DNA from: Closterium sp. NIES-65
Lineage: Eukaryota > Streptophyta > Zygnematophyceae > Desmidiales > Closteriaceae
DNA: 64,000 nt
Direction of reading: 5' to 3'
NCBI GenBank assembly: GCA_948144175.1
Contig: CANXME010002409.1
Span: 2,085,001-2,149,000, forward strand
Below, piece by piece: positions 1 to 64,000 of this stretch; the first letter of the stretch is position 1; each line of letters opens with the position of its first letter. Under the pieces are notes generated by a model, which did no database searches, was not told the DNA's origin, and worked only from the letters and a program-made list of their open reading frames with translations. Both the position numbers and the translations under genes were made by a program.

Positions 1-53
1 CTCTCTCCTCTCTTCTCCCCCTCCCATGGAACACAGATGACTTCTCAGCAGCT

Positions 54-405
54 ATGGCGCGGGCACTGGCGCACCCTCCCCGCCCACTCACAGCAGAGGA
101 GAAGAGAATATTCACCTGGCAGGCCGTGAGTCCTCTCTTGCTTGCCTGCTGCTCCTTCCGCCGAGGCTTGGCCCCCCTGCTTTGCTTGCCCTCTGCCTTC
201 GTGCTTTGCACTCCCACATCCCACCCCCCCCTCTTTACCTCTCACACGCACGCACACCCCAACCCTCGTCCGTCAATTCACACGTCCAAGACCTCTCACC
301 GCACCCGCTCCTCCCCTCACCCTTCCTCTCTCTCGCTCTCGCTCTCTGCAGGCAACGGAGCGATTCATGCAGGCAGCAGGCCTTGCTGGCGCTGCTGCTC
401 CCTAG
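54..405 (+). CDS. 3' end of an unidentified gene (two terminal exons)
   Basis: An exon ending at 125 (donor GTGAGT at 126-131) and one from 352 to a TAG at 403-405 (acceptor CTCTGCAG at 344-351) join in phase 0. The join reads ...RPLTAEEKRIFTWQA then ATERFMQAAGLAGAAAP. The intervening 226 bp is pyrimidine-rich, as expected for an intron. An AG just before the ATG at 54 suggests that this is an internal exon and that the gene begins left of the window. I do not recognise the family. Its 3' end faces the 3' end of the LIG6 gene (tail-to-tail). It could also be spurious. Confidence 0.3.
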
Positions 406-540
406 TAGCCTCTCCCTCCCCCTCCTCCACTCTCCGCCATCCTCCTTTCACCAATCTCTTCTCACCCATCCTCCTCCCGTCCGCCTATCATGAAGAGCTG
501 GACCAGTGCAGTGGGGCCAGTGGGCCTGGCCCTGCTGTTT

Positions 541-1490
541 AGAAGCACACACAGCACACACATCAACAACCTTCTCCTAGTAACTGTAGGGGTCACTCTC
601 CCTATCCTCTACAGGCCTCGGATGTTATCCCAAGGTCACTCTGGTTATACGCGTTCTTTAAATACACCACTGCTGGTTTTGTTGATGCACCTCGTTTTTC
701 CAGTAACTAGTTCACTGCACAGTCGACAGACACAGCGCACACACACTGCACACTCACTTGGAGCATACGAGCGTGCGTGTGTCCACAAGATCTCCTCACA
801 CACGCATACCGTACACTGATTGCTCAGTTACACCACAATTTGGGGAGCCAGGTCACTTATCCCATTCAGTTGCTGCTTGCATCTGATCAGGATCAGTCGG
901 AATGGCCTTGCCATCTGTAAAGCAGCCTTAGATTTGTGTGTTTCTTTCGCACTTATTGCAAGATTAATGATGGAGGATTGGGTAGTCTAAGGGAGTTGGC
1001 TAGTTACAAGGGCTCTGCTATACTTTTGGTGTGGACTTAAGTTACTGCTCTTTCTCGCTAAATTGATGATTCATTGCCTACCTGTACCCTGACTGTTTGT
1101 AGCTATCATTTTCAAGATTAGAGTCATTCTATGTTCCTAAATGCATGCTGAAATTGATATGGGTACCAGTAGCAATAAGATCCCCATGTTAAAACCTGGG
1201 TGCAACACTATTAGGGAGAATAGCAGGCAAATACGTCGAGACTCCAATTGGACCACATACCGTATAATACTCCCACAACACGACCGACTTATGGCCAAAA
1301 TTTTCCCCAGTGCACTGGGTCAACCCTTTTCCAACACCACAGGAACACTAGGGATCTTATTCCAACCGACAGAAACCATATTTAAACGATATATACACCT
1401 TGTACAACTCTCTCAAGAGCCCAGCTTCCTTACATAGAGGGCTTCTGCAATACGTACTTGAAAGAAGCACCTACATACCGTAACGTGGAA
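541..1490. other. Intergenic stretch between two converging genes
   Basis: AT-richer DNA between the left partial gene and the LIG6 stop codon. I see no supported gene, RNA or tandem array. It presumably holds the 3' untranslated regions and terminators of both genes. Confidence 0.5.
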
Positions 1491-4303
1491 TTAAGATTTA
1501 GCTTGCGCGAGGTACAACTCTGCAACCTCTCCTGCTGACGAGGCATCATCTGGAAGCCTGTCCAATCGGACTGACGCAAACCTTGGGAAGCGCAGGGAAA
1601 TCCCGCGAGTGGAATGCACCAACCCCAAGGCTGCTTGATGCACGGGCGACAAACTCAAATCTGAAACATGGTTTGGAGGTTACATGCGAGGAGAAATGAA
1701 ACAGGTAGAGGGGAAAGAGAGGAGGAGAAACAGAAAGGAAGAAAGAGAAGGATAGAGGGAACAACGAGAAGGGAGGAACAAGAAGGAAGAAGAACCAGGA
1801 GAAAGAGAAGAGCCAAACAAGAACTAGAGGTAAGAAGTGAGGCGAAACAGGATGATGAGAAACACGAAGGAGAAACCACAAGGGAGGAGAAACAGAAGAG
1901 CGAAGCGAATGGAGCAGCACAAGGGGATGGAGGCCCAGCGACGCAAATCTCCCACACTTTCATGTGGAAAGCGCAGATTGTGAGGAGCCTCAGAACAAGA
2001 ACCTACCGGCGAAGCGAATCTCCCACACTTCGTGAGGAACGAACCACACGTCAGGCTCTTCCAGAGTGGCCACATACGGGGGCTTGCGTGGCAGCATCAG
2101 CTCCTCACTCTCACGATACCGAGACGTTGCCTGGAGTGATGAGTAGTGCGGAGAGAATGGTGGGCGGGTCAGGATAGAATTACAATGGGTTGTGCCTTGA
2201 GACGAAGCGTCTCGTAGCAAGCTTCATACCACGGCTCATGGATACAAAACGAGGTGACTTTTGAGTCGACTCAAAAGTCTCCTCATAGCAAGCTTCATAC
2301 CATGGCTCATAGACACAGAACGCTGCCATCGAGGTACCTTGCACAGCGGCAAGGGAATCGGCAATTCAGACATGCATGGAGATTGGAAAGCATGCGCCTG
2401 CAACAACATGAACAGTCTTGGCTATGGTGTCATTAAGGCCTTGCGAGCTGGTACGGGGTTGGAAGAAGCCTGCAAGTGCAGGATGGGGGTGATGAGGTGC
2501 GTACCTGCGAGTAGAATAGTGATGAGGTGCGTACCTGCAAATAGAAGGCGTCTGAGAAGCCTGACATGACTCGACACACGCTCTCGTATCGCTCCGAGTC
2601 GGCATTGTAGCATGCCATCAAGAACGGACTGAACCTGTTGCCATGCATGCATGCAGTCATGCACCCATGCAGTCATGCACCCATGCACCCATGCACACAT
2701 GCACCCATCCACACATGCACGTATGTACGCACCCATGCAAATGCAGCAACCCCAAGCATCAGGCACCCAGCACGGGAGCAGACAGCAAGTAACAAAATAC
2801 CATGCTCTTTCCCTCCCTCCACCCTCCCCCCCCTCAAAACTCACTCTCACCATCCAGCCTTGCTGCAATTGCCATGCCTTGTGCGCCTATGGCCACCCAA
2901 TGGAAGAGCGGTTCCAACAAACAGAGAAAACCCTTTACTGTTGTCCAGGCTCGTCAAGTAGTATCACAGCTCTTTTCTCTTCCCCACCAATCCCGCCCGC
3001 CCTTCGTTCCGGTCCCTCGAAGTCCCAACCTCCGCGCAGCCCCAACGTTGCGCTCACCATCCGGCCTTGCGACCATTGCACTCACTGTGGGCACCAGAAG
3101 CAAGAGCGCCCATCCCAACCCTCCTCATCAGACCTTCGCAGCACTTGTGTCGTCCCCAAAACGCCCTTAGCTTTCACCACCCCAACCAAGCTCCCCTCCA
3201 GTGGCTCTCGCCATCCGGCCTCGCGGCCATTGCCATGCCATCCCATGCCATGCTATGCCATGCGTCGACATGCGCCGATGGGCACGAAATTCAGAGAATC
3301 ACCCAGCCCAGCCACATAGCCCAACATCCACTCCTCAGCACACCTTCACAGCACACCTTCACAGCACACTTCCTTGCCCCCATCCCGCCATTACTTTCAC
3401 CACCATACCCCCACCACACCCCCCTCCATTTCCCTCTCACCATCCGGCCTTGCGACCGTTGCCATGCCATGCGCCAATGGGCACCAGATCAAGGGAGTCA
3501 CCAAGCCCAGCCACGTAGTCTCGCTTCACCTGCCGCACGGTATGATGGGTGTGGGATGGGCACGGGAGGCATTGACAGGGTACGTATGTGGGACATGACA
3601 TGGGGCATCAGATCCAAGGAGCACCCAGCCAGTCCTGCCACATAGTCCGGCTTCACCTGCCGGCCGCATGGTGGTGGTGGTTCGTTGGCATGAGGGGCAT
3701 GGGGAGAGCGAGGGGCATGGGGGGAATGGGGGACAAGGGGGAAACGGGGGAGTACGAGTGGCCTAAAGAGACACCTCAGTCAAGCACACTTCAAACAACC
3801 CATGCGTCCATGTCCCCGTGCCCACCTTGAGCCACGAGTCAGAGCGCTTGTTGGGGCAGTAGAAGGAGGGAGGGCCGTCCAGCAGCTTCACCATCAGCCA
3901 GCACACGCCGGCACAATTCAGTCAAGCACAATTCCACCCATATCCCCCCCTCCCCTCCCCGTCCCCATGCCCTCACGCTCCCACCTTGAGCCACGAATCG
4001 GAGCGCTTGCTGGGGCAGTAGAAGGAGGGGGGCCGTCCAGCAGCTATCTTCTGCAGGAGATTTTTGAGACTTCTAAAATAACCCCCCTATGCCTCCATGC
4101 CCCCACACCCACCTTGAGCCACGAGTCGGAGCGCTTGTTGGGGAAGTAGAAGGAGGGGGGGCCGTCCAGCAGCTTCACCATCAGCCCCTCGCACCCGCGC
4201 TCTATCGCCGCGCCTAGGCTTGCCTCCACGGCTCCACTCCCACTCTCCTCTATTGCCTCTACCGTCCCTGCTGCTACTGCTGTAGATGCTCCTGCTATTG
4301 GTG

Positions 4304-4352
<49 letters not shown>

Positions 4353-7300
4353 AGGTGATGGTGCCGCTGTTGCTGCTGCAGCTGCTGGTTCTGCTTCTAT
4401 CTCCATCTCCCTTGGTTGCACTGGCAGGCCCTTGTCTGCAGGGCCCTGGTGTGTTGCTGCTACTGTTGCTGCTGCTGCAGCGGTTGCTGCTGATACTGCA
4501 GCTACTGCTTTAGATTCTACCTCCATCTCCCTGGGCTGCACTGGCAGGCCCTTGTCTGCTCGGCCCTGGAGCGCTGCTGCTGCCGCTGTTGTCACTGCTG
4601 CTACTGGTGCTGCTGCTGCTGCAGCGGTTGCTGTTGATACCGCAGCTGCTGCTTCAGCTTCTATCTCCACCACCCTTGGCTGCACTGGCAGACCCTTGTT
4701 TGCTCGGCCCTGGTGTGTCACTGCTGCTGCCGCTGTTGCTGCTGCTGCTACTGGTGCTGCTGCTGCAGTGGTTGCTGCTGTTACTGCTTCAGCTTCCATC
4801 TCCATCTCCCTTGGCTGCACTGGCAGGTACTTGTCTGCAGGGCCCTGGTATGCTGCTGCTGCTACTGCCACTGCCCCTGCTGCTGTTGTTGCTGTTGCTG
4901 GTGCTGCTGCTGCAATCTGTGCAGCACAAGCAGGCAAGCACAGGCAGTGCCACGAGTATTAAGACCACGAGCCATTCTCAGTCATCACAACAAGTCACCC
5001 CCCCTTGCAATCTCTCTCACTTGTACCCAAACCCGAACATGAGCTTCAAGACCCACCTTCTGGACGCATGTGGACGCATCTGGACGCATCTGGACGCATC
5101 TGGACGCATCTGGACGCATCTGGACGCATCTTCACTCAACGTCTTGCATACACCCACTTCCACCCCGGCAGTTTGCGACATCTCATGCAAGGAAAGTCTT
5201 TCAACTTCACGCGCTGCCCCTTGCATGCACCTGCCATGCGCACACACCCACCTCTGTCTGTGCAACGACCATGAGCCCTCCAGGAACCTCGCTGCTGGCC
5301 GCACCAGGCAGTGCTGCAACCAGAGCTGCACGGGTCATTATGTTGCCAAACGCAGAGGGAGGGAAGGAGGATACAAGGAGAATGGAGGAGGGAGTGAGGT
5401 CGAACGAAATTGGGTGAATGCAGAGAAACCTGGAACAGAAGACACCAAGGATTTGACTTTTGAGTCGACTCAAAAGTCAGAACACAGAGAAACCTGGAAC
5501 AGAAGACACGAAGGATTTGGGTCCTTGAGAAAGAAACAAGAAAGCGGGGTTGTAGGAACAGATGTGTGGTAGAATCAACAAAAACGAGGTGCGGGCGATG
5601 GGAAGGGAGAAGGCGAGCAGGAAAGGTTGGGGTGGACGGCTCACCCTCTCTACGCTCCCTCAGGCTCTTCTTGACGAGCCTGAGTGGGAATGGATGAGGA
5701 GGGAAATGAGGGAGGACCATGAGGGGATGGCATGGAAAGGAAGCAAGGCAGGAGCAGACGGTGGGTGGTGTGGTCGTGGTTCTGGTGCTGTGGAGAAGGG
5801 AAGTGCATTCTCTGAGCATGGAACAGGATCCACACAAGAAATAATGCCATATGCTGGGAAGACTGGACTGGAGCTTGGGCTGTGGCGCTGCCTTGGTAGG
5901 TGTGTGTCCCCCCCACAGAAGCAGATCCGGTAGTAGAAGGATATATTTTTGCAGATTGCAAGGCAGCAAAGGATATTGTAGGATGCCTTGGTGGAAGAAT
6001 GAAAGAAGAATGTATTTGGTGTCTTACGATTGGCCGTTGAGATAGAGCATGTCAAAGACGCAGACGCAGACTTGAGGACCTGCACATGCAAGCATGAACA
6101 CACACATGCACATCCGCATTTCAGATTCCAGAATCCCAGTACACAAGCTGGGGTCCAGGAAAAGCGCATGGCGAAATCAAAGAGAGAGTGTGCAAGCAAC
6201 CATATGCATGCGTGCAAGAAAGAGCCTAGCTGCCAGTCCCACCTGCCATGCTTCTACTGCTGCAACCACTACCCACTGCTGCCACCACTGCTTCCTTTGT
6301 GCTTGCCTCTGCCTCTCCTCCTGCTCCCTGCACCCCCCTGACTCCATCCACCTCTTCCACCCATCCCTCCGTTGCTCCCATCCCTCCCTCCTCAATACCC
6401 CTTCCTGTCGCCTCCCTCCCATCCTCCTCCATAGCATCAACCCTCTCTCCTTGACCTGTCCGCGCTGAAATGCTGCTATCGCCACCACCCCTCTCCTCCC
6501 TCTCGTCTTGCTTGCTCCCACCTGCCTTTGTTGCTCCAATTGCAGTACCAGCAATCATCTTACGTTGTCCCTTGCTTGCCTTTCCTGGCTCCTCTCTGCT
6601 CTCCGCTCTCTCCTTGCTGCCTCTTTCTCGCCGTGACAGCACTTGGAATGGCAGCAGCTTGTGGAAGCCCTGGGGAGTAGTTTCGTGTGACACTGGCACA
6701 ATCTAGTGCCCACCATACATGCCGACACACACGCACGCCCACGTTTGTACACAAAGACACCCAGGCACACAGAAACAGACACGCCAATAGAAGAAATTAA
6801 AAAGACAATTGCAACAGGCAGGTGAGAAGCAAGTTTGCAAAGATCCGCACTTGAATGCTGATTGAAGCTTGCAGCAAGTGGCACAATATGCTCGAATGCA
6901 TGAAAGACTCCCCCTAGGCAATTTTGAGTGGCACGAGCCTATATGTGCTCGATGCCCCGACGAGAGAATCAGCCAAGCAGCAGAGTGCTTCCTTCCAGCT
7001 GAATCACCTGCCGAGACGTCTCCCAGCTGACTTGTTACTTCCTTCTGGAAATTCCCATGAGATTCATGAGTGCTTTTTTTTTTTTATAGTAGTCTCGCCT
7101 CCCCAGAGTCATCCAATCCAGGAGCAGAGTGGGGCGGGTCACTTGCTCACTCACCTCGGCATCGAGAATGGCGGAGCACACAGAGGCATGTAGAGCGGTC
7201 TAAAGGGATAGTTTCGACTCGGATCCAACGGTCCTAACTCGCCCTATTCTCCTCTAAGTCGAGTTAAGGCTAGTAGGGAATGAATAGGTAAGAAGTTTGT

Positions 7301-10300
7301 CATTTAAAGCTCGCGGCCCAAATTGCGGGCCGCGCTGGGCAACCTTAGTAAGGTTGATTGATAGTTGTTTTGCAGGTGCTGGTTTTGCGAATTGAGGTTA
7401 CGGGTTGTATGAAGGAAGTTGATTGGCTAGTCAATTTGAAACACTGAGCTGATTGGCTAGCAAAATTGAAACAGTGTTTGCGGAGGGGGTTGGGTGGGAA
7501 ACTGGCAAGGATAGTATTTGTGCAATATGGGACTCATGCAACCAAACGCAAAGTGGCCCCTGGGGTCTACTGAGTCAGCGAAATGTGTTTGAGATTGGCG
7601 AGAAGTTGGGCGAAACCAAAGCCCTCAACCCACCCAACACCTCGACTAGCCAACCCTGCTCCCTCACCTCCCAACATGCAACTTTAGTAAAGTTGTACAA
7701 TTTGGGCCGCGAGCTTTAAACCTGAGCGTACGCGCGTTTCGGCTGGTGGCCTTCATCAGCGCTCGTTTTTTGAGAATTCTCAAAAGTCACATCGAGAATG
7801 GCGGAGCACACAGAGGCATGTAGAGCGGTCTGCACGGCAGCTATGGCGTCTGGGATGGGAACATGGCTGTGCACTCCTGGCTGCTGCGAGAGGGGCCTTC
7901 GTTCCAGGGACAGGGTGACAAGGTCGCTCACTCACCTCGGCATCAAGAATGGCGGAGCACACAGAGGGGTGCAGTGCTGACTGCACGGCAGCTATGGCGT
8001 CTGGGAACATGGCTGTGCACTCCTGGCTGCTGCGCGAGAAGAGCCGCACTGAAGCTGCCTCTGCTGCTGGTGTTGCTGATGCTGATGCTGGTGATGTTGC
8101 TGGTGCTGGTGATGGTAGTGCGTCTGGTGCAGCTGATGGTGCTACTGGCGATGCTAATGAGGATGCGCTTTCCACCGCTGAATCGTCAATTCTGCCACTT
8201 TCCATGGATGGTATTAGTGCTGATGAAGTAGCGCACACATGTATCTGTGCACGCTGACCATCATACCTGGAGAGGAAAGGGCAGGGATAGGCGCGTAGAG
8301 AGTATTGACAGCTGTATCTGTTTATGTACGAGCGTTTGTAGGTATAACTTGGTGGGAAATGGCCTATGTTATAGCTCCTAACAGCATCTGTAGCACAGAA
8401 ACGGCGACTTTTGAGTCGACTCAAAAGTCAGAAACGGCGAGATCCATCGGGCAGGCCGCAACAACTTGCAGGTGCATTCAAAGGAAAAAGCAAATTATTG
8501 TTTGAAAAAAAAAAAACGAACACACGCAAACGGACACAAAAAGCCATCAGGTGTAGCCCCTATTACACTCAAAATTCAATACCTTCCACCACAGATGATA
8601 GAGACGCCCATATTTCTCATACTTCCAAAACACTGAGAAAATAACTCTCACAGCACATACCCTACCTGCACTGCACACATCACACGGCCACAGGAGACGA
8701 GCATAACATACTTGAACTCACACGCGAATGCGTGGCCGTGAAACTTTGAGAGCACATGGGCAGGCCCAGTGGAAACCCTGGGGGGTTGCATGGGGTGGAG
8801 AGAGGTGGGAAGGGTTGACAGACGAGGGATGTTATTCGAGCCGACTCATAATACACTTGGAACCAGGAATGCAGGAATGCACAAGGCTGGATTAATGACA
8901 GCCTCGAGTATTGATGGAGCGGGGGGAATGCACGGGGTAGAGAGATTCAAAGGCGTTGACGAATGAGAGGGAAGTGCAGGGGATGGGTGAGACGAGATTC
9001 AGGGAACTGCGCATGCCAGTACACTTGGTCAGTGAGTGGTATTAGCTTTATCCCTCAACTCGCCTGGCTGGCATGGGCTTTGAAAAAACGACTCACTTGG
9101 CGAGCATGGGTTTGAAAGGGGTCCCTGGGGAGATGAGGCTGCCAGAGGCCACAGCTTGCAGCAGGAACGCCAGGCCAGCACCCAGCATGGGCGACGGGGG
9201 GGCGGTGACAGGAGTGGTACTGGAAGCTGCAGCGTCAGTGGCAGTGCTAGTGGTAGTGGTTGTAGCCACGGTGGCAGGTGTGGGAATGGGTTCGGTGGGG
9301 TGCGAGGGGGATGGTGTGCACGCGTTGAGGAGGAGTGAGCCCTTGTGAGGTGGTGGTGATTCTCGGCTGAGAATCAAGGGCACCAGCAACTCCTGTTGCA
9401 CGGGCAGGTGTAGAGGGGTGCGACACGGTGGTGATGCAGAGCGGTAGGAGGGATTGGGGAGGAATGAGACAAGATGCTGTGTTTTAAGGGTGGTCACAGA
9501 TGCAACAGCGACAGGGGCAGGAGCAGGAACAGTAACAGGGGCAGGGGCAGGAACAGGGGTAGAGGCACTACTGACGACCAAAGCCGGCAGCATGGCAGGA
9601 AGAAGGCGCACAGAGACTGAGGGCATAAGTTGACTCCTGCGAACTCTCAAAAGACGTACAGATGTTAAAGGCTATGTGGTATACAGGTGCCATGGATATA
9701 CTGCTGAGAACTGAGCATGGAACTCACAAGGTTCGGCAGAAAGTTGAACGCCTCAGCAAGAGCAGAGGAAGCTTCCTGCGTGGCAAAGCAACACGAGGGC
9801 TGACAGGCTTTACACAGTCGCAGGAGCAAGCAGGACAGGGGGCTAGAAGCAGTTGGTGCAAGGTACAGAACACAAGGGAGCAGAAGGGAACAGAGCAAAG
9901 CAGATTCTGCAGACGTATACAGTTGATACAAGCTGTTCCGTCTCTCCTCTGCATGCAGAGAATGCCAAGAAAGTGTTGCAACTCCTCCCCCCTTTCAGAC
10001 GTATCAATGCAAACACTGCATCCTTCACATACATTCTAATTTGAGTTTTGAAGATTTTAAACAGACACTCCATCCATTATTCACATCACACCAGAGTGCA
10101 CTCCACTCCACAGCCCAAAGCCCAAAGCCCAAAGCCCAAAGCCCAAAGCTCAACGCCCAAAGCCCAAAGCCCAAAGCTCAACGCCCTAAGCCCAAAGCCC
10201 AAAGCTCAACGCCCTAAGCCCAAAGCCCGAAGCTCAACGCCCAAAGCTCAACGCCCAAAGCCCAAAGCCCAAAGCTCAACGCCCAAAGCCCAAAGCCCAA

Positions 10301-13300
10301 AGCTCAACGCCCTAAGCCCAAAGCCCAAAGCTCAACGCCCAAAGCCCAAAGCCCAAAGCTCAACGCCCAAAGCCCAAAGCTCAACGCCCAAAGCCCAAAG
10401 CCCAAAGCTCAACGCCCTAAGCCCAAAGCCCAAAGCTCAACGCCCTAAGCACAAAGCCCAAAGCTCAACGCCCTAAGCCCAAAGCCCAAAGCTCAACGCC
10501 CTAAGCCCAAAGCCCAAAGCTCAACGCCCTAAGCCCAAAGCCCAAAGCTCAATGCCCAAAGCCCAAAGCCCAAAGCCCAAAGCTCAACGCCCTAAGCCCA
10601 AAGCCCAAAGCTCAACGCCCTAAGCCCAAAGCTCAACGCCCAAAGTGATAGAATTGGAACTGAACTGATTGATTAGGAAAGAAGGCACTAGGCCTTAAGT
10701 ACAAACGAGGTTGGGATGGGCAAGGCGAGGGAAAAGATGGGATGGGGATCCTAGCAAATCTCCAATTGGTGAGTTGGCAGATTTGCAGGATTACGAGGGA
10801 ATCCCAACCAGATAGGGTTGGGATCACAAACTACACCCAACCTGCAAATAACCTACGCGATATAGAATATAGTACACAAAGTGTTGACAGCCTAATTCTA
10901 ACACAAAGCCCAAAGCTCAAAGCTCAACGCCCTAAGCCCAAAGCCCAAAGCTCAACGCCCTAAGCCCAAAGCTCAACGCCCTAAGCCCAAAGCCCAAAGC
11001 TCAACGCCCAAAGCCCAAAGCCCAAAGCTCAACGCCCAAAGCCCAAATCCCAAAGCTCAACGCCCAAAGCCCAAAGCCCAAAGCTCAACGCCCAAAGCCC
11101 AAAGCTCAACGCCCAAAGCCCAAAGCCCAAAGCTCAACGCCCTAAGCCCAAAGCCCAAAGCTCAACGCCCAAAGCCCAAAGCTCAACGCCCTAAGCCCAT
11201 AGCCCAAAGCTCAACGCCCTAAGCCCAAAGCCCAAAGCTCAACGCCCAAAGCCCAAAGCTCAACGCCCTAAGCCCAAAGCCCGAAGCCCTAAGCGCAAAG
11301 CCCACAGCCCAAAGCCTAGAGACTAGAGCCATGGGCCCACCTGAATGGTGGGTCGGAGGAGCTTGAGCTGGGCAGGCGGGACGGCAGAGCGCGGTGAGGC
11401 ATGATGCAGTACGACAGCTGCTGCCAGCGCTGGTAGAACTGTCCTCATCATCGCTCCCAGTCGCATGTTCCGCACCTGCATGCACGGGTGTGTGTGTGTA
11501 TGTGAAGGTAGGGGAAGAGCCGAGAGATGCTGGTAAAGAGAAGTGTGTGTGTGCAAGGGCAGCACATGTTCCTCTTTGTCAAGAACCCAGCACAACCCTA
11601 TACATCTCACCAGCATACTGACGCCAGACAACGTATTGGACCAAAGAAAAAAGATCCCTCCCACATCTCGTCACAGTGGAAATTTGAATTCCTCACCAGA
11701 ATATCGAACTTTGAGGCGAATTAAAAATGCTATCGATGTCAAAGGATCTTCAATAATAACCTCACCAGTGTATTGACTCTAGAGGCGCCACAGGAACAGT
11801 CTCTCACTCACCAGAGTGCGGACCACGTATTTGATCTCCACACCCTGGCATGCTCGCAGCAGCGACACAATAAGGGCCTTCTTGCGCGCCCCACTGCCCT
11901 GCCCTGCCTCGCAGCTGTAGGGGTAAAAGTGGACAGTGGGCCGTACCGTGTTAGAGAGTTAAACGTGTTTCACAATGCACGAGCAATGCAATGAGGGCCT
12001 TGATGCACGCCCCACGGACCTTCCCTGCCTTGCAGCTGCGGGGTGCGGGGAGAGGAAAATGGGTCATAGTGGGGTAGAGGGTATTGAGACGTTTCAGCAT
12101 GCACCAACAATCCAATGAGGGCTTTCCTGTATGCCCCACTGCCCTACCCATATTTTCTTTAACTTCCAGGTTCAACCCAAGAAATAGGTAACTATGTGTA
12201 TGGGCGAGGAGTAAATGTCAAACTATATTTCTATAGCTTGTGTAGTTCTAGTCTAGGTGTTCTCCCTTGTGTTATTGTTGTATTTGCACTAGGGTTAGGT
12301 TTTCATATATCTTGTTTGTACTTTCTGTTTTTTACTTAACTTAAACATTGTGACATGGTATAGAGCTAGGTTCACCCTAGCGAGATTTTCCCCTTAGGAA
12401 AATTACTCGACTATCATGGGCCCACCTAGTCGCGCCCCGTCCTAGACTGCCCGTAGCGCGCTTACCTTAGGGCCCGTCGCCCGTAGACCCCCCTCCCCCC
12501 GTCGCCATTCGCCCGTCGCCCGTTTCCCCCCGTCGATCGCGGCCGTTTTCCTTTTTTTTTTTTCCCCGTCGCCCGTCACCCGTCGCGGCTGTTCCTTAAC
12601 GGGCCCCGCGGCCTTTCGTTAGCGGGCCCCGCGGCCCTTCGTTAGCGGGCCCCGCGGCCCTTCGTTCGTGGGCCCAGAGGCCCCTTCGCTAGCGTGCCCC
12701 GCGGCCCCGTCGTTAGTCGCACGCACGCACAGAAGCAACCGCGCGCACCAGTGACCCGTCCCCCCACCCGTTTCCCACCGTCGTAACCGCCGCCCCGCCC
12801 GTTAGATGCGGCCCCACCCGCTGCCTTACCCGCCGCCCACCCTGTTAGCCGTTGCCTCACCCGCGATCTACCGCCCCACGAACAGAAAACAGCCGCCACA
12901 CCAGAAATCGGCCGCCCCAGGAACTGCAAACCGCTGTCCCAGACCTGAAACTGCCGCCCCACCTGGAAACATACTGCCCCACCCGTTCCTGTCACCTCAC
13001 CCGGAATCAGCCGCGCAACCCAGTACTCTCCACTGCACTGAACCGCACAGAACCGTGCAGAACCGCACAGAACCGCACAGAACCGTGCAGAATCGCGCAG
13101 AACCGCACAGAACCGTACCGAACCGCTCAGAACCGTACCCGCTGCCCTACCCGTTCCAGCCAGAGCTGCTGCCCCACCCGTTCCAGTCACCTCACCCGGA
13201 ATCAGCCGCCCCACCCGGTACTCTCCACCCCGCAAAACCGCACAGAACCGCACAGAACCGCGCAGAACCGCACTGAACTGCACAGAACTGCACAGAATCG

Positions 13301-16300
13301 CACCCGCTGCCCCACCCGTTCCAGCCAGAGCTGCTGCCCCACCCGTTCTAGTCACCTCACCCAGAATCAGCCTCCCCACCCGGTACTCTCCACCCCGCAG
13401 AACCGCACAGAACCGCACAGAACCGCGCAGAACCGCACTGAACTGCACAGAACCGCACAGAACCGCACCCGCTGCCCCACCCGTTCCAGCCAGAGCTGCT
13501 GCCCCACCCGTTCCAGTCACCTCACCCAGATTCAGCCGCCCCACCCGGTACTCTCCACCCCGCAGAACCGCACAGCACCGCACAGAACCATGCAGAACCG
13601 CACTGAACTGCACAGAACCACACCCGCTGCCCCACCCGTTCCAGCCAGAGCTGCTGCCCCACCCGTTCCAGACTCCTCACCCGGAATCAGCCGCCCCACC
13701 CGGTACTCTCCACCCCGCAGAACCGCACAGCACCACACAGAACCGCGCAGAACCGCACTGAACTGCACAGAACCGCACAGAACCGCACCCGCTGCCTCAC
13801 CTGTACCAGTCAGAGCTGCCCCCCCCCCCCCCTCCCCACGACCTGAATCCTCCGCCTCAAGGGCTGAAACCCGCCACCAGCAGCACCAGTAGCAGCAGGT
13901 TAGGCTGCCCCAATGCTCGAGCAGCAGCTTAGGCTACCGCTAGTGCACCAGCAGCAGCTTAGGCTGCCCCCAGCGGAACCAGCAGCACGATAGCCTACCG
14001 CCAGCAGCAGTCTAGGCCCACCTGCCAGCACCACCCCCGTTTCTAGCTACTCACATGGCTTGTACTCGAGTTCTACAGCAGCAGGGCCAGCCGCCAAAGT
14101 GTGGAGCCCTCAGCAGTGGCTCAGCTAGCAGTGGGCGAGACGTCGGCCCCTATGGGTACCGGGCCCTGGCAGGCCCTGGTGCTAGCACTACCTGCTGGAA
14201 TCCTGATCACTCTGCGTCCAGCTGCTACCGTCGACTCGACGACCTCCACCAAGAGCGTTTTGGTCCTCACGCTATTACACCGCACTGGCCCTCGCGACTT
14301 CGCCAGCGCACTGCTGCACTAGTTGAGTCTCACCTACCTGGTCTAGGACCTTTCTCGGCTGCACGAGTAGAGACCTGTGCTTCCAGTCTTGGTGCGTGTG
14401 TTGTTTCCAGTCCATGCGCCTCTGAGGGTCTTTGTGTAGGAGCTGCAACTACCACTAGTCTAGCACTAGCCTTTGTAGCTGGTTCGGGTGCGACCCCACA
14501 GACTGCACAACTTTCCTTCACCCTAGAATCTGGAGCGTCTAGCTGTTTCTTTCGCGACTGTACTGACCTCACGCCACTGCGCACTCCAGTCACTGTCGCC
14601 TTGGCTGACCCCTCTGTGGGACGTTTAGTTGCCCGCAGCACCACCACTCTTCCGTGTCCGGCGGCTCCCTCAGGTTTTCTTACAGGTTACTACACCCCCT
14701 CGTTCTCTAGGAACCTGGTGGGTGTCAGTCACCTCCACGACCTAGGTGTAGTCACCACTTTCCTACTGGACGAGCCTGCTGCCTCCTGCACAGTCGGTAC
14801 CACTGGGGCCCCTCTGGCCACTTTTCACAGAGAGCCGGGCTCTGGTCTGTACTCACTACACACTGGGTCCCACCGCACTGGGTCAGACCAGGTCAGGTCA
14901 GGTCAGGTCAGATAGCTGTTGTGTCGTGCGACTGTCGCTCCCTCACCCACCCGTCTGTCCTTTGGCACCACCGTCCAGGTCACCCGTCGTTCCCACGTCT
15001 CAGTAGGATGGCACGTTACCGTCTGGTCTCAGGTCTCCCGGAGTCGCTTGCCCCGCTTCCTCGCTCGCCTGCGCGGCTGTGCACTCCTTGCGTCGAGGGT
15101 CGACATCGCGCTGCCCCTCACTCCTCCTCGTTCCCCCCCACCACGGCTCCCTTCCAGACCCTGCACTTGGACGTCAGGGGCCCCTCCCCGGTCCTTGGAC
15201 CACGTCAGGAGCGCTACTTTCTGATTGTGGTGGACGACTACTCCCGCTACACCACGGTTTTCCCCTTGCGACGGAAGGCCGACGTGCCTACCGTCCTCGA
15301 GCCGTGGCTACTAGCGTGGGGTGGTGCCCAGGGTCTGTGTGGGCTTCGCCTACACTCTGAACGTGGTGGTGAGTTTCCTTCCACTCGTTTGGAGACGTTC
15401 TGTCAGGGTCGGGGAGTCATTCAGTCGTACACGCTACCAGCCTCGCCGCAGCAGAACGGGGTAGCCGAGCGTCGCATCGGCCTAGTCATGGAGGTTGTCC
15501 GGACCTCCATGTGCCATGCCGGTGCCCCTCAGTTCTTGCGGCCTCAGGCGGTCCGCTACGCCGCGCACCAGCTGAACCTGTGGCCCAGTGACGCACGGCC
15601 ACGGGTGACGCCGGTCTCTCTCTGGTCAGGTTTACAGGGTGTAGCAGCTGACTTCCGTGTCTGGGGTTGTCTGGCTCACGTTTGCGCCCCTGGCGCGAAC
15701 AAGTTGTCTCCGCGCACTCGTGCCTTGATCTTTCTTGGCTTCCCTTTGGACGCCTCCGGCTGGGTGTTCTACGACCCGGTCACCTGCGGTTTCTTCGCTT
15801 CTCAGGACGTCACGTTCGACGAGTCTGTCTGTTACTACAGAAGTCGCCCCCACCGAGGTACCGAGGTCTTTTCCCCCCCGTTGTTCCTCACCCTTGAGCC
15901 TCCCCCAGTCGCCCCGGTAGCTCCACCCCCTTTGCGCCCTGCCCCGTCAGGTGTGTCGCACGTCACTCCTCAGTCGTCCCCCCCGCAGCGTCCAGTCCCT
16001 GTCGTGTCTGGGGGTGCGGGAGGTGCAGTTGCGGAGGGTGAGGGTACTGGGGCTGCAGGAGCTGGTGGTGTCGGTCCTGGGGGTGCAGGGGTTGTGGGCG
16101 TGGAGGTCACTCCTGTGGAGGACACGGCAGCCTCGAGTCGGCGGCCTCGCCCCGCCTCACCCCCTGGCTTCCCGTCCGTCCCGCAGTTTCCTCCTCGTCC
16201 TTCTCTGCCGCCGGTTGCTGCGGAGCCTGGGGGTGTTCCTGCGGGAGGTACTGGAGGCCCCGGGGGTGTCGGTGTTGGAGGTGCTGGTTTTGGGGGTGCT

Positions 16301-19300
16301 GGAGCTGGAGGCACTAGCACTGTGGCACCTACACCGTGCCCTGTACGTTTCCTGACCCGTGAGCAGCGTCTCCTTCGGTGTGAGAGGGAGGAGCGTGAGC
16401 GGTTTGAGAGGGCACAGCAGCAGTAGCAGCAGCAGCAGCAGGAGAGAGTAGAGGGGGAGTCACAGCCGAAGCAGGAGAGTGTAGAGGAGGAGTCACGGCC
16501 GCACCAGGAGAGGGTAGAGCAGGAGTCCCGCCCGCAGCAGCAGGTGTAGTTACAGACACAGCAGGAGAGAGTAGAGGAGCAATTCCGGCTTCACCAGGAG
16601 AGGGTAGAGCAGGAGTCCCACCCGCAGCAACAGGTGCAGTTACAGACCCAGCAGGAGAGAGTAGAGGAGGATTCACGGCCGCAGCAGGAGAGGGTAGCGC
16701 AGGAGTCCCGGTCGCAGCAACGGGTGCAGCTGCAGTCGCAGCAAGAGAGGGCAGAGGCGGAGCCACAGGAGCAGCAGCAGGGGCCGGTACCATCGCAACA
16801 GACGCCAGAGGAGGCGGAGCAGCAGCGACTGCGACTACGGGACCTCCCCGACCCAGCACCTGCACGCTTTGTTCGTGGTCCCCTACCGTCCCCACCTGTT
16901 CCCCATGTTGAGTCCCTTTCCTCGTCCCAGTGGACTCGTCGTTCCCCCCTCAGTCGTGCTGTGTCCCCAGAGCGTCGTCGGTCCCGTTACCGTGCAGACG
17001 GCCCGTTCCACCTTGTTCTTCGCTCGCGTGTTCCACCTCCTCCTGTCCTTCCACGGCCCCCTGTGTCGTCCCTCACTGTGCTTCACGACCCGTTGTCCGA
17101 CTACCTCCGTGCTTCCCGTCCTGTCGTCTCCCGTGTTTTGTCCGCGTTGGTCACTCACCCGACTGCACCTCTGTCGTCTGTCTCAGCTCTTGTTACCACT
17201 GTCGCTGGCTTTGCCTCTTCCCACCGCCTTGACTACGCCGCTCACGTGGTGAGTGGCCCTGCTCGTTCTCCGTTCTCAGGGGGTGCTCCTGTCTTTCCCC
17301 TGGAGGTCCTCGAGGACAGGCAGTTCGAGCTTGGTTTCCTTGCGGCTGCTGTTCCTCATCTCTGCGCCATGCTACTTGCCCCTGAGGGGGATCCAGACGC
17401 CCTTGACATCCCGATCCCTCGCACTCACATCGAGGCGATCTCGGGACCCTGGGCTTCGTACTGGATAGCAGCTGAGGAGGCAGAGATGGCATCTTATAGG
17501 TCCACAGGCACTTATGTCGACGCAGTCCCACCACCTGGGACGAACGTCGTCAGTGGCCGATGGCTCTACAAGGTGAAGCGGCCGTCTGGATCACCACATG
17601 TGTTCAAGGCGCGCTATGTGGCGAGAGGCTTCAGACAGCGAGAGGGGGTGGACTTCTTCCAGACCTTCGCTCCCACGCCGAAGATGAGTACCCTTCGGGT
17701 GTTGCTGCATATTGCAGCCTAGCGCGACTACGAGTTGCACTCCTTGGAATTTTCCACCGCGTTCCTTCAGGGGAGCCTGCACGAGCAGATCTGGCTGCAT
17801 CGCCCGCCTGGCTTCACTGGCTCTTCCCCACCTGGGACCCAGTGGCAGCTGCGTCGACCAGTCTACGGCCTGCGTCAGGCTCCACGTGAGTGGCACAACA
17901 CACTTCGCTCGACCCTTGCAGCTCTTGACTTCTTTCCGTCGTCTGCTGACCCGTCACTGTTCGTTCGCCGTGGCTCGACCCTGTTCTTTGTCCTGGTCTA
18001 CGTCGACGACCTGGTGTTCGCCACTCCCGACCGACGCGCGCTGGCCTCCGTGAAGGAGGAACTGCTGAGGAGACACACTTGCACTGACCTTGGTGAGCTG
18101 CAGCACTACCTTGGCCTGCAGATCACCAGGGACAGGGCAACTCGCACCATTACGCTGACTCAGTCGCATATGGTCGAGCAGATCCTCAAGCGGTTTCGCT
18201 TCCCGTTCTCCAAGGTACAGCTCACCCCTCTTGGTGTGGATCATGGGCTCACGGCTCCACCTTCGGACGAGTCATTTGAGTCCAGTGGTCCATATCGTGA
18301 GCTGGTGGGTTGTCTCATGTACCTGATGACCTGCACTCGCCCAGACCTAGCTTACCCTCTTAGCGTCCTTGCGCGCTTTGTTGCGCCTGGGAGACACCGA
18401 CCTTCCCACTGGTATGCGGCTAAGAGGGTGGCGAAGTATGTGGCGAGTACATCAGGCATGGGACTTGTCCTTGGAGGGAAGCAGCCAGTTACACTTACAG
18501 GTTACTCGGACTCGTCATGGGCCGACGACGCGGAGACGCGTCGGTCTACACAGGGGTACTCCTTTAGCCTCGGGGCAGGTGCTGTTTCGTGGCGGTCGAC
18601 TCGGGCGTCGTCTGTCGCCGGTTCCAGCTGTGAGGCCGAGGTGTACGCCGCAGCCATGGCCGCTCAGGAGCTTCGCTGGCTGTCTTTCCTTCTCACCGAC
18701 CTTGGTGAGCGGCCTCGTTCTCCCCAAGTCTTGTTTGCCGACAACAGGTCTGCTGTCCTGTTGTGTGAGGAGCCCCGACTGGTTGGGAAGGCGAAACACA
18801 TCCACCTTCGTTATTTCTTTCTACGTGAGTTGCAGCAGCGTGGTCAGGCCCGCGTGGTCCGTGTGGTCTCTGAGGCCAACACTGCAGATATCTTCACCAA
18901 GGCGTTGCCGCCTTGTGACCACCAGCGTTTTTGCACCCAGCTTGGCCTTGTGCTTGCCCGTCCTCACTTGCTTACGTAGAGATGCATTGTCCTGCATGTC
19001 TTGTACTCTTGCATCTATATATATTTGCTATATACCTGCATGTGGACTGGCCTTGTGGCCCCTTGCTTGTTCTCGGAGTGTGTGGTGAGTTTGAGCTCCA
19101 CCCTGAGATTTGTCTTGTTCTTGTGGACTGGTCCTTTGACCGTTGCTTGCTCATGTTGTTTCTACAGGACTATTGTCACCTAGACTATGGGGGTGTGTCA
19201 AACTATATTTCTATAGCTTGTGTAGTTCTAGTCTAGGTGTTCTCCCTTGTGTTATTTTTGTACTTGCACTAGGGTTAGGTTTTCATATATCTTGTTTGTA

Positions 19301-22300
19301 CTTTCTGTTTTTTACTTAACTTTTACATTGTGACAGTAAAGGCTTGTGAAAGACATGCAGCAGGAAGGGAGGAACAACGGTCCCCGGGCTGCAAGAGAGA
19401 GGAGAGGAGGTGCTCACCTGAGGGCGCGCAGAGCATGGAATAGGCGGTGGATGGTGAGGGGCTGGGGGGCGCGCAGCAAGCGCTGAGAGGAGCGGCATGC
19501 GTGAGCCACATCGCCTGGGTGGGATGGAGGAGGAAGCAGGGGAGTGGGTATGGTGCACATTTGGGATGTTGAAGGATTGGGACAATGGATGGCAATGTGA
19601 ATGGGATGAGATGGGATGTTGGTGGCACTGGGAAAAAGAGACACTACAAGTGATGTGTAGTGGTAAGGAAAATGACAACAACAAAACCAAAGAATAAAGA
19701 AGAATGTACCAAGGTCGCCCATGCGTGTGTACATGAGTCGCAGCTGCTGCCTCTTCATGCCTGTTGCTTCACACACGGCACCAGCCACAGTACCCCCTCC
19801 CACGTTCAGGTCCTGTTGGGGGAGAGGAGGGGCAGGGGGACAGGGAGAGGACGTGGTTAGAGAAAAACTCATTATTTTGTCGAATATAAAATCGGCTCAT
19901 TGAACGTGCATCTCTCATGCAACACACTTCACATTCCACTTGAAGTTGACTCGAAAAAGGAACATGATCACACGCCACATATTAAGTTGAGTTGAACTTC
20001 TAAGCTGAGTATCGTAACCGTTCATGTGTGTCCGTTGCAGCACGCCACATCAGCACTATCCCACTCCCTGCGATTTCATTTGCAGTCCCCTGCCTTGCTC
20101 CGCTAATCTATTCACACAATCGCAGCACTTCAAAACAGGCTGTATCTGCTGGCGACACAGACCTGTGGAGTGGACAAATAGGTGGTTGATTGAATGCACG
20201 CAAAGGAACACAGTGTGCAGTGCAGCATTGGGGTAATCCTTACAGGGCAGAGAATGAGCGAATGAGAGGATGAGTGGGCTCACAGCATTGACAAAGTCGG
20301 GAGCGATGCGATTGGTGCAGAGGTAGACGGCTGGCAGCAGGTCATTGGGCGAGAGTGCCAAGAGGCTGGTGCAGGGTAACAGAGAGAGAGCATGAGGGTG
20401 CTGATAGACGTGATGGGCCAGCATTAAGCAATGCATGCAAGGCTGCCAACAAGGAATTTCAATGCTGCGCGGCACAGCATGGGTTGCAGGCTGGACGGGG
20501 GCTTTGAGACGGCCTCAAAGCACAGTGGAGTGAGAACAGCAGTTGCACTTGCACCTCCGCATAGCTCATGACGCTCGTGTGAATGAATGGCACACGGTCC
20601 AGGCAATAGTCAATGTCGCAGCAACCTCTTGCGCAACTCACCAACACCTTTTGTCAGACTGCATGCACACCTGCGAACAAAAGAGTTTTCATTTGGACTG
20701 CATGCAGGATCCGCTGATAATGTTATGTGTAAGAGGGACGGCAGAGCACGTACCTTCTGAAGGTGTTGGTGAGAATGTCGCTTGACTTGATGCGCCCACT
20801 CTCCCTCTCCACTGCATCGAACGCCACTGCCAGATGCATGTAGGGCGCTGCCGCTCCCTCCTCCCACCCCGCTGTTGTGCACCGGACGCATGGTGTGGTG
20901 TGGAAAGGTGTGACGTATGGCATGGCATGGCATTTCATGGGATGGCATGGCATTTCATGGGATGGCATGGCATTTCATGGGATGACATGGCATTTCATGG
21001 GATGGCATGGCATTTCATGGGATGGCATGGCATTTCATGGGATGGCATGGCATTTCATGGCATGGCATGGCATTTCATGGGATGCGCATGGCATTTCATG
21101 GGATGGCATGGCAATTCATGGCATGGCATGGCATTTCATGGGATGGCATGGCATTTCATGGCATGGCATGGCAACGTGATGATGTGGTATGGTATGTGTT
21201 GGCATGGAATTCCAAGAGGATCGAGGTGTGCGTATGATATGATTGTTGTGTTTGTGTGATGTGAGCATACAAACACAAACACACATGCGCATACACGCAC
21301 AGGACACAGGACACGGCCCACAGCCCACAGCACACATGAGAGTCCACGGACCATGTGTGACGGGATCAAAGGCTGCTACACCGAGCGCCACAGGTGGTAC
21401 TGTACCCTTCCCACTAGATGCTGCTGCTGCTACTGCTGCTGCTGCTGCTGCTGCTGTTGACACTCTTGACTTCACTGGCGCTGCTGCTGCTGACCCTGCT
21501 GGGGTTGCTGCTGCTGATTCAGTTGCTGCTGCTGCTGCTGCTGCTGCTGTGGCTGCTGCACATTCAACATCCTGCAACCTTGCTGGTTGCACAAGCACCG
21601 CTGCATTGGTCACTACAGTAGCCTCCAAGCCTACCCTGTCCCCTTTCCTCGTTTCCACCCGCTCCCCCTCCGTTTCTCCTCGTCTTCCTTCCACCCCACA
21701 AGAAACTTCACCTAGCGCCTTCTCTCCAACCCCTTCAGCTCCCCCTCGCTCCTCCTCTAAACACTTCCTATCATCCTCTCCTCCCTCTCTCGCGCCTCTC
21801 TCTCCCTCTCCTCCCTCTCCTGTCCCCCCCTCTCCCTCACCTCCCTTCCCCTCTCCCTCTCCTCGCTTTCCCTCTCCCTCTCCTGCTCTTCCCTCTCCCT
21901 CTCTTGCTTCTCTTTCTCTCGCTCCTCCCACTTCCTCTCCTCCCTCTCCCACTTCCCCCTCTCCTCTTCCCACTCCTACCCCTGCTCCTCCCCCTGCTCC
22001 TCCCTCTCCCCTGCTCCCTGCCCCTCCCCCCGCGCCCTCCACATGCATCAGAAAGGCATCCATGGCTCTCCCCACATCCCCCCCATGCGCCTTCAGCAAC
22101 CTCACCGCCACTGCAGCCGTCAGCCCCGGCAGCCCCACCGCCACCATCCTCTGCACCGCACTGCACCCCTCCGCACGCAGCCGCGCAGGAGCAGCAGGAC
22201 GAACGGGCGAAGGGGGGTGATCAGAGGAGCCATTAACTTGAGCGGTGGTGAGAGGCTGGGTAGCAGCAGGAGGCGTGCTGGTCACCATCTGCACCGCACT

Positions 22301-25300
22301 GCACTCCTCTGCTGCACGTTCCAGCCCCACTGTGTCAACTGAGCACGGTAACGATGGTGCTGCTGCTGAGGAGGAGCCAAAGAAGTGCTTGATGCTTCGC
22401 TGCATGCCCCCTACCCTCGCCACCGCCGCACCCCCTCCTCTCTGCTGCTTGCCCACGGATTTCCTTCCTGCCTCTGTCCGGGACCTGGAACGCGCCCCTC
22501 CTCCCCCACCTCCCCCTCCTCCTCTCGACCCTCTCATGCGTGTGCTTTGTTTGGCCTGACTGCCAGGCGTTGCACCTGGCCTTGTGTCAGGCCTTACACT
22601 GAGCCCTGTAATGGGTGTCTTACCAGGCGTCAAACTGGGCGCCGGTGCGCAGGGTGTTGTTGACTCGCCTGGCCTTGTCCCAGTCTTTGTGCCTGACCTC
22701 GTGCTTGTGCAAGTCGTAACATCACCGTTGCTGTCGCTACCAGCCCCACACGGCTCCAACCGCCGCCGCTTCGCGGCTGGTAGTAGCCCGTCAGAAACCG
22801 CCACATCGTCGTGCAACGTTGCCACATCAGCAGGACCCGCCTGGTCCAATTCCTCCACACACCCTCCACCCTTACCACCGCACACTTCCCCTCCACCCTC
22901 CCTTTCTTCCATTCTCTCCGCCTTCCCCTCACCACACACATCACCAGCACCTCTTTCCAAAGAGAACAACCCCTCTGCTTGCCCCTTTTTCTCCTCTCTC
23001 ATCTCCCCGCCCTCCTCTCCCTCACCTTCTATCTTTTCCTCTCCTCTCTCCTCCCAACCTGACTCAACCATACACCCTCCCAAACCCTCACCTCCTCCCC
23101 CCCTTTCCTCTCCCCCTCCGACACCCCCACCCCCTCTCTCCACTTCTCCCTCACTCTCTCCCCCCACCACCACCCCTCCTCGCCCCTCTCTCCGCCTTCC
23201 AAACCCAGCCAAAAACCGCTGCTTACATGCCGACTCATCCACCAAACCTCTCAGATGATGCAGCTGATTTGTACCGGGGCGTGCTGTCTCACCCGTGTTG
23301 ACAGTGGGGATGATGCGGTGGGGGCGCAGGAACGAGAGGAAGGAGCGCAGCTCAGAGAAGCTGCAGTGCTCACTGTATGGCACCAGGTGAATCTCCAGGT
23401 CCATGCGCATGCCCCTGCTGCTGCGGTCTTCCCGCATGCTCTTACCCCCATCACTCATGCCCATGTCCCTCCCGTCTACCATACCACTGCTGCTCATGCT
23501 CACACCCTTTTCCAACGCCTCCATCCCTCCCGTCTCCTTTCCCGTGCCCATGCCCACGCCCACTTCCCCCATATCCAACCCCGCCTCCTCTCCCCCCACA
23601 CCCACCGCCCCCTCCTCTGCCTCCACACTCACACCCCGCTCCTCTCCCCCAACTACCACACTCTTCCTCCTCACCGGAAACCCTTCCCGCTTCATCTCAT
23701 ACATCCACCCAGTCGGCACCACCCCCACCACCCTCCCACACCCCCGCTCCCTACCCAGCCGCTCCATATTCCGCCAATTCGGCCGGAAGAACGGCCACAC
23801 GTCCCCCAGAACCCCCCAGCGCACCACATGCACGGGACTGGCCGCAGGATCCGTGGTGAACACTGCGAGTTCTGCTGGGGTTAGGTCGAGGGAGCGGAGA
23901 GTGTTGAGCTTGGCTGGGTCAACGACAATGCGGGTGTGGCAGTGGGAGGCTGTGGAGAGGAGGAGTTTCTCTTTGCCTATCACGTAGGTGGATACGAGGA
24001 TTAGCACTCGGTCGTTGCTGTGTGGCTTGCGCTGCTGCTCCTCTGCTGATGCCGCCGCCACTGATGCCGCTGCTGCTGTTGCCGCTCTGACTCCTCTCCC
24101 TTGTGCAACATCCATGGAATCGACACCCTGCTCTGTGCCTGCTGCTTTCCCTGTACAACCCTCTACTGTGTCTGCTGCATCTGCTGCCTCTGCTGCTCTT
24201 GAGATCCCACTCACCTCGCCACATCCCCTTTGCCTGACGCCCTCTGCCTCTCCCTCTGCCTCGTTCTCCCCATGTTTCTTTCCACCCCTATCTCCTTCGC
24301 CGCCCCCTCCCTCCATCCCGTCCCCTCCTTCCACCCCAACCCCCACCTCCTCCCCTTCCTCCTCTCCCCCATCCAAGCCACCTCCCAGGCCCTCACCTCC
24401 TCCTCCATCCTCTCTCCCTCTTACCTCACTCCCTCTCCCCCTCTCCCCCCCTTCCCCCAGCACTCTCCGCACCATCTGCGCCACATACTGCACGGCGTCG
24501 CTCTGGGGGGGGAACACGTGGCGCGGGTGGCAGTACGTGGTGTCCAGATACACTGCATCTGCACCCACCATCGCCTGCATCACAGGGTCCCCAAGCATGC
24601 ATGGGCTCAGCCGGAAATCCCCTGTGTGCACCACTCTCCGCCACTTCACTTCCCCCCGCTCCCCCTGCTCCTCTGATCCCCCCTCCCCTTCCCCCTTTCC
24701 CCCTCGCGGATCCCCTTCCATCCTCTCTCCTCCCCCCATCTCCCCTTTTGCGCTATCTTTGGACTTTCGCCTGCCTTCCGCCAGAAACTTCCCCTGCCCT
24801 CTCCCCCCCTGCCTCCCCCGCTCCTCCGCCGTGCTTCCCCCCACGTCCCCCCCTGCAGGCGGAATGCGGAACAGCAGCATGACAGCCCCCGGGCAGTGGT
24901 GCGCGTCCCGCAGCACCACGCGCGCGCCATCCACCGCCACGGGCGCGCGCAAGGGGAGCGCGCGCACCCACGCGGGGGGAATCCCGAGCACCTCGGAGAG
25001 GAGACGCGCAGTGACGGGGGAGCAGAAAATCACCCCCGCGCGCCAAGAGGGGGAAAGGCCGCAGTAGTGGTCCGCGTGGAAGTGCGTGAGCAAATAGCAT
25101 CGCGACCACGGCCCCGCGTGGCGGAAACCGTCCACGATAAAGCGCGTTCCGATAATACGCTTGTGTGCTGGGAAATTTCGAGGAAAGGGCTCGAGAGAGT
25201 CAGTCGCAGTGGGGTGATCCGTTGCGCTGATACCGAGGCTGTTTCTAGCGAGTGCGAACTCTCGAGTGCTACAGTACTCGGGGATGTCGTGTTCACCGCC

Positions 25301-25306
25301 GTCCAT
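1491..25306 (-). CDS. LIG6: DNA ligase 6-like protein: SNM1/beta-CASP nuclease fused to ATP-dependent DNA ligase
   Basis: Reconstructed as 20 exons with GT-AG borders and matching phases: 25306-21352, 20871-20754, 20365-20284, 19812-19710, 19514-19418, 11914-11812, 11475-11341, 9775-9728, 9671-9097, 8777-8712, 8266-7936, 6702-6243, 6079-6028, 5679-5645, 5325-5252, 4916-4113, 3529-3441, 2634-2535, 2130-2007, 1660-1491 (TAA). The total is about 2506 aa, against about 1400 for land-plant LIG6; the excess is low-complexity insertion. Domain order: metallo-beta-lactamase/beta-CASP, DRMBL, UBA-like, ligase DNA-binding domain (LGAMMRTVLPAL), nucleotidyltransferase (KYDGQR), OB fold. The family works in nuclear break repair and seed vigour in plants (known); the same role here is inferred. 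Weakest points: exon 9's acceptor (9671, chosen because it is the only nearby AG in phase) and exon 1's non-consensus donor GTCCGT. Intron 5 holds Copia-1. Confidence 0.93.
1932..1971 (-). pseudogene. Decayed copy of the tail of LIG6 exon 19
   Basis: On the minus strand this repeats the exon 19 end (VWEIRFAG): it reads as a diverged VWEICVAG about 40 bp downstream of the true exon, inside intron 19. The true copy ends at the GTAGGT donor at 2006. Confidence 0.6.
2256..2279. repeat. 24-bp perfect palindrome between 40-bp direct repeats (intron 18)
   Basis: Perfect palindrome with core CTTTTGAGTCGACTCAAAAG. It is flanked by direct repeats 2212-2251 and 2283-2322, which match at 35 of 40 positions. 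Confidence 0.9.
2489..2544 (-). repeat. Duplicated exon 18 tail and splice donor
   Basis: Two tandem 30-bp copies of the LIG6 exon 18 end with its donor (TTGCAG|GTACGC on the minus strand). The true donor is at 2534-2529. The second copy downstream keeps a usable CGCAG|GTACGC. Confidence 0.75.
2638..2745. repeat. CATGCA/CATGCACCC minisatellite
   Basis: Short imperfect tandem repeat of CATGCA and CATGCACCC in LIG6 intron 17, immediately upstream of exon 18. Confidence 0.8.
2841..3680 (-). pseudogene. Array of exon 17 copies of LIG6 (one intact, four decayed)
   Basis: The intact exon 17 is 3441-3529. Diverged copies lie at about 3600-3670, 3205-3320, 3051-3125 and 2841-2915. They are recognised by the repeated GGCCGGATG|GTGAG donor region, the GTGAAGC...TATGTGGC start, and residues such as NFVPIGA. 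One copy (3205-3320) has an internal stop, and all have lost parts of the reading frame. Copies lie on both sides of the true exon. Confidence 0.7.
3826..4060 (-). pseudogene. Two extra copies of the motif V end of LIG6 exon 16
   Basis: Copies at about 3826-3900 and 3985-4055 repeat LLDGPPSFY-C-P-(N/S)KRSDSWLK and keep the CTCAAG|GTGGG donor. They have Cys where exon 16 itself has Phe (FYFP). No good 3' splice acceptor precedes them, so they look like tail duplications, but an alternative exon cannot be excluded. Confidence 0.75.
4290..4916 (-). repeat. Ala-rich CTG/CAG tract and four-fold module inside exon 16
   Basis: A GCTGCT... tract (4298-4352) encodes poly-Ala. Four copies of a module of about 120-140 bp encode QG(P/R)A(D/N)KGLPVQPREME-like segments separated by Ala/Thr/Val runs. 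The whole stretch is in frame within LIG6. Confidence 0.85.
5061..5133. repeat. 12-bp tandem repeat GGACGCATCTGG
   Basis: About six copies of a 12-bp unit containing GGACGCATCT in LIG6 intron 15. Confidence 0.9.
5455..5478. repeat. 24-bp perfect palindrome between 34-bp direct repeats (intron 14)
   Basis: Identical to the palindrome at 2256. Its flanks 5421-5454 and 5485-5518 are direct repeats with one mismatch in 34. Only six bases separate the palindrome from the right-hand copy. Confidence 0.95.
7303..7720. mobile_element. MITE-like element with 23-bp terminal inverted repeats
   Basis: Both ends carry TTTAAAGCTCGCGGCCCAAATTG or its complement as a perfect 23-bp inverted repeat, followed by a small hairpin (CAACCTTAGTAAGGTTG). 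There is no coding capacity, and I found no convincing target duplication. It lies inside LIG6 intron 11. Confidence 0.75.
7767..7784. repeat. Variant seam palindrome with AATT centre
   Basis: TTTTGAGAATTCTCAAAA, an 18-bp perfect palindrome that abuts (six bases away) the right-hand 42-bp direct repeat at 7790. Confidence 0.8.
7790..7890 (-). pseudogene. Decayed second copy of LIG6 exon 11
   Basis: On the minus strand it repeats SRSSQECTA..., DAIAAVQTALHASVCSAILD of exon 11. The sequence is interrupted after ILD by the palindrome, so the Glu codon and the donor are lost. The intact exon is 7936-8266. Confidence 0.75.
8406..8429. repeat. 24-bp perfect palindrome between 9-bp direct repeats (intron 10)
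   Basis: Same 24-bp palindrome as at 2256 and 5455. AGAAACGGC occurs directly on both sides (8397-8405 and 8430-8438), which looks like a short target-site duplication. Confidence 0.92.
8789..8972. repeat. Degenerate seam palindrome with decayed direct repeats (intron 9)
   Basis: 8831-8853 resembles the palindrome (TATTCGAGCCGACTCATAAT). Related sequences GGGTGGAGAGAGGT... (8789-8830) and GGGTAGAGAGATTC... (8930-8972) flank it. It reads as an old, eroded example. Confidence 0.5.
10108..10646. repeat. CCCAAAG / CTCAACG minisatellite, block 1
   Basis: Tandem 7-bp units CCCAAAG mixed with CTCAACG and CCCTAAG in LIG6 intron 7. It translates to a meaningless repetitive ORF. Confidence 0.95.
10903..11315. 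repeat. CCCAAAG / CTCAACG minisatellite, block 2
   Basis: Same units as block 1, separated from it by about 255 bp of unique sequence. It ends about 25 bp downstream of the exon 7 donor. Confidence 0.95.
11968..12170 (-). pseudogene. Two decayed copies of LIG6 exon 6
   Basis: On the minus strand both segments repeat the exon 6 pattern (CTGC(G/A)AGGCAGGG...AAGGCCCTCATT), at about 11968-12050 and 12090-12165. They lie upstream of the intact exon (11812-11914). Neither keeps the complete reading frame and donor. Copia-1 inserted just beyond them at 12216. Confidence 0.7.
12216..12355 (+). repeat. Copia-1 5' LTR
   Basis: 140 bp, TGTCAAACTATATTTC...TGTGACA, matching the copy at 19196-19335 with four differences. 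Confidence 0.97.
12950..13810. repeat. Copia-1 leader tandem array (unit about 160-170 bp)
   Basis: About five units containing CACCCGTTCCAGCCAGAGC and runs of AGAACCGCAC. It lies between the primer-binding site and the first recognisable Copia-1 coding sequence. It produces long artefactual ORFs on both strands. Confidence 0.9.
14055..18979 (+). pseudogene. Copia-1 pol remnant (zinc knuckle, protease, integrase, RT, RNase H)
   Basis: 14055-14915 holds a zinc-knuckle-like CWNPDHSASSC and the protease motif LESGASSCFF (Glu for the usual Asp). A (GGTCA)n run near 14890 shifts the frame. From 14921 the frame carries the integrase zinc motif, core (LDVRGPSP, IVVDDYSRYTTVFPL, SPQQNGVAERRIGL) and, after a Gln-rich linker, RT (FKARYVARGFRQREGVDFF, YVDDLVFA) and RNase H (SDSSWADD, SSCEAE) to TAG at 18977. 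In-frame TAGs at 16424, 16547 and 17720 each replace a CAG, judging from repeat units or related copies. It is not functional as it stands. Confidence 0.93.
19196..19335 (+). repeat. Copia-1 3' LTR
   Basis: 140-bp partner of 12216-12355, followed directly by the GTAAA target duplication. Confidence 0.97.
20918..21178. repeat. 20-bp tandem repeat in LIG6 intron 1
   Basis: About 12 copies of a unit close to GGCATGGCATTTCATGGGAT, starting just upstream of exon 2. It is open in several frames but not coding. Confidence 0.92.
21352..25306 (-). other. LIG6: LIG6 exon 1: SNM1-like metallo-beta-lactamase, beta-CASP and DRMBL module
   Basis: One long coding exon of about 1318 codons from the ATG at 25306. 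Residues 43-60 read RNFPAHKRIIGTRFIVDG. The metal-binding motif HFHADH lies at 75-80, DAHHCPGAVM at about 134-143, HTGDFRLSP near 225 and YLDTTYC near 255. The beta-CASP/DRMBL part gives STYVIGKEKLL near 440 and LVPYSEHCSFSELRSFLSF near 640-660. A UBA-like stretch (VGLPGLTAAVAVRLLKAHGGD) lies near 1050-1080. Between these are Gly/Glu/Arg-rich insertions and a CTG/CAG tract (21418-21560) encoding poly-Ala. All nuclease signature residues I can check are present, so 5' nuclease activity is plausible. Confidence 0.93.
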
Positions 25307-26541
25307 TGGTACTCGAGCGTGTTAGGGCGTGTTTCTGGAATGTGTCAGGCTTTCTGACATAGGCTTTTCAACTTGCGGACGTTGACACGTTGACGGCAGT
25401 GACGACGAGTCGCATTTACGGCCGTCAGTACCTTTGGCGTGAGAAGGCTCGGTCGGCACGGGTATACTATCGGAGCTCCTACTAGACAACAGTGTGTTCA
25501 TGAGGCTGAATGTCCTAATAGCTATGGGACATCAGCAGTGACTTCCTCTTGACGCTATTCGAACGTGTGATACAAACTGCTGCACTCTCAAGAGAACACT
25601 ATCAGAAGTATCAGTAACATTTTTGTGAATAATTGAGATACAAATATCGGAACAAGCGATATTATTGTCAATAAAACAGTTAAACCAGCTGAAAGAAGTA
25701 CATACAAGTGCCTCACGCACATCTATGTTGACAGAATCATGCTCCTGAGGTACTCTTCCTGCCCTAACCCTACTTATCCATGGTATCTGACTTCAACGTG
25801 GATATCCTTATAGAGCACTCTTGAAGCAGCTACAAATGGGGCATTGTAGCTCTTCGGCACAACTGGAACACACCACGCTCTTGTTCCTGCACCACAAGGG
25901 CGCGAGCGCGAAGCCTGCACGACTTCATGTAACCCTAACCCACCATTTCGTGCAGTACACTTTGTTTACTAAATCAAAGCACTACTGTCGAACCTCCCTA
26001 GATTCCTCCGCAACACGGTAATCCGTCATCCTCTCCTCGCATGTCAACGTCACGTCTGCTCTCGCTCTCATCTCATCTCGAGTTCCTTTCGACGGGCAGC
26101 CAGGATGAATGACATGCACCGTCACACTCGAATGCTGCTCCCGTAACCAGTCAGATCCCATGGCCTACCAGTCACAGGTCATCAGTCACACGGCCCACGG
26201 CTCTTCCTACGGCCGTCTTCTGCGTTCCGCTCGCCCACCGCATCAGCCGCTCACTCTTGCTTCATCGCCCAGCCTTTTCCAGAGCTCTCGGTTCGTTTTT
26301 CCCCATGGGAGGTCGGGTTGCCCGGCAGTTGTGCGCCGCGGCTGCCGCGCGCTCGCGACGCCCTCGCCAGCCTATTTATACGCGACTGCCAACCATTCAA
26401 TTCACGCAATCAGCGAGATCGAGCCCGTTTCTAATTTTCTCTGGAATTTGCAGGATTAGCCCAAATTTTAGGCGCCAAAATAATTAGTCCATCAAACGTC
26501 ATCACGAGTTAGCTCTCAAAAGCCCAGTATCGTCGGCCACG
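25307..26541. promoter_or_regulatory. Head-to-head intergenic region between LIG6 and the lipocalin gene
   Basis: 1.2 kb separates two divergent start codons, so promoters for both should lie here. A TATA-like TATTTATA (26373-26380) sits about 160 bp before the lipocalin ATG. I see no clear TATA box on the LIG6 side. Confidence 0.6.
26373..26380 (+). promoter_or_regulatory. TATA-like box of the lipocalin gene
   Basis: TATTTATA in otherwise GC-rich DNA about 160 bp upstream of the start codon. Confidence 0.5.
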
Positions 26542-28264
26542 ATGGCTTTCGTACGTTTCCTGGTCGTTCTGCTTTCCGCCTCCGCCGCGCTCTCGTCCAT
26601 ACCTTCCGCGCGCGCGCAGCCCTCGTGTCCGCGCCCGCCGACGGTGGCGCAAGTGAACCTCTCCGCGTACGCGGGGCGGTGGTTCGAGATCGGCACGAGC
26701 GCGCGCTTCAAGCTGCAGCGGGAAAACGGCCTCGTGTGCAACCAGGTGCGCTACACGTTCAGCGCGGGGAGCGGGGGGAGCGCGGGTGGCGCCGACGCGG
26801 GGACGAGCGGCGTCAGTATCAGGGTGGAGAATTCGGGGCGACTGGTAGCGTCGCCCGCTGTGTTGCAGAGCATGGGCAGTGTCGCTGGGAATAGCCGAGA
26901 CGCGTGCATGTGAGTGGAAGCGAAAAGGGAGGGTGTGGGAGGGATGGAAGAAGTGGGGAGGGGATGTGTTAGGAAATCGAAGCGGTCCTGCAGTTTTATG
27001 GCAGGGCCTTGAAGGAGAGAGGTGTAGTATCCCGTACGTACATGATACTACACCTCTCTCCCTCAAGCCTCTCTCAGAAAACTGCAGGTACCGCTTCAGT
27101 ATTCTGACAGCAAAGAGAGAGGGGATTCGAAGTTGGGGGGATGAGGGGAGGCTTATTCAGTCAGCAATAGCCGTGGGTGACCATCTAGATTCCCGTTTTG
27201 GAATGTGCTTGCTTCGCCTTTCCCTGCCATTGAATCTGTCTCTCTTGTTTCTCTCCTCGCCCTGCGCCATTTCCTTCCTCATCTTCCCCCTACCATTCTA
27301 TGCACAGTGCCCTGGCGAACGTGTCCTCTGCTGCGGCCTCTGCTCTGGAGCTGCTCCAGTCACAGCCACAAGCTGCTGCTGCCTGCTCACAGGTACGCAA
27401 ACTGCGGGGGTGCTGCTTCTGCTGCTGATGGTGGTTTGTTGTCTCCTGCTGATGTATTGCCGTCCGTTTGTCATCTTCTCCTTTCGGCCGGTATCCATCC
27501 TCCTGTTCCCCCACCCACAGGCCAACATCACAAACGAGTTTCTCAATATCGAGGCGTCAGCGCGCAGCATCTCCGCGTCCATCGCCGCCATGGCTACCCT
27601 CGCAGCGCGCATCTCCCAACTCGACTTCCACAACGCGTCTCTCAACCTCCTCTCCAACCAGCTGCTCCTGTATGCATCCGCATCCGCGGATAAGGCCAGC
27701 CAGATAGCATCCGCTGCAGCAACTATTCAGAATGCTACTAGCGCAAACTGTGACAGCTCTGTGTCAACAGCAGCAGCGAGTATCCTCGTATCTGCGAATG
27801 CTCTTCGGGATGCGTTGAACCGGGTGGGAGCAGCAGTGGCTCCTTTCGCTGGATCTGACATTCTCTCTATTTCCTTGGCTTCCGTCGCCAGCGTTCCTCT
27901 TCCCTTCGGCGGGATCCCAACCTCGGTGTTTGGCCAGGCTGTCCCCAGTACTAGCGACCCCGCTAAGCTCACAGTCACCTTCGATCTTTTCCCTAGTACC
28001 TCTACCGAGCCCAACTACTGGATACTCGCGCTGGATGGGAGCGAGGCGGAAGGTTATTCCTCCGCGCTGGTGTTCTCGTGCATGGAACCCCAGGGATTGG
28101 ATCCTACCCCGCGCGTGGACGTGTTTATGATCTCTAGGTCGCCTGATATGCCCGAAGACGAGTTGCAGGAGATGCTGGGGGTTCTGTCTGGGTACGGAGT
28201 GGGTCTAGGCTGCGATAACCCGTTTGTGCGCACCGTGCAGGACCGTGCTAGGTGCGGCTATTAG
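26542..28264 (+). CDS. Secreted lipocalin-like protein with a helical insert
   Basis: Three exons: 26542-26909, 27308-27392 and 27521-28264 (TAG), about 398 aa, phases 2 and 0. Residues 1-28 form a signal peptide (FLVVLLSASAALSSIPSARA). The lipocalin entry motif YAGRWFEIGTS follows, and the C-terminal half has a lipocalin-like end: KLTVTFDLFP, PNYWILALDG, ALVFSC and VFMISRSPDMPEDELQEML. Between these lie about 150 Ala/Ser-rich residues predicted to be helical (NITNEFLNIEASARSISASI onward), absent from ordinary lipocalins of about 180 aa. A small hydrophobic ligand carried outside the cell or in a lumen is the family-level expectation; the actual ligand cannot be told. Paired cysteines (SCPRP, LVCNQ, FSCME, LGCDN) fit a secreted fold. 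Confidence 0.8.
27008..27067. repeat. 24-bp inverted repeat (hairpin) in lipocalin intron 1
   Basis: Arms 27008-27031 and 27044-27067 pair with one mismatch around a 12-base loop (CCGTACGTACAT, itself containing palindromic GTAC). Confidence 0.92.
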
Positions 28265-29300
28265 AATGAATTAGGTAGGTAGGTAGGTACCTAGTCGTTT
28301 TCTTAGCACTAGGTTGCCAACTTGCCATGCCTTACAGTAACTGGTACGGTAACTGCTTCTTGGGAAGAACCGTACAGATGTTTGCACTCTTTGCTCTACT
28401 CCATCCCTTCAAGTGAGCTAGCTGCGGTATGGTATGCTCTGATCTGTAGATTTGTTCAGTCAAACTGGTCGAGTACCATACAATCACTCATCAGCCCAGT
28501 GCCACTGACCAGGCTGGAGATCTTGCTTGAATTGAAAACTGTCAGAAATTGTATGTCTACATATAACTGAATATTAGACTAGCTAGTGTAGTATCTCTTC
28601 TATTGTTGGTGGTATACCCCCTTAGCCACCTTCCCTTGCCCTATATCTTGTATCTCTCTATAGTGAACCCCCTTCTTTGTTGGCCAACTTCCTCTTCCCT
28701 AAACCCAAGGCTCCTAATCTACCGTACTCTTGACAAAAACCAACTCTTCCAGTGGTTTGAGTCATTGGCATACGGTACCAGAAGCTCCACAAAACCATCA
28801 ACTAGTAGATGATTACAGATCAGTGTATGGAATGGACCTACGGTATTTTGCCTACAGGTGGTAGCTATAAAAAACTACACTTGGTTACGTACTGAATATG
28901 GACAGAGTACCAGTAAAAGCTGGCATAACAATGTGTTAGGATCAGGAAAAGCCCTTCATATTTCCAAATGCGTTACCAGCTACAATACATCACGTGCCTA
29001 GCATTATATACACAAGTGGTGGGTACCTTTATCAGAGCGGTTAGGCAATGTTGGGTTGGTACATAGCTGGTGGTACCAGTAGTTATCTCGTGTCAGATAC
29101 CGTATGTGTGTCGGTATTCACGCTCATCAGCGCACATCTGCAGCAGACAGAAAGAAAGTCGATGCAATGCAAGGAAGAAGCATGCATGACGAGGAGGAGG
29201 TTCAAATCAAGGGCTTTGCGGGGCTATACAAATTGCGAGGCACGCCCGTCTTACCCTAAACCAAGGCCAGAACTCGTCCGCCCCTCGTACAGTTTTCCCT
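28265..29300. other. Intergenic stretch between the lipocalin and EGF-like genes
   Basis: AT-richer than its surroundings. It begins with a short GGTA tandem (28273-28290) just after the lipocalin stop. I see no gene; the unresolved last exon of the EGF-like gene may lie at its right end. Confidence 0.45.
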
Positions 29301-29332
29301 TACGTCAATGAGACGCATAGTGAGGATGAGTC

Positions 29333-29356
29333 GTGTTTTGAGTCGACCCAGAACAC
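29333..29356. repeat. Seam palindrome with 9-bp direct repeats
   Basis: Imperfect version of the palindrome (GTGTTTTGAGTCGACCCAGA then ACAC). GTGAGGATG lies directly on both sides (29320-29328 and 29357-29365). Confidence 0.8.
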
Positions 29357-29554
29357 GTGAGGATGCGTGACTAACCCCCTCCTCACTTCCTTATTCCTCT
29401 GCCTCTCGCCCTCTTCACACTCACACCCCCGCAAACTCACTCCTCTCCTCTCCTTCACACAAAATGCACGCACACGCACACGCACATACACATACACACA
29501 TGGAGCATGGACGGCAGGGGTGAGATAGCGCATGCACGGTGCATCTAGCCACAC

Positions 29555-29905
29555 TCTTGAGCCCACTCAAAAGACAAACTACTACTGCTATTTTATGCCG
29601 CACCCTGCCCCACTCACCCACACATGCATCGCCCTGTGGTTCGTAGGGGTGTATGCAGGACACACAGCCACACGCTTTTGAGTGGACTCAAAAGTCTTAG
29701 GTACTAGTGCTATGCTAGAATGTACCCTGCGCTACTCACCAGCACATGCATCGCCCTGTGGTTCGTAGGGGTGTATGCAGGACACACAGCCACACGCTTT
29801 TGAGTGGGAGTCTTAGTCTAACTACTAGTGCTATGCTATGCCGCACCCTACCACACTCACCAACACATGCATCGCCCTGTGGTTCGTAGGGGTGTATGCA
29901 GGAGC
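29555..29905. repeat. Triplicated tail of EGF exon 7 with seam palindromes
   Basis: Three direct copies of the exon end encoding CIHPYEPQGDACVG plus its donor lie at about 29612-29665, 29735-29790 and 29861-29905. Palindrome variants lie at 29555-29574, 29675-29694 and 29795-29812 (the last half-deleted). The repeat period is about 120 bp. Confidence 0.85.
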
Positions 29906-31889
29906 ACTGCGCATGACCTTGCAGGACCACACATGCAGCATTGGCACCGCACTGCACCGCTTCGCATGATGCTGCTGGGGGGTGGTGCGGGCGGAGAGTG
30001 CAGGGTTGCAATTGGTGACGGTTGGGAGATTGCACACAGAAACACACAGCTATGCACAGTAACACACAGCTATGCACAGCAACACACGGCTATGCACAGT
30101 AACACACACCTACACACAGTTGCACACAGCTATATGCCAGTGTGTGTGCACACATGGTCTTGATTGTAACTCTAGTATACGTCTGCATGCAGGAAAGCAA
30201 TTACACACATGCAGACATGCAAGAGCGCATACAACTCACTTGGATCCTCTGGTGCGCGTCGGCGTGCAACAGGGCGGGCACACGTGAAGGCCCGGGGTGT
30301 CAGGTGAATGCACACTGTGTTGGATGGGCACAGCTGACAGCGGTCTGTATGGAGGATTGGGGAGAGGAGCAAGATGGGAGAGGAGAGAACGTTGTGTTTT
30401 GGCTGATACACATGTGAAGGCCCGGGGTGTCAGGTGAATGCACAGTGTGTTGGATGGGCACAGCTGACAGACAGTGGTCTGCACGAAAGTCCAGAGGGGA
30501 AAAGAGGAGAGGGGTGAGGGGAGAGGGATTTGTGTTATAGCTGACTCTAAAAAACACATGTGAATGCCCGGGGTGTCAGGTGAATGCACACTGTGTCGGA
30601 TGGGCACAGCTGACAGACAGCGGTCTGCGTGCGGGGTGGAGTGGAGGAAGAGGAGACGGGAGGAAGGCGCGGGGGATTCAGTCGAGTCTAGAGGCACATG
30701 TGATGGACCACACAGTGCTGGCTGGGTCTTGTTTGCAACGGTCTCCATGGTGGGAGAAGAAAGATATGGGAGAGGGGGGGGATGGGGAGGATGGGGAGAG
30801 AGGACTGAGCGGAGAAGGGAGAGGAAATGGGAGGGGGGAGAGTGGAGAGTGAGATGAGTTTGAGAAGAGAGGGGTGGATTGCAGTGGCGACGCAACATTC
30901 TAGAATCGGACGCCACGACATGAGAGGGAATGGCATGGCATGGCATGGCATGGGCAAGGCATGGGCATGGGCACGGGCACGGCATGACATGGCATGACGT
31001 GGCACGCGATGGCATCAAAGGTCCTACCTATGCACGCCCTCTTCTTTTGGTAGAACCCTGCCCAACACACACAGCGCACACTCCTCCCCACCACCCGGCA
31101 GTCGCTATATTCTGGACACCTGGTCACTGTGCAGGGGTCTGGGGAGGGAGGGAGAGGCAGGAAAGGAACCGAAGGTCTGATAGATCATAGGGCCCAGCAA
31201 GAACACACACAGAGCGCACACACCTCCTCCCCACCCCACCGCCCGGCAATCGCTATACACCGGACACCTGGTCACTGTGCAGGGGTCTGGGGAGGGAGAA
31301 GAGGAGGGAGAGAGGGGAAAGAAAGGGTTGCTATGGGGCCGGCTGGACACGGTCAGGCAGGAAGGTGGTCACCGTCGGGCGAGCTGAGTTTTGAGTCGAC
31401 TCAAAGAAGGGTTGGTGTGGGGCCGCACACCTGGCCACCGTCAGGTTCGCAGCATGGCCCAGCTGCCACTGGCCCAGTTCCTACCACGATAGCCAGGTCA
31501 GCCCAGACCAGACAAGTGGTCGCTTCGCAGGGGTCTGGTGCGGTTGAGAGGCAAGAAGGGCTGGCCAGCCGAGTGGATTGGGTCTGCTACTGGCAGGTAT
31601 CAGACTCGCCTGCCTGCCTGTCTCAAGAAGCAATGCTTTGATCTTACAGAGTGGAAAAAGGTTTCGAGCCGCAATGATTTTACCACAGGTTTGACATAAG
31701 TCAGATGACGATTAGACAATGATAAGAGGCGTCTCCGGCCAGGCCTCACCCACGCACGTGACTTTTGAGTCGACTCAAAAGTCACCTTGGTTGGCCGTGG
31801 GAAACGCACTTGGCCGTGCTTATTGACAGGCAACACAACACACGGCCTTCCAGCCACACTGCATGCGTGCACACACGCACGCACGCACG

Positions 31890-31975
<86 letters not shown>

Positions 31976-34561
31976 TGTGTTCTCCTGCTTCACACAAACA
32001 TGCATTCCGGCTCGACTCGACTCACCCACACACGTGCGGTTGGCTGTGAGGAACGGCCGCTCACACACGCACTTGGCCGTGCCTCCCATAGGCAACACAG
32101 CGCAAGGCCTTTCCCTCACACTGCATGCGCGCATTCTGAGTCGACTTGAGAATAAGCCTCACTCACCCACGCACGTGCTCTCCTGCTCCACTCACCCACG
32201 CACGTGCGGTTGGCTGTGAGGAACGGCCGCTCACACACGCACTTGGCCGTGCCTCCCAACGCGCGGCACTTGGCCTTTCCCGCACACTGCATGCGCGAAC
32301 ACACGTGCTGGGACGGAGGCCGGCTGGGTATAGGGGGATGGCTATGGGACGGAGGGCGCGATCGGGAGGGTGGGCGGCGGGGGGCAGGGGTGCGTTTGGG
32401 GGAAGGGGGAGGTTTGGGGGAGGGGGTGCGTTTGGGGGAGGGGGTGCGTTTGGGGGAGGGGGTGCGTTTGGGGGAGGGGGTGCGTTTGGGGGAGGGCGGA
32501 GGTTTGGGGGAGGGAGGCCGTATGCGGGAGGACGGAGGGGCGCGGGAGGGTGGGCGGCGAGGGGAGGGTGGCGGGCGTTTGGGGGAGGGTGGAAGTTTTG
32601 GGGGGAGTGGACGTTTGGGGGAGGGGGAAAGCTTGGGGGAGGGGGAACGTCTGGGGGAGGGGGAAGGCTTGCGGGAGGGAGGCGGGCGGCGGGAAGAGGG
32701 GGGAGGGGAGGTGCCTGGATTGGAAGGGGAATGGGAAGTTGGAGGGAATGGGGAATGAATATGGGAGAACAAAGGAAGAGAAATGCAGTCAAGGTGAGGT
32801 GAGGGAGGAGCAGGAAAGCAATGGGACTTGCAAAAATCGTTGGCAGTTACTCCGAAGAAATACACGCACGGAATGCACACATGATGTGATGTATCACCCG
32901 AATCATCATCACCATCTTACCCCGTCTAGGTGGCTGCTTAGGCCTTGTGCTCCCACCACCTTTGCCTTTTCCGCTTCCACTTCCGCCGCTATCCCAGCTC
33001 CCATCATCAATAGGTGTTGCCTCCCACCCCCCGTTGTCATCCCCATACCCGTCATCATACCCCCCATCATTTCCCCCATTCCCTCCCCCTTTCCCTCCCC
33101 CTTTCCCTCCCCCTTTTCCTCCCCCTTTCCCTCCCCCATTCCCGCCCCCTTTTCCTCCCGCTTTGCCTCCCGCCTTTCCTCCCTTTTTCCCACTAACCCC
33201 CAGTTTACTCCTTTCCCCCAATTTCCTTGTACTTTCCCCCACCGCCCCGCCCCCCGCCTTCCCCCCTCCCCCTTCCGCCAACTGCTGGTGGTTTGAGGGG
33301 GAGGGGGAAGAGGGCAGGCGCAGAAGGTTGGGGGAAGAGCCGCTGATCTGGGGAGGTTGGGGGCGTTGGGGTAAATGGGGGGTAGAGGAGGAGGAGGAGG
33401 AGGAGGAGGAGGAGGAGGAGGAGGAGGAGGAGGAGGAGGAGGAGGAGGAGGAGGAGGAGGAGGAGGAGGAGAAGTGTGATAGAGGGTGGGGCACGGGTAC
33501 GGGCCACCTCATTAGGTTCGGTGAAGCTTGTAGAATTGGTGCGTTGGGTAGGTTCGATCGGTTTAATATATTTGTCTTGGTAAGGATGCACGCAGCCGAG
33601 GAGTTGTGTCGAAAAGGGGACTGTAACGAGCAATGAGTGTTAGGCGGGCACAACGTTAATGCGCAGGGGACTGCTCACGAGAAGTAAGGGAGAAAAGCAG
33701 GGGGGAGGAGGGAAGGGGGGCAGGAGGGGTTTGAGGGGGGGAACGGGAGGAAAGAGGAGAGATGAGAGGAGGAACCAGGAGTGGAATAATCTCAATCCCA
33801 CCCCACGGATGTGAGAGAGTTTGTTTGTTTGATTGCAGCTAAATGGACTGATTTCGCCTGTTTCAAAAAAGAAATCGCAAGCAAAGAATTAACAAAAACA
33901 GGATTAAAAAAAACAACATATGTAGTGCACTTTTGGCCGTTACCTCTGCACTGACGGCCGTTACCTCTGCACTGACGGCCGTTACCTCTGCAGTGATGCC
34001 CGTTACCTCTGCACTGACGGCCGTCAGTGACGAACGGCGGGTTGCAGGCGCAGTGAGGCCTGTGCTTGCGCACCTCGCACACGCGGTTTACAGGGCAGGC
34101 GCGCACACGGCAGGGGTCTGCGGAAGGAGATGGGGCGGGGAGAGAGACGGGGGGAGAGACAGGGTTGGGGATGGACGAGAGATGGGGGAGGCGAGGAAGA
34201 GTGTGGCACGGGACCATTGCTAGTAGTTGCTACTATGATAGTAGCAACTACTAGCAACTGCTAGCAACTACCAGTACTGTTTTTCACTGCATCTGCAATG
34301 TAAACCCGTGGCACTACCTCGACTGCTTTCGAAGTGCCATAATAGTCGACGCAACTCCGTAGTGTTATCTCGACTGCTCGGAGGCGCCGCGGAGTCGGAA
34401 CGCGTCGCAGGCGCCGCGACACGCTGGAAGAGCGCGAACGCCAGTAGCGCCACGCGCAGGAAGGATGGAGAGGATTGAAGAAACGGCCTGGACGGCCGGG
34501 ATGGCAGACATAAGCGCCGCACCGTGCGGCGCGTGCCGCGGCGAGGGCAGCGAGCTGACAT
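29861..34561 (-). CDS. Secreted or membrane-anchored multi-EGF-like protein (3' end unresolved)
   Basis: Exons 34561-34318, 34117-34007, 33526-32921, 32714-32196, 31138-31028, 30344-30240 and 29971-29861 all join in phase 1, as is typical of EGF exon shuffling. Exon 1 starts MSARCPRRG and has a hydrophobic segment (FLRVALLAFALF, residues about 35-46) as signal or anchor. Exon 2 is an EGF module (DPCRVRACPVNRVCEV...). Exon 3 is low-complexity: about 30 Ser, then KGGG repeats. Exon 4 is a Pro-rich SPKRTP linker plus EGF (CVCERPFLTANRTCVG). Exon 5 is DPCTVTRCPEYSDCRVVG..., exon 6 a degenerate module lacking a Cys, and exon 7 CEAVQCGANAACVVLQG.... Spacing C-4-C-5-C-8-C-1-C-10/11-C is clear in four modules. 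An extracellular matrix or adhesion role is only inference. The acceptor of exon 3 is the weakest junction, and no stop-bearing last exon was identified. Confidence 0.72.
30400..30745 (-). pseudogene. Three decayed copies of EGF exon 6
   Basis: Copies at about 30405-30485, 30545-30625 and 30690-30745 repeat QLCPSNT(V/L)CIHLTPRAFTC or pieces of it. Two share a 4-base CTGT duplication that breaks the entry phase. The reading then runs into stops such as the TAG after TGTGTTTTT. Confidence 0.7.
31135..31530 (-). pseudogene. Decayed copies of EGF exon 5
   Basis: A copy near 31200-31272 reads DPCTVTRCPVYSDCRAVGWG and then diverges. A more eroded one near 31470-31530 begins DPCEATTCLVWAD. The palindrome remnant at 31390-31405 lies between them. 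Confidence 0.6.
31390..31405. repeat. Seam palindrome remnant with decayed direct repeats
   Basis: TTTGAGTCGACTCAAA. Related sequence AAAGAA(A)GGGTTG.TATGGGGCCG and its surroundings occur on both sides (about 31317-31380 and 31402-31455). Confidence 0.75.
31758..31785. repeat. 28-bp perfect palindrome inside a decayed EGF exon 4 copy
   Basis: The usual 24-bp palindrome extended by GT/AC on each side. Compared with the intact exon 4 tail (GCCAACCGCACGTGCGTGG), the decayed copy here has the palindrome between GCCAACC and GTGCGTGG. Confidence 0.9.
31765..32190 (-). pseudogene. Decayed copies of EGF exon 4
   Basis: A copy at about 32036-32125 retains CVCERPFLTANRTCVG and its donor, but a one-base shift near the Cys-rich start breaks the frame. 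An older copy at about 31750-31860 is split by the palindrome. The donor junction itself is duplicated again at 32161-32180. A weak palindrome (TTCTGAGTCGACTTGAGAA, 32134-32152) marks the join. Confidence 0.75.
31891..31970. repeat. (CA)n microsatellite
   Basis: Roughly 40 uninterrupted CA dinucleotides. Confidence 0.98.
32385..32714 (-). repeat. Pro-rich coding repeat (SPKRTP) of the EGF-like gene
   Basis: 18-bp units encoding (S)P(S)PKRTP, at least four of them identical, within exon 4. They resemble cell-wall hydroxyproline-rich linkers. Confidence 0.8.
33385..33472. repeat. (GAG)n trinucleotide tract
   Basis: About 29 GAG units. On the minus strand it encodes the poly-Ser run in exon 3 of the EGF-like gene. 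Confidence 0.97.
33940..34022 (-). repeat. 21-bp tandem repeat of a splice donor
   Basis: Four copies of a unit containing CAGTGCAGAG|GTAACGGCC at and below the end of EGF exon 2. Each copy carries a GT donor. Each extra unit would add seven in-frame residues (NGRQCRG or NGHHCRG). Confidence 0.9.
34219..34255. repeat. 15-bp perfect hairpin in EGF intron 1
   Basis: GCTAGTAGTTGCTAC and its complement separated by seven bases, followed by further CTAGCAACT repeats. Confidence 0.9.
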
Positions 34562-34727
34562 CAGCACTCATTAGTTGCCGCGGTGCGCCGGCCGTCTGCA
34601 CGGGCGGGATGTTTAGAAAAAATTTCGCGAACGACCGCCTGCAAAGGCAGGCGAATGCGAGCTGGCGTCAACGAAAACGCGCTGCGGAGAGTACGTGCTG
34701 CGAACGGTCTCGTAATATTATGATGTC

Positions 34728-34735
34728 TTTAAATA
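34728..34735 (-). promoter_or_regulatory. TATA-like box of the EGF-like gene
   Basis: Minus-strand TATTTAAA about 170 bp upstream of the proposed ATG (34561). Confidence 0.5.
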
Positions 34736-35064
34736 GGAGAGGCTACTCGGCCTTAATAGAAATCTCCTCTACGACTCAAAGAGTATTCTACTAGTCAAGC
34801 TACTACTAGAGTTACTAATGACCGACGCGGGTCCATTCAGGGTGTGGCTGATGGCTGACAGTGGTATTGGTGCGACGCGGACGGAGTAACTATTAACGAG
34901 CGTTGCGTGCGCGGAGTTTCTGGAATTTACCAACAGCAAGCGACGCCGCGTAACGCGCGGTGCCACGACCCGTATCGGCGTGTGACGCTACTGGTAGGCA
35001 GATATGGGGCGCTATGCGAAACGTACAACCTAACTACATGTTCTCTGTTGCGTCCGCTCTTCGA

Positions 35065-35714
35065 GGGTAAGTAGCTTTGGCAGGGGTACTACTAGCGACC
35101 CTGCGCTTTGAAGGAGACTACATGCCCAGTAGCGGGCACTTTCCACCCCTCCGCGCCTCAGACAGGGAAGTTATAGAAACAAGACAGTAATCTTCCCACA
35201 TTCACCCACGTGTCAACAATTTCCAAATCGAATCCAAACTCTGGGTGGCTCGGCTGACACACTGTTCCGAAATCTGATAGGCTACTGTTTCGCGCCCAAA
35301 ATTTCGGAACACAGGCCTGCGTCAGCAGGCAGTGCAATGAGTCAGCGGGCAAGTAAAAAATAAACCCCACATGGAAGGCGTGCAATTCGGGAGGCATCAA
35401 CCCCAAAATTTTAGGGTTGAGGCTCCCGAATGGCATGCAGTCCGATTGGGGTTTATATTGTTTTGCCCGCGGTCAGATTGGTTTAGATTTGGCAGAAGGG
35501 ACAAAAGTCTGTTGCGCACACTTGGTCAGAATGTCCAGTACAGTACGTGGCATGCGAATTGGTGACACGTGGGTGAATGTGGGGAAGATTACTGTCTTGT
35601 TTCTATAACTTCCCTGTCTGAGGCGCGGAGGGGTGGAAAGTGCCCGCTACTGGCAATGTAGTCCTCTTCAAAGCGCAGGGTCGCTAGTAGTACCCCTGCC
35701 AAAGCTACTTACCC
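35065..35714. mobile_element. Non-autonomous Mutator-like (foldback) element
   Basis: 650 bp with long terminal inverted repeats of about 150 bp starting GGGTAAGTAGC. A perfect 9-bp target duplication GCTCTTCGA flanks it (35056-35064 and 35715-35723). An inner hairpin (about 35392-35428) sits near the centre. It has no coding capacity. The 9-bp duplication and long inverted repeats point to the MULE group. Confidence 0.9.
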
Positions 35715-35929
35715 GCTCTTCGATCGAAGAACCGTACGATGCACCCCGTGCAACGAGGAGGAAGGGTGGTGTTGTGCGTTCGGTGGCTTGAGAATACAAT
35801 TTCTCCACCACATTGCACCATATCATATCCATCTTCAACGTCTTGCAATATTTGTAGCCCATCTGTATTTCCAACCTGTGGAACAGTTTCGATGGGCTGG
35901 GTAACTGACAAAACCGAATCGCCACCTGA

Positions 35930-36187
35930 GGAGTACAGTAAAGTGGAGAGTTTTGCTCAATCTCACGGAGTCGCGGTTTGTTTTATTATCGCCACGTTGC
36001 ATGCCTTCGATCGCGTGAGCCGCGATCTGTTTTATTGTTATCACAAACCTCAAAAGAAAATTAGTTCAGTTCTGTACTGCGCTGCCCGGGGGCAAAAAAA
36101 AACCCATTTGGGCCTGGCATGCGTTAGGGAGGCATCAACCCTAAACACCTTGCCTCTAGGTGTTTAGGGTTGGTGCATCCCTAACGC
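35930..36187 (-). repeat. Dispersed repeat, copy 1, ending in a 29-bp hairpin
   Basis: Reverse-complement similarity to 60118-60335, including GTGATAACAATAAAACAGAT and GCATCCCTAACGC. Its right end is a hairpin with arms 36121-36149 and 36159-36187. The LINE 3' end follows directly. Confidence 0.8.
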
Positions 36188-36358
36188 TTAAGGTTATTTT
36201 ATTGATCGTAATCAATGTACAAGTCATATAGCATAGAGCTGTCTAAAAATATGGCCAGAGTGGCTAGCATCCCATAAGGAGCACGTGGATCACACGTTAT
36301 TTCCTTGTCCGGAGGATAACCGCCAGCGACCTGGGGAGACGCTCTATGTAGAGGCTGT

Positions 36359-39300
36359 CTACGAGGGTCGAAAAGGGTTCCCCAAGAGCCATGAGAATCT
36401 GAGGTTGGGGTGAATGGATGGTATACCGTGTCGGTCAAAGAGGAGGAAGCGGAGATCCTGTGCTCGCTTGATGCTGGAGGATGTGCGTTGTCGCTTTTTG
36501 GGAGATTGGCGTCGGCTTCTCCATATCAGAAGCTTGAAGGCGATAAGGAACTGGGCAAGAATCGGCTGCAGGATCTCAAATTTCGAGGAGGAGGAGTTGT
36601 GGTTCCTGTGGGTGCAGCGTGCCTGCCACAGTGTCTTAACCGCTGCTCCCACTAGTAGGCTCCAAGATGGGGACTGTCCTACCCGTGACTGTATTGGGAA
36701 GAAGATGTGCTCGGCGGTGGTTGTTTGTCCAAGGTGGCGGTCAGCGACTGTGCGAAGGGCCGAGCTGACGTTGCGGGCGGAGGAGCATTCGAAGAAAATG
36801 TGCGGTATTGTCTCGACGACCGCGGCTGGGCAGCGAGGGCAGATCCCCCTGTCATCAAAGTATTGGAAGCGAGACCCTGAGGGAAGGGTGAGTGTGTAGA
36901 ATTTGAAAAGGATGTCCCGCTGGCGGCTCGGCTGATCCCTGAGAAACGAATGTGTAAGGTCAGGGAGAGGAGGAGGAGGGACGGTGAGGTCGCGGGTCCA
37001 TCGGAGGTGGTGAGTTAGTGGTTGTGCTGAGTAGAGGAGGCGGCGGATGTCGGCGATGCTGGGGGTGCCATCCTGCAGTAGTCCTAACCTAGCCCCTAAC
37101 CTAGCCAGCGGCCCTGCGAGCCACCGTTCCCTGACGTACACCTCCACGAGATCCTGTAGGCGAAAGAGTCCAGTGGCTGCAGGGGCACGGGCGATGAGTT
37201 TATTTGGCGAGACATGGTGGATAGTAGCCGAGACGGAGGAGGGGGGGGTGAAGGATACAACTTGGAGAGCGAGAGGAGATGCGGTGTAGATGTCTTCCGA
37301 GAGCGTGAACCAATCTCCTGGGGATGCAGAAGAAGCGTATGGGGTTCGAAGGGCGGCCCACCAAGGTGGTTTAATAGCCTTGATAAGCTCTGGGAGGATG
37401 CGTTTTGCGTCTGCGTGGAATTCCTCCGGGAGTTGGGAGCAAAATTCTTCGGCAGAGATAGGACTGACATGCAAGTTGTGGATTCGGACAATGTGTCCGA
37501 TGCGGAATTGCCCTGTAAAGAGGAAGCGTTCGTGTTGGCGGGTGCCAAAAGGCCGATTGTCAGGTTTGAGGATTGACCGGTTGAAGGCGATTGGTTCGGT
37601 GAGGATATAATGCATGCGTAAGGGGGGGCCATGAATGACTAGCGGAAGGGAGAGGAGGGCTTTTAATTCGTCCAGCGCCCGAGGGGGGATGAAGGTGGGG
37701 AGATAATCTCGTTCGAGGATGGCTTTGTGGGAGAGTAGACCGTGCAGTCCGAAGGGGAACGGGGTCAAGGTACGTGCTACTTCCTCGGAGGGGGTTGGTC
37801 CAAAACTGCGCAGGGCGCGCTGAATAGCAAGAGCTTTGACTTGTATAGATGGTGCGATCGCACCGATCCCGCCGTCTTGGGGGGAGTTGTACAGGAGACC
37901 TTTGGAAATGAGGCGTTGAGCGAGGCCGTCTTGTTTATGTTTCGATGACGAGAGAAAGTTCCCAACAGACATATCAAGGCGTATGATTATGTCTGGTGGG
38001 ACGGGTTGAAAGCGTCCAGGAAAAGAAAGGACTGTGTTGAGAAAGATCGAGGAAAGGTATTTGCGGCACGTGGCAGTGGCGTGTAGGGCTGCCAAGAATT
38101 TGGCGGTGGTTTGTATGCGCGTGAGAGCCTTGTTCCAGGTGGTGGAGCCAGGGTGTAACCGCTCGACGTAGATTCCGAGGATGCGTTCTGCCTCATTGGG
38201 GGCTCGGATGGGTATAATCCCGGCATGAGCAAGGTCAGCAGGGGGAATATTGAATGGAAGTATGGAGCACTTGTTCCAGTTGGGGACCTCACCAGAGACC
38301 GATCCAAAAACGCCGAGCATCAGTACAACTTGTCCGAGCTCTGCATCCGAGGTAAGAAAAAGGGTGACATCGTCCGCGTAGCACGCCATGAGGCGGCGCT
38401 GAGTGGAGGACAAGGCGAAACCGGGAAGGGAGAGGGACATGTAGCGGTGGAAGATCTCGATGACGCAGACGAAAAGCAAGGGGGCCAGTGGGCAGCCCTG
38501 TCGGACACCAGTCCGGACGGGGAAGGTTGGGCCGAACATGTTGTTAACTGAGACGCGTGTGTATGTTTCGGAGTGCATTAGACGGACCCAGTGGATAAAG
38601 GGTGCGGGGAGCCCCAGGACAGATAAGGCCTGGAGGAGGAAAGATCTGTTGACGAGGTCGTAAGCCTTGCGAAAGTCCACCGTAAGAGCAAGAAGGGGGG
38701 ATGAGGAGAAGGCCGCCCAGTCCATGATGTCAAGGGTATCGTTGATCGTGTCTCCGATTTTCCTGTGCTTGATGAAAGCGGTTTGAGATGGGTGGATGAG
38801 CTGGGGGAGAAAGAGCTGGAGGCGGTTAGCAAGGCATAGCGCGAGGACCTTGTAGTCAGCGTTCATGAGGGTGATGGGTCGGAGGTTTTCCACTAGCGAG
38901 GAGTCCCCCCTTTTAGGGATAAGGACGGTTCGTCCGGTCAGCATGGACGGAGGGAGGCGGGAGAGTGGCTGTGGTGGTGAGAGCAGGGAGTGAAAGGCCG
39001 GTGCGAAGCGTGGGGAGTATTGTCGGAAGAGCTCCCCGGGGAGACCGTCTGGGCCAGGGGTTTTTCCTCGTGAAAGAGAGAGAAGAGCCTTTCCAATTTC
39101 AGCTAGGGAAAGGGGGGAACTGAGGCGGATGAGTAGGGGGTTCGGGATGGAGGAGGGGGGGATATGTTGCCAGAAGGATGGGTTGCGGGTGACAGGGTTG
39201 CTCCCGCTATAAAGGGCCAGGAAGAAGTTAGAGCACATGTTGGTCATGGTGGAGAGGTCCGAGGTTGTCTGTCCGTTGGGTAGGGTCAAGGAGTTGATGA

Positions 39301-40519
39301 TCGAGCCTTTGATCCGGGAGTTGAGTCCGGAGAGGAGGGAGGAGACTCCCATTTCTCTTTGCCCCTCTACTTTAAATTTAGCCTTGAGCGCGATCTCGGA
39401 GGCTTTCGAGGCTTCATATCTGGCCAGGTGAAGCCGAGCTTGGTCTAGGCGGGAAGATTCGTCCAGATTCAAAGGGGTATACGCTGCTTGCAGTTGTAAT
39501 GAGCCAATGGTGTGTTCCAGATGTGCAGTCGTGCCGTCGACACGACGCTTTTCCTGGTTGGAAAATCTTTTAAAGCTAAGGGTGAGGTCAAGCTTCCATT
39601 CGTCCCAGGAATCTGGGGAAGGGGAGGAGGGGAAGGCTGCTAGGGCGGCATCAATTATTTGTACAGCGTGGGGGCGCGTGAGTAGATGTTGGCGTAGTCG
39701 CCAGGGACGGGGGGCTACTGTGGGGTTGGTGAAACAGAGCGAGCAGAGGGGGGCATACAAGTGATCCGTGATAGTCCTGCGGGTTTGGAGGTACGGGCTA
39801 GCAACGAGCCGGGGGAGGAAGGTTCGGGAGATGTAAGTTCTGTCGAGACGAGAGGAAGTGGGCGGGGTCACTGTGTTGTGGCGTTGCCTGCCAAAGAAGG
39901 AGAAAACGTCGTTAGGCGTGGGGTGGAGTGCACGGAATGTGTCGACCAGCGAGTGAGTATCCATGAGTTTGGCGAAGGAAGCTCCTTCTCGACATTCGTG
40001 ATCTTTAGGGGGGCGGTTTCTGTCGTTAGGAAGGATGACCGAGTTGAAGTCTCCGGCGAGCATGGATGCGGAGGCAGCGGTGGGAGTTTCCAGCGCCGGG
40101 ACAAGCGTGGTGGTCCACCATATTCGACGCTCATAGAATTGTGTGGGTGCATATATGGCTATGAGGCGGATTTGCTCACGGAGATAGTTGAGATGTACAG
40201 AGAGAAGTCTGCCATCAGCAGAGGGAAGCGGGGAGGAAAGGGAGATGGCCCTGTTGAAGGAGAGGATGGAGATGCCTCCGATGAGGGTGGGCCTCCCGCG
40301 AGCGCTGCCAGTTGAGAGCAGCGCCGGGGCGTGAGCATATGCGAGAGGTCGGAATTTAAGAACAAGATTGGGGATTCGGAGGATGAGACGAGTGTCAATG
40401 AGGATGACCAGGTCAGTGGGGGCCGGGAGGCGCGAGAGCCAGGATTTAAGCTCATCCATTTTGCGAGTCTCGTTGATTCCGTTCACATTGATGCATAGGA
40501 TGCGGAGGTGTGTTAACAT
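36359..40519 (-). CDS. LINE ORF2: endonuclease, reverse transcriptase, C-terminal zinc motif
   Basis: Uninterrupted ORF of about 1386 aa from ATG at 40519 (MLTHLRILCINVNGINETRK). The N-terminal apurinic-type endonuclease has AGDFNSVI, SRLDRTYIS and TDHLYAPL within about 235 residues. Reverse transcriptase follows with TPGPDGLPGELF, LTVDFRKAYDLVNRSFL, VRQGCPLAPLLF and YADDVTLF (about residue 715). Near the end CPRCPAAVVETIPHIFFEC forms the CCHC zinc motif of plant LINE proteins. The protein would nick target DNA and copy the element RNA in place. The frame is intact, so this copy could be fairly recent, but its 5' region is broken by Copia-2. Confidence 0.95.
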   Translation of the reverse strand: MLTHLRILCINVNGINETRKMDELKSWLSRLPAPTDLVILIDTRLILRIPNLVLKFRPLAYAHAPALLSTGSARGRPTLIGGISILSFNRAISLSSPLPSADGRLLSVHLNYLREQIRLIAIYAPTQFYERRIWWTTTLVPALETPTAASASMLAGDFNSVILPNDRNRPPKDHECREGASFAKLMDTHSLVDTFRALHPTPNDVFSFFGRQRHNTVTPPTSSRLDRTYISRTFLPRLVASPYLQTRRTITDHLYAPLCSLCFTNPTVAPRPWRLRQHLLTRPHAVQIIDAALAAFPSSPSPDSWDEWKLDLTLSFKRFSNQEKRRVDGTTAHLEHTIGSLQLQAAYTPLNLDESSRLDQARLHLARYEASKASEIALKAKFKVEGQREMGVSSLLSGLNSRIKGSIINSLTLPNGQTTSDLSTMTNMCSNFFLALYSGSNPVTRNPSFWQHIPPSSIPNPLLIRLSSPLSLAEIGKALLSLSRGKTPGPDGLPGELFRQYSPRFAPAFHSLLSPPQPLSRLPPSMLTGRTVLIPKRGDSSLVENLRPITLMNADYKVLALCLANRLQLFLPQLIHPSQTAFIKHRKIGDTINDTLDIMDWAAFSSSPLLALTVDFRKAYDLVNRSFLLQALSVLGLPAPFIHWVRLMHSETYTRVSVNNMFGPTFPVRTGVRQGCPLAPLLFVCVIEIFHRYMSLSLPGFALSSTQRRLMACYADDVTLFLTSDAELGQVVLMLGVFGSVSGEVPNWNKCSILPFNIPPADLAHAGIIPIRAPNEAERILGIYVERLHPGSTTWNKALTRIQTTAKFLAALHATATCRKYLSSIFLNTVLSFPGRFQPVPPDIIIRLDMSVGNFLSSSKHKQDGLAQRLISKGLLYNSPQDGGIGAIAPSIQVKALAIQRALRSFGPTPSEEVARTLTPFPFGLHGLLSHKAILERDYLPTFIPPRALDELKALLSLPLVIHGPPLRMHYILTEPIAFNRSILKPDNRPFGTRQHERFLFTGQFRIGHIVRIHNLHVSPISAEEFCSQLPEEFHADAKRILPELIKAIKPPWWAALRTPYASSASPGDWFTLSEDIYTASPLALQVVSFTPPSSVSATIHHVSPNKLIARAPAATGLFRLQDLVEVYVRERWLAGPLARLGARLGLLQDGTPSIADIRRLLYSAQPLTHHLRWTRDLTVPPPPLPDLTHSFLRDQPSRQRDILFKFYTLTLPSGSRFQYFDDRGICPRCPAAVVETIPHIFFECSSARNVSSALRTVADRHLGQTTTAEHIFFPIQSRVGQSPSWSLLVGAAVKTLWQARCTHRNHNSSSSKFEILQPILAQFLIAFKLLIWRSRRQSPKKRQRTSSSIKRAQDLRFLLFDRHGIPSIHPNLRFSWLLGNPFRPS

Positions 40520-41394
40520 GGCAATGACGTGAAGGCCACCGCACGGGCGATTGTGCGAATCCACGGCCTGAGCAAGTGTTTTAGCTGGTGAGTGTAAGGG
40601 GAGGAGGTGGGGTCAATAGGGGATGCTCGGCGTGTCCACGGCCTGGGGGGAAAGTTGTAACGTGGAGTGCTTGGGACAGGCGAGAGGCCAGTGGTACGTG
40701 TGTCCTGAGCTATGGGGTGACTAATATGATGGACGTGTTTCCAGTTACAGATTTGACTTGTGTTGGAGTGGATAGTGAGTTGTAGGTCAAGATTTATTAA
40801 GCATCGACAAGAGGAGCATTTTAAACGAGGTTGCATGAGGAGGCTTGCGACGTTGTGCCGCCTGGCAGGCAAGCAAGGGGCAGTGGAGCCTACTGGGGGA
40901 GGAGGCAGGGGTGGGTGTCTGTCCATTGGTTGAGATCGTGTTAGGAAGTAGATGTAGCAAGGAAGGCTGCCGGTAACGCAGAGTGAGCGGAGGGGACTGG
41001 AGCGCCATAGTCCAAGGTAAAATAGATGCAAAAAGAGGTAAACCGAGGACTCGGGGTGGGGCTTGTCCATACAGTTGCGAAGGAATGTGGGCAGGCTAAA
41101 GCAAGAGGGGTGTGTGTGGGTGTACCGGTATTGGTGTAATATTTGGAGCAAGGGTTTGTGCGTACAATATACTGCTGATTGGTTACATTTGCACAGAGTG
41201 GCTAAGGTCTGTCAAACATTATATATGTTGTTGTAGTTGTTTAGGCTACAGTGGGTTAGCCTATAGGGGGTACACATTCCTAGATTTTGATACTTGTACT
41301 CATTTTCACTCTTAGTTCATTCATTCTTGTTCAACATGGTATAGAGCAGGTCCTTCCTAGGACCGATTTTTTAGGGCCCACCACTACCTACCTA

Positions 41395-41975
41395 CCTACC
41401 TGCGCCCTAGGGCGCCTCGGCTTTCACGCCCCTAGAGGCCCCGTCGGCCCCGCGCTCTCGCACCTAGAGGCCTCGGTCGGCCCCGCGCTCGCTTTTAGAG
41501 GCCCCGAATCGGCCCCGCGCTTACCCCTAGAGGCCTGCGTCGGCCCCGCGCTCGTCCTTACCGGCCCCGATCGGCCCCGCGCTCGTCCCTCACGGCCCCG
41601 ATAGGCCCCGCGCTCGCCCTTAGAGGCCCAAGTCGGCCCCGCGCTCGTCCCTTATGGCCCCGATCGGCCCCGCGCTCGTCCCTCACGGCCCCGATAGGCC
41701 CCGCGCTCGCCCTTAGCACCCACGTCGGCCCCGCGCTTGCCCTTAGCACCCACGTCGGCCCCGCGCTCGTCCCTCACGGCCCCACCCGCTCCCCGCGCTC
41801 GCCCTTAGCGACCCCGAACGGCCCCACCCAGACCGAGCAGCCCGGACCGAGCCGACCCGAGCCGCCCAGCCCTAACGGAACCGAGCCGCCCGACCCGAGC
41901 CGCTAGCCCTAACCGACCCGAGCCGCCCGAACCGAGCCGCGTCGCCCGACCCGACCTGTACCGAGCCGCGCTGCC
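41395..41975. repeat. Copia-2 leader GC-rich array
   Basis: Repeated CGGCCCCGCGCTCG(C/T)CC(T/C)TA units, then GAGCCG(C/A)CCGA-type units, between the primer-binding site and the gag ATG. Confidence 0.85.
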
Positions 41976-42019
41976 CTACCTACCCTACTGCTCCTACTGC
42001 TTTTCCTACTGCTGCTACC

Positions 42020-45000
42020 ATGGCTAGCCCTCCTGTCCTAGCCTTCGATACTGAGGGCCGCCCAGTGAAGTTCGACACCTGGCTTGATGACCTACACCTC
42101 TTCCTACAGCTCACTGCCAAGGAAGACATCTCGCTGTACGATCATGCCTTAGGCCACGCTACTGCTCCTGCTGCTACTGCTGACAGCACTGCCCGCTCAC
42201 AGTGGCAGACTCGTGACGCCCATACTCGCTTCGCTATTCGCAACTCTCTGCCGATAGATGAGCGCGAGCACTTTGGGCAGCACAAGACTGCACAGGCACT
42301 GTACACTGCTGTCGTTGCCCGCTACTCCTCGCCGGCCTCTGCCGCTCTAGGCCGTCTCTCTCTTCCCTACCTGTTCCCCGACCTAGCTTCCTTCCACACT
42401 GTCGCTTATCACTAGCTGATCTCATTACTCACCTCCGCACTAGTGAGGCTCGCTTCCGCGCCGCTATGCCTGATGAGTTCCTTGCCAAGAACCCACCCCC
42501 GCTCTGGCTCACTCTCTACCACCTAGTCACGCGCCTCCCTGACACTCTGCGCTCAGTCAGGGACGACTTCCTAGCTCGCTGCCCCACCGAGCTCACCACT
42601 GCCCTCCTCGAGAAGGAACTGCTTGCAGCTGAGGCTAGCATAGTCGCTGTAGGTGCCTCTCGCGGTGACCCCCGTACCCCGTTCTTTGAGGGGTGTTCTC
42701 CCTCCCCCCTTCTTCCCTCTGTCGCCTCTGCTGCTGCTGTCGACCTCCTTGGTGCTGAGAAGGTCGGGACTGCGTTTGCTTCGAGTGGGCGCCGCAGCGG
42801 CAAGGGCAAGGGGGGCAAGGGCGGTGGTGGTGACAGCGGGGGTGGCGGTGGTGGGGGAGGTGGTGGTGGCGGGGGGGGTGGCGCGTGGCGGTGGTGGGGG
42901 AGGTGGTGGTGGCGGGGGGGGTGGCGCGGGTGGGGGAGGTGGCAGCAGTGGGGGGGGGTGGCGGCAGCGGCGGGGGAGGTGGCCGGGGCGGAGGAGGTGG
43001 TGGGGGTGGCGGTGGACGAGGCAGCGGCCGGGGTTGGGGTGGTCGAGGAGGTGGTAGCAGCGGTGGTGGTCGTGGAGGCACTGGCGGTGGCCAGGGCCAG
43101 CAGCACACTCCGTCGCCCCAGGAGGTCCGTGAGTGGTACTCTCAGCACGGGGGGGGGGGGGGGGGTGGCCTTAGCTGCACGTATGTCATTCGCACTGGTG
43201 ACCGCACTGGCCAGCCGTGTGGGGGACCGCACGCCACACAGCGTTGCTTCGCTCGTCTGAACGACGCTTGGCGTGTTCAGTTCCCTCAGGCCACTGAGCT
43301 GCCCCGCTGGGTTGATCTCCTGAAGAAGGGGATTGATATTTATGCTCTAGACTTTGATGCTATTCTCACTGCCATGTATGTGATGTCTACTAGTGGAGAG
43401 GGTGCTGAGTACCTGAGTGTCCCGCCCGACCCGGGCATTAGGACTAGTGCGTCTGCCGCTCCAGGTACTCGCGTGTCCGCAACCCCAGGTGCTGGTGAGG
43501 CTGCTGCTCTAGGTGCGTGTACGTCAGCCCCCCCTAGTACTGTGTCGACTGCAGCACTGCACACCTTCACACTGGATTCAGGTGCCTCTCGCTGTTTCTT
43601 TCATGACCGCACTGCCCTTGAGCCCCTTGCTCGGCCAGTTGCTGTCTCCCTCGCTGACCCCTCTGGGGGTTCGGTCCTTGCGACCTCCTCCACTGTCCTT
43701 CCCTGTCCTGCGGTCCCGTCGGGCACACTGTCAGGTCTCCATCTCCCCTCGTTCTCTACGAACTTGGTGCCAGGTTGTGCACTACAGGACACGGGTGTTC
43801 ACCAGTTCACCCCTGCCTACGAGCGTGTCACACACTGCACGTGTGCCCGTACAGGCCGCCACTTGGCTACCTTCACCCGGCAGCCGGGGTCGGATCTGTA
43901 CACACTGACTACTGCCCCCCCTCAGGTCGCTGCGTCTGCGTCTGCGTCCGCGTCAGGTCAGCTGTCCGCCCCCTGCTCGTGTCGCTCTCTAGCGCACGAG
44001 ACTGTCCTCTGGCACCACCGACTGGGCCACCCGTCTGTGCAGCGCCTTCGTGCCATGCACTCCCGGTACCTTGTCTCTGGTCTTCCCAGGGTCCTCCCTC
44101 CCCTCCCACCCTCGCCTGCTCCTCCCTGTCTTCCCTGTGTCGAGGGGCGGCAGCGCGCCGCTCCTCACTCCTCCTCGTTTCCCCCGACGACTGCTCCTTT
44201 GCAGACGCTCCACATGGACGTGTGGGGCCCAGCCCGCGTCCGTGGTCAGGGTCAGGAGAGGTACTTCCTGATCGTTGTTGACGACTACTCGCGCTACACC
44301 ACGGTCTTCCCCTTGCGCGCAAAGGGTGAGGTCCCTGATGTTTTGATCCCTTGGATCCGCAGGGCTCGTCTCCAGCTCAGCGAGCGTTTTCACTCGGACT
44401 TTCCTGTCCTGCGCTTGCACTCTGACAGAGGTGGTGAGTTCTCCTTCGACCTCTTGGCAGCCTACTGTGCTGAGCACAGCATTGAGCAGTCGTTCACGCT
44501 TCCGGCCTCTCCACAGCAGAATGGGGTTGCGGAGCGCCGCATTGGCCTGGTCATGGAGGTCGCTCGTACCTCCTTGATCCATGCGGCTGCCCCCCACTTT
44601 CTGTGGCCGTTTGCGGTCCGGTACGCTGCGCATCAGCTCAACCTCTGGCCCCGTGTCTCCTTGCCGGAGACCTCGCCCACACTGCTGTGGACGGGGGAGG
44701 TTGGCGATGCGTCACGTTTCCGGGTCTGGGGATCTCGAGCTTTTGTCCGCGATTCGTCTGCGGACAAGCTCTCCTCCCGTGCTGTTCCCTGCGTCTTCCT
44801 CGGCTTTGTTCCGGACGCGCCTGGTTGGCAGTTTTACCACGCCACCTCGCGCCGGGTCTTGCCCTCTCAGGACGTCACTTTTGACGAGTCTGTCCCCTAC
44901 TACCGCCTCTTTCCCTACCGCACTGCCCCGCTTCTACCCCCGCCTCTCTTCCTCGCGCCAGGTGCTGCTGTCGTAGACCCCCTCCCCCCTCAGGGTGCCG

Positions 45001-45110
45001 CTCCCTCAGGTGTGTCTCAGGTAGACCCGGTCGAGCCTGTTGAGGTAGCTGTCGACTCTCGTCCTGCTGGGGGTGCTGAGCCTGGGGGTGCGGAGACTGG
45101 GGGTGCTTAG
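42020..45110 (+). pseudogene. Copia-2 gag, protease and integrase (frameshifted)
   Basis: Gag starts MASPPVLAFDTEGRPVKFDT. An 11-bp insertion near 42408 (TATCACTAGCT) shifts the frame and ends it at 42413. Gag resumes at 42466 (MPDEFLAKNPPPLWLTLYHL). A Gly-rich tract with G runs (42830-43170) holds a second shift. From 42885 the frame carries the zinc-knuckle-like CGGPHATQRC, protease LDSGASRCFF, integrase (WHHRLGHPS, MDVWGPARV, VVDDYSRYTTVFPL, SPQQNGVAERRIGL) and a TAG at 45108 replacing GAG within Gly/Glu-rich repeats. Confidence 0.93.
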
Positions 45111-48100
45111 CCTGGGGGTGCTGACTCTGGGGGTGCTGAGCCGGGGGGTGCGGACTCTGGGGGTGCTGAGCCTGTGGGTGCGGACACTGGGGGTACTGAG
45201 CCTGGGGGTGCTGAGCCTGGGGGTGCGGTGACTGGGGGTGCTGAGCCTTGCGGTGCTGGGCCTGAGGGTGCTACACCTGGACGCGACCTCTCCTCGGAGC
45301 AGTTGCGTGAGTGGTACTTACAGTACTGCAGCCTCCGGGGTGTTACCTCTGGGACCAGGCGCACTACAGGGACTGGGGCTGGTACTTCTCCTCCTAGTCG
45401 GGAGCTCCCCTCTCGTGAGCAGATCCGTGAGTGGTACGAGCGCCGTTGCACACTTTGGAGTGGTGCGCCTCGTCTCACGGACCCGGCTGCCCCTGGTGCT
45501 ACGGACCCGGGCGTTGGAGCTGCTGCTGGTGCTGCGGACCCTGGCGTTGGAGCTGCTGCTGGTGCTGCGGACCCGAGGGTTGGAGGTGCTACTGATGCTG
45601 AGGACCCGGGCGTTGGGGTTGAGGCTGGTGCTGCGGACCCTGGCGTTGGAGCTGCGACTGGTGCTGTGGACCCTGGTGTCGGAGTCCCTGCTGGTGCTGA
45701 GGACCCGGGCGTTGGAGCTGCGGCAGGTGCTGTGGACCCTGGTGTTGGTGCCTCTGCTGGTGCTGAGGACCCGGGCGTTGGAGCTGCTGCTGGTTCTGGT
45801 ACTGCCGCTGGGGGTATAGGTGCTGTCCCTGCTGTGTCTGGAGTCGCCGCGCGCCCTCAGCCGTACTTCGTTCCGCTCCTTCAGCAGGTTCTTGGTCTCT
45901 CGCCTCCTCCTGGTCCTCCTCCCTTAGCGTGTTCACAGCCTGTCCCGTCACAGTTACAGTTGCAGCCGGCCTCCCCACTACCTGCTCCTTCTCCTTACAC
46001 TGGTCCTACTGGCGGTCTTACTGAGTGTCGTGAGTCTGCGTCTCGCCCTGCGTCGCCTGTCCGTCCTGCTAGCGCTAGTGCTCGTAGTTCGCGCCAGCGT
46101 CCTCCCCCTGCCCCTGGCACGCACCAGATGTCTCTACGTCCGTCTACTGCTCCTCTGCGTGCCCCTTTGCCTTCTCCTCCTGCGTCCTCTCTTCCTGCTC
46201 TTGCCGACCCTGAGTCGGACTCTCTTCGTGCTGCCAGTCCTACTGTCACGCGTCTCCTTGCTACTGTTGTCACTGACCCTTCTTTCGAGTCTACTGCTGC
46301 GTCTGCTCTCGTTACTAAGCTCGTCGACTTTGCTGCTCGCTGTCGCTTAGACTACGCTGCTAGTCTTGTCGCTGAGTCTGAGTCTGTCTGTCCTCCGTCC
46401 GTCGGGGGTGAGTGTGCCCTTGGCACGGACGTCCTTGAGGACAGGCAGGAGGAGTTCCAGTGTCTGGCAGCTGCTTCACCTCATCTCGTGTCCGTACTGC
46501 TCACCCCTGAGGGAGACCCGGATGCACTTGACATCCCGACTCCGCGCTCTTACGCGGAGGCGATAGAGGGTCCCTACTCCTCTCAGTGGCAGGCAGCTAT
46601 GGATGCAGAGATGGCTTCCTGGAAGTCCACAGGCACCTACGTTGACGCTGTCCCCCCTCCTGGGGCGAACATCGTCAGTGGTATGTGGATCTTCAGGGTG
46701 AAGCGGCCGCCGGGTTCTCCGCCTGTCTTCAAGGCGCGTTACGTGGCTCGTGGCTTCAGTCAGCGACAGGGAGTTGACTACTTTCAGACCTTCTCCCCCA
46801 CCGCGAAGATGACCACTCTTCGGGTACTGCTGCACGTTGCTGCTCACCGGGACTACGAGCTGCACTCTCTTGACTTCAGCACAGCTTTCCTGCAGGGCAG
46901 CCTGCACGAGGAGATGTGGCTGCGCCGCCCACTTGGCTTCACTGGGTCTTTCCCTCCTGGTACCCAGTGGAGTCTCCGGCGTCCAGTCTACCGTCTCCGC
47001 CAGGCGCCACGTGAGTGGCACGACACACTGAGGACTACGCTTGCGGCTCTTGGGTTCGCTCCGTCTACTGCCGACCCGTCGCTGTTTCTGCGCACCGACA
47101 CCTCTCTGCCGCCGTTCTACATCCTCGTGTACGTCGACGACTTGGTCTTTGCCACAGCTGACACTACTGGACTCGCCTACGTGAAGTCCGAGCTGCTGAA
47201 GAGACACACGTGCACTGACCTGGGTGAACTGCGCAGCTACCTTGGCTTGCAGATCACCCGGGTCAGAGCACGCCGCACCATTACCCTGACTCAGTCACAC
47301 ATGGTGCAGCAGGTCCTTCAGCGCTTCGGCTTCACGTACTCCTCGCCTCAGGCCACTCCTCTGTCTACTCGCCACTCGCTCTCAGCTCTGCCTTCGGATG
47401 AGTCCGTAGAGTCGAGTGGCCCGTACCCAGAGCTTGTTGGCTGTCTCATGTACCTGATGTCCTGCACACGACCTGACCTTGCATACCCTCTTAGCATTCT
47501 TGCACGCTATGTTGCTCCTGGGAGACACCGACCACAGCACATGGCTGCAGCGAAGAGGGTGTTGCGCTACTTGTGCAGTACGTCGGGCATGGGGCTAGTG
47601 CTTGGAGGGCGGAGTCCAGTGGTCCTCACTGGACACACAGCCGCTTCTTGGGCTGACGACCAGGCTACGCAGCGGTCGTCACAGGGTTACACCTTCAGCC
47701 TTGGTTCCGGCTCTGTTTCGTGGCGGGCTACTCGCTCGTCTTCTGTTCTTGGCTCCAGTTGTGAGGCTGAGATCTACGCAGGGGCCATGGCTGCTCAGGA
47801 GCTTCGCTGGCTCACCTTCCTGCTGACCGACCTTGGAGAGCCGCCTCGTTCTCCTCCAGTCCTGTACGTCGACAACAAGGCCATGCTGGCCTTGTGTCGG
47901 GAGCAGAGACTGGAGCACAGAACAAAGCACATTGCTCTCCGCTACTTCCTTGCTCGTGAGCTACAGCAGCGTGGTCAGTTGCGACTTGCGTACGTGGCCT
48001 CTGAGGCCAACACTGCTGATGTCTTCACCAAGGCACTTCCGCCTTGTGATCATCAGCGCTGCTGTACCCAGCTGGGTCTTATGTCTGTCTTGCCTCACGT

Positions 48101-48113
48101 GCTCTCCTCTTGA
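45111..48113 (+). CDS. Copia-2 reverse transcriptase and RNase H part of pol
   Basis: Same frame as the upstream pol, after one TAG. A repetitive GGAEPGGA/GVGAAAGAADP linker is followed by RT (STGTYVDAVPPPGANIVSG, FKARYVARGFSQRQGVDYFQ, DFSTAFLQGSLHEE, YVDDLVFA) and RNase H (SSCEAEIYAGAMAAQELRWL, VDNKAML, ANTADVFTKAL) to TGA at 48113. The first RNase H acidic residue, GDASWADD in Copia-3, reads TAASWADD here, so RNase H may be dead. Without readthrough of the TAG this part is not expressed. Confidence 0.93.
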   Translation, partial: PGGADSGGAEPGGADSGGAEPVGADTGGTEPGGAEPGGAVTGGAEPCGAGPEGATPGRDLSSEQLREWYLQYCSLRGVTSGTRRTTGTGAGTSPPSRELPSREQIREWYERRCTLWSGAPRLTDPAAPGATDPGVGAAAGAADPGVGAAAGAADPRVGGATDAEDPGVGVEAGAADPGVGAATGAVDPGVGVPAGAEDPGVGAAAGAVDPGVGASAGAEDPGVGAAAGSGTAAGGIGAVPAVSGVAARPQPYFVPLLQQVLGLSPPPGPPPLACSQPVPSQLQLQPASPLPAPSPYTGPTGGLTECRESASRPASPVRPASASARSSRQRPPPAPGTHQMSLRPSTAPLRAPLPSPPASSLPALADPESDSLRAASPTVTRLLATVVTDPSFESTAASALVTKLVDFAARCRLDYAASLVAESESVCPPSVGGECALGTDVLEDRQEEFQCLAAASPHLVSVLLTPEGDPDALDIPTPRSYAEAIEGPYSSQWQAAMDAEMASWKSTGTYVDAVPPPGANIVSGMWIFRVKRPPGSPPVFKARYVARGFSQRQGVDYFQTFSPTAKMTTLRVLLHVAAHRDYELHSLDFSTAFLQGSLHEEMWLRRPLGFTGSFPPGTQWSLRRPVYRLRQAPREWHDTLRTTLAALGFAPSTADPSLFLRTDTSLPPFYILVYVDDLVFATADTTGLAYVKSELLKRHTCTDLGELRSYLGLQITRVRARRTITLTQSHMVQQVLQRFGFTYSSPQATPLSTRHSLSALPSDESVESSGPYPELVGCLMYLMSCTRPDLAYPLSILARYVAPGRHRPQHMAAAKRVLRYLCSTSGMGLVLGGRSPVVLTGHTAASWADDQATQRSSQGYTFSLGSGSVSWRATRSSSVLGSSCEAEIYAGAMAAQELRWLTFLLTDLGEPPRSPPVLYVDNKAMLALCREQRLEHRTKHIALRYFLARELQQRGQLRLAYVASEANTADVFTKALPPCDHQRCCTQLGLMSVLPHVLSS

Positions 48114-48611
48114 CCTTCTTTGTACTGTTACATATATATATCACTGCTCTTGCTTGTTTAGTCTTATATATATATATGTACTCCTGCATGTGAACTGGCC
48201 TTGTGGCCTTGCACTTGTGCTTGGATTGTGTGGTGACGTTGTGATCCACCCTGAGCTTGCTTTGTTTTGCTTTACTTGACTGGTCTTGTGACCCCTAGTT
48301 CTCCCCCACTTCGCCTATGGGGGTGTGTCAAACATTATATATGTTGTTGTAGTTGTTTAGGCTACAGTGGGTTAGCCTATAGGGGGTACACATTCCTAGA
48401 TTTTGATACTTGTACTCATTTTCACTCTTAGTTCATTCATTCTTGTTCAACAAGGTCGGCCTTGGTACGAGCAACAACATAATAATAACGACGGAAAGAA
48501 ATGCATGCAAGCAGGCCAGAAAGCCATATCCTAAATGGGGGCCAAAGAAGGGGTGTACCCAAGAATATGCAAGGAGGCCTCTTCCAATGCGGTCATGCAA
48601 GGGCGTAGGTC

Positions 48612-51494
48612 TCAGCCACGGAGGAAGGCAGCCACCGTAGGCTTCCTCTGCAGAGTGAGAGCGCGCCAGGGGCCAAAAGCCTCCTTGGCTGCCGGGCGGT
48701 GGGCCGTAACCTTCACGCGCGAAGCATGCAGCTCGGATTGAATGTGGACCATGGCACTGTCCAGGGCAGCGCCACAGGTGAAATCGCAGAGCGCGCACGT
48801 CCATGTCTCGACCTTGTCGTCCAACCCGATGTAGATAAGGCCTGGGTCGTTGCGGAAGGTGGTCGGCGCAGCGTGGTTTCCCAGGATGTTGCCTGCGTGG
48901 GGGAAAGAAATCAGAAACGGGGGGGAGCAGCCAAAAGGGGAGCAGGGTTGAGTAAGTGCCCAGCCACAAGGGGGGCGGGGAAAGCTGAGGGCTGTGGGGG
49001 AGGGGGGTGAGGAGAGTGCAGTCGGGGGGAGAGGGAGCAGACAGAGGAGGGTTCCCGGGGGGGGCTGTTGGCAGGGAGGGGCGAGAGTGGGGGGAGAGAA
49101 GGGTGAGGTGAGAGCTGTAGCTCTGGAAGATCCGGGAGGTAGTGTAACGGGGGAGGGGAGATGCCGAAATGTAGATTAGAAAGGGGAGCACGAGGGAACC
49201 AGAGCGGAGAGGCATGGAGGAGGTGAGGTGACATAGCTGGGAGGGCGGACGGGGATGGGGCAGCACTGGGACAGAGCAGGGTGAGTGAGGGCTGTGACTC
49301 TGGGAGAGCGGGGAGGTAATGTAACAGGGGGGGGAGGGATATCGAAGTGGAGAGCAGAAAAGGGAGCGCGAGGGGGCCAGAGCGATGAGGCAAGGAGAAG
49401 GTGAGATGGCGTAGCTGGGAGGGCAGAGGGGGGTGAGGCAGCAATGGGACCGAGCAGGGTGAGTGAGAGCTGTAGCTTTGGAAGAGCGGGGAGGTAGTGA
49501 AACAGGGGGGGGAGATGCCGAAATGAAGAACAGAAAGGGGAACAATAGGGAACCAGAGCGGAAAGGTAAGGACAAGGTGAGGTGGCATAGCTGGGAGGGC
49601 GGAGGGGGGATGAGGCACCGCTGGGACAGAGCAGGGTGAGTGAAAACTGGAGCTCTGGAAGAGCGGGGGGGTAGTGTAGCAGGGGGGGGGAGATGTCGAA
49701 ATGAAGAGCAGAATGGGGAGCACGAGGGGACCAGAGCGGAGAGGTAGGGAGAAGGTGAGGTGGCATAGCTGGGAGGGCGGAGGGGGATGAGGTAGCGATG
49801 GGACAGAGCAGGTTGAGTGAAACCTGAAGCTCTGGAAGAGCGGGGGGGTAATGCAAAAGGGGGGGGAGATGCCGAAATGAAGAACATAAAGGGGAGCCCG
49901 AGGGGACCAGATCGGAAAGGTAAGAACAAGGTGAGGTGGCATAGCTGGGACGGCGGGGGGGGATGAGGCAACAATGGGACAGAGCAGGGGGAGTGAAAAC
50001 TGTAGCTCTGGAAGAGCAAGGGGGTAGTGTAGCATGGGGGGGGAGATGTCGGAATGGAGAGCAGAATGGGGAGCACGAGGGGACCAGAGCGGAGAGGTAG
50101 GGAGAAGGTGAGGTGGCCTAGCAGGGAGGGCAGAGGGGGATGAGGCAGCAATGGGACAGAGCAGGGTGAGTGAGAACTGTAACTCTGGAAGAGCAGAGGG
50201 GTAATGTAACAGAGGGGAAGAGATGCCAAAATGAGGAGCAGAATGGGGGGCACGAGGGGGCCAGAGCGGTAAGGTAAGGAAAAAGTGAGGTAGCATCGCT
50301 GGGAGAGATTCTCGAGGAGCGTACCGTTTGCCTTTTGCAGCTGCGCGACCGAGATCACGTTCCGGTTCGTGAGGCGCTGCCGGCGGCGGGCTGCGAAAGC
50401 CTCGTGGTCAGACGCGCGGTGGTTGTTGGCGCACAAAGCGCACACGTGGCTGGAGAAGTTGAGCACCATGGGAGGCTTGTTCTCTTCCAGCGGGATTTCG
50501 GATGGAATGCGTTCGAAGTTCGGGTCGTCGGGGGTAGCGATTGGGAGCCCTGCGAGGTGCGTGAAGTATGTGTCCTCGTAGGGGTCTGAAACACGGTGGA
50601 AATCCGTCAAATCCGCCAGCCAGTGCGCGCCGTCAGAATCGGTGGAGCCGAGGAGATAGGAGCGGATGTCCTCTGGATCGAAATCCAGAGGGACGTTGCG
50701 AATGGACAGGGTGGGTGCGCCGGCAGCCTTGGCAGTAGTGAAGGCTGCAAACCTGTCCTCAAACACCTTGAGCAGCAGGGGGCGGGAGTTGGAGACTTTG
50801 AGGGTGAGGGGAAAGAGTTTGCGGAAGGCCGCCGCATCTTCCTGTGACGGCAATGAGAAGAGCAGGCGGCCATACACACGGCGGGCCACGCGGTAGGGAT
50901 CTCCTACGGTCTACTCGAAGGAAGGGATAATGCCAGCAGAGAAAATTTCAGAGCGGTGAGGCTCCAGCCCGGCTTCCGGGAGGAGAACATTGATAACCGC
51001 GCGGCGGCGCAGGGGGAAAAGCATCGGGGCAGCAGCATCCGTGCGCGCGCGCCGCAGATTGCGGGGGGCGCCGCCCGGGGTGGGCGAGGCGAAGAGCGAG
51101 GCGGGCAGCGTGGGGGCCAGGTTGGAACCTGAGGCAACGGAAGCATAGGCGGTTGCGCGGGTTGGCTGGCTGTTGGGAGGTGCTGCAGTTGCGGCCAACG
51201 ACGGTGCCAGGCCTAACGAGGGCGCAGTGAGAGCAGCGACAGCGAGGGGCGCGGGGGAGAGTGCAGAGAGCGCCGGGGCCGAACCGGAGGAGGTGGAGGG
51301 GGAAGGATTGGGAGCGGGACTGGCATCAGGAACCATACAGGTTTCTTCGCAGCAGGGAGGTCAGCAGGGTCTCCGAGGTGGTGGAACATGCCTTCGGGCA
51401 AATCGTCCACAGCAAGGTCTTCCCCGGAGGCAACAAGTGCTTCCTCTTCGGCAGCGGACATCGTCTGGTCGGAGTTGTAGATCTGCTCAGCCAT
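48612..51494 (-). pseudogene. Probable LINE ORF1: RRM-like and zinc-finger protein, interrupted
   Basis: From ATG 51494 (MAEQIYNSDQTMSAAEEEAL) the frame shifts near 51340 into an Ala/Pro/Ser-rich part, then meets a TAG at 50913-50911. It continues in frame as RRVYGRLLFSLPSQEDAAAF, PTLSIRNVPLDFDPEDIRSY, and a CALCANNHRASDHEAF zinc motif. About 1.4 kb of 178-bp repeats follows, then NILGNHAAPTTFRNDPGLIY and a C2H2-type finger (WTCALCDFTC...HIQSELH) ending at TGA 48612. GT at 50321 and CAG near 48905 would splice out the repeats in phase 1. That would suit a host gene better than a LINE, so both readings remain open. Confidence 0.6.
48990..50310. repeat. 178-bp tandem repeat, about seven copies
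   Basis: The segment CCAGAGCGGAGAGGTA...GGTGAGGTGGCATAG recurs at about 49199, 49376, 49554, 49731, 49908, 50091 and 50270, a period of 177-183 bp. It is purine-rich on the plus strand and contains a pyrimidine tract and splice-like signals on the minus strand. Confidence 0.92.
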
Positions 51495-52849
51495 AGTGCA
51501 AGGAGAGTTGGGGAGGCGTGGGAGATTGAAAAAAGTGAAGTGAATGTAGGGAGAAAGAAAAGGTCCGTTATATGTAGAGCGAGAGAAGGAGACCCCGAGA
51601 GGGAAAGAAGGGGCAAGAGACGAGACGGGCGGCATGAGCTCCTGGCAAGCAATGGAGCGTGGGTGCAGGGATCCCAGCAGAAAGCGTGAGCGGGGGGTGT
51701 GCGGAGAGCAGGCGGGAGGGGGATGAGCGGGGAAGGCGGGGAGGACCGAGCGGTTGCGAAAAGTACGGGGCCGTGACGACGGAATTAAGGCCATGAAACG
51801 GGGCTGGGAGCCTAGTCGGCTGCCCAAAACCTGGGACCTTACGAGGGTCCGGACGCATGCGAGCGAAAAGTGAAACTGGCGGCCTAGGCGGCGCGCCGAG
51901 CTTCCTAGCCACATTAGTGGCACGGCCGGAGGTGGCCAGGGTGGGGAGACGTGGGGGGCCAGCGCCGAGCTGGCGCCAAATGTGGGGTGGCAGCACCACG
52001 CAGGAAACGAGATGAAGTCAGAGACGCCATGAGGGCCGAGGCACGGAAGGGATAGGAAAATGAGGCGAGGAGCCGGAGATGGCGTTACGTGGGTGCGAGA
52101 GAATCCCGCCTGATAAGAGGGAGGAGAAGCGGGGGTCAGATTGGCCAGCAGCCTGAAGTGAGGGCTGGCGAAGCTCTCCTTTGTGATTGTTGTAAGGTTG
52201 GTTGGAGGAGGCCGATCGGTTGGCGTGGGCTTCAAACTTGCACAAACGAGGGTCTTGGGAAAAGGGGAAACGGAGGGGGGAGAGGGGGGGTTCACGTGGT
52301 AGATCGGGTGGCGTGGCAGGGGTGCGTTGGCAGAAAAACACGAGGGTTTGTGCAGGGATTTACGGCAAGGGAGCAGGGCTTCTGCAGGATCGGAAATACT
52401 TACCTGGCGGGAATGTTGTCCTGGGATGCTGAAGACGGGTGGATGTCCAACCGTGGAACGTAGAGCAGGGAAAACTACAGCGGTTGAGAGAGATGAGAAG
52501 GGGCCTGAGAGGGAGACGAAATCCTACCGGAGTAGGGGCGAAGTGGGGTGTAGGGGGGATAAAACGCGAAGTGTTAGAAAAAGGAAGAAGAAAAACAGCA
52601 ACTTACCTTGAAACGAAACTGAGTCGAGTAGAAGGAACCTGCCTAGGCGGTCTAGGGTTTGACTGGTTTCTGTCAAATTTATATGACATAGTTGCTGTAG
52701 GCTATAGTGGGGTAGCACATATGGGGTACAGGGTTTCTAGGGTTGTATTTGTACCCAATCTTTCCTTAGTCATTCCATCCCTGTTCACTTGTTTCACATG
52801 GTATAGAGCGGGTCCTTCCTAAGGACCGTTTTTTTTTAGGGCCCACCGA

Positions 52850-53760
52850 AGCGCGCCCCGAGGCGCGCATTTTTTTTTAGCGACCCCTCGGGTCGCCATT
52901 TCCCTCGCGGCCCCGCTGCCCCTCCTGATCGCGGCCCCGCCGCCTGCTTGACGCGGCCCCGCCGCCTCCACTGACGCGGCCCCGCCGCCGGCTCTGACGC
53001 GGCCCTGCCGCCCGCTACGTCGCGGCCCCGCCGCCTGCTTGACGCGGCCCCGCCGCCTCCACTGACGCGGCCCCGCCGCCGGCTCTGACGCGGCCCTGCC
53101 GGCCCGCCGCTGCACCTGACGGCCCCGCCGCTGCACCTGCCGGCCCGCCGCTGCACCCTACGGCCCGCCGCTGCACCCTACGGCCCGCCGCCTCACCTGA
53201 CGGCCCCGCCGCTGCGCCTGCCGGCCCGCCGCTGCACCCTACGGCCCGCCGCTGCACCCAGCGGCCCGCCGCTTCACCTTACGGCCCAGCCGCTGCACCT
53301 GCCGGCCCGCCGCTGCACCCTACGGCCCGCCGCTCCACCTGCCGGCCCGCCGCTGCACCCTACGGCCCGCCGCTGCATCCAGCGGCCCGCCGCTTCACCT
53401 GACGGCCCCGCCGCTGCACCTACCGGCCCGCCGCTGCACCCTACGGCCCCGCCGCTGCACCTGCCGGCCCGCCGCTGCACCGGTCGACCCGCCGCTGCAC
53501 CTGCCGGCCCGCCGCTGCACCTGACGGCCCCGCCCCTGCATCTCCCGGCCGAGCCGCCCCAGCAGCAGAGCCGCCCCAGCAGCCGAGCCGCCCCAGCCGC
53601 CGAGCCGCCCCAGCAGCCGAGCCGCCCCAGCAGCCGAGCCGCCCCAGCAGCCGAGCCGCCCCAGCTGCAGTGCCGCCCGAGCCGCTCGAGCCGCCGAGTC
53701 GCCCGAGCCGCCCAGCAGTCGAGCCGCCCGAGCCGCCCGAGCCGCCCGAGCCCTCCTTGC
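52850..53760. repeat. Copia-3 leader GC-rich array
   Basis: Units around CGGCCCCGCCGC(C/T)(G/T)C and CGGCCCGCCGCTGCACC, then CAGCCGAGCCGCCC repeats, filling the interval from the primer-binding site to gag. Confidence 0.9.
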
Positions 53761-53821
53761 ACTGCCCTGTCTGGTGAGCACTGAGCTTTACTCTGCGCAC
53801 TGCCCTCTCTCTACTGCTGTC

Positions 53822-54550
53822 ATGGCTACCCCCAATGTCCTCGCCTTTGACGCTGAGGGCAGAGCCATTGACTTTGACGTGTGGGTAGACGACCTACTGC
53901 TTTTCCTACAGTGCGACAGAGCTGACGGACTCTCTCTCTTTGATCTCACTTCTGGTGCCTCTCCCGCCCCTGCTGCTACTGAGGATGCCACTGTTCGCTC
54001 ACAGTGGGCCACACGCGATGCTGCTGCACGTCTTGCTGTGCGTCGCCACCTCCCTCCCGCTGAGCGTGCGCACTTTGGGTCGTACAAGAGTGCTAAGACC
54101 TTGTACGACGCCGTTATCGCACGCTACTCCACCCCTGCCACTGCTGCACTGAGCCGCCTCATGCTCCCGTACCTCTTTCCCGACCTTGCTGCTTTTGCCA
54201 CAGTCGCCGACCTCATTACCCACCTGCGCACTAGTGACGCTCGCTTCCGCGCTGCACTTCCTGCTGAGTTCTGCGCCAAGAACCCCCCCCCCCAGTACTT
54301 CACTCTCTACTACATTGTCACCCGCCTCCCTGACTCCCTTCGCGGAGTCAGGGACGACCTACTCGCAGTCTGCCCCACCACTCTCACTGTCGAGATCCTC
54401 GAGAAGTCCCTCCTCGCAGACGAGAAGAGCATTCTCGCTGTAGGGGCCTCTCGTGGTGACCCGCGCACCCCCATCTTTGAGGGGTGTTCCCCCTCCCCCC
54501 CTCCTGCCCTCTGTCGCCTCTGCTGCTACGGCCGACCTTGTTGGTTTTGA
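53822..54550 (+). pseudogene. Copia-3 gag (frameshift near its end)
   Basis: ATG at 53822 starts MATPNVLAFDAEGRAIDFDV, the capsid-type gag shared with Copia-2 (AHFGSYKSAKTLYDAVIARY, YIVTRLPDSLRGVRDDLLAV). In the C run after EGCSPS (near 54490) the frame slips by one base, so gag ends at 54550 while the ancestral gag-pol frame continues from 54453 as LPSVASAATADLVGFESFGA. Confidence 0.92.
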
Positions 54551-57500
54551 GTCGTTCGGAGCGGCGTCTGCCCCCAGCGGGAGACGTCGCTCTGGCAAGA
54601 GCAAGGGGGGCAGGGGCGGTGGTGGAGGCGGCGGGGGCGGTGGAGGCGGAGGTAGAGGCAGCGGCGGAGGTGAGGGTGGTATCGGGAGTAGTGGCGGGAG
54701 TGGAGGTGTCGGCCGAGGCAGTGGAGGCGGGGGCGGCAGCGGCGGTGGTAGTGGGGGTGGAGGCGGAGGCGGCGGTGGCGGCGGCGACGGTGGGAGTGGC
54801 GGTGGCGGTGGAGGTGGTGGCGGCGGCAGCGGAGGAGGCGGCGGAGGTCGTGGCGCGCCGAGGAGGAGTGGCTCCGGTGGTGGTCAGCGCCAGCAGCAGC
54901 AGCGTGGTCAGGAGACCCTCTCCCCGCAGCAGCTCTGTGAGTGGTACTCTGCGCGTCAGCGGGGTGGGGGTACTGGTCCGTGCACTTACGTCCTGCGCAC
55001 TGGCGACCGTGCGGGTGAGCAGTGTGGTGGTCCACACTCCACCCAGCGTTGCTTCGGCCGCCTGACTGACGCTTGGCGCCGCCAGTTTCCTGACGCCTCT
55101 GAGATCCCTCGCTGGGACCAGCTGTCTAGGGCTGGAGTAGCTATCTTTGATCTTGAATTTGATGCTATTCTTGCTGCTATGTATGCTGTGACTATTAGTG
55201 AGGAGGGTGACTGTTACCGGTGTTTCCCGCCCGACCCGGGCATTGGTACTGCGGCTCTAGGTGCTGTTGAGGCTGCTGCTCCAGGTGCTGGTGAGGCTGT
55301 TGCTCTAGGTGCCAGTGAGTCTGAGTCCTCAGATGCTGGTGAGTCTGCTCTCTCACGTACTATGTCGACTTCACCCTCTCTCACTTTCACTCTTGACTCC
55401 GGGGCGTCTCGCTCCTTCTTTCGAGACCGCACCACACTCACGCCGCTTAGTCGGCCAGTGGCGGTCTCCTTGGCAGACCCCTCTGGGGGTCCTGTTTTGG
55501 CTCGCTACTCCACTGTCCTGCCGTGCCCTGCGGTCCCGTCTGGCGCCCTGTCCGGTCTCTACCTCCCCTCGTTCTCTACGAACTTGGTGGCGGGTGCTGA
55601 CCTACAGGATGCAGGGGTTGACCAGTTCACCCCTGCGCGCCGACGAGTCACCCACTGCACGGACGCGGACACGGGTCGACACCTGACCACATTCACACGT
55701 GGTCCAGGGTCGAGCCTGTACACACTCACTGTTCCGTCTCCTTCTCCTGCGTCTGGTCAGGTAGCTGCGTCGGGTCAGGTGTTTGCTGCAGCGTCCAGGT
55801 CTGGTCCTGAGTCTGCCCCCTGCTCGTGTCGCCTCCTGTCCCACGAGACCCTCCTGTGGCACCACAGGATGGGTCACCCCTCCCTGCCTCGTCTCCGGGG
55901 CATGGCCTCTCGCCTTCTTGTCTCTGGCCTTCCCCGGTCCCTCCCTCCCCTTCCTCCGGGGCTTGGCCCTCCCTGTGTCCCCTGTGTCGAGGGTCGCCTG
56001 CGGGCTACCCCTCACTCCTCGCCGTTCCCTCCGACGGAGGCCCCGATGCAGACGCTTCACATGGACGTGTCGGGCCCAGCCCGCGTCCGTGGACAGGGTC
56101 ACGAGCGCTACTTCCTGCTGGTGGTTGACGACTACACGCGTTACACCTCAGTCTTCCCCTTGCGCAGCAAGGGTGAGGTTACTGAGGTGTTGATCGACTG
56201 GATCCGCGCAGCTCGTCTCCAGCTCAGGAAGAGCTTCGGCTCACACTTTCCTGTTTTCCGCCTGCACTCGGACAGAGGCGGAGAGTTCTCCTCCGGCCTT
56301 CTGCGAGCCTACTGTCGGGCACGAGGCATCCGCCAGACCTTCACGCTTCCGGACTCTCCACAGCAGAATGGGATTGCTGAGCGCCGCATCGGCATTGTCA
56401 TGGACGTCGCCCGTACGTCCATGGTGCATGCGGCTGCCCCCCATTTTCTGTGGCCGTTTGCGGTTCGGTACGCCGCGCATCAGATCAACCTTCACCCCAG
56501 GGTCTCTCGGCCCGCGATGTCCCCAGTCTTGATGTGGACGGGGAAGGTTGGCGATGCGTCGGCGTTCCGTGTCTGGGGATCTCGGGCGTTTGTCCGCGAC
56601 TTGTCTGCGGACAAGCTGTCCCCTCGTGCTGCTCCCTGTGTCTTCCTTGGCTTCCCCCCTGACGCCCCAGGGTGGCAGTTCTACCACCCCTCCTCTCGTC
56701 GTGTTCTGTCCTCCCAGGACGTCACGTTCGACGAGTCAGTCCCCTTCTACCGCCTCTTCCCCTACCGCACTCCTTCCCTCCCCCCTCCACCGGACTTCCT
56801 TGTGCCGGTTCCCCCCCCGGTAGACCCCCTCCCCCCTCAGGTTCCTGCTCCCTCAGGTGTGTCCCAGGTAGACGCCGTTGACCCGGTCGAGGTTACTGGT
56901 GACTCTGGTGCTGCTGCGGGTGCTGGGCCTGGGGGTGCTGCCTCTGGGGGTGCTGTGCGCGGGGGTGCCAGGCCTGGAGGTGCTGCTACTGGGGGTGCTG
57001 AGCCTGGGGGTGCTGAGACTGGAGGTGCTACGCCTTGGGGTGCTGAGCCGGGGGGTGCTGTGTCAGGAGCTGCTGAGCCTGGGGGTGCTGAGTCTGGAGC
57101 TGCTGCGCCGGGGGGTGCTGTGTCTGGAGCTGCTGAGCCTGGGGTTTCTCCTGCTGCTGCGTCTCGCCGGGAGCCCCTCTCTCCACAGGAGCTGCGCGAG
57201 TGGTTTGCTCGCCGCTGGAGGCATGCTGTTGGAGCTGGAGCTTCTTCGACTGTCGAGGGTGCTGGTCCTGCCGGTCCCGGAGCTGCTGGGCCTGCGGGTC
57301 CTACTGGAGCTGGAGCCGCTGAGGGTGTTGGTGCTGAGACAGCTGCTGTCTGTCCTGGCGGTTGTTCTGGTGTTGGTGCTGCTGGAGGTCCTGCTACTGG
57401 AGGTGCTAGTGGCGCTGGTGCTGTCGCTGAGGGTGCTGGTGCTGTACCTGCTGAGTCTGGAGTTGCCGCGCGGCCTCGGCCGTACTTCGTTCCGCTCCTG

Positions 57501-57818
57501 CAGCAGGTTCTTGGTCTTTCTCCTCCGGTAGAGTGTCCACAGCCTGTCCAGTCGCAGTCCCTGTTGGAGCCTTCCTCTCCACTGCCTGCTCCCTCTCCTT
57601 ACACTGGTCCTACTGGAGGTCTTGCTGAGCGTCGTGAGCCTGCGTCTCGTCCTGCGTCGCCCGTTCGTGCTGCTCGCACTAGTGGTCGCGGTTCGCGTCA
57701 GCGTCCTCCTCCTGTCCCTGGCACGCACCGGATGTCTTTGCGTCCGTCCACTGCTCCTCTGCGTGCCCCTTTGCCTTCTCCTCCTGAGTCCTCTCTTCCT
57801 GCGCTTGCCGACCCTTAG
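54453..57818 (+). CDS. Copia-3 pol 5' part: zinc motif, protease, integrase
   Basis: Gly-rich tract, then CTYVLRTGDRAGEQCGGPHS and TQRCFGRLTDAW (zinc-knuckle-like), protease LDSGASRSFF, integrase zinc motif and core (WHHRMGHPS, MDVSGPARVRGQGHERYFL, VVDDYTRYTSVFPL, SPQQNGIAERRIGI), and a long Gly/Ala repetitive linker. It ends at TAG 57816-57818, where Copia-2 has GAG (DPESDSL). Confidence 0.93.
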   Translation: MVTRAPPSLRGVPPPPLLPSVASAATADLVGFESFGAASAPSGRRRSGKSKGGRGGGGGGGGGGGGGRGSGGGEGGIGSSGGSGGVGRGSGGGGGSGGGSGGGGGGGGGGGDGGSGGGGGGGGGGSGGGGGGRGAPRRSGSGGGQRQQQQRGQETLSPQQLCEWYSARQRGGGTGPCTYVLRTGDRAGEQCGGPHSTQRCFGRLTDAWRRQFPDASEIPRWDQLSRAGVAIFDLEFDAILAAMYAVTISEEGDCYRCFPPDPGIGTAALGAVEAAAPGAGEAVALGASESESSDAGESALSRTMSTSPSLTFTLDSGASRSFFRDRTTLTPLSRPVAVSLADPSGGPVLARYSTVLPCPAVPSGALSGLYLPSFSTNLVAGADLQDAGVDQFTPARRRVTHCTDADTGRHLTTFTRGPGSSLYTLTVPSPSPASGQVAASGQVFAAASRSGPESAPCSCRLLSHETLLWHHRMGHPSLPRLRGMASRLLVSGLPRSLPPLPPGLGPPCVPCVEGRLRATPHSSPFPPTEAPMQTLHMDVSGPARVRGQGHERYFLLVVDDYTRYTSVFPLRSKGEVTEVLIDWIRAARLQLRKSFGSHFPVFRLHSDRGGEFSSGLLRAYCRARGIRQTFTLPDSPQQNGIAERRIGIVMDVARTSMVHAAAPHFLWPFAVRYAAHQINLHPRVSRPAMSPVLMWTGKVGDASAFRVWGSRAFVRDLSADKLSPRAAPCVFLGFPPDAPGWQFYHPSSRRVLSSQDVTFDESVPFYRLFPYRTPSLPPPPDFLVPVPPPVDPLPPQVPAPSGVSQVDAVDPVEVTGDSGAAAGAGPGGAASGGAVRGGARPGGAATGGAEPGGAETGGATPWGAEPGGAVSGAAEPGGAESGAAAPGGAVSGAAEPGVSPAAASRREPLSPQELREWFARRWRHAVGAGASSTVEGAGPAGPGAAGPAGPTGAGAAEGVGAETAAVCPGGCSGVGAAGGPATGGASGAGAVAEGAGAVPAESGVAARPRPYFVPLLQQVLGLSPPVECPQPVQSQSLLEPSSPLPAPSPYTGPTGGLAERREPASRPASPVRAARTSGRGSRQRPPPVPGTHRMSLRPSTAPLRAPLPSPPESSLPALADP

Positions 57819-59717
57819 TCGGACTCTCTTCGTGCTGCCAGTCCTACTGTCACGCGTCTCCTTGCTACTGTCGTCACTGACCCCTCGTTTGAGTCCACTG
57901 CTGCGTCTGCCCTTGTCGCTGAGCTCGTCGACTTTGCTGCTCGCTGTCGTCTAGACTACGCTGCTAGTCTTGTTGCTGAGTCTGCGTCTGACTGTCCTCC
58001 GTCCGTCGGGGGTGACTGTGCTCTTGGCACGGACGTCCTAGAGGACAAGCAGGAGGAGTTACAGTGTCTGGCGGCTGCTTCACCTCATCTCGCGTCTGTA
58101 CTTCTTGCTCCTGAGGGAGACCCGGATGCACTAGACATCCCGACTCCGCGCTCTTACGCGGAGGCCGTAGAGGGTCCCTACTCCTCTCAGTGGCAGGCAG
58201 CTATGGATGCAGAGATGGCTTCCTGGAAGTCCACAGGCACCTACGTTGACGCAGTTCCCCCTCCTGGGGCGAACATCGTCAGTGGCATGTGGATCTTCAG
58301 GGTGAAGCGGCCGCCGGGCTCTCCACTTGTCTTCAAGGCGCGGTACGTTGCTCGTGGCTTCAGTCAGCGGCAGGGAGTTGACTACTTTCAGACCTTCTCT
58401 CCCACCCCGAAGATGACCATTCTTCGGGTGCTGCTGCACATAGCCGCTCAGCGCGACTACGAGCTTCACTCTCTCGACTTCAGCACTGCGTTCCTGCAGG
58501 GTAGCTTGCACGAGGAGATCTGGCTGCGCCGTCCACCTGGCTTCACTTGGACTTTCCCTCCTGGCACCCAGTGGAGCCTCCGTCGGCCAGTCTACGGTCT
58601 CCGCCAGGCACCGCGTGAGTGGCACGACACACTGAGGACTACGCTTGCGGCTCTTGGGTTTGCTCCTTCTACTGCTGACCCGTCGCTGTTTCTGCGCACC
58701 GACACTTCTCTGCCGCCGTTCTACAACCTCGTGTACGTCGACGACTTGGTCTTTGCCACAGCGGACACTGCTGGACTCGCCTACGTGAAGTCCGAGCTGC
58801 TGAAGAGACACACGTGCACTGACCTGGGTGAACTGCGCAGCTACCTTGGCTTGCAGATCACTCGGGACAGAGCACGCCGCACCATTACCTTGACTCAGTC
58901 ACACATGGTGCAGCAGGTCCTTCAGCGCTTCGGCTTCACGTACTCCTCGCCTCAGGCCACTCCTCTGTCTACTCGCCACTCGCTCTCAGCTCTGCCTTCG
59001 GATGAGTCCGTAGAGTCGAGTGGCCCGTACCCAGAGCTTGTTGGCTGCCTCATGTACCTGATGACCTGCACACGACCTGACCTTGCATACCCTCTGAGCA
59101 TTCTTGCACGCTATGTTGCTCCTGGGAGACACCGACCAGAGCACATGGCTGCAGCGAAGAGGGTGTTGCGCTACCTGTGCAGTACGTCGGGCATGGGGCT
59201 AGTGCTTGGAGGGCGGAGTCCAGTGGTCCTTACAGGGCACGGGGACGCTTCTTGGGCTGACGACCAGGCTACGCAGCGGTCGTCACAGGGTTACACCTTC
59301 AGTCTTGGTTCCGGCTCTGTCTCGTGGCGGGCTACTCGCTCGTCTTCGGTTCTCAGCTCCAGTTGTGAGGCTGAGATCTACGCTGGGGCCATGGCTGCAC
59401 AGGAGCTTCGCTGGCTCACCTACCTGCTGACTGACCTTGGAGAGCCGCCTCGTTCTCCTCCAGTGCTGTACGTAGACAACAAGGCCATGCTGGCCTTGTG
59501 TCGAGAGCAGCGTCTGGAGCACAGAACGAAGCACATTGCTCTTCGCTACTTCCTTGCTCGTGAGCTGCAGCAGCGTGGACAGTTGCGGCTTGCGTACGTG
59601 GCCTCTGAGGCCAACACTGCTGATCTGTTCACCAAGGCACTCGCGCCTTGTGACCATCAACGCCTCTGCACCCAGCTGGGTCTTGTGCCTGTCTTGCCTC
59701 ACTTGCTCTCCTCTTGA
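57819..59717 (+). CDS. Copia-3 pol 3' part: reverse transcriptase and RNase H
   Basis: Continues in the same frame after the TAG to TGA at 59717. RT: STGTYVDAVPPPGANIVSG, FKARYVARGFSQRQGVDYFQ, DFSTAFLQGSLHEEIWLRRP, YVDDLVFA. RNase H: GDASWADD, SSCEAEIYAGAMAAQELRWL, VDNKAML, ANTADLFTKAL. All catalytic acidic residues that can be recognised are present. Apart from the one TAG and the gag slip, this copy is intact. Confidence 0.93.
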   Translation, partial: SDSLRAASPTVTRLLATVVTDPSFESTAASALVAELVDFAARCRLDYAASLVAESASDCPPSVGGDCALGTDVLEDKQEELQCLAAASPHLASVLLAPEGDPDALDIPTPRSYAEAVEGPYSSQWQAAMDAEMASWKSTGTYVDAVPPPGANIVSGMWIFRVKRPPGSPLVFKARYVARGFSQRQGVDYFQTFSPTPKMTILRVLLHIAAQRDYELHSLDFSTAFLQGSLHEEIWLRRPPGFTWTFPPGTQWSLRRPVYGLRQAPREWHDTLRTTLAALGFAPSTADPSLFLRTDTSLPPFYNLVYVDDLVFATADTAGLAYVKSELLKRHTCTDLGELRSYLGLQITRDRARRTITLTQSHMVQQVLQRFGFTYSSPQATPLSTRHSLSALPSDESVESSGPYPELVGCLMYLMTCTRPDLAYPLSILARYVAPGRHRPEHMAAAKRVLRYLCSTSGMGLVLGGRSPVVLTGHGDASWADDQATQRSSQGYTFSLGSGSVSWRATRSSSVLSSSCEAEIYAGAMAAQELRWLTYLLTDLGEPPRSPPVLYVDNKAMLALCREQRLEHRTKHIALRYFLARELQQRGQLRLAYVASEANTADLFTKALAPCDHQRLCTQLGLVPVLPHLLSS

Positions 59718-60117
59718 CTTTACTTGTACTGTGACATATATATACCTGCTCTTGCTTGTCTAGTTTTATATATATATGTCTGTACTCCTGCATGTGAACT
59801 GGCCTCTGGCCCTGCTCTTGTGCTCGGACTGTGTGGTGACGTTGTGATCCACCCTGAGCTTGCTCTGCTTTGCTTTACTTGACTGGTCTTGTGACCCCTT
59901 GTTCTCCCCCACTTTGCCTATGGGGGTGTGTCTGATTGATATGACATAGTTGCTGTAGGCTATAGTGGGGTAGCACATATGGGGTACAGGGTTTCTAGGG
60001 TTGTATTTGTACCCAATCTTTCCTTAGTCATTCCATCCCTGTTCACTTGTTTCACAGTTTCGCTGCCTAACTGGCGGAAAGTTGGGGCCTCGAAGGCCAT
60101 GGTAAGCGGTGCGGCGA

Positions 60118-60335
60118 GTCACCAAGGTGCATCCCTAACGCATGCCTTACCTATGGGGGTTTTATTTTTGCCCGCGGGCAGCATAATCCAGAACTTAACT
60201 AAACTTCGCTTGAAGGTTGTGATAACAATAAAACAGATCGCGGTTCACGCGATCATAGGCTCGCCACGTGGCAAAAATAAACCAAACCGCGCTTCCGTGG
60301 GATTGAGCGAAATTCTCAGTAGAGTGCCGCATGGC
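60118..60335 (+). repeat. Dispersed repeat, copy 2
   Basis: Matches the reverse complement of 35930-36187 (GCATCCCTAACGCATGCC, TTTTTGCCCGCGGGCAGC, GTGATAACAATAAAACAGAT). It lies between Copia-3 and the gypsy LTR. Noncoding. Confidence 0.8.
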
Positions 60336-60359
60336 AGGCACATACATTGTACTGTACAG

Positions 60360-60727
60360 TGTATCACACGAAGCCGTACGCCATCTGTTACGAGTGCAAT
60401 TGAGTGAACGAACGAGAATTGCACTATCGAAGCAAGAATACAATGAGCGAGGGCGTGAGCGAAGAATATATAGCGAAACTACAGTGGTAACGGTAGTGGT
60501 CTGTGGTAGTCGCGCGACGAGCCTGGGACTGAGGTTGGGAAAGTGTCGAGGCGTAGGCCCGGAGCGCGGGTTACCAGCCGAGCCGTGAGGTTGGGATGCG
60601 ATGTGCGAAAAATGGCGGGATGATTGTCGATGCGATGATCGCGAGTGGTAACGGTGCTGACTGAGGTGCTACACTGATGTACGCGTTGAGCAGGGATGCG
60701 AAGTAAGGAAAAGGGATTTTCCTTACA
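60360..60727 (-). repeat. Gypsy 3' LTR
   Basis: 368 bp, TGTAAGGAAAATCCC...GTGTGATACA on the minus strand, with TG/CA ends. The G-rich polypurine tract AGGAGGGGGGGGTAG precedes it and a TATATA (60467-60472) lies inside. Confidence 0.85.
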
Positions 60728-60756
60728 CTACCCCCCCCCTCCTAAGGAGGTCCTTC

Positions 60757-61350
60757 TTACGAAAGTGTCTGGACATCTTTGAAGTTTCGGTTTTGCAGAT
60801 ATTCGGTGAGGACAGGGTGGTTTTCAATTCTGTCCAGGGGAACCCTGTTGTCCTCGGTAGGTGTACGGTCTTTCCAGCGGATCAGGAACTCGATCTTTCG
60901 GGCTCCTCGGGGGTCGCGAACTCTGTGACTCAGGATTTTGTCGGGGGTGATGATTGGTTCGGATGGTGGTCGTGCCATGCTGGATGGTCGGTGTCGTGGG
61001 AGTTGGCCGGTGGATGGTACGTAAGGGCGAAGCAAGCTGACGTGGAACGAGGAGCTGACGTACCAGTCAGCAGGGAGGAGGAGGTGCGCGGTGACAGGTG
61101 TGATCATGTGGCTAATTCGAAATGGCCCACAGTATCGGGGGCGGAGTTTTGGAGTGATGGGCAGGCGGAGGTTTTGAGTGTCGAGTAAAACGAGGTCGTC
61201 AGGCTGATAAGTGACAGGTCTGCGGTGGCGGTCGGCGTTGCGTTTAGTGATGATGTTCGATTTTTTAATTGCTTCTGCTGCCCTGGTCCGTGCTGCTTGC
61301 AAAATCTCGGCAAAATGTTGCGCACGTGGAACGGGGTTGTCGGGGTTGTC
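60757..61350 (-). pseudogene. Gypsy integrase C-terminus with chromodomain
   Basis: Reads HFAEILQAARTRAAEAIKKS, DDLVLLDTQNLRLP, PKLRPRYCGPFRISH, SSFHVSLLRPYVP and the chromodomain-type end IEFLIRWKDRTPTEDNRVPL to TAA at 60757. The chromodomain is expected to steer integration through chromatin marks. It is out of frame with the upstream part because of the internal deletion. Confidence 0.92.
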
Positions 61351-61360
61351 GGGAACGTGG

Positions 61361-61380
61361 AACCCTAAACCCTAAACCCC
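61361..61380. repeat. Interstitial telomere-type repeat at a deletion junction
   Basis: AACCCTAAACCCTAAACCCC, two and a half plant-type telomere units, lies exactly where the gypsy integrase core should be. An imperfect tandem (GGGGTTGTC) adjoins it. Confidence 0.9.
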
Positions 61381-61384
61381 CGGC

Positions 61385-62707
61385 TGGTAACCCCGTGACG
61401 AAGTCCATCGTCACTTGTTGCCAAGCACGCTCTTGAGGTGGGATTGGTTGTAATTGTCCCGCCGGCCGCTTCCTGGTTGACTTCATGAGCTGGCAAGTGG
61501 GACACGATGCCACGTGTCGTTGCACGTCGGTCAACATTTCAGGCCAGTAATAGTACCGCTGCAGCTGCTGCCGTGTTTTCTCTACTCCGAAATGTCCCGA
61601 GGTAACTCCGTCGTGTGCCTCCTGTAACAGTAATTCCCGTAGTAGTGTGTACCCTGGTACCCAGATGCGGTCGGTTCCAGCTTTTACGTAATAGACTCCC
61701 TTGGCTGCTGCGAATTGCTGCGAGTTTCCTCCTGTGAAGAATGGGTCTGTTTGATATTCGTGGGTAAATAGTCCTGTCAGTAGCGGACTGGTCTGGGCGA
61801 GTAGTATCGCATGGATCTGGGCAGTGGGGCGGGTCAGTGCGTCGGCGATATTGGAGGCTCCTTTTTTATAGGTGACCGTATAATGGAACTTCGACTCGAG
61901 GAAGTCGAGCCACCGAATCTGTCGTGGGTTGAGGTGGAGCTGTGCACGGAGGTACTGTAGGGATCGATGGTCTGTCCGTACTGCCACGTCTGCGCCGGTC
62001 AAGTAGCAGCGCCACACTTTGAATGCATGCACGATCGCGAGCATTTCGCGGTCGTGTATCGGGTAATTTCGCTCAGGCGGATGCAGTTTGCGTGATTCGT
62101 AGGCGATGGGTTGGAGGCCGTTGCCGAAGTCCTGTAACAGTACGGCTCCGATGGCGATGTCGCTCGCGTCTGTAACAACCTCGAAGGGGCGATGTGGGTC
62201 AGCGATGCGTAGGACGGGTGGTGAACAGAGAACAGTTTTCAGGGCAGAGAAGGCAGCATGCTCTTTCTCCCCCCACGTAAAAATGACCCCCTTACGCAGT
62301 AAATCTGTGAGTGGGGCTGTTAAGCGTGCCATGTCGGGGACGAACCGACGGACGTAATTAACGAACCCTAAAAAACTCTGCAGTTCCGTGATGTTCGTCG
62401 GGGGATGCCACGCGTTGACAGTATCCAGCTTCTTAGGGTCGATTTCAACTCCAGCCTCCGAAATAACGTGTCCTAAAAATTCTAGCCTGTCCCGAAAAAA
62501 CTCGCACTTGGAGCCCTTGGTGAGTAACCGATGTTCCGCTAAAATTTTAAAAACTGCTTCGAGATCGACTAAGTGCTGCTGCTTGTCCCGACTGTAAACG
62601 AGAATGTCGTCAAGGTAAACTATCACGCATTTATCTAAAAGTGGCCTAAACGCCTCGTTCATGGTCATTTGAAATGTGGCGGGCGCGTTGGTCAGCCCGA
62701 AAGGCAT
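61385..62707 (-). pseudogene. Gypsy RT, RNase H and integrase zinc domain
   Basis: RT palm from MPFGLTNAPATFQMTMNEAF through IVYLDDILVYSRD (LDD for catalysis) and the thumb (SFLGFVNYVRRFVPDMARLT). RNase H follows: VVTDASDIAIGAVLLQ, REMLAIVHAFKVWR, TDHRSLQYL, NIADALTR. The integrase zinc domain (HDGVTSGHFGVEKTRQQL, CPTCQLMKSTRKRP) runs into VTMDFVTGLPAG, the start of the core, and then stops at the telomere-like filler. A 25-nt insertion (62727-62751) disrupts the frame just before MPFGLT. Confidence 0.95.
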
Positions 62708-62782
62708 TACCGTATACTCGAATTGTCAGAATGTTATCTTATGCTCTAGACCCGTACCTAGTTCTAAATGTTGTCTTGGCGC

Positions 62783-64000
62783 TGTCAGAACATATATGTA
62801 GCTTATGCTGTTGTGTAGGCTACATTGGGGTATCCCATAGGGGGTACAACCCAATGAGGGTTTTGCTATTTGTACCCAACTCTTTCATAGTGCATTCATT
62901 CTCGTTCTATTCTCCACATGGTATCGAGCAGGTTCCCAAGTGGGAACTGTGCTTAGGGCCCACCACTTTTAAACTTTTTTCTGCCCGGAGCGCGCTCCGG
63001 GCCCTCGCTCTCACTCTTTCGGCCTGCCCTGCGGCCCCCTAGCCGCCCGCGCGCGCCCGTTCAGGCCCCTAGCCGCCCGCGCGCCGCCTGTCCCGGCCCT
63101 TAGCCGCCCACGCGCCGCCCGTCCCGGCCCCTAGCCGCTCGCGCGCCGCCCGTTCAGGCCCCTAGCCGCCCGTGCGCCGCCCGTCCCGGCCCCTAGCCGC
63201 TCGCGCGCCGCCCGTTCAGGCCCCTAGCCGCCCGCGCGCCGCCCGTCCCGGCCCCTAGCCGCTCGCGCGCCGCCCGTTCAGGCCCCTAGCCGCCTGCGCG
63301 CCGCTCGTCCCGGCCCCTAGCCGCTCGCGCGCCGCCCGTTCAGGCCCCTAGCCGCCCGCGCGCCATCCGTCCCGGCCCCTAGCCGCTCGCGCGCCGCCCG
63401 TTCAGGCCCCTAGCCGCCCGCGCGCCGCCTGTCCCGGCCCCTAGCCACCCGCGCGCGCCCGTCCCGGCCCCTAGCCACCCGCGCGCACCCGTCCCGGCCC
63501 CTAGCCACCCGCGCGCGCCCGTCCCGGCCCTTCACCGCCCGCGCGCCGCCCGACCCGGCCCCAGGCCGCCCTGTGCCGCCCGCCCCGGCCGCGCTCTCCT
63601 GTCTCGGCCCCTCGGCGCCAGGACGCCACCCGTCCTGGCCCCTCACCCGTCCCGGCCTCACACCGCCCGTGCGCCGCCCGTCCCTGTTGCACGCCGCCGT
63701 CCCGGCCCCCCACGCCGCCCGTTAGCCGCCGTGCAGCCTGAGCCGCCCGAGCCGTCTGCGCAGCTGAGCAGCCTGAGCCGCCCGAGCCGCCCGAGCCGCC
63801 TCCCCCCCCCCCCCCCCCCCCCCCCTTTTTCCCGTCGCCTGTCGAGGCGACCTGAGGGGGCCGCTTGCGGTGACAACATTCCCGCCAGGTAAGTATTTCC
63901 GTCCCCCCTTTTTCCCGTCGCCAGCTGAGGGGTGGCAGGTGTGTGGTCTCCCCTGCTTCTCCTCCTCCTTCGTCTCGTACCTCCCAGCAGCCGCGCCGCC
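62783..64000 (+). mobile_element. Copia-4: 5' part of a Ty1/copia retrotransposon, cut by the window edge
   Basis: 5' LTR 62783-62918 (136 bp, TGTCAGAACATATATG...CTCCACA) is followed by the primer-binding site TGGTATCGAGCAGG. It lands inside the gypsy RT. The leader array occupies most of the rest, and no gag is reached before 64000. The target duplication cannot be checked here. Confidence 0.88.
63030..63700. repeat. Copia-4 leader GC-rich array
   Basis: Unit of about 60 bp built from GGCCCCTAGCCGC(C/T)CGCG and GCGCCGCCCGT(T/C)C, at least six copies. A poly-C run (63805-63825) follows. Confidence 0.9.

Follow-up and report, generated by a model that had tools for sequence, protein, structure and literature searches.

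Double-hairpin elements of Allomyces and repetitive hairpin elements of sponges are short hairpin or palindromic repeats of mitochondrial DNA. Researchers have found similar repeats in yeast mitochondria, where the GC clusters (e.g. GC42), in the passages of PMC4478555 that deal with them, are very short palindromic sequences flanked by direct repeats and proposed to be mobile. The palindrome family that we describe here from the alga Closterium sp. NIES-65 shares with the GC clusters and double-hairpin elements the combination of a short palindrome and flanking repeats, in 10 of 16 copies tested and as a likeness of structure only. However, GC clusters are mitochondrial and 42 nt long with loops, their flanks are AG or ACT (2-3 bp) rather than 9-43 bp, and identical copies of the four commonest clusters number 5 to 25 in one strain, as against tens of thousands of copies in Closterium, as far as those passages go (PMC4478555). 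In the green lineage, the organelle palindromes of Volvox carteri are described, in the sections of PMC2670323 concerned, as short selfish repeats of introns and intergenic DNA, with an average of ~50 nt and a 3-5 nt loop; they spread in organelles and their nuclear copies were suggested to be inert transfers, whereas the Closterium copies are nuclear. The strings 'direct repeat' and 'duplicat' do not occur in the main text of that paper (PMC2670323). The LIMPs of Lobosphaera, in the portion of PMC4524435 that presents them, are mitochondrial, with pentanucleotide units, a 7-nt loop and 19 copies. The text of the paper on Closterium genomes (PMC10407611), among whose sequenced strains are NIES-64, NIES-4550 and NIES-4552, does not contain 'palindrom'. 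The palindrome sequence was not found in the open-access literature, and no such element is described there as spreading in the nucleus, judged by titles and the starts of abstracts, with subscription papers outside this scope.

MITEs and other non-autonomous DNA transposons have terminal inverted repeats and target duplications, go with a related autonomous element that carries a transposase, and reach high copy numbers in genic DNA. The Closterium palindrome resembles them in being an inverted repeat throughout, but it has no internal region, its centre rather than its ends is conserved, and in place of a fixed duplication of ~2-11 bp its duplications measure 9-43 bp, six of eight at 37-43 bp. 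Duplications of variable length are typical of target-primed reverse transcription, and this likeness to LINEs and SINEs is set against near-perfect palindromy through the centre and the absence, by eye, of a poly(A) or other tail on the short copies. Templated insertions by polymerase theta and tandem duplications from paired nicks leave short local duplications with filler; the Closterium sequences recall them in their short local duplications and in one inverted templated segment (stretch L014), but the filler would here be one family sequence genome-wide.

The palindrome family in the window and in the genome

The window, by which we mean the whole 64,000-nt stretch analysed, holds the following gene stretches, which we take to be parts of a single LIG6-like gene split by a Copia element:

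4047-4958, minus strand, ATP-dependent DNA ligase stretch (E 5e-5, below the curated cutoff)
7783-8427, minus strand, ATP-dependent DNA ligase stretch (E 7e-7)
21116-25306, minus strand, DRMBL (SNM1-type) stretch

A further minus-strand gene at ~29-34 kb is EGF-like by eye, its protein matches being weak (best E 0.013, below cutoff), and the ORF at 26542-26913 gave no match in the protein search. To the right of 33 kb lie a LINE ORF (36359-40564) and, at 45-60 kb, Copia ORFs; one of the latter is a reverse transcriptase ORF (58203-59717) whose best 120 matches include Closterium sp. proteins with identities of up to 97%. Two other structures were seen by eye, namely a long hairpin at 27006-27069, which has weak miRNA-type Rfam matches and lies within a larger, MITE-like inverted repeat, and an inverted-repeat element of ~660 bp at 35060-35720, separate from the palindrome family.

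A first, sequence-only reading of this DNA had reported about a dozen copies of a palindrome between 2 and 33 kb, and most of these hold up. The perfect 24-mer GACTTTTGAGTCGACTCAAAAGTC occurs at 2256, 5455, 8406 and 31760, with arms in common, and clear variants with 18-21 of the 24 letters stand at 7765, 29333, 29552, 29673 and 31386; the positions 8831 and 32134, however, are weak candidates with 16/24 letters each, a level at which a Markov null (20 simulations) yields a mean of 0.6 matches per window, and 29795 is a half-site only, CTTTTGAGTGGGAGTC. The same reading had noticed none right of 33 kb, and indeed nothing there matches the palindrome at 17/24 letters or more. Palindromes are also present, as it had said, within the roughly 120-bp tandem units at 29.55-29.90 kb. 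The 20-bp core with up to three mismatches has 7 matches in the window and 0 in 100 shuffles, and by eye the copies sit between exon-like segments, a position of interest for comparison with introners, whose insertion creates a new spliceosomal intron. The palindromes and their candidates, apart from the copy in the insert described below, are:

2251-2284, palindrome GAGGTGACTTTTGAGTCGACTCAAAAGTCTCCTC, outer arms mismatched, perfect core at 2256-2279; its ends overlap the flanking repeats, so that the boundary is ambiguous
4059-4082, possible decayed copy GATTTTTGAGACTTCTAAAATAAC, 16/24 letters and 8/12 pairs, which could be chance; a ligase exon end is duplicated around it, one copy on each side
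5454-5479, palindrome TGACTTTTGAGTCGACTCAAAAGTCA; base 5479 is common to the palindrome and the right repeat, so that the exact boundary is ambiguous
8406-8429, palindrome GACTTTTGAGTCGACTCAAAAGTC, with repeats abutting exactly on both sides
29332-29357, decayed palindrome CGTGTTTTGAGTCGACCCAGAACACG whose outer arms, GTG/CAC, are symmetric; base 29357 is shared with the right repeat
29552-29903, about three tandem units of ~120 bp, by eye an exon-like end plus 5' splice site; they hold a degraded palindrome at 29552, another palindrome at 29673 and the half-site at 29795
31386-31407, copy whose core has 3 mismatches; the test detected no repeat abutting it
31758-31785, palindrome GTGACTTTTGAGTCGACTCAAAAGTCAC, no abutting repeat
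32130-32153, weak variant with core AGTCGACT, 16/24 letters, which could be chance

In the Closterium assembly (874,075,685 bases in 2,400 contigs; the palindrome counts made in it are lower bounds) the palindrome is far from confined to this locus. TTTTGAGNNNNCTCAAAA has at least 30,327 copies against 4 for the reversed control, the 20-mer core with up to three mismatches occurs at no fewer than 38,866 places against 14, and exact TTTTGAGTCGACTCAAAA, with the centre TCGA, is found at least 13,080 times against 0. Confinement to two genes is thus rejected by the core count, and chance occurrence is rejected by the shuffles, the Markov null and the genome counts against reversed controls. The host DNA is an 874-Mb assembly, and the contig concerned is longer than 2.1 Mb and carries nuclear-type protein genes; the family is nuclear, not organellar. 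The palindrome 18-mer had 0 matches in viral contigs, peptide motifs derived from the palindrome were found in 0 of 120 Closterium Copia proteins, and a search for sister strains with array peptides scored 7,996 candidates, not one of them at E 1 or better.

Flanking direct repeats and tandem clusters

Ungapped direct repeats lying within 6 nt of the palindrome were scored at 16 copies, nine in the window and seven in 300 kb of other genome stretches, a score of 8 or more counting as a pass; the weak or half copies at 4059, 8831, 29795, 32131 and L019 near 187 were left out. Abutting repeats are present at 10 of the 16. For 8 of these 10 the gap is 0-1 nt on either side, and at L014:498, L019:4653 and window 8406 the repeat lies exactly at both edges (gap 0/0). 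In a first null with arrays unmasked, 17% of 600 random positions reached score 8; because the unmasked arrays inflated this figure, the null was redone with arrays masked, and in non-array DNA abutting repeats occur at 6 of 10 copies against 15 of 3,000 random positions. The palindromes are therefore flanked by direct repeats far more often than random non-array positions. Inside or beside arrays 4 of 6 copies pass. The window copies had been noticed partly for their repeats, which is a selection bias, and threshold and slack were chosen after the sites had been seen, so that the 300 kb fetched regardless of repeats give the fairer, if small, figure: 5 of 7 copies pass (two of the five belonging to one array), and 2 of 3 outside arrays. 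A wider survey of the 364 kb made up by window and sample found 35 palindromes of any sequence, nine of which score at least 9 for abutting repeats; these are eight members of the family and one palindrome in a plain tandem array, family membership being known for the best 12 of the 35.

The pairs read in the window are:

2211-2251 and 2282-2322, direct repeat pair of 41 bp, 36/41 identical
5415-5453 and 5479-5517, direct repeat pair of 39 bp, 35/39 identical
7160-7201 and 7790-7831, direct repeat pair of 42 bp, 42/42 identical
8397-8405 and 8430-8438, direct repeat pair of 9 bp, AGAAACGGC, 9/9 identical
29320-29331 and 29357-29368, direct repeat pair of 12 bp, 11/12 identical

Exact pairs outside the window, in L014 and L019, measure 43, 37 and 41 bp, so that the eight exactly read duplications are 9, 12, 37, 39, 41, 41, 42 and 43 bp long, six of them at 37-43 bp; the array copy at 29673 has a longer flanking match of 93 bp. 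A handful of copies have a single palindrome between two copies of the flank: three of them lie in the window (8397-8438, 5415-5517 and 2211-2322) and two in the sample (L014:455-576, 42/43 identical, and L019:4616-4713, 36/37). Such an arrangement would be expected from insertion with target duplication rather than from duplication of a unit that already held the palindrome.

Six of the 16 copies failed the test (31386, 31758, 7766, 29552, L010:6374 and L014:1861). At L014:1861 a repeat is present but lies 12-14 nt from the palindrome, at L010 an 81-bp repeat abuts only when gaps are allowed, and at 7766 the flanking repeat is perfect but encloses a 588-bp insert. The palindrome at 31760 interrupts a repeat unit of which related units at 32010 and 32180 have no palindrome, an internal comparison without a clean duplication. 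Of the sites for which flanking repeats had been claimed from sequence alone, 2256, 5455, 8406 and 29333 are borne out and 7767 has its perfect repeat with the insert in between, but 31390 is not confirmed.

Many copies are clustered, which bears on the view that they are plain minisatellites, i.e. that the palindrome simply lies inside tandem units, no insertion having occurred, and that hairpins promote tandem duplication. Among the 50 TTTTGAGNNNNCTCAAAA places listed, a non-random set from the first contigs only, 22 fall in 7 clusters with members less than 150 bp apart, copies within a cluster not being independent of one another, and tandem arrays with 2.2 or more copies make up ~26% of the bases in window and sample, both of which speak for that view. 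Clusters, pairs or longer, keep constant spacings of 37, 45, 63, 64 and 77 bp (20-mer with up to three mismatches), 55 bp (TTTTGAGTCGACTCAAAA), 61, 67 and 74 bp (the GAC/GTC form) and 29, 42, 53, 59, 108 and 125 bp (TTTTGAGNNNNCTCAAAA), and in L019:20-145, the only cluster read outside the window, the unit is palindrome plus flank. However, grouping the listed places at <150 bp gives 35 separate loci, 28 of which are single copies, and in single copies the palindrome occurs once and the flank twice instead of the unit twice; moreover, flanks are unrelated between loci while the core is constant. We therefore consider plain minisatellites improbable as an account of the family, and tandem arrays as the sole explanation are rejected for the single copies by the array-masked null and the exact pairs.

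The reverse relation, in which the palindrome would mark every local duplication, does not hold: by eye, at least 15 of 27 self-matches have no family palindrome between their copies, so that local duplication at this locus is not in general due to the palindrome. Repeated partial-exon tandem duplications, each comprising an exon end and 5' splice site, were seen by eye at 2.4-4.2 kb in the DNA ligase gene and at 29.2-32.3 kb in the EGF-like gene, mostly without palindromes.

Arm symmetry, the 588-bp insert and the L014 copy

The inserts are about 22-36 bp long and have a conserved TTTTGAG...CTCAAAA around a 4-bp centre that is usually self-complementary (the copies read have TCGA, AATT or ACGT). 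Conservation is confined to this central part: the outer arms beside the core vary among copies (GAC, TGC, CAC, GAT, GTG), as do their lengths, the longest palindrome being the perfect 36-mer TGAAATCACTTTTGAGAATTCTCAAAAGTGATTTCA in L014, and the flanks at different loci are unrelated. Nevertheless, the arms are mostly symmetric despite differing between copies. Ten exact cores in the 364 kb include nine with a self-complementary centre, and of 30 flanking arm positions 24 are paired; genome-wide, for the one arm pair counted, matched GAC/GTC arms number at least 3,176 as against 74 for mismatched GAC/GCA (32 + 42 by strand, likewise a lower bound). Several inserts, though few copies, can be read by eye as TG...CA. 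A second family of palindromes, which has the core CGAACATGTTCG and symmetric arms that vary, was seen at L003:390-435, 521-556 and 4607-4636, without notable abutting direct repeats there.

A conserved core with compensatory arm changes would also be expected of a cis-acting palindromic protein-binding site that is kept by selection, the local duplications having arisen independently. On that account, however, the exact abutment at L014:498, L019:4653 and window 8406 would have to be put down to chance. The family also has a very large number of copies, and the related units at 32010 and 32180 do without the palindrome, so we regard a binding site as very improbable.

We next consider where the arms come from. 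Copying of the outer arms from neighbouring DNA was not seen at 12 of 16 sites, where the outer 9 letters have no recurrence within 3 kb; the recurrences at L019:61, L019:124 and window 5454 and 8406 are apparently other family copies, and in L019 near 187 the right arm, by eye, is also present in the flanking tandem unit. These counts weigh on the idea of a break-repair scar, which the sequence-only reading had put forward beside a mobile palindrome: error-prone, polymerase-theta-like repair of staggered breaks or paired nicks would duplicate the overhang and leave a foldback filler, the palindrome being a favoured filler and not a mobile unit. At L014:1847, beside a palindrome, 14 nt repeat in inverted orientation the DNA that begins 50 bp upstream (1797; 13/14 letters by eye), a signature of templated insertion that suggests repair-type copying at this one site, and in the two genes of the window many local duplications have no palindrome. 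Filler of local origin should, however, vary from site to site, whereas TTTTGAG...CTCAAAA recurs at no fewer than 30,327 places, and at 12 of the 16 sites the outer letters have no source within 3 kb. We think the repair scar rather unlikely.

A longer insert raises a different question. Its record is:

7202-7789, insert of 588 bp enclosed by perfect 42-bp copies and ending on the right in the palindrome TTTTTTGAGAATTCTCAAAAGTCA (7766-7789); it has an inverted repeat within it (7303-7325 / 7698-7720) and, near 7759, a minus-strand motif resembling a hammerhead (by eye and regular expression)

With a palindrome exactly at one end, as a longer copy should have, and a perfect 42-bp duplication around it, this insert keeps a retroelement origin in play. 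The palindromes would then be ultra-truncated, hairpin-ended retroelements, made from LINE/SINE or Penelope-like RNA reverse-transcribed at a nicked target; most copies would stop after the hairpin, and a distant second-strand nick would give long and variable duplications. Hammerhead motifs of such a kind occur in Penelope-like elements and retrozymes. We rejected a hammerhead ribozyme in the insert, since the motif comes from a regular expression and has no Rfam support: the window gave no gathering-level match, and its 13 weak matches are to miRNA models and one sRNA model, 0 of them overlapping a palindrome. Furthermore, no second copy of the insert exists in the 364 kb. Truncation should also leave one fixed 3' and one ragged 5' end, which fits this one insert, but the short copies read are symmetric, and a centre that is self-complementary in 9 of 10 exact cores is not a free loop. 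That the symmetry runs on through the centre speaks against a simple RNA hairpin with a free loop; it favours the copying of one arm from the other. We hold a retroelement origin to be unlikely.

A putative self-copying palindrome

The core observation of the sequence-only reading, a palindrome with flanking duplications, is real, and its details are confirmed and its interpretation supported in part. Since the copies tested do not mostly lack flanking repeats and the palindrome is neither limited to two genes nor at chance frequency, a tiny mobile palindrome with variable target duplications fits well with the counts and the abutting repeats, although its mobility is putative.

On these comparisons we lean towards a large family of ultra-short, non-autonomous mobile palindromes that duplicate their target. 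In such a process the target strands would be cut ~10-45 bp apart, most often ~40 bp, the palindrome would be joined between the cut ends, and gap filling would leave the target duplicated on either side, so that the insertion would be the cause of the duplication. A new copy may arise by foldback or hairpin copying from one arm, whereby any change in that arm would be mirrored in the other; the symmetric arms would be best explained in this way, because each copy would be made from one arm. The resulting repeat-palindrome-repeat could then expand into a minisatellite via unequal exchange or slippage. The enzyme for integration would presumably be supplied from elsewhere; no autonomous partner came to light in the DNA read here, and to our knowledge duplications of ~40 bp match no known transposase family.

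We further speculate, tentatively and with more doubt than belief, that this self-copying palindrome may be the smallest mobile element of eukaryotic nuclei, one with no internal region, whose arms would be regenerated from each other, which would integrate by cutting the two strands at a distance of about four helical turns, and which would have seeded many of the minisatellites of the genome. If near-perfect palindromes of such a size do have long duplications beside them at tens of thousands of nuclear sites, they would be an extreme of mobile-element miniaturisation. They would also be a tangible origin for minisatellites and short tandem duplications within genes, in an alga closely related to land plants. 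The symmetry of the arms would offer a handle on how palindromes can be copied without decay, and the ~40-bp duplications would point to an unfamiliar cutting geometry.
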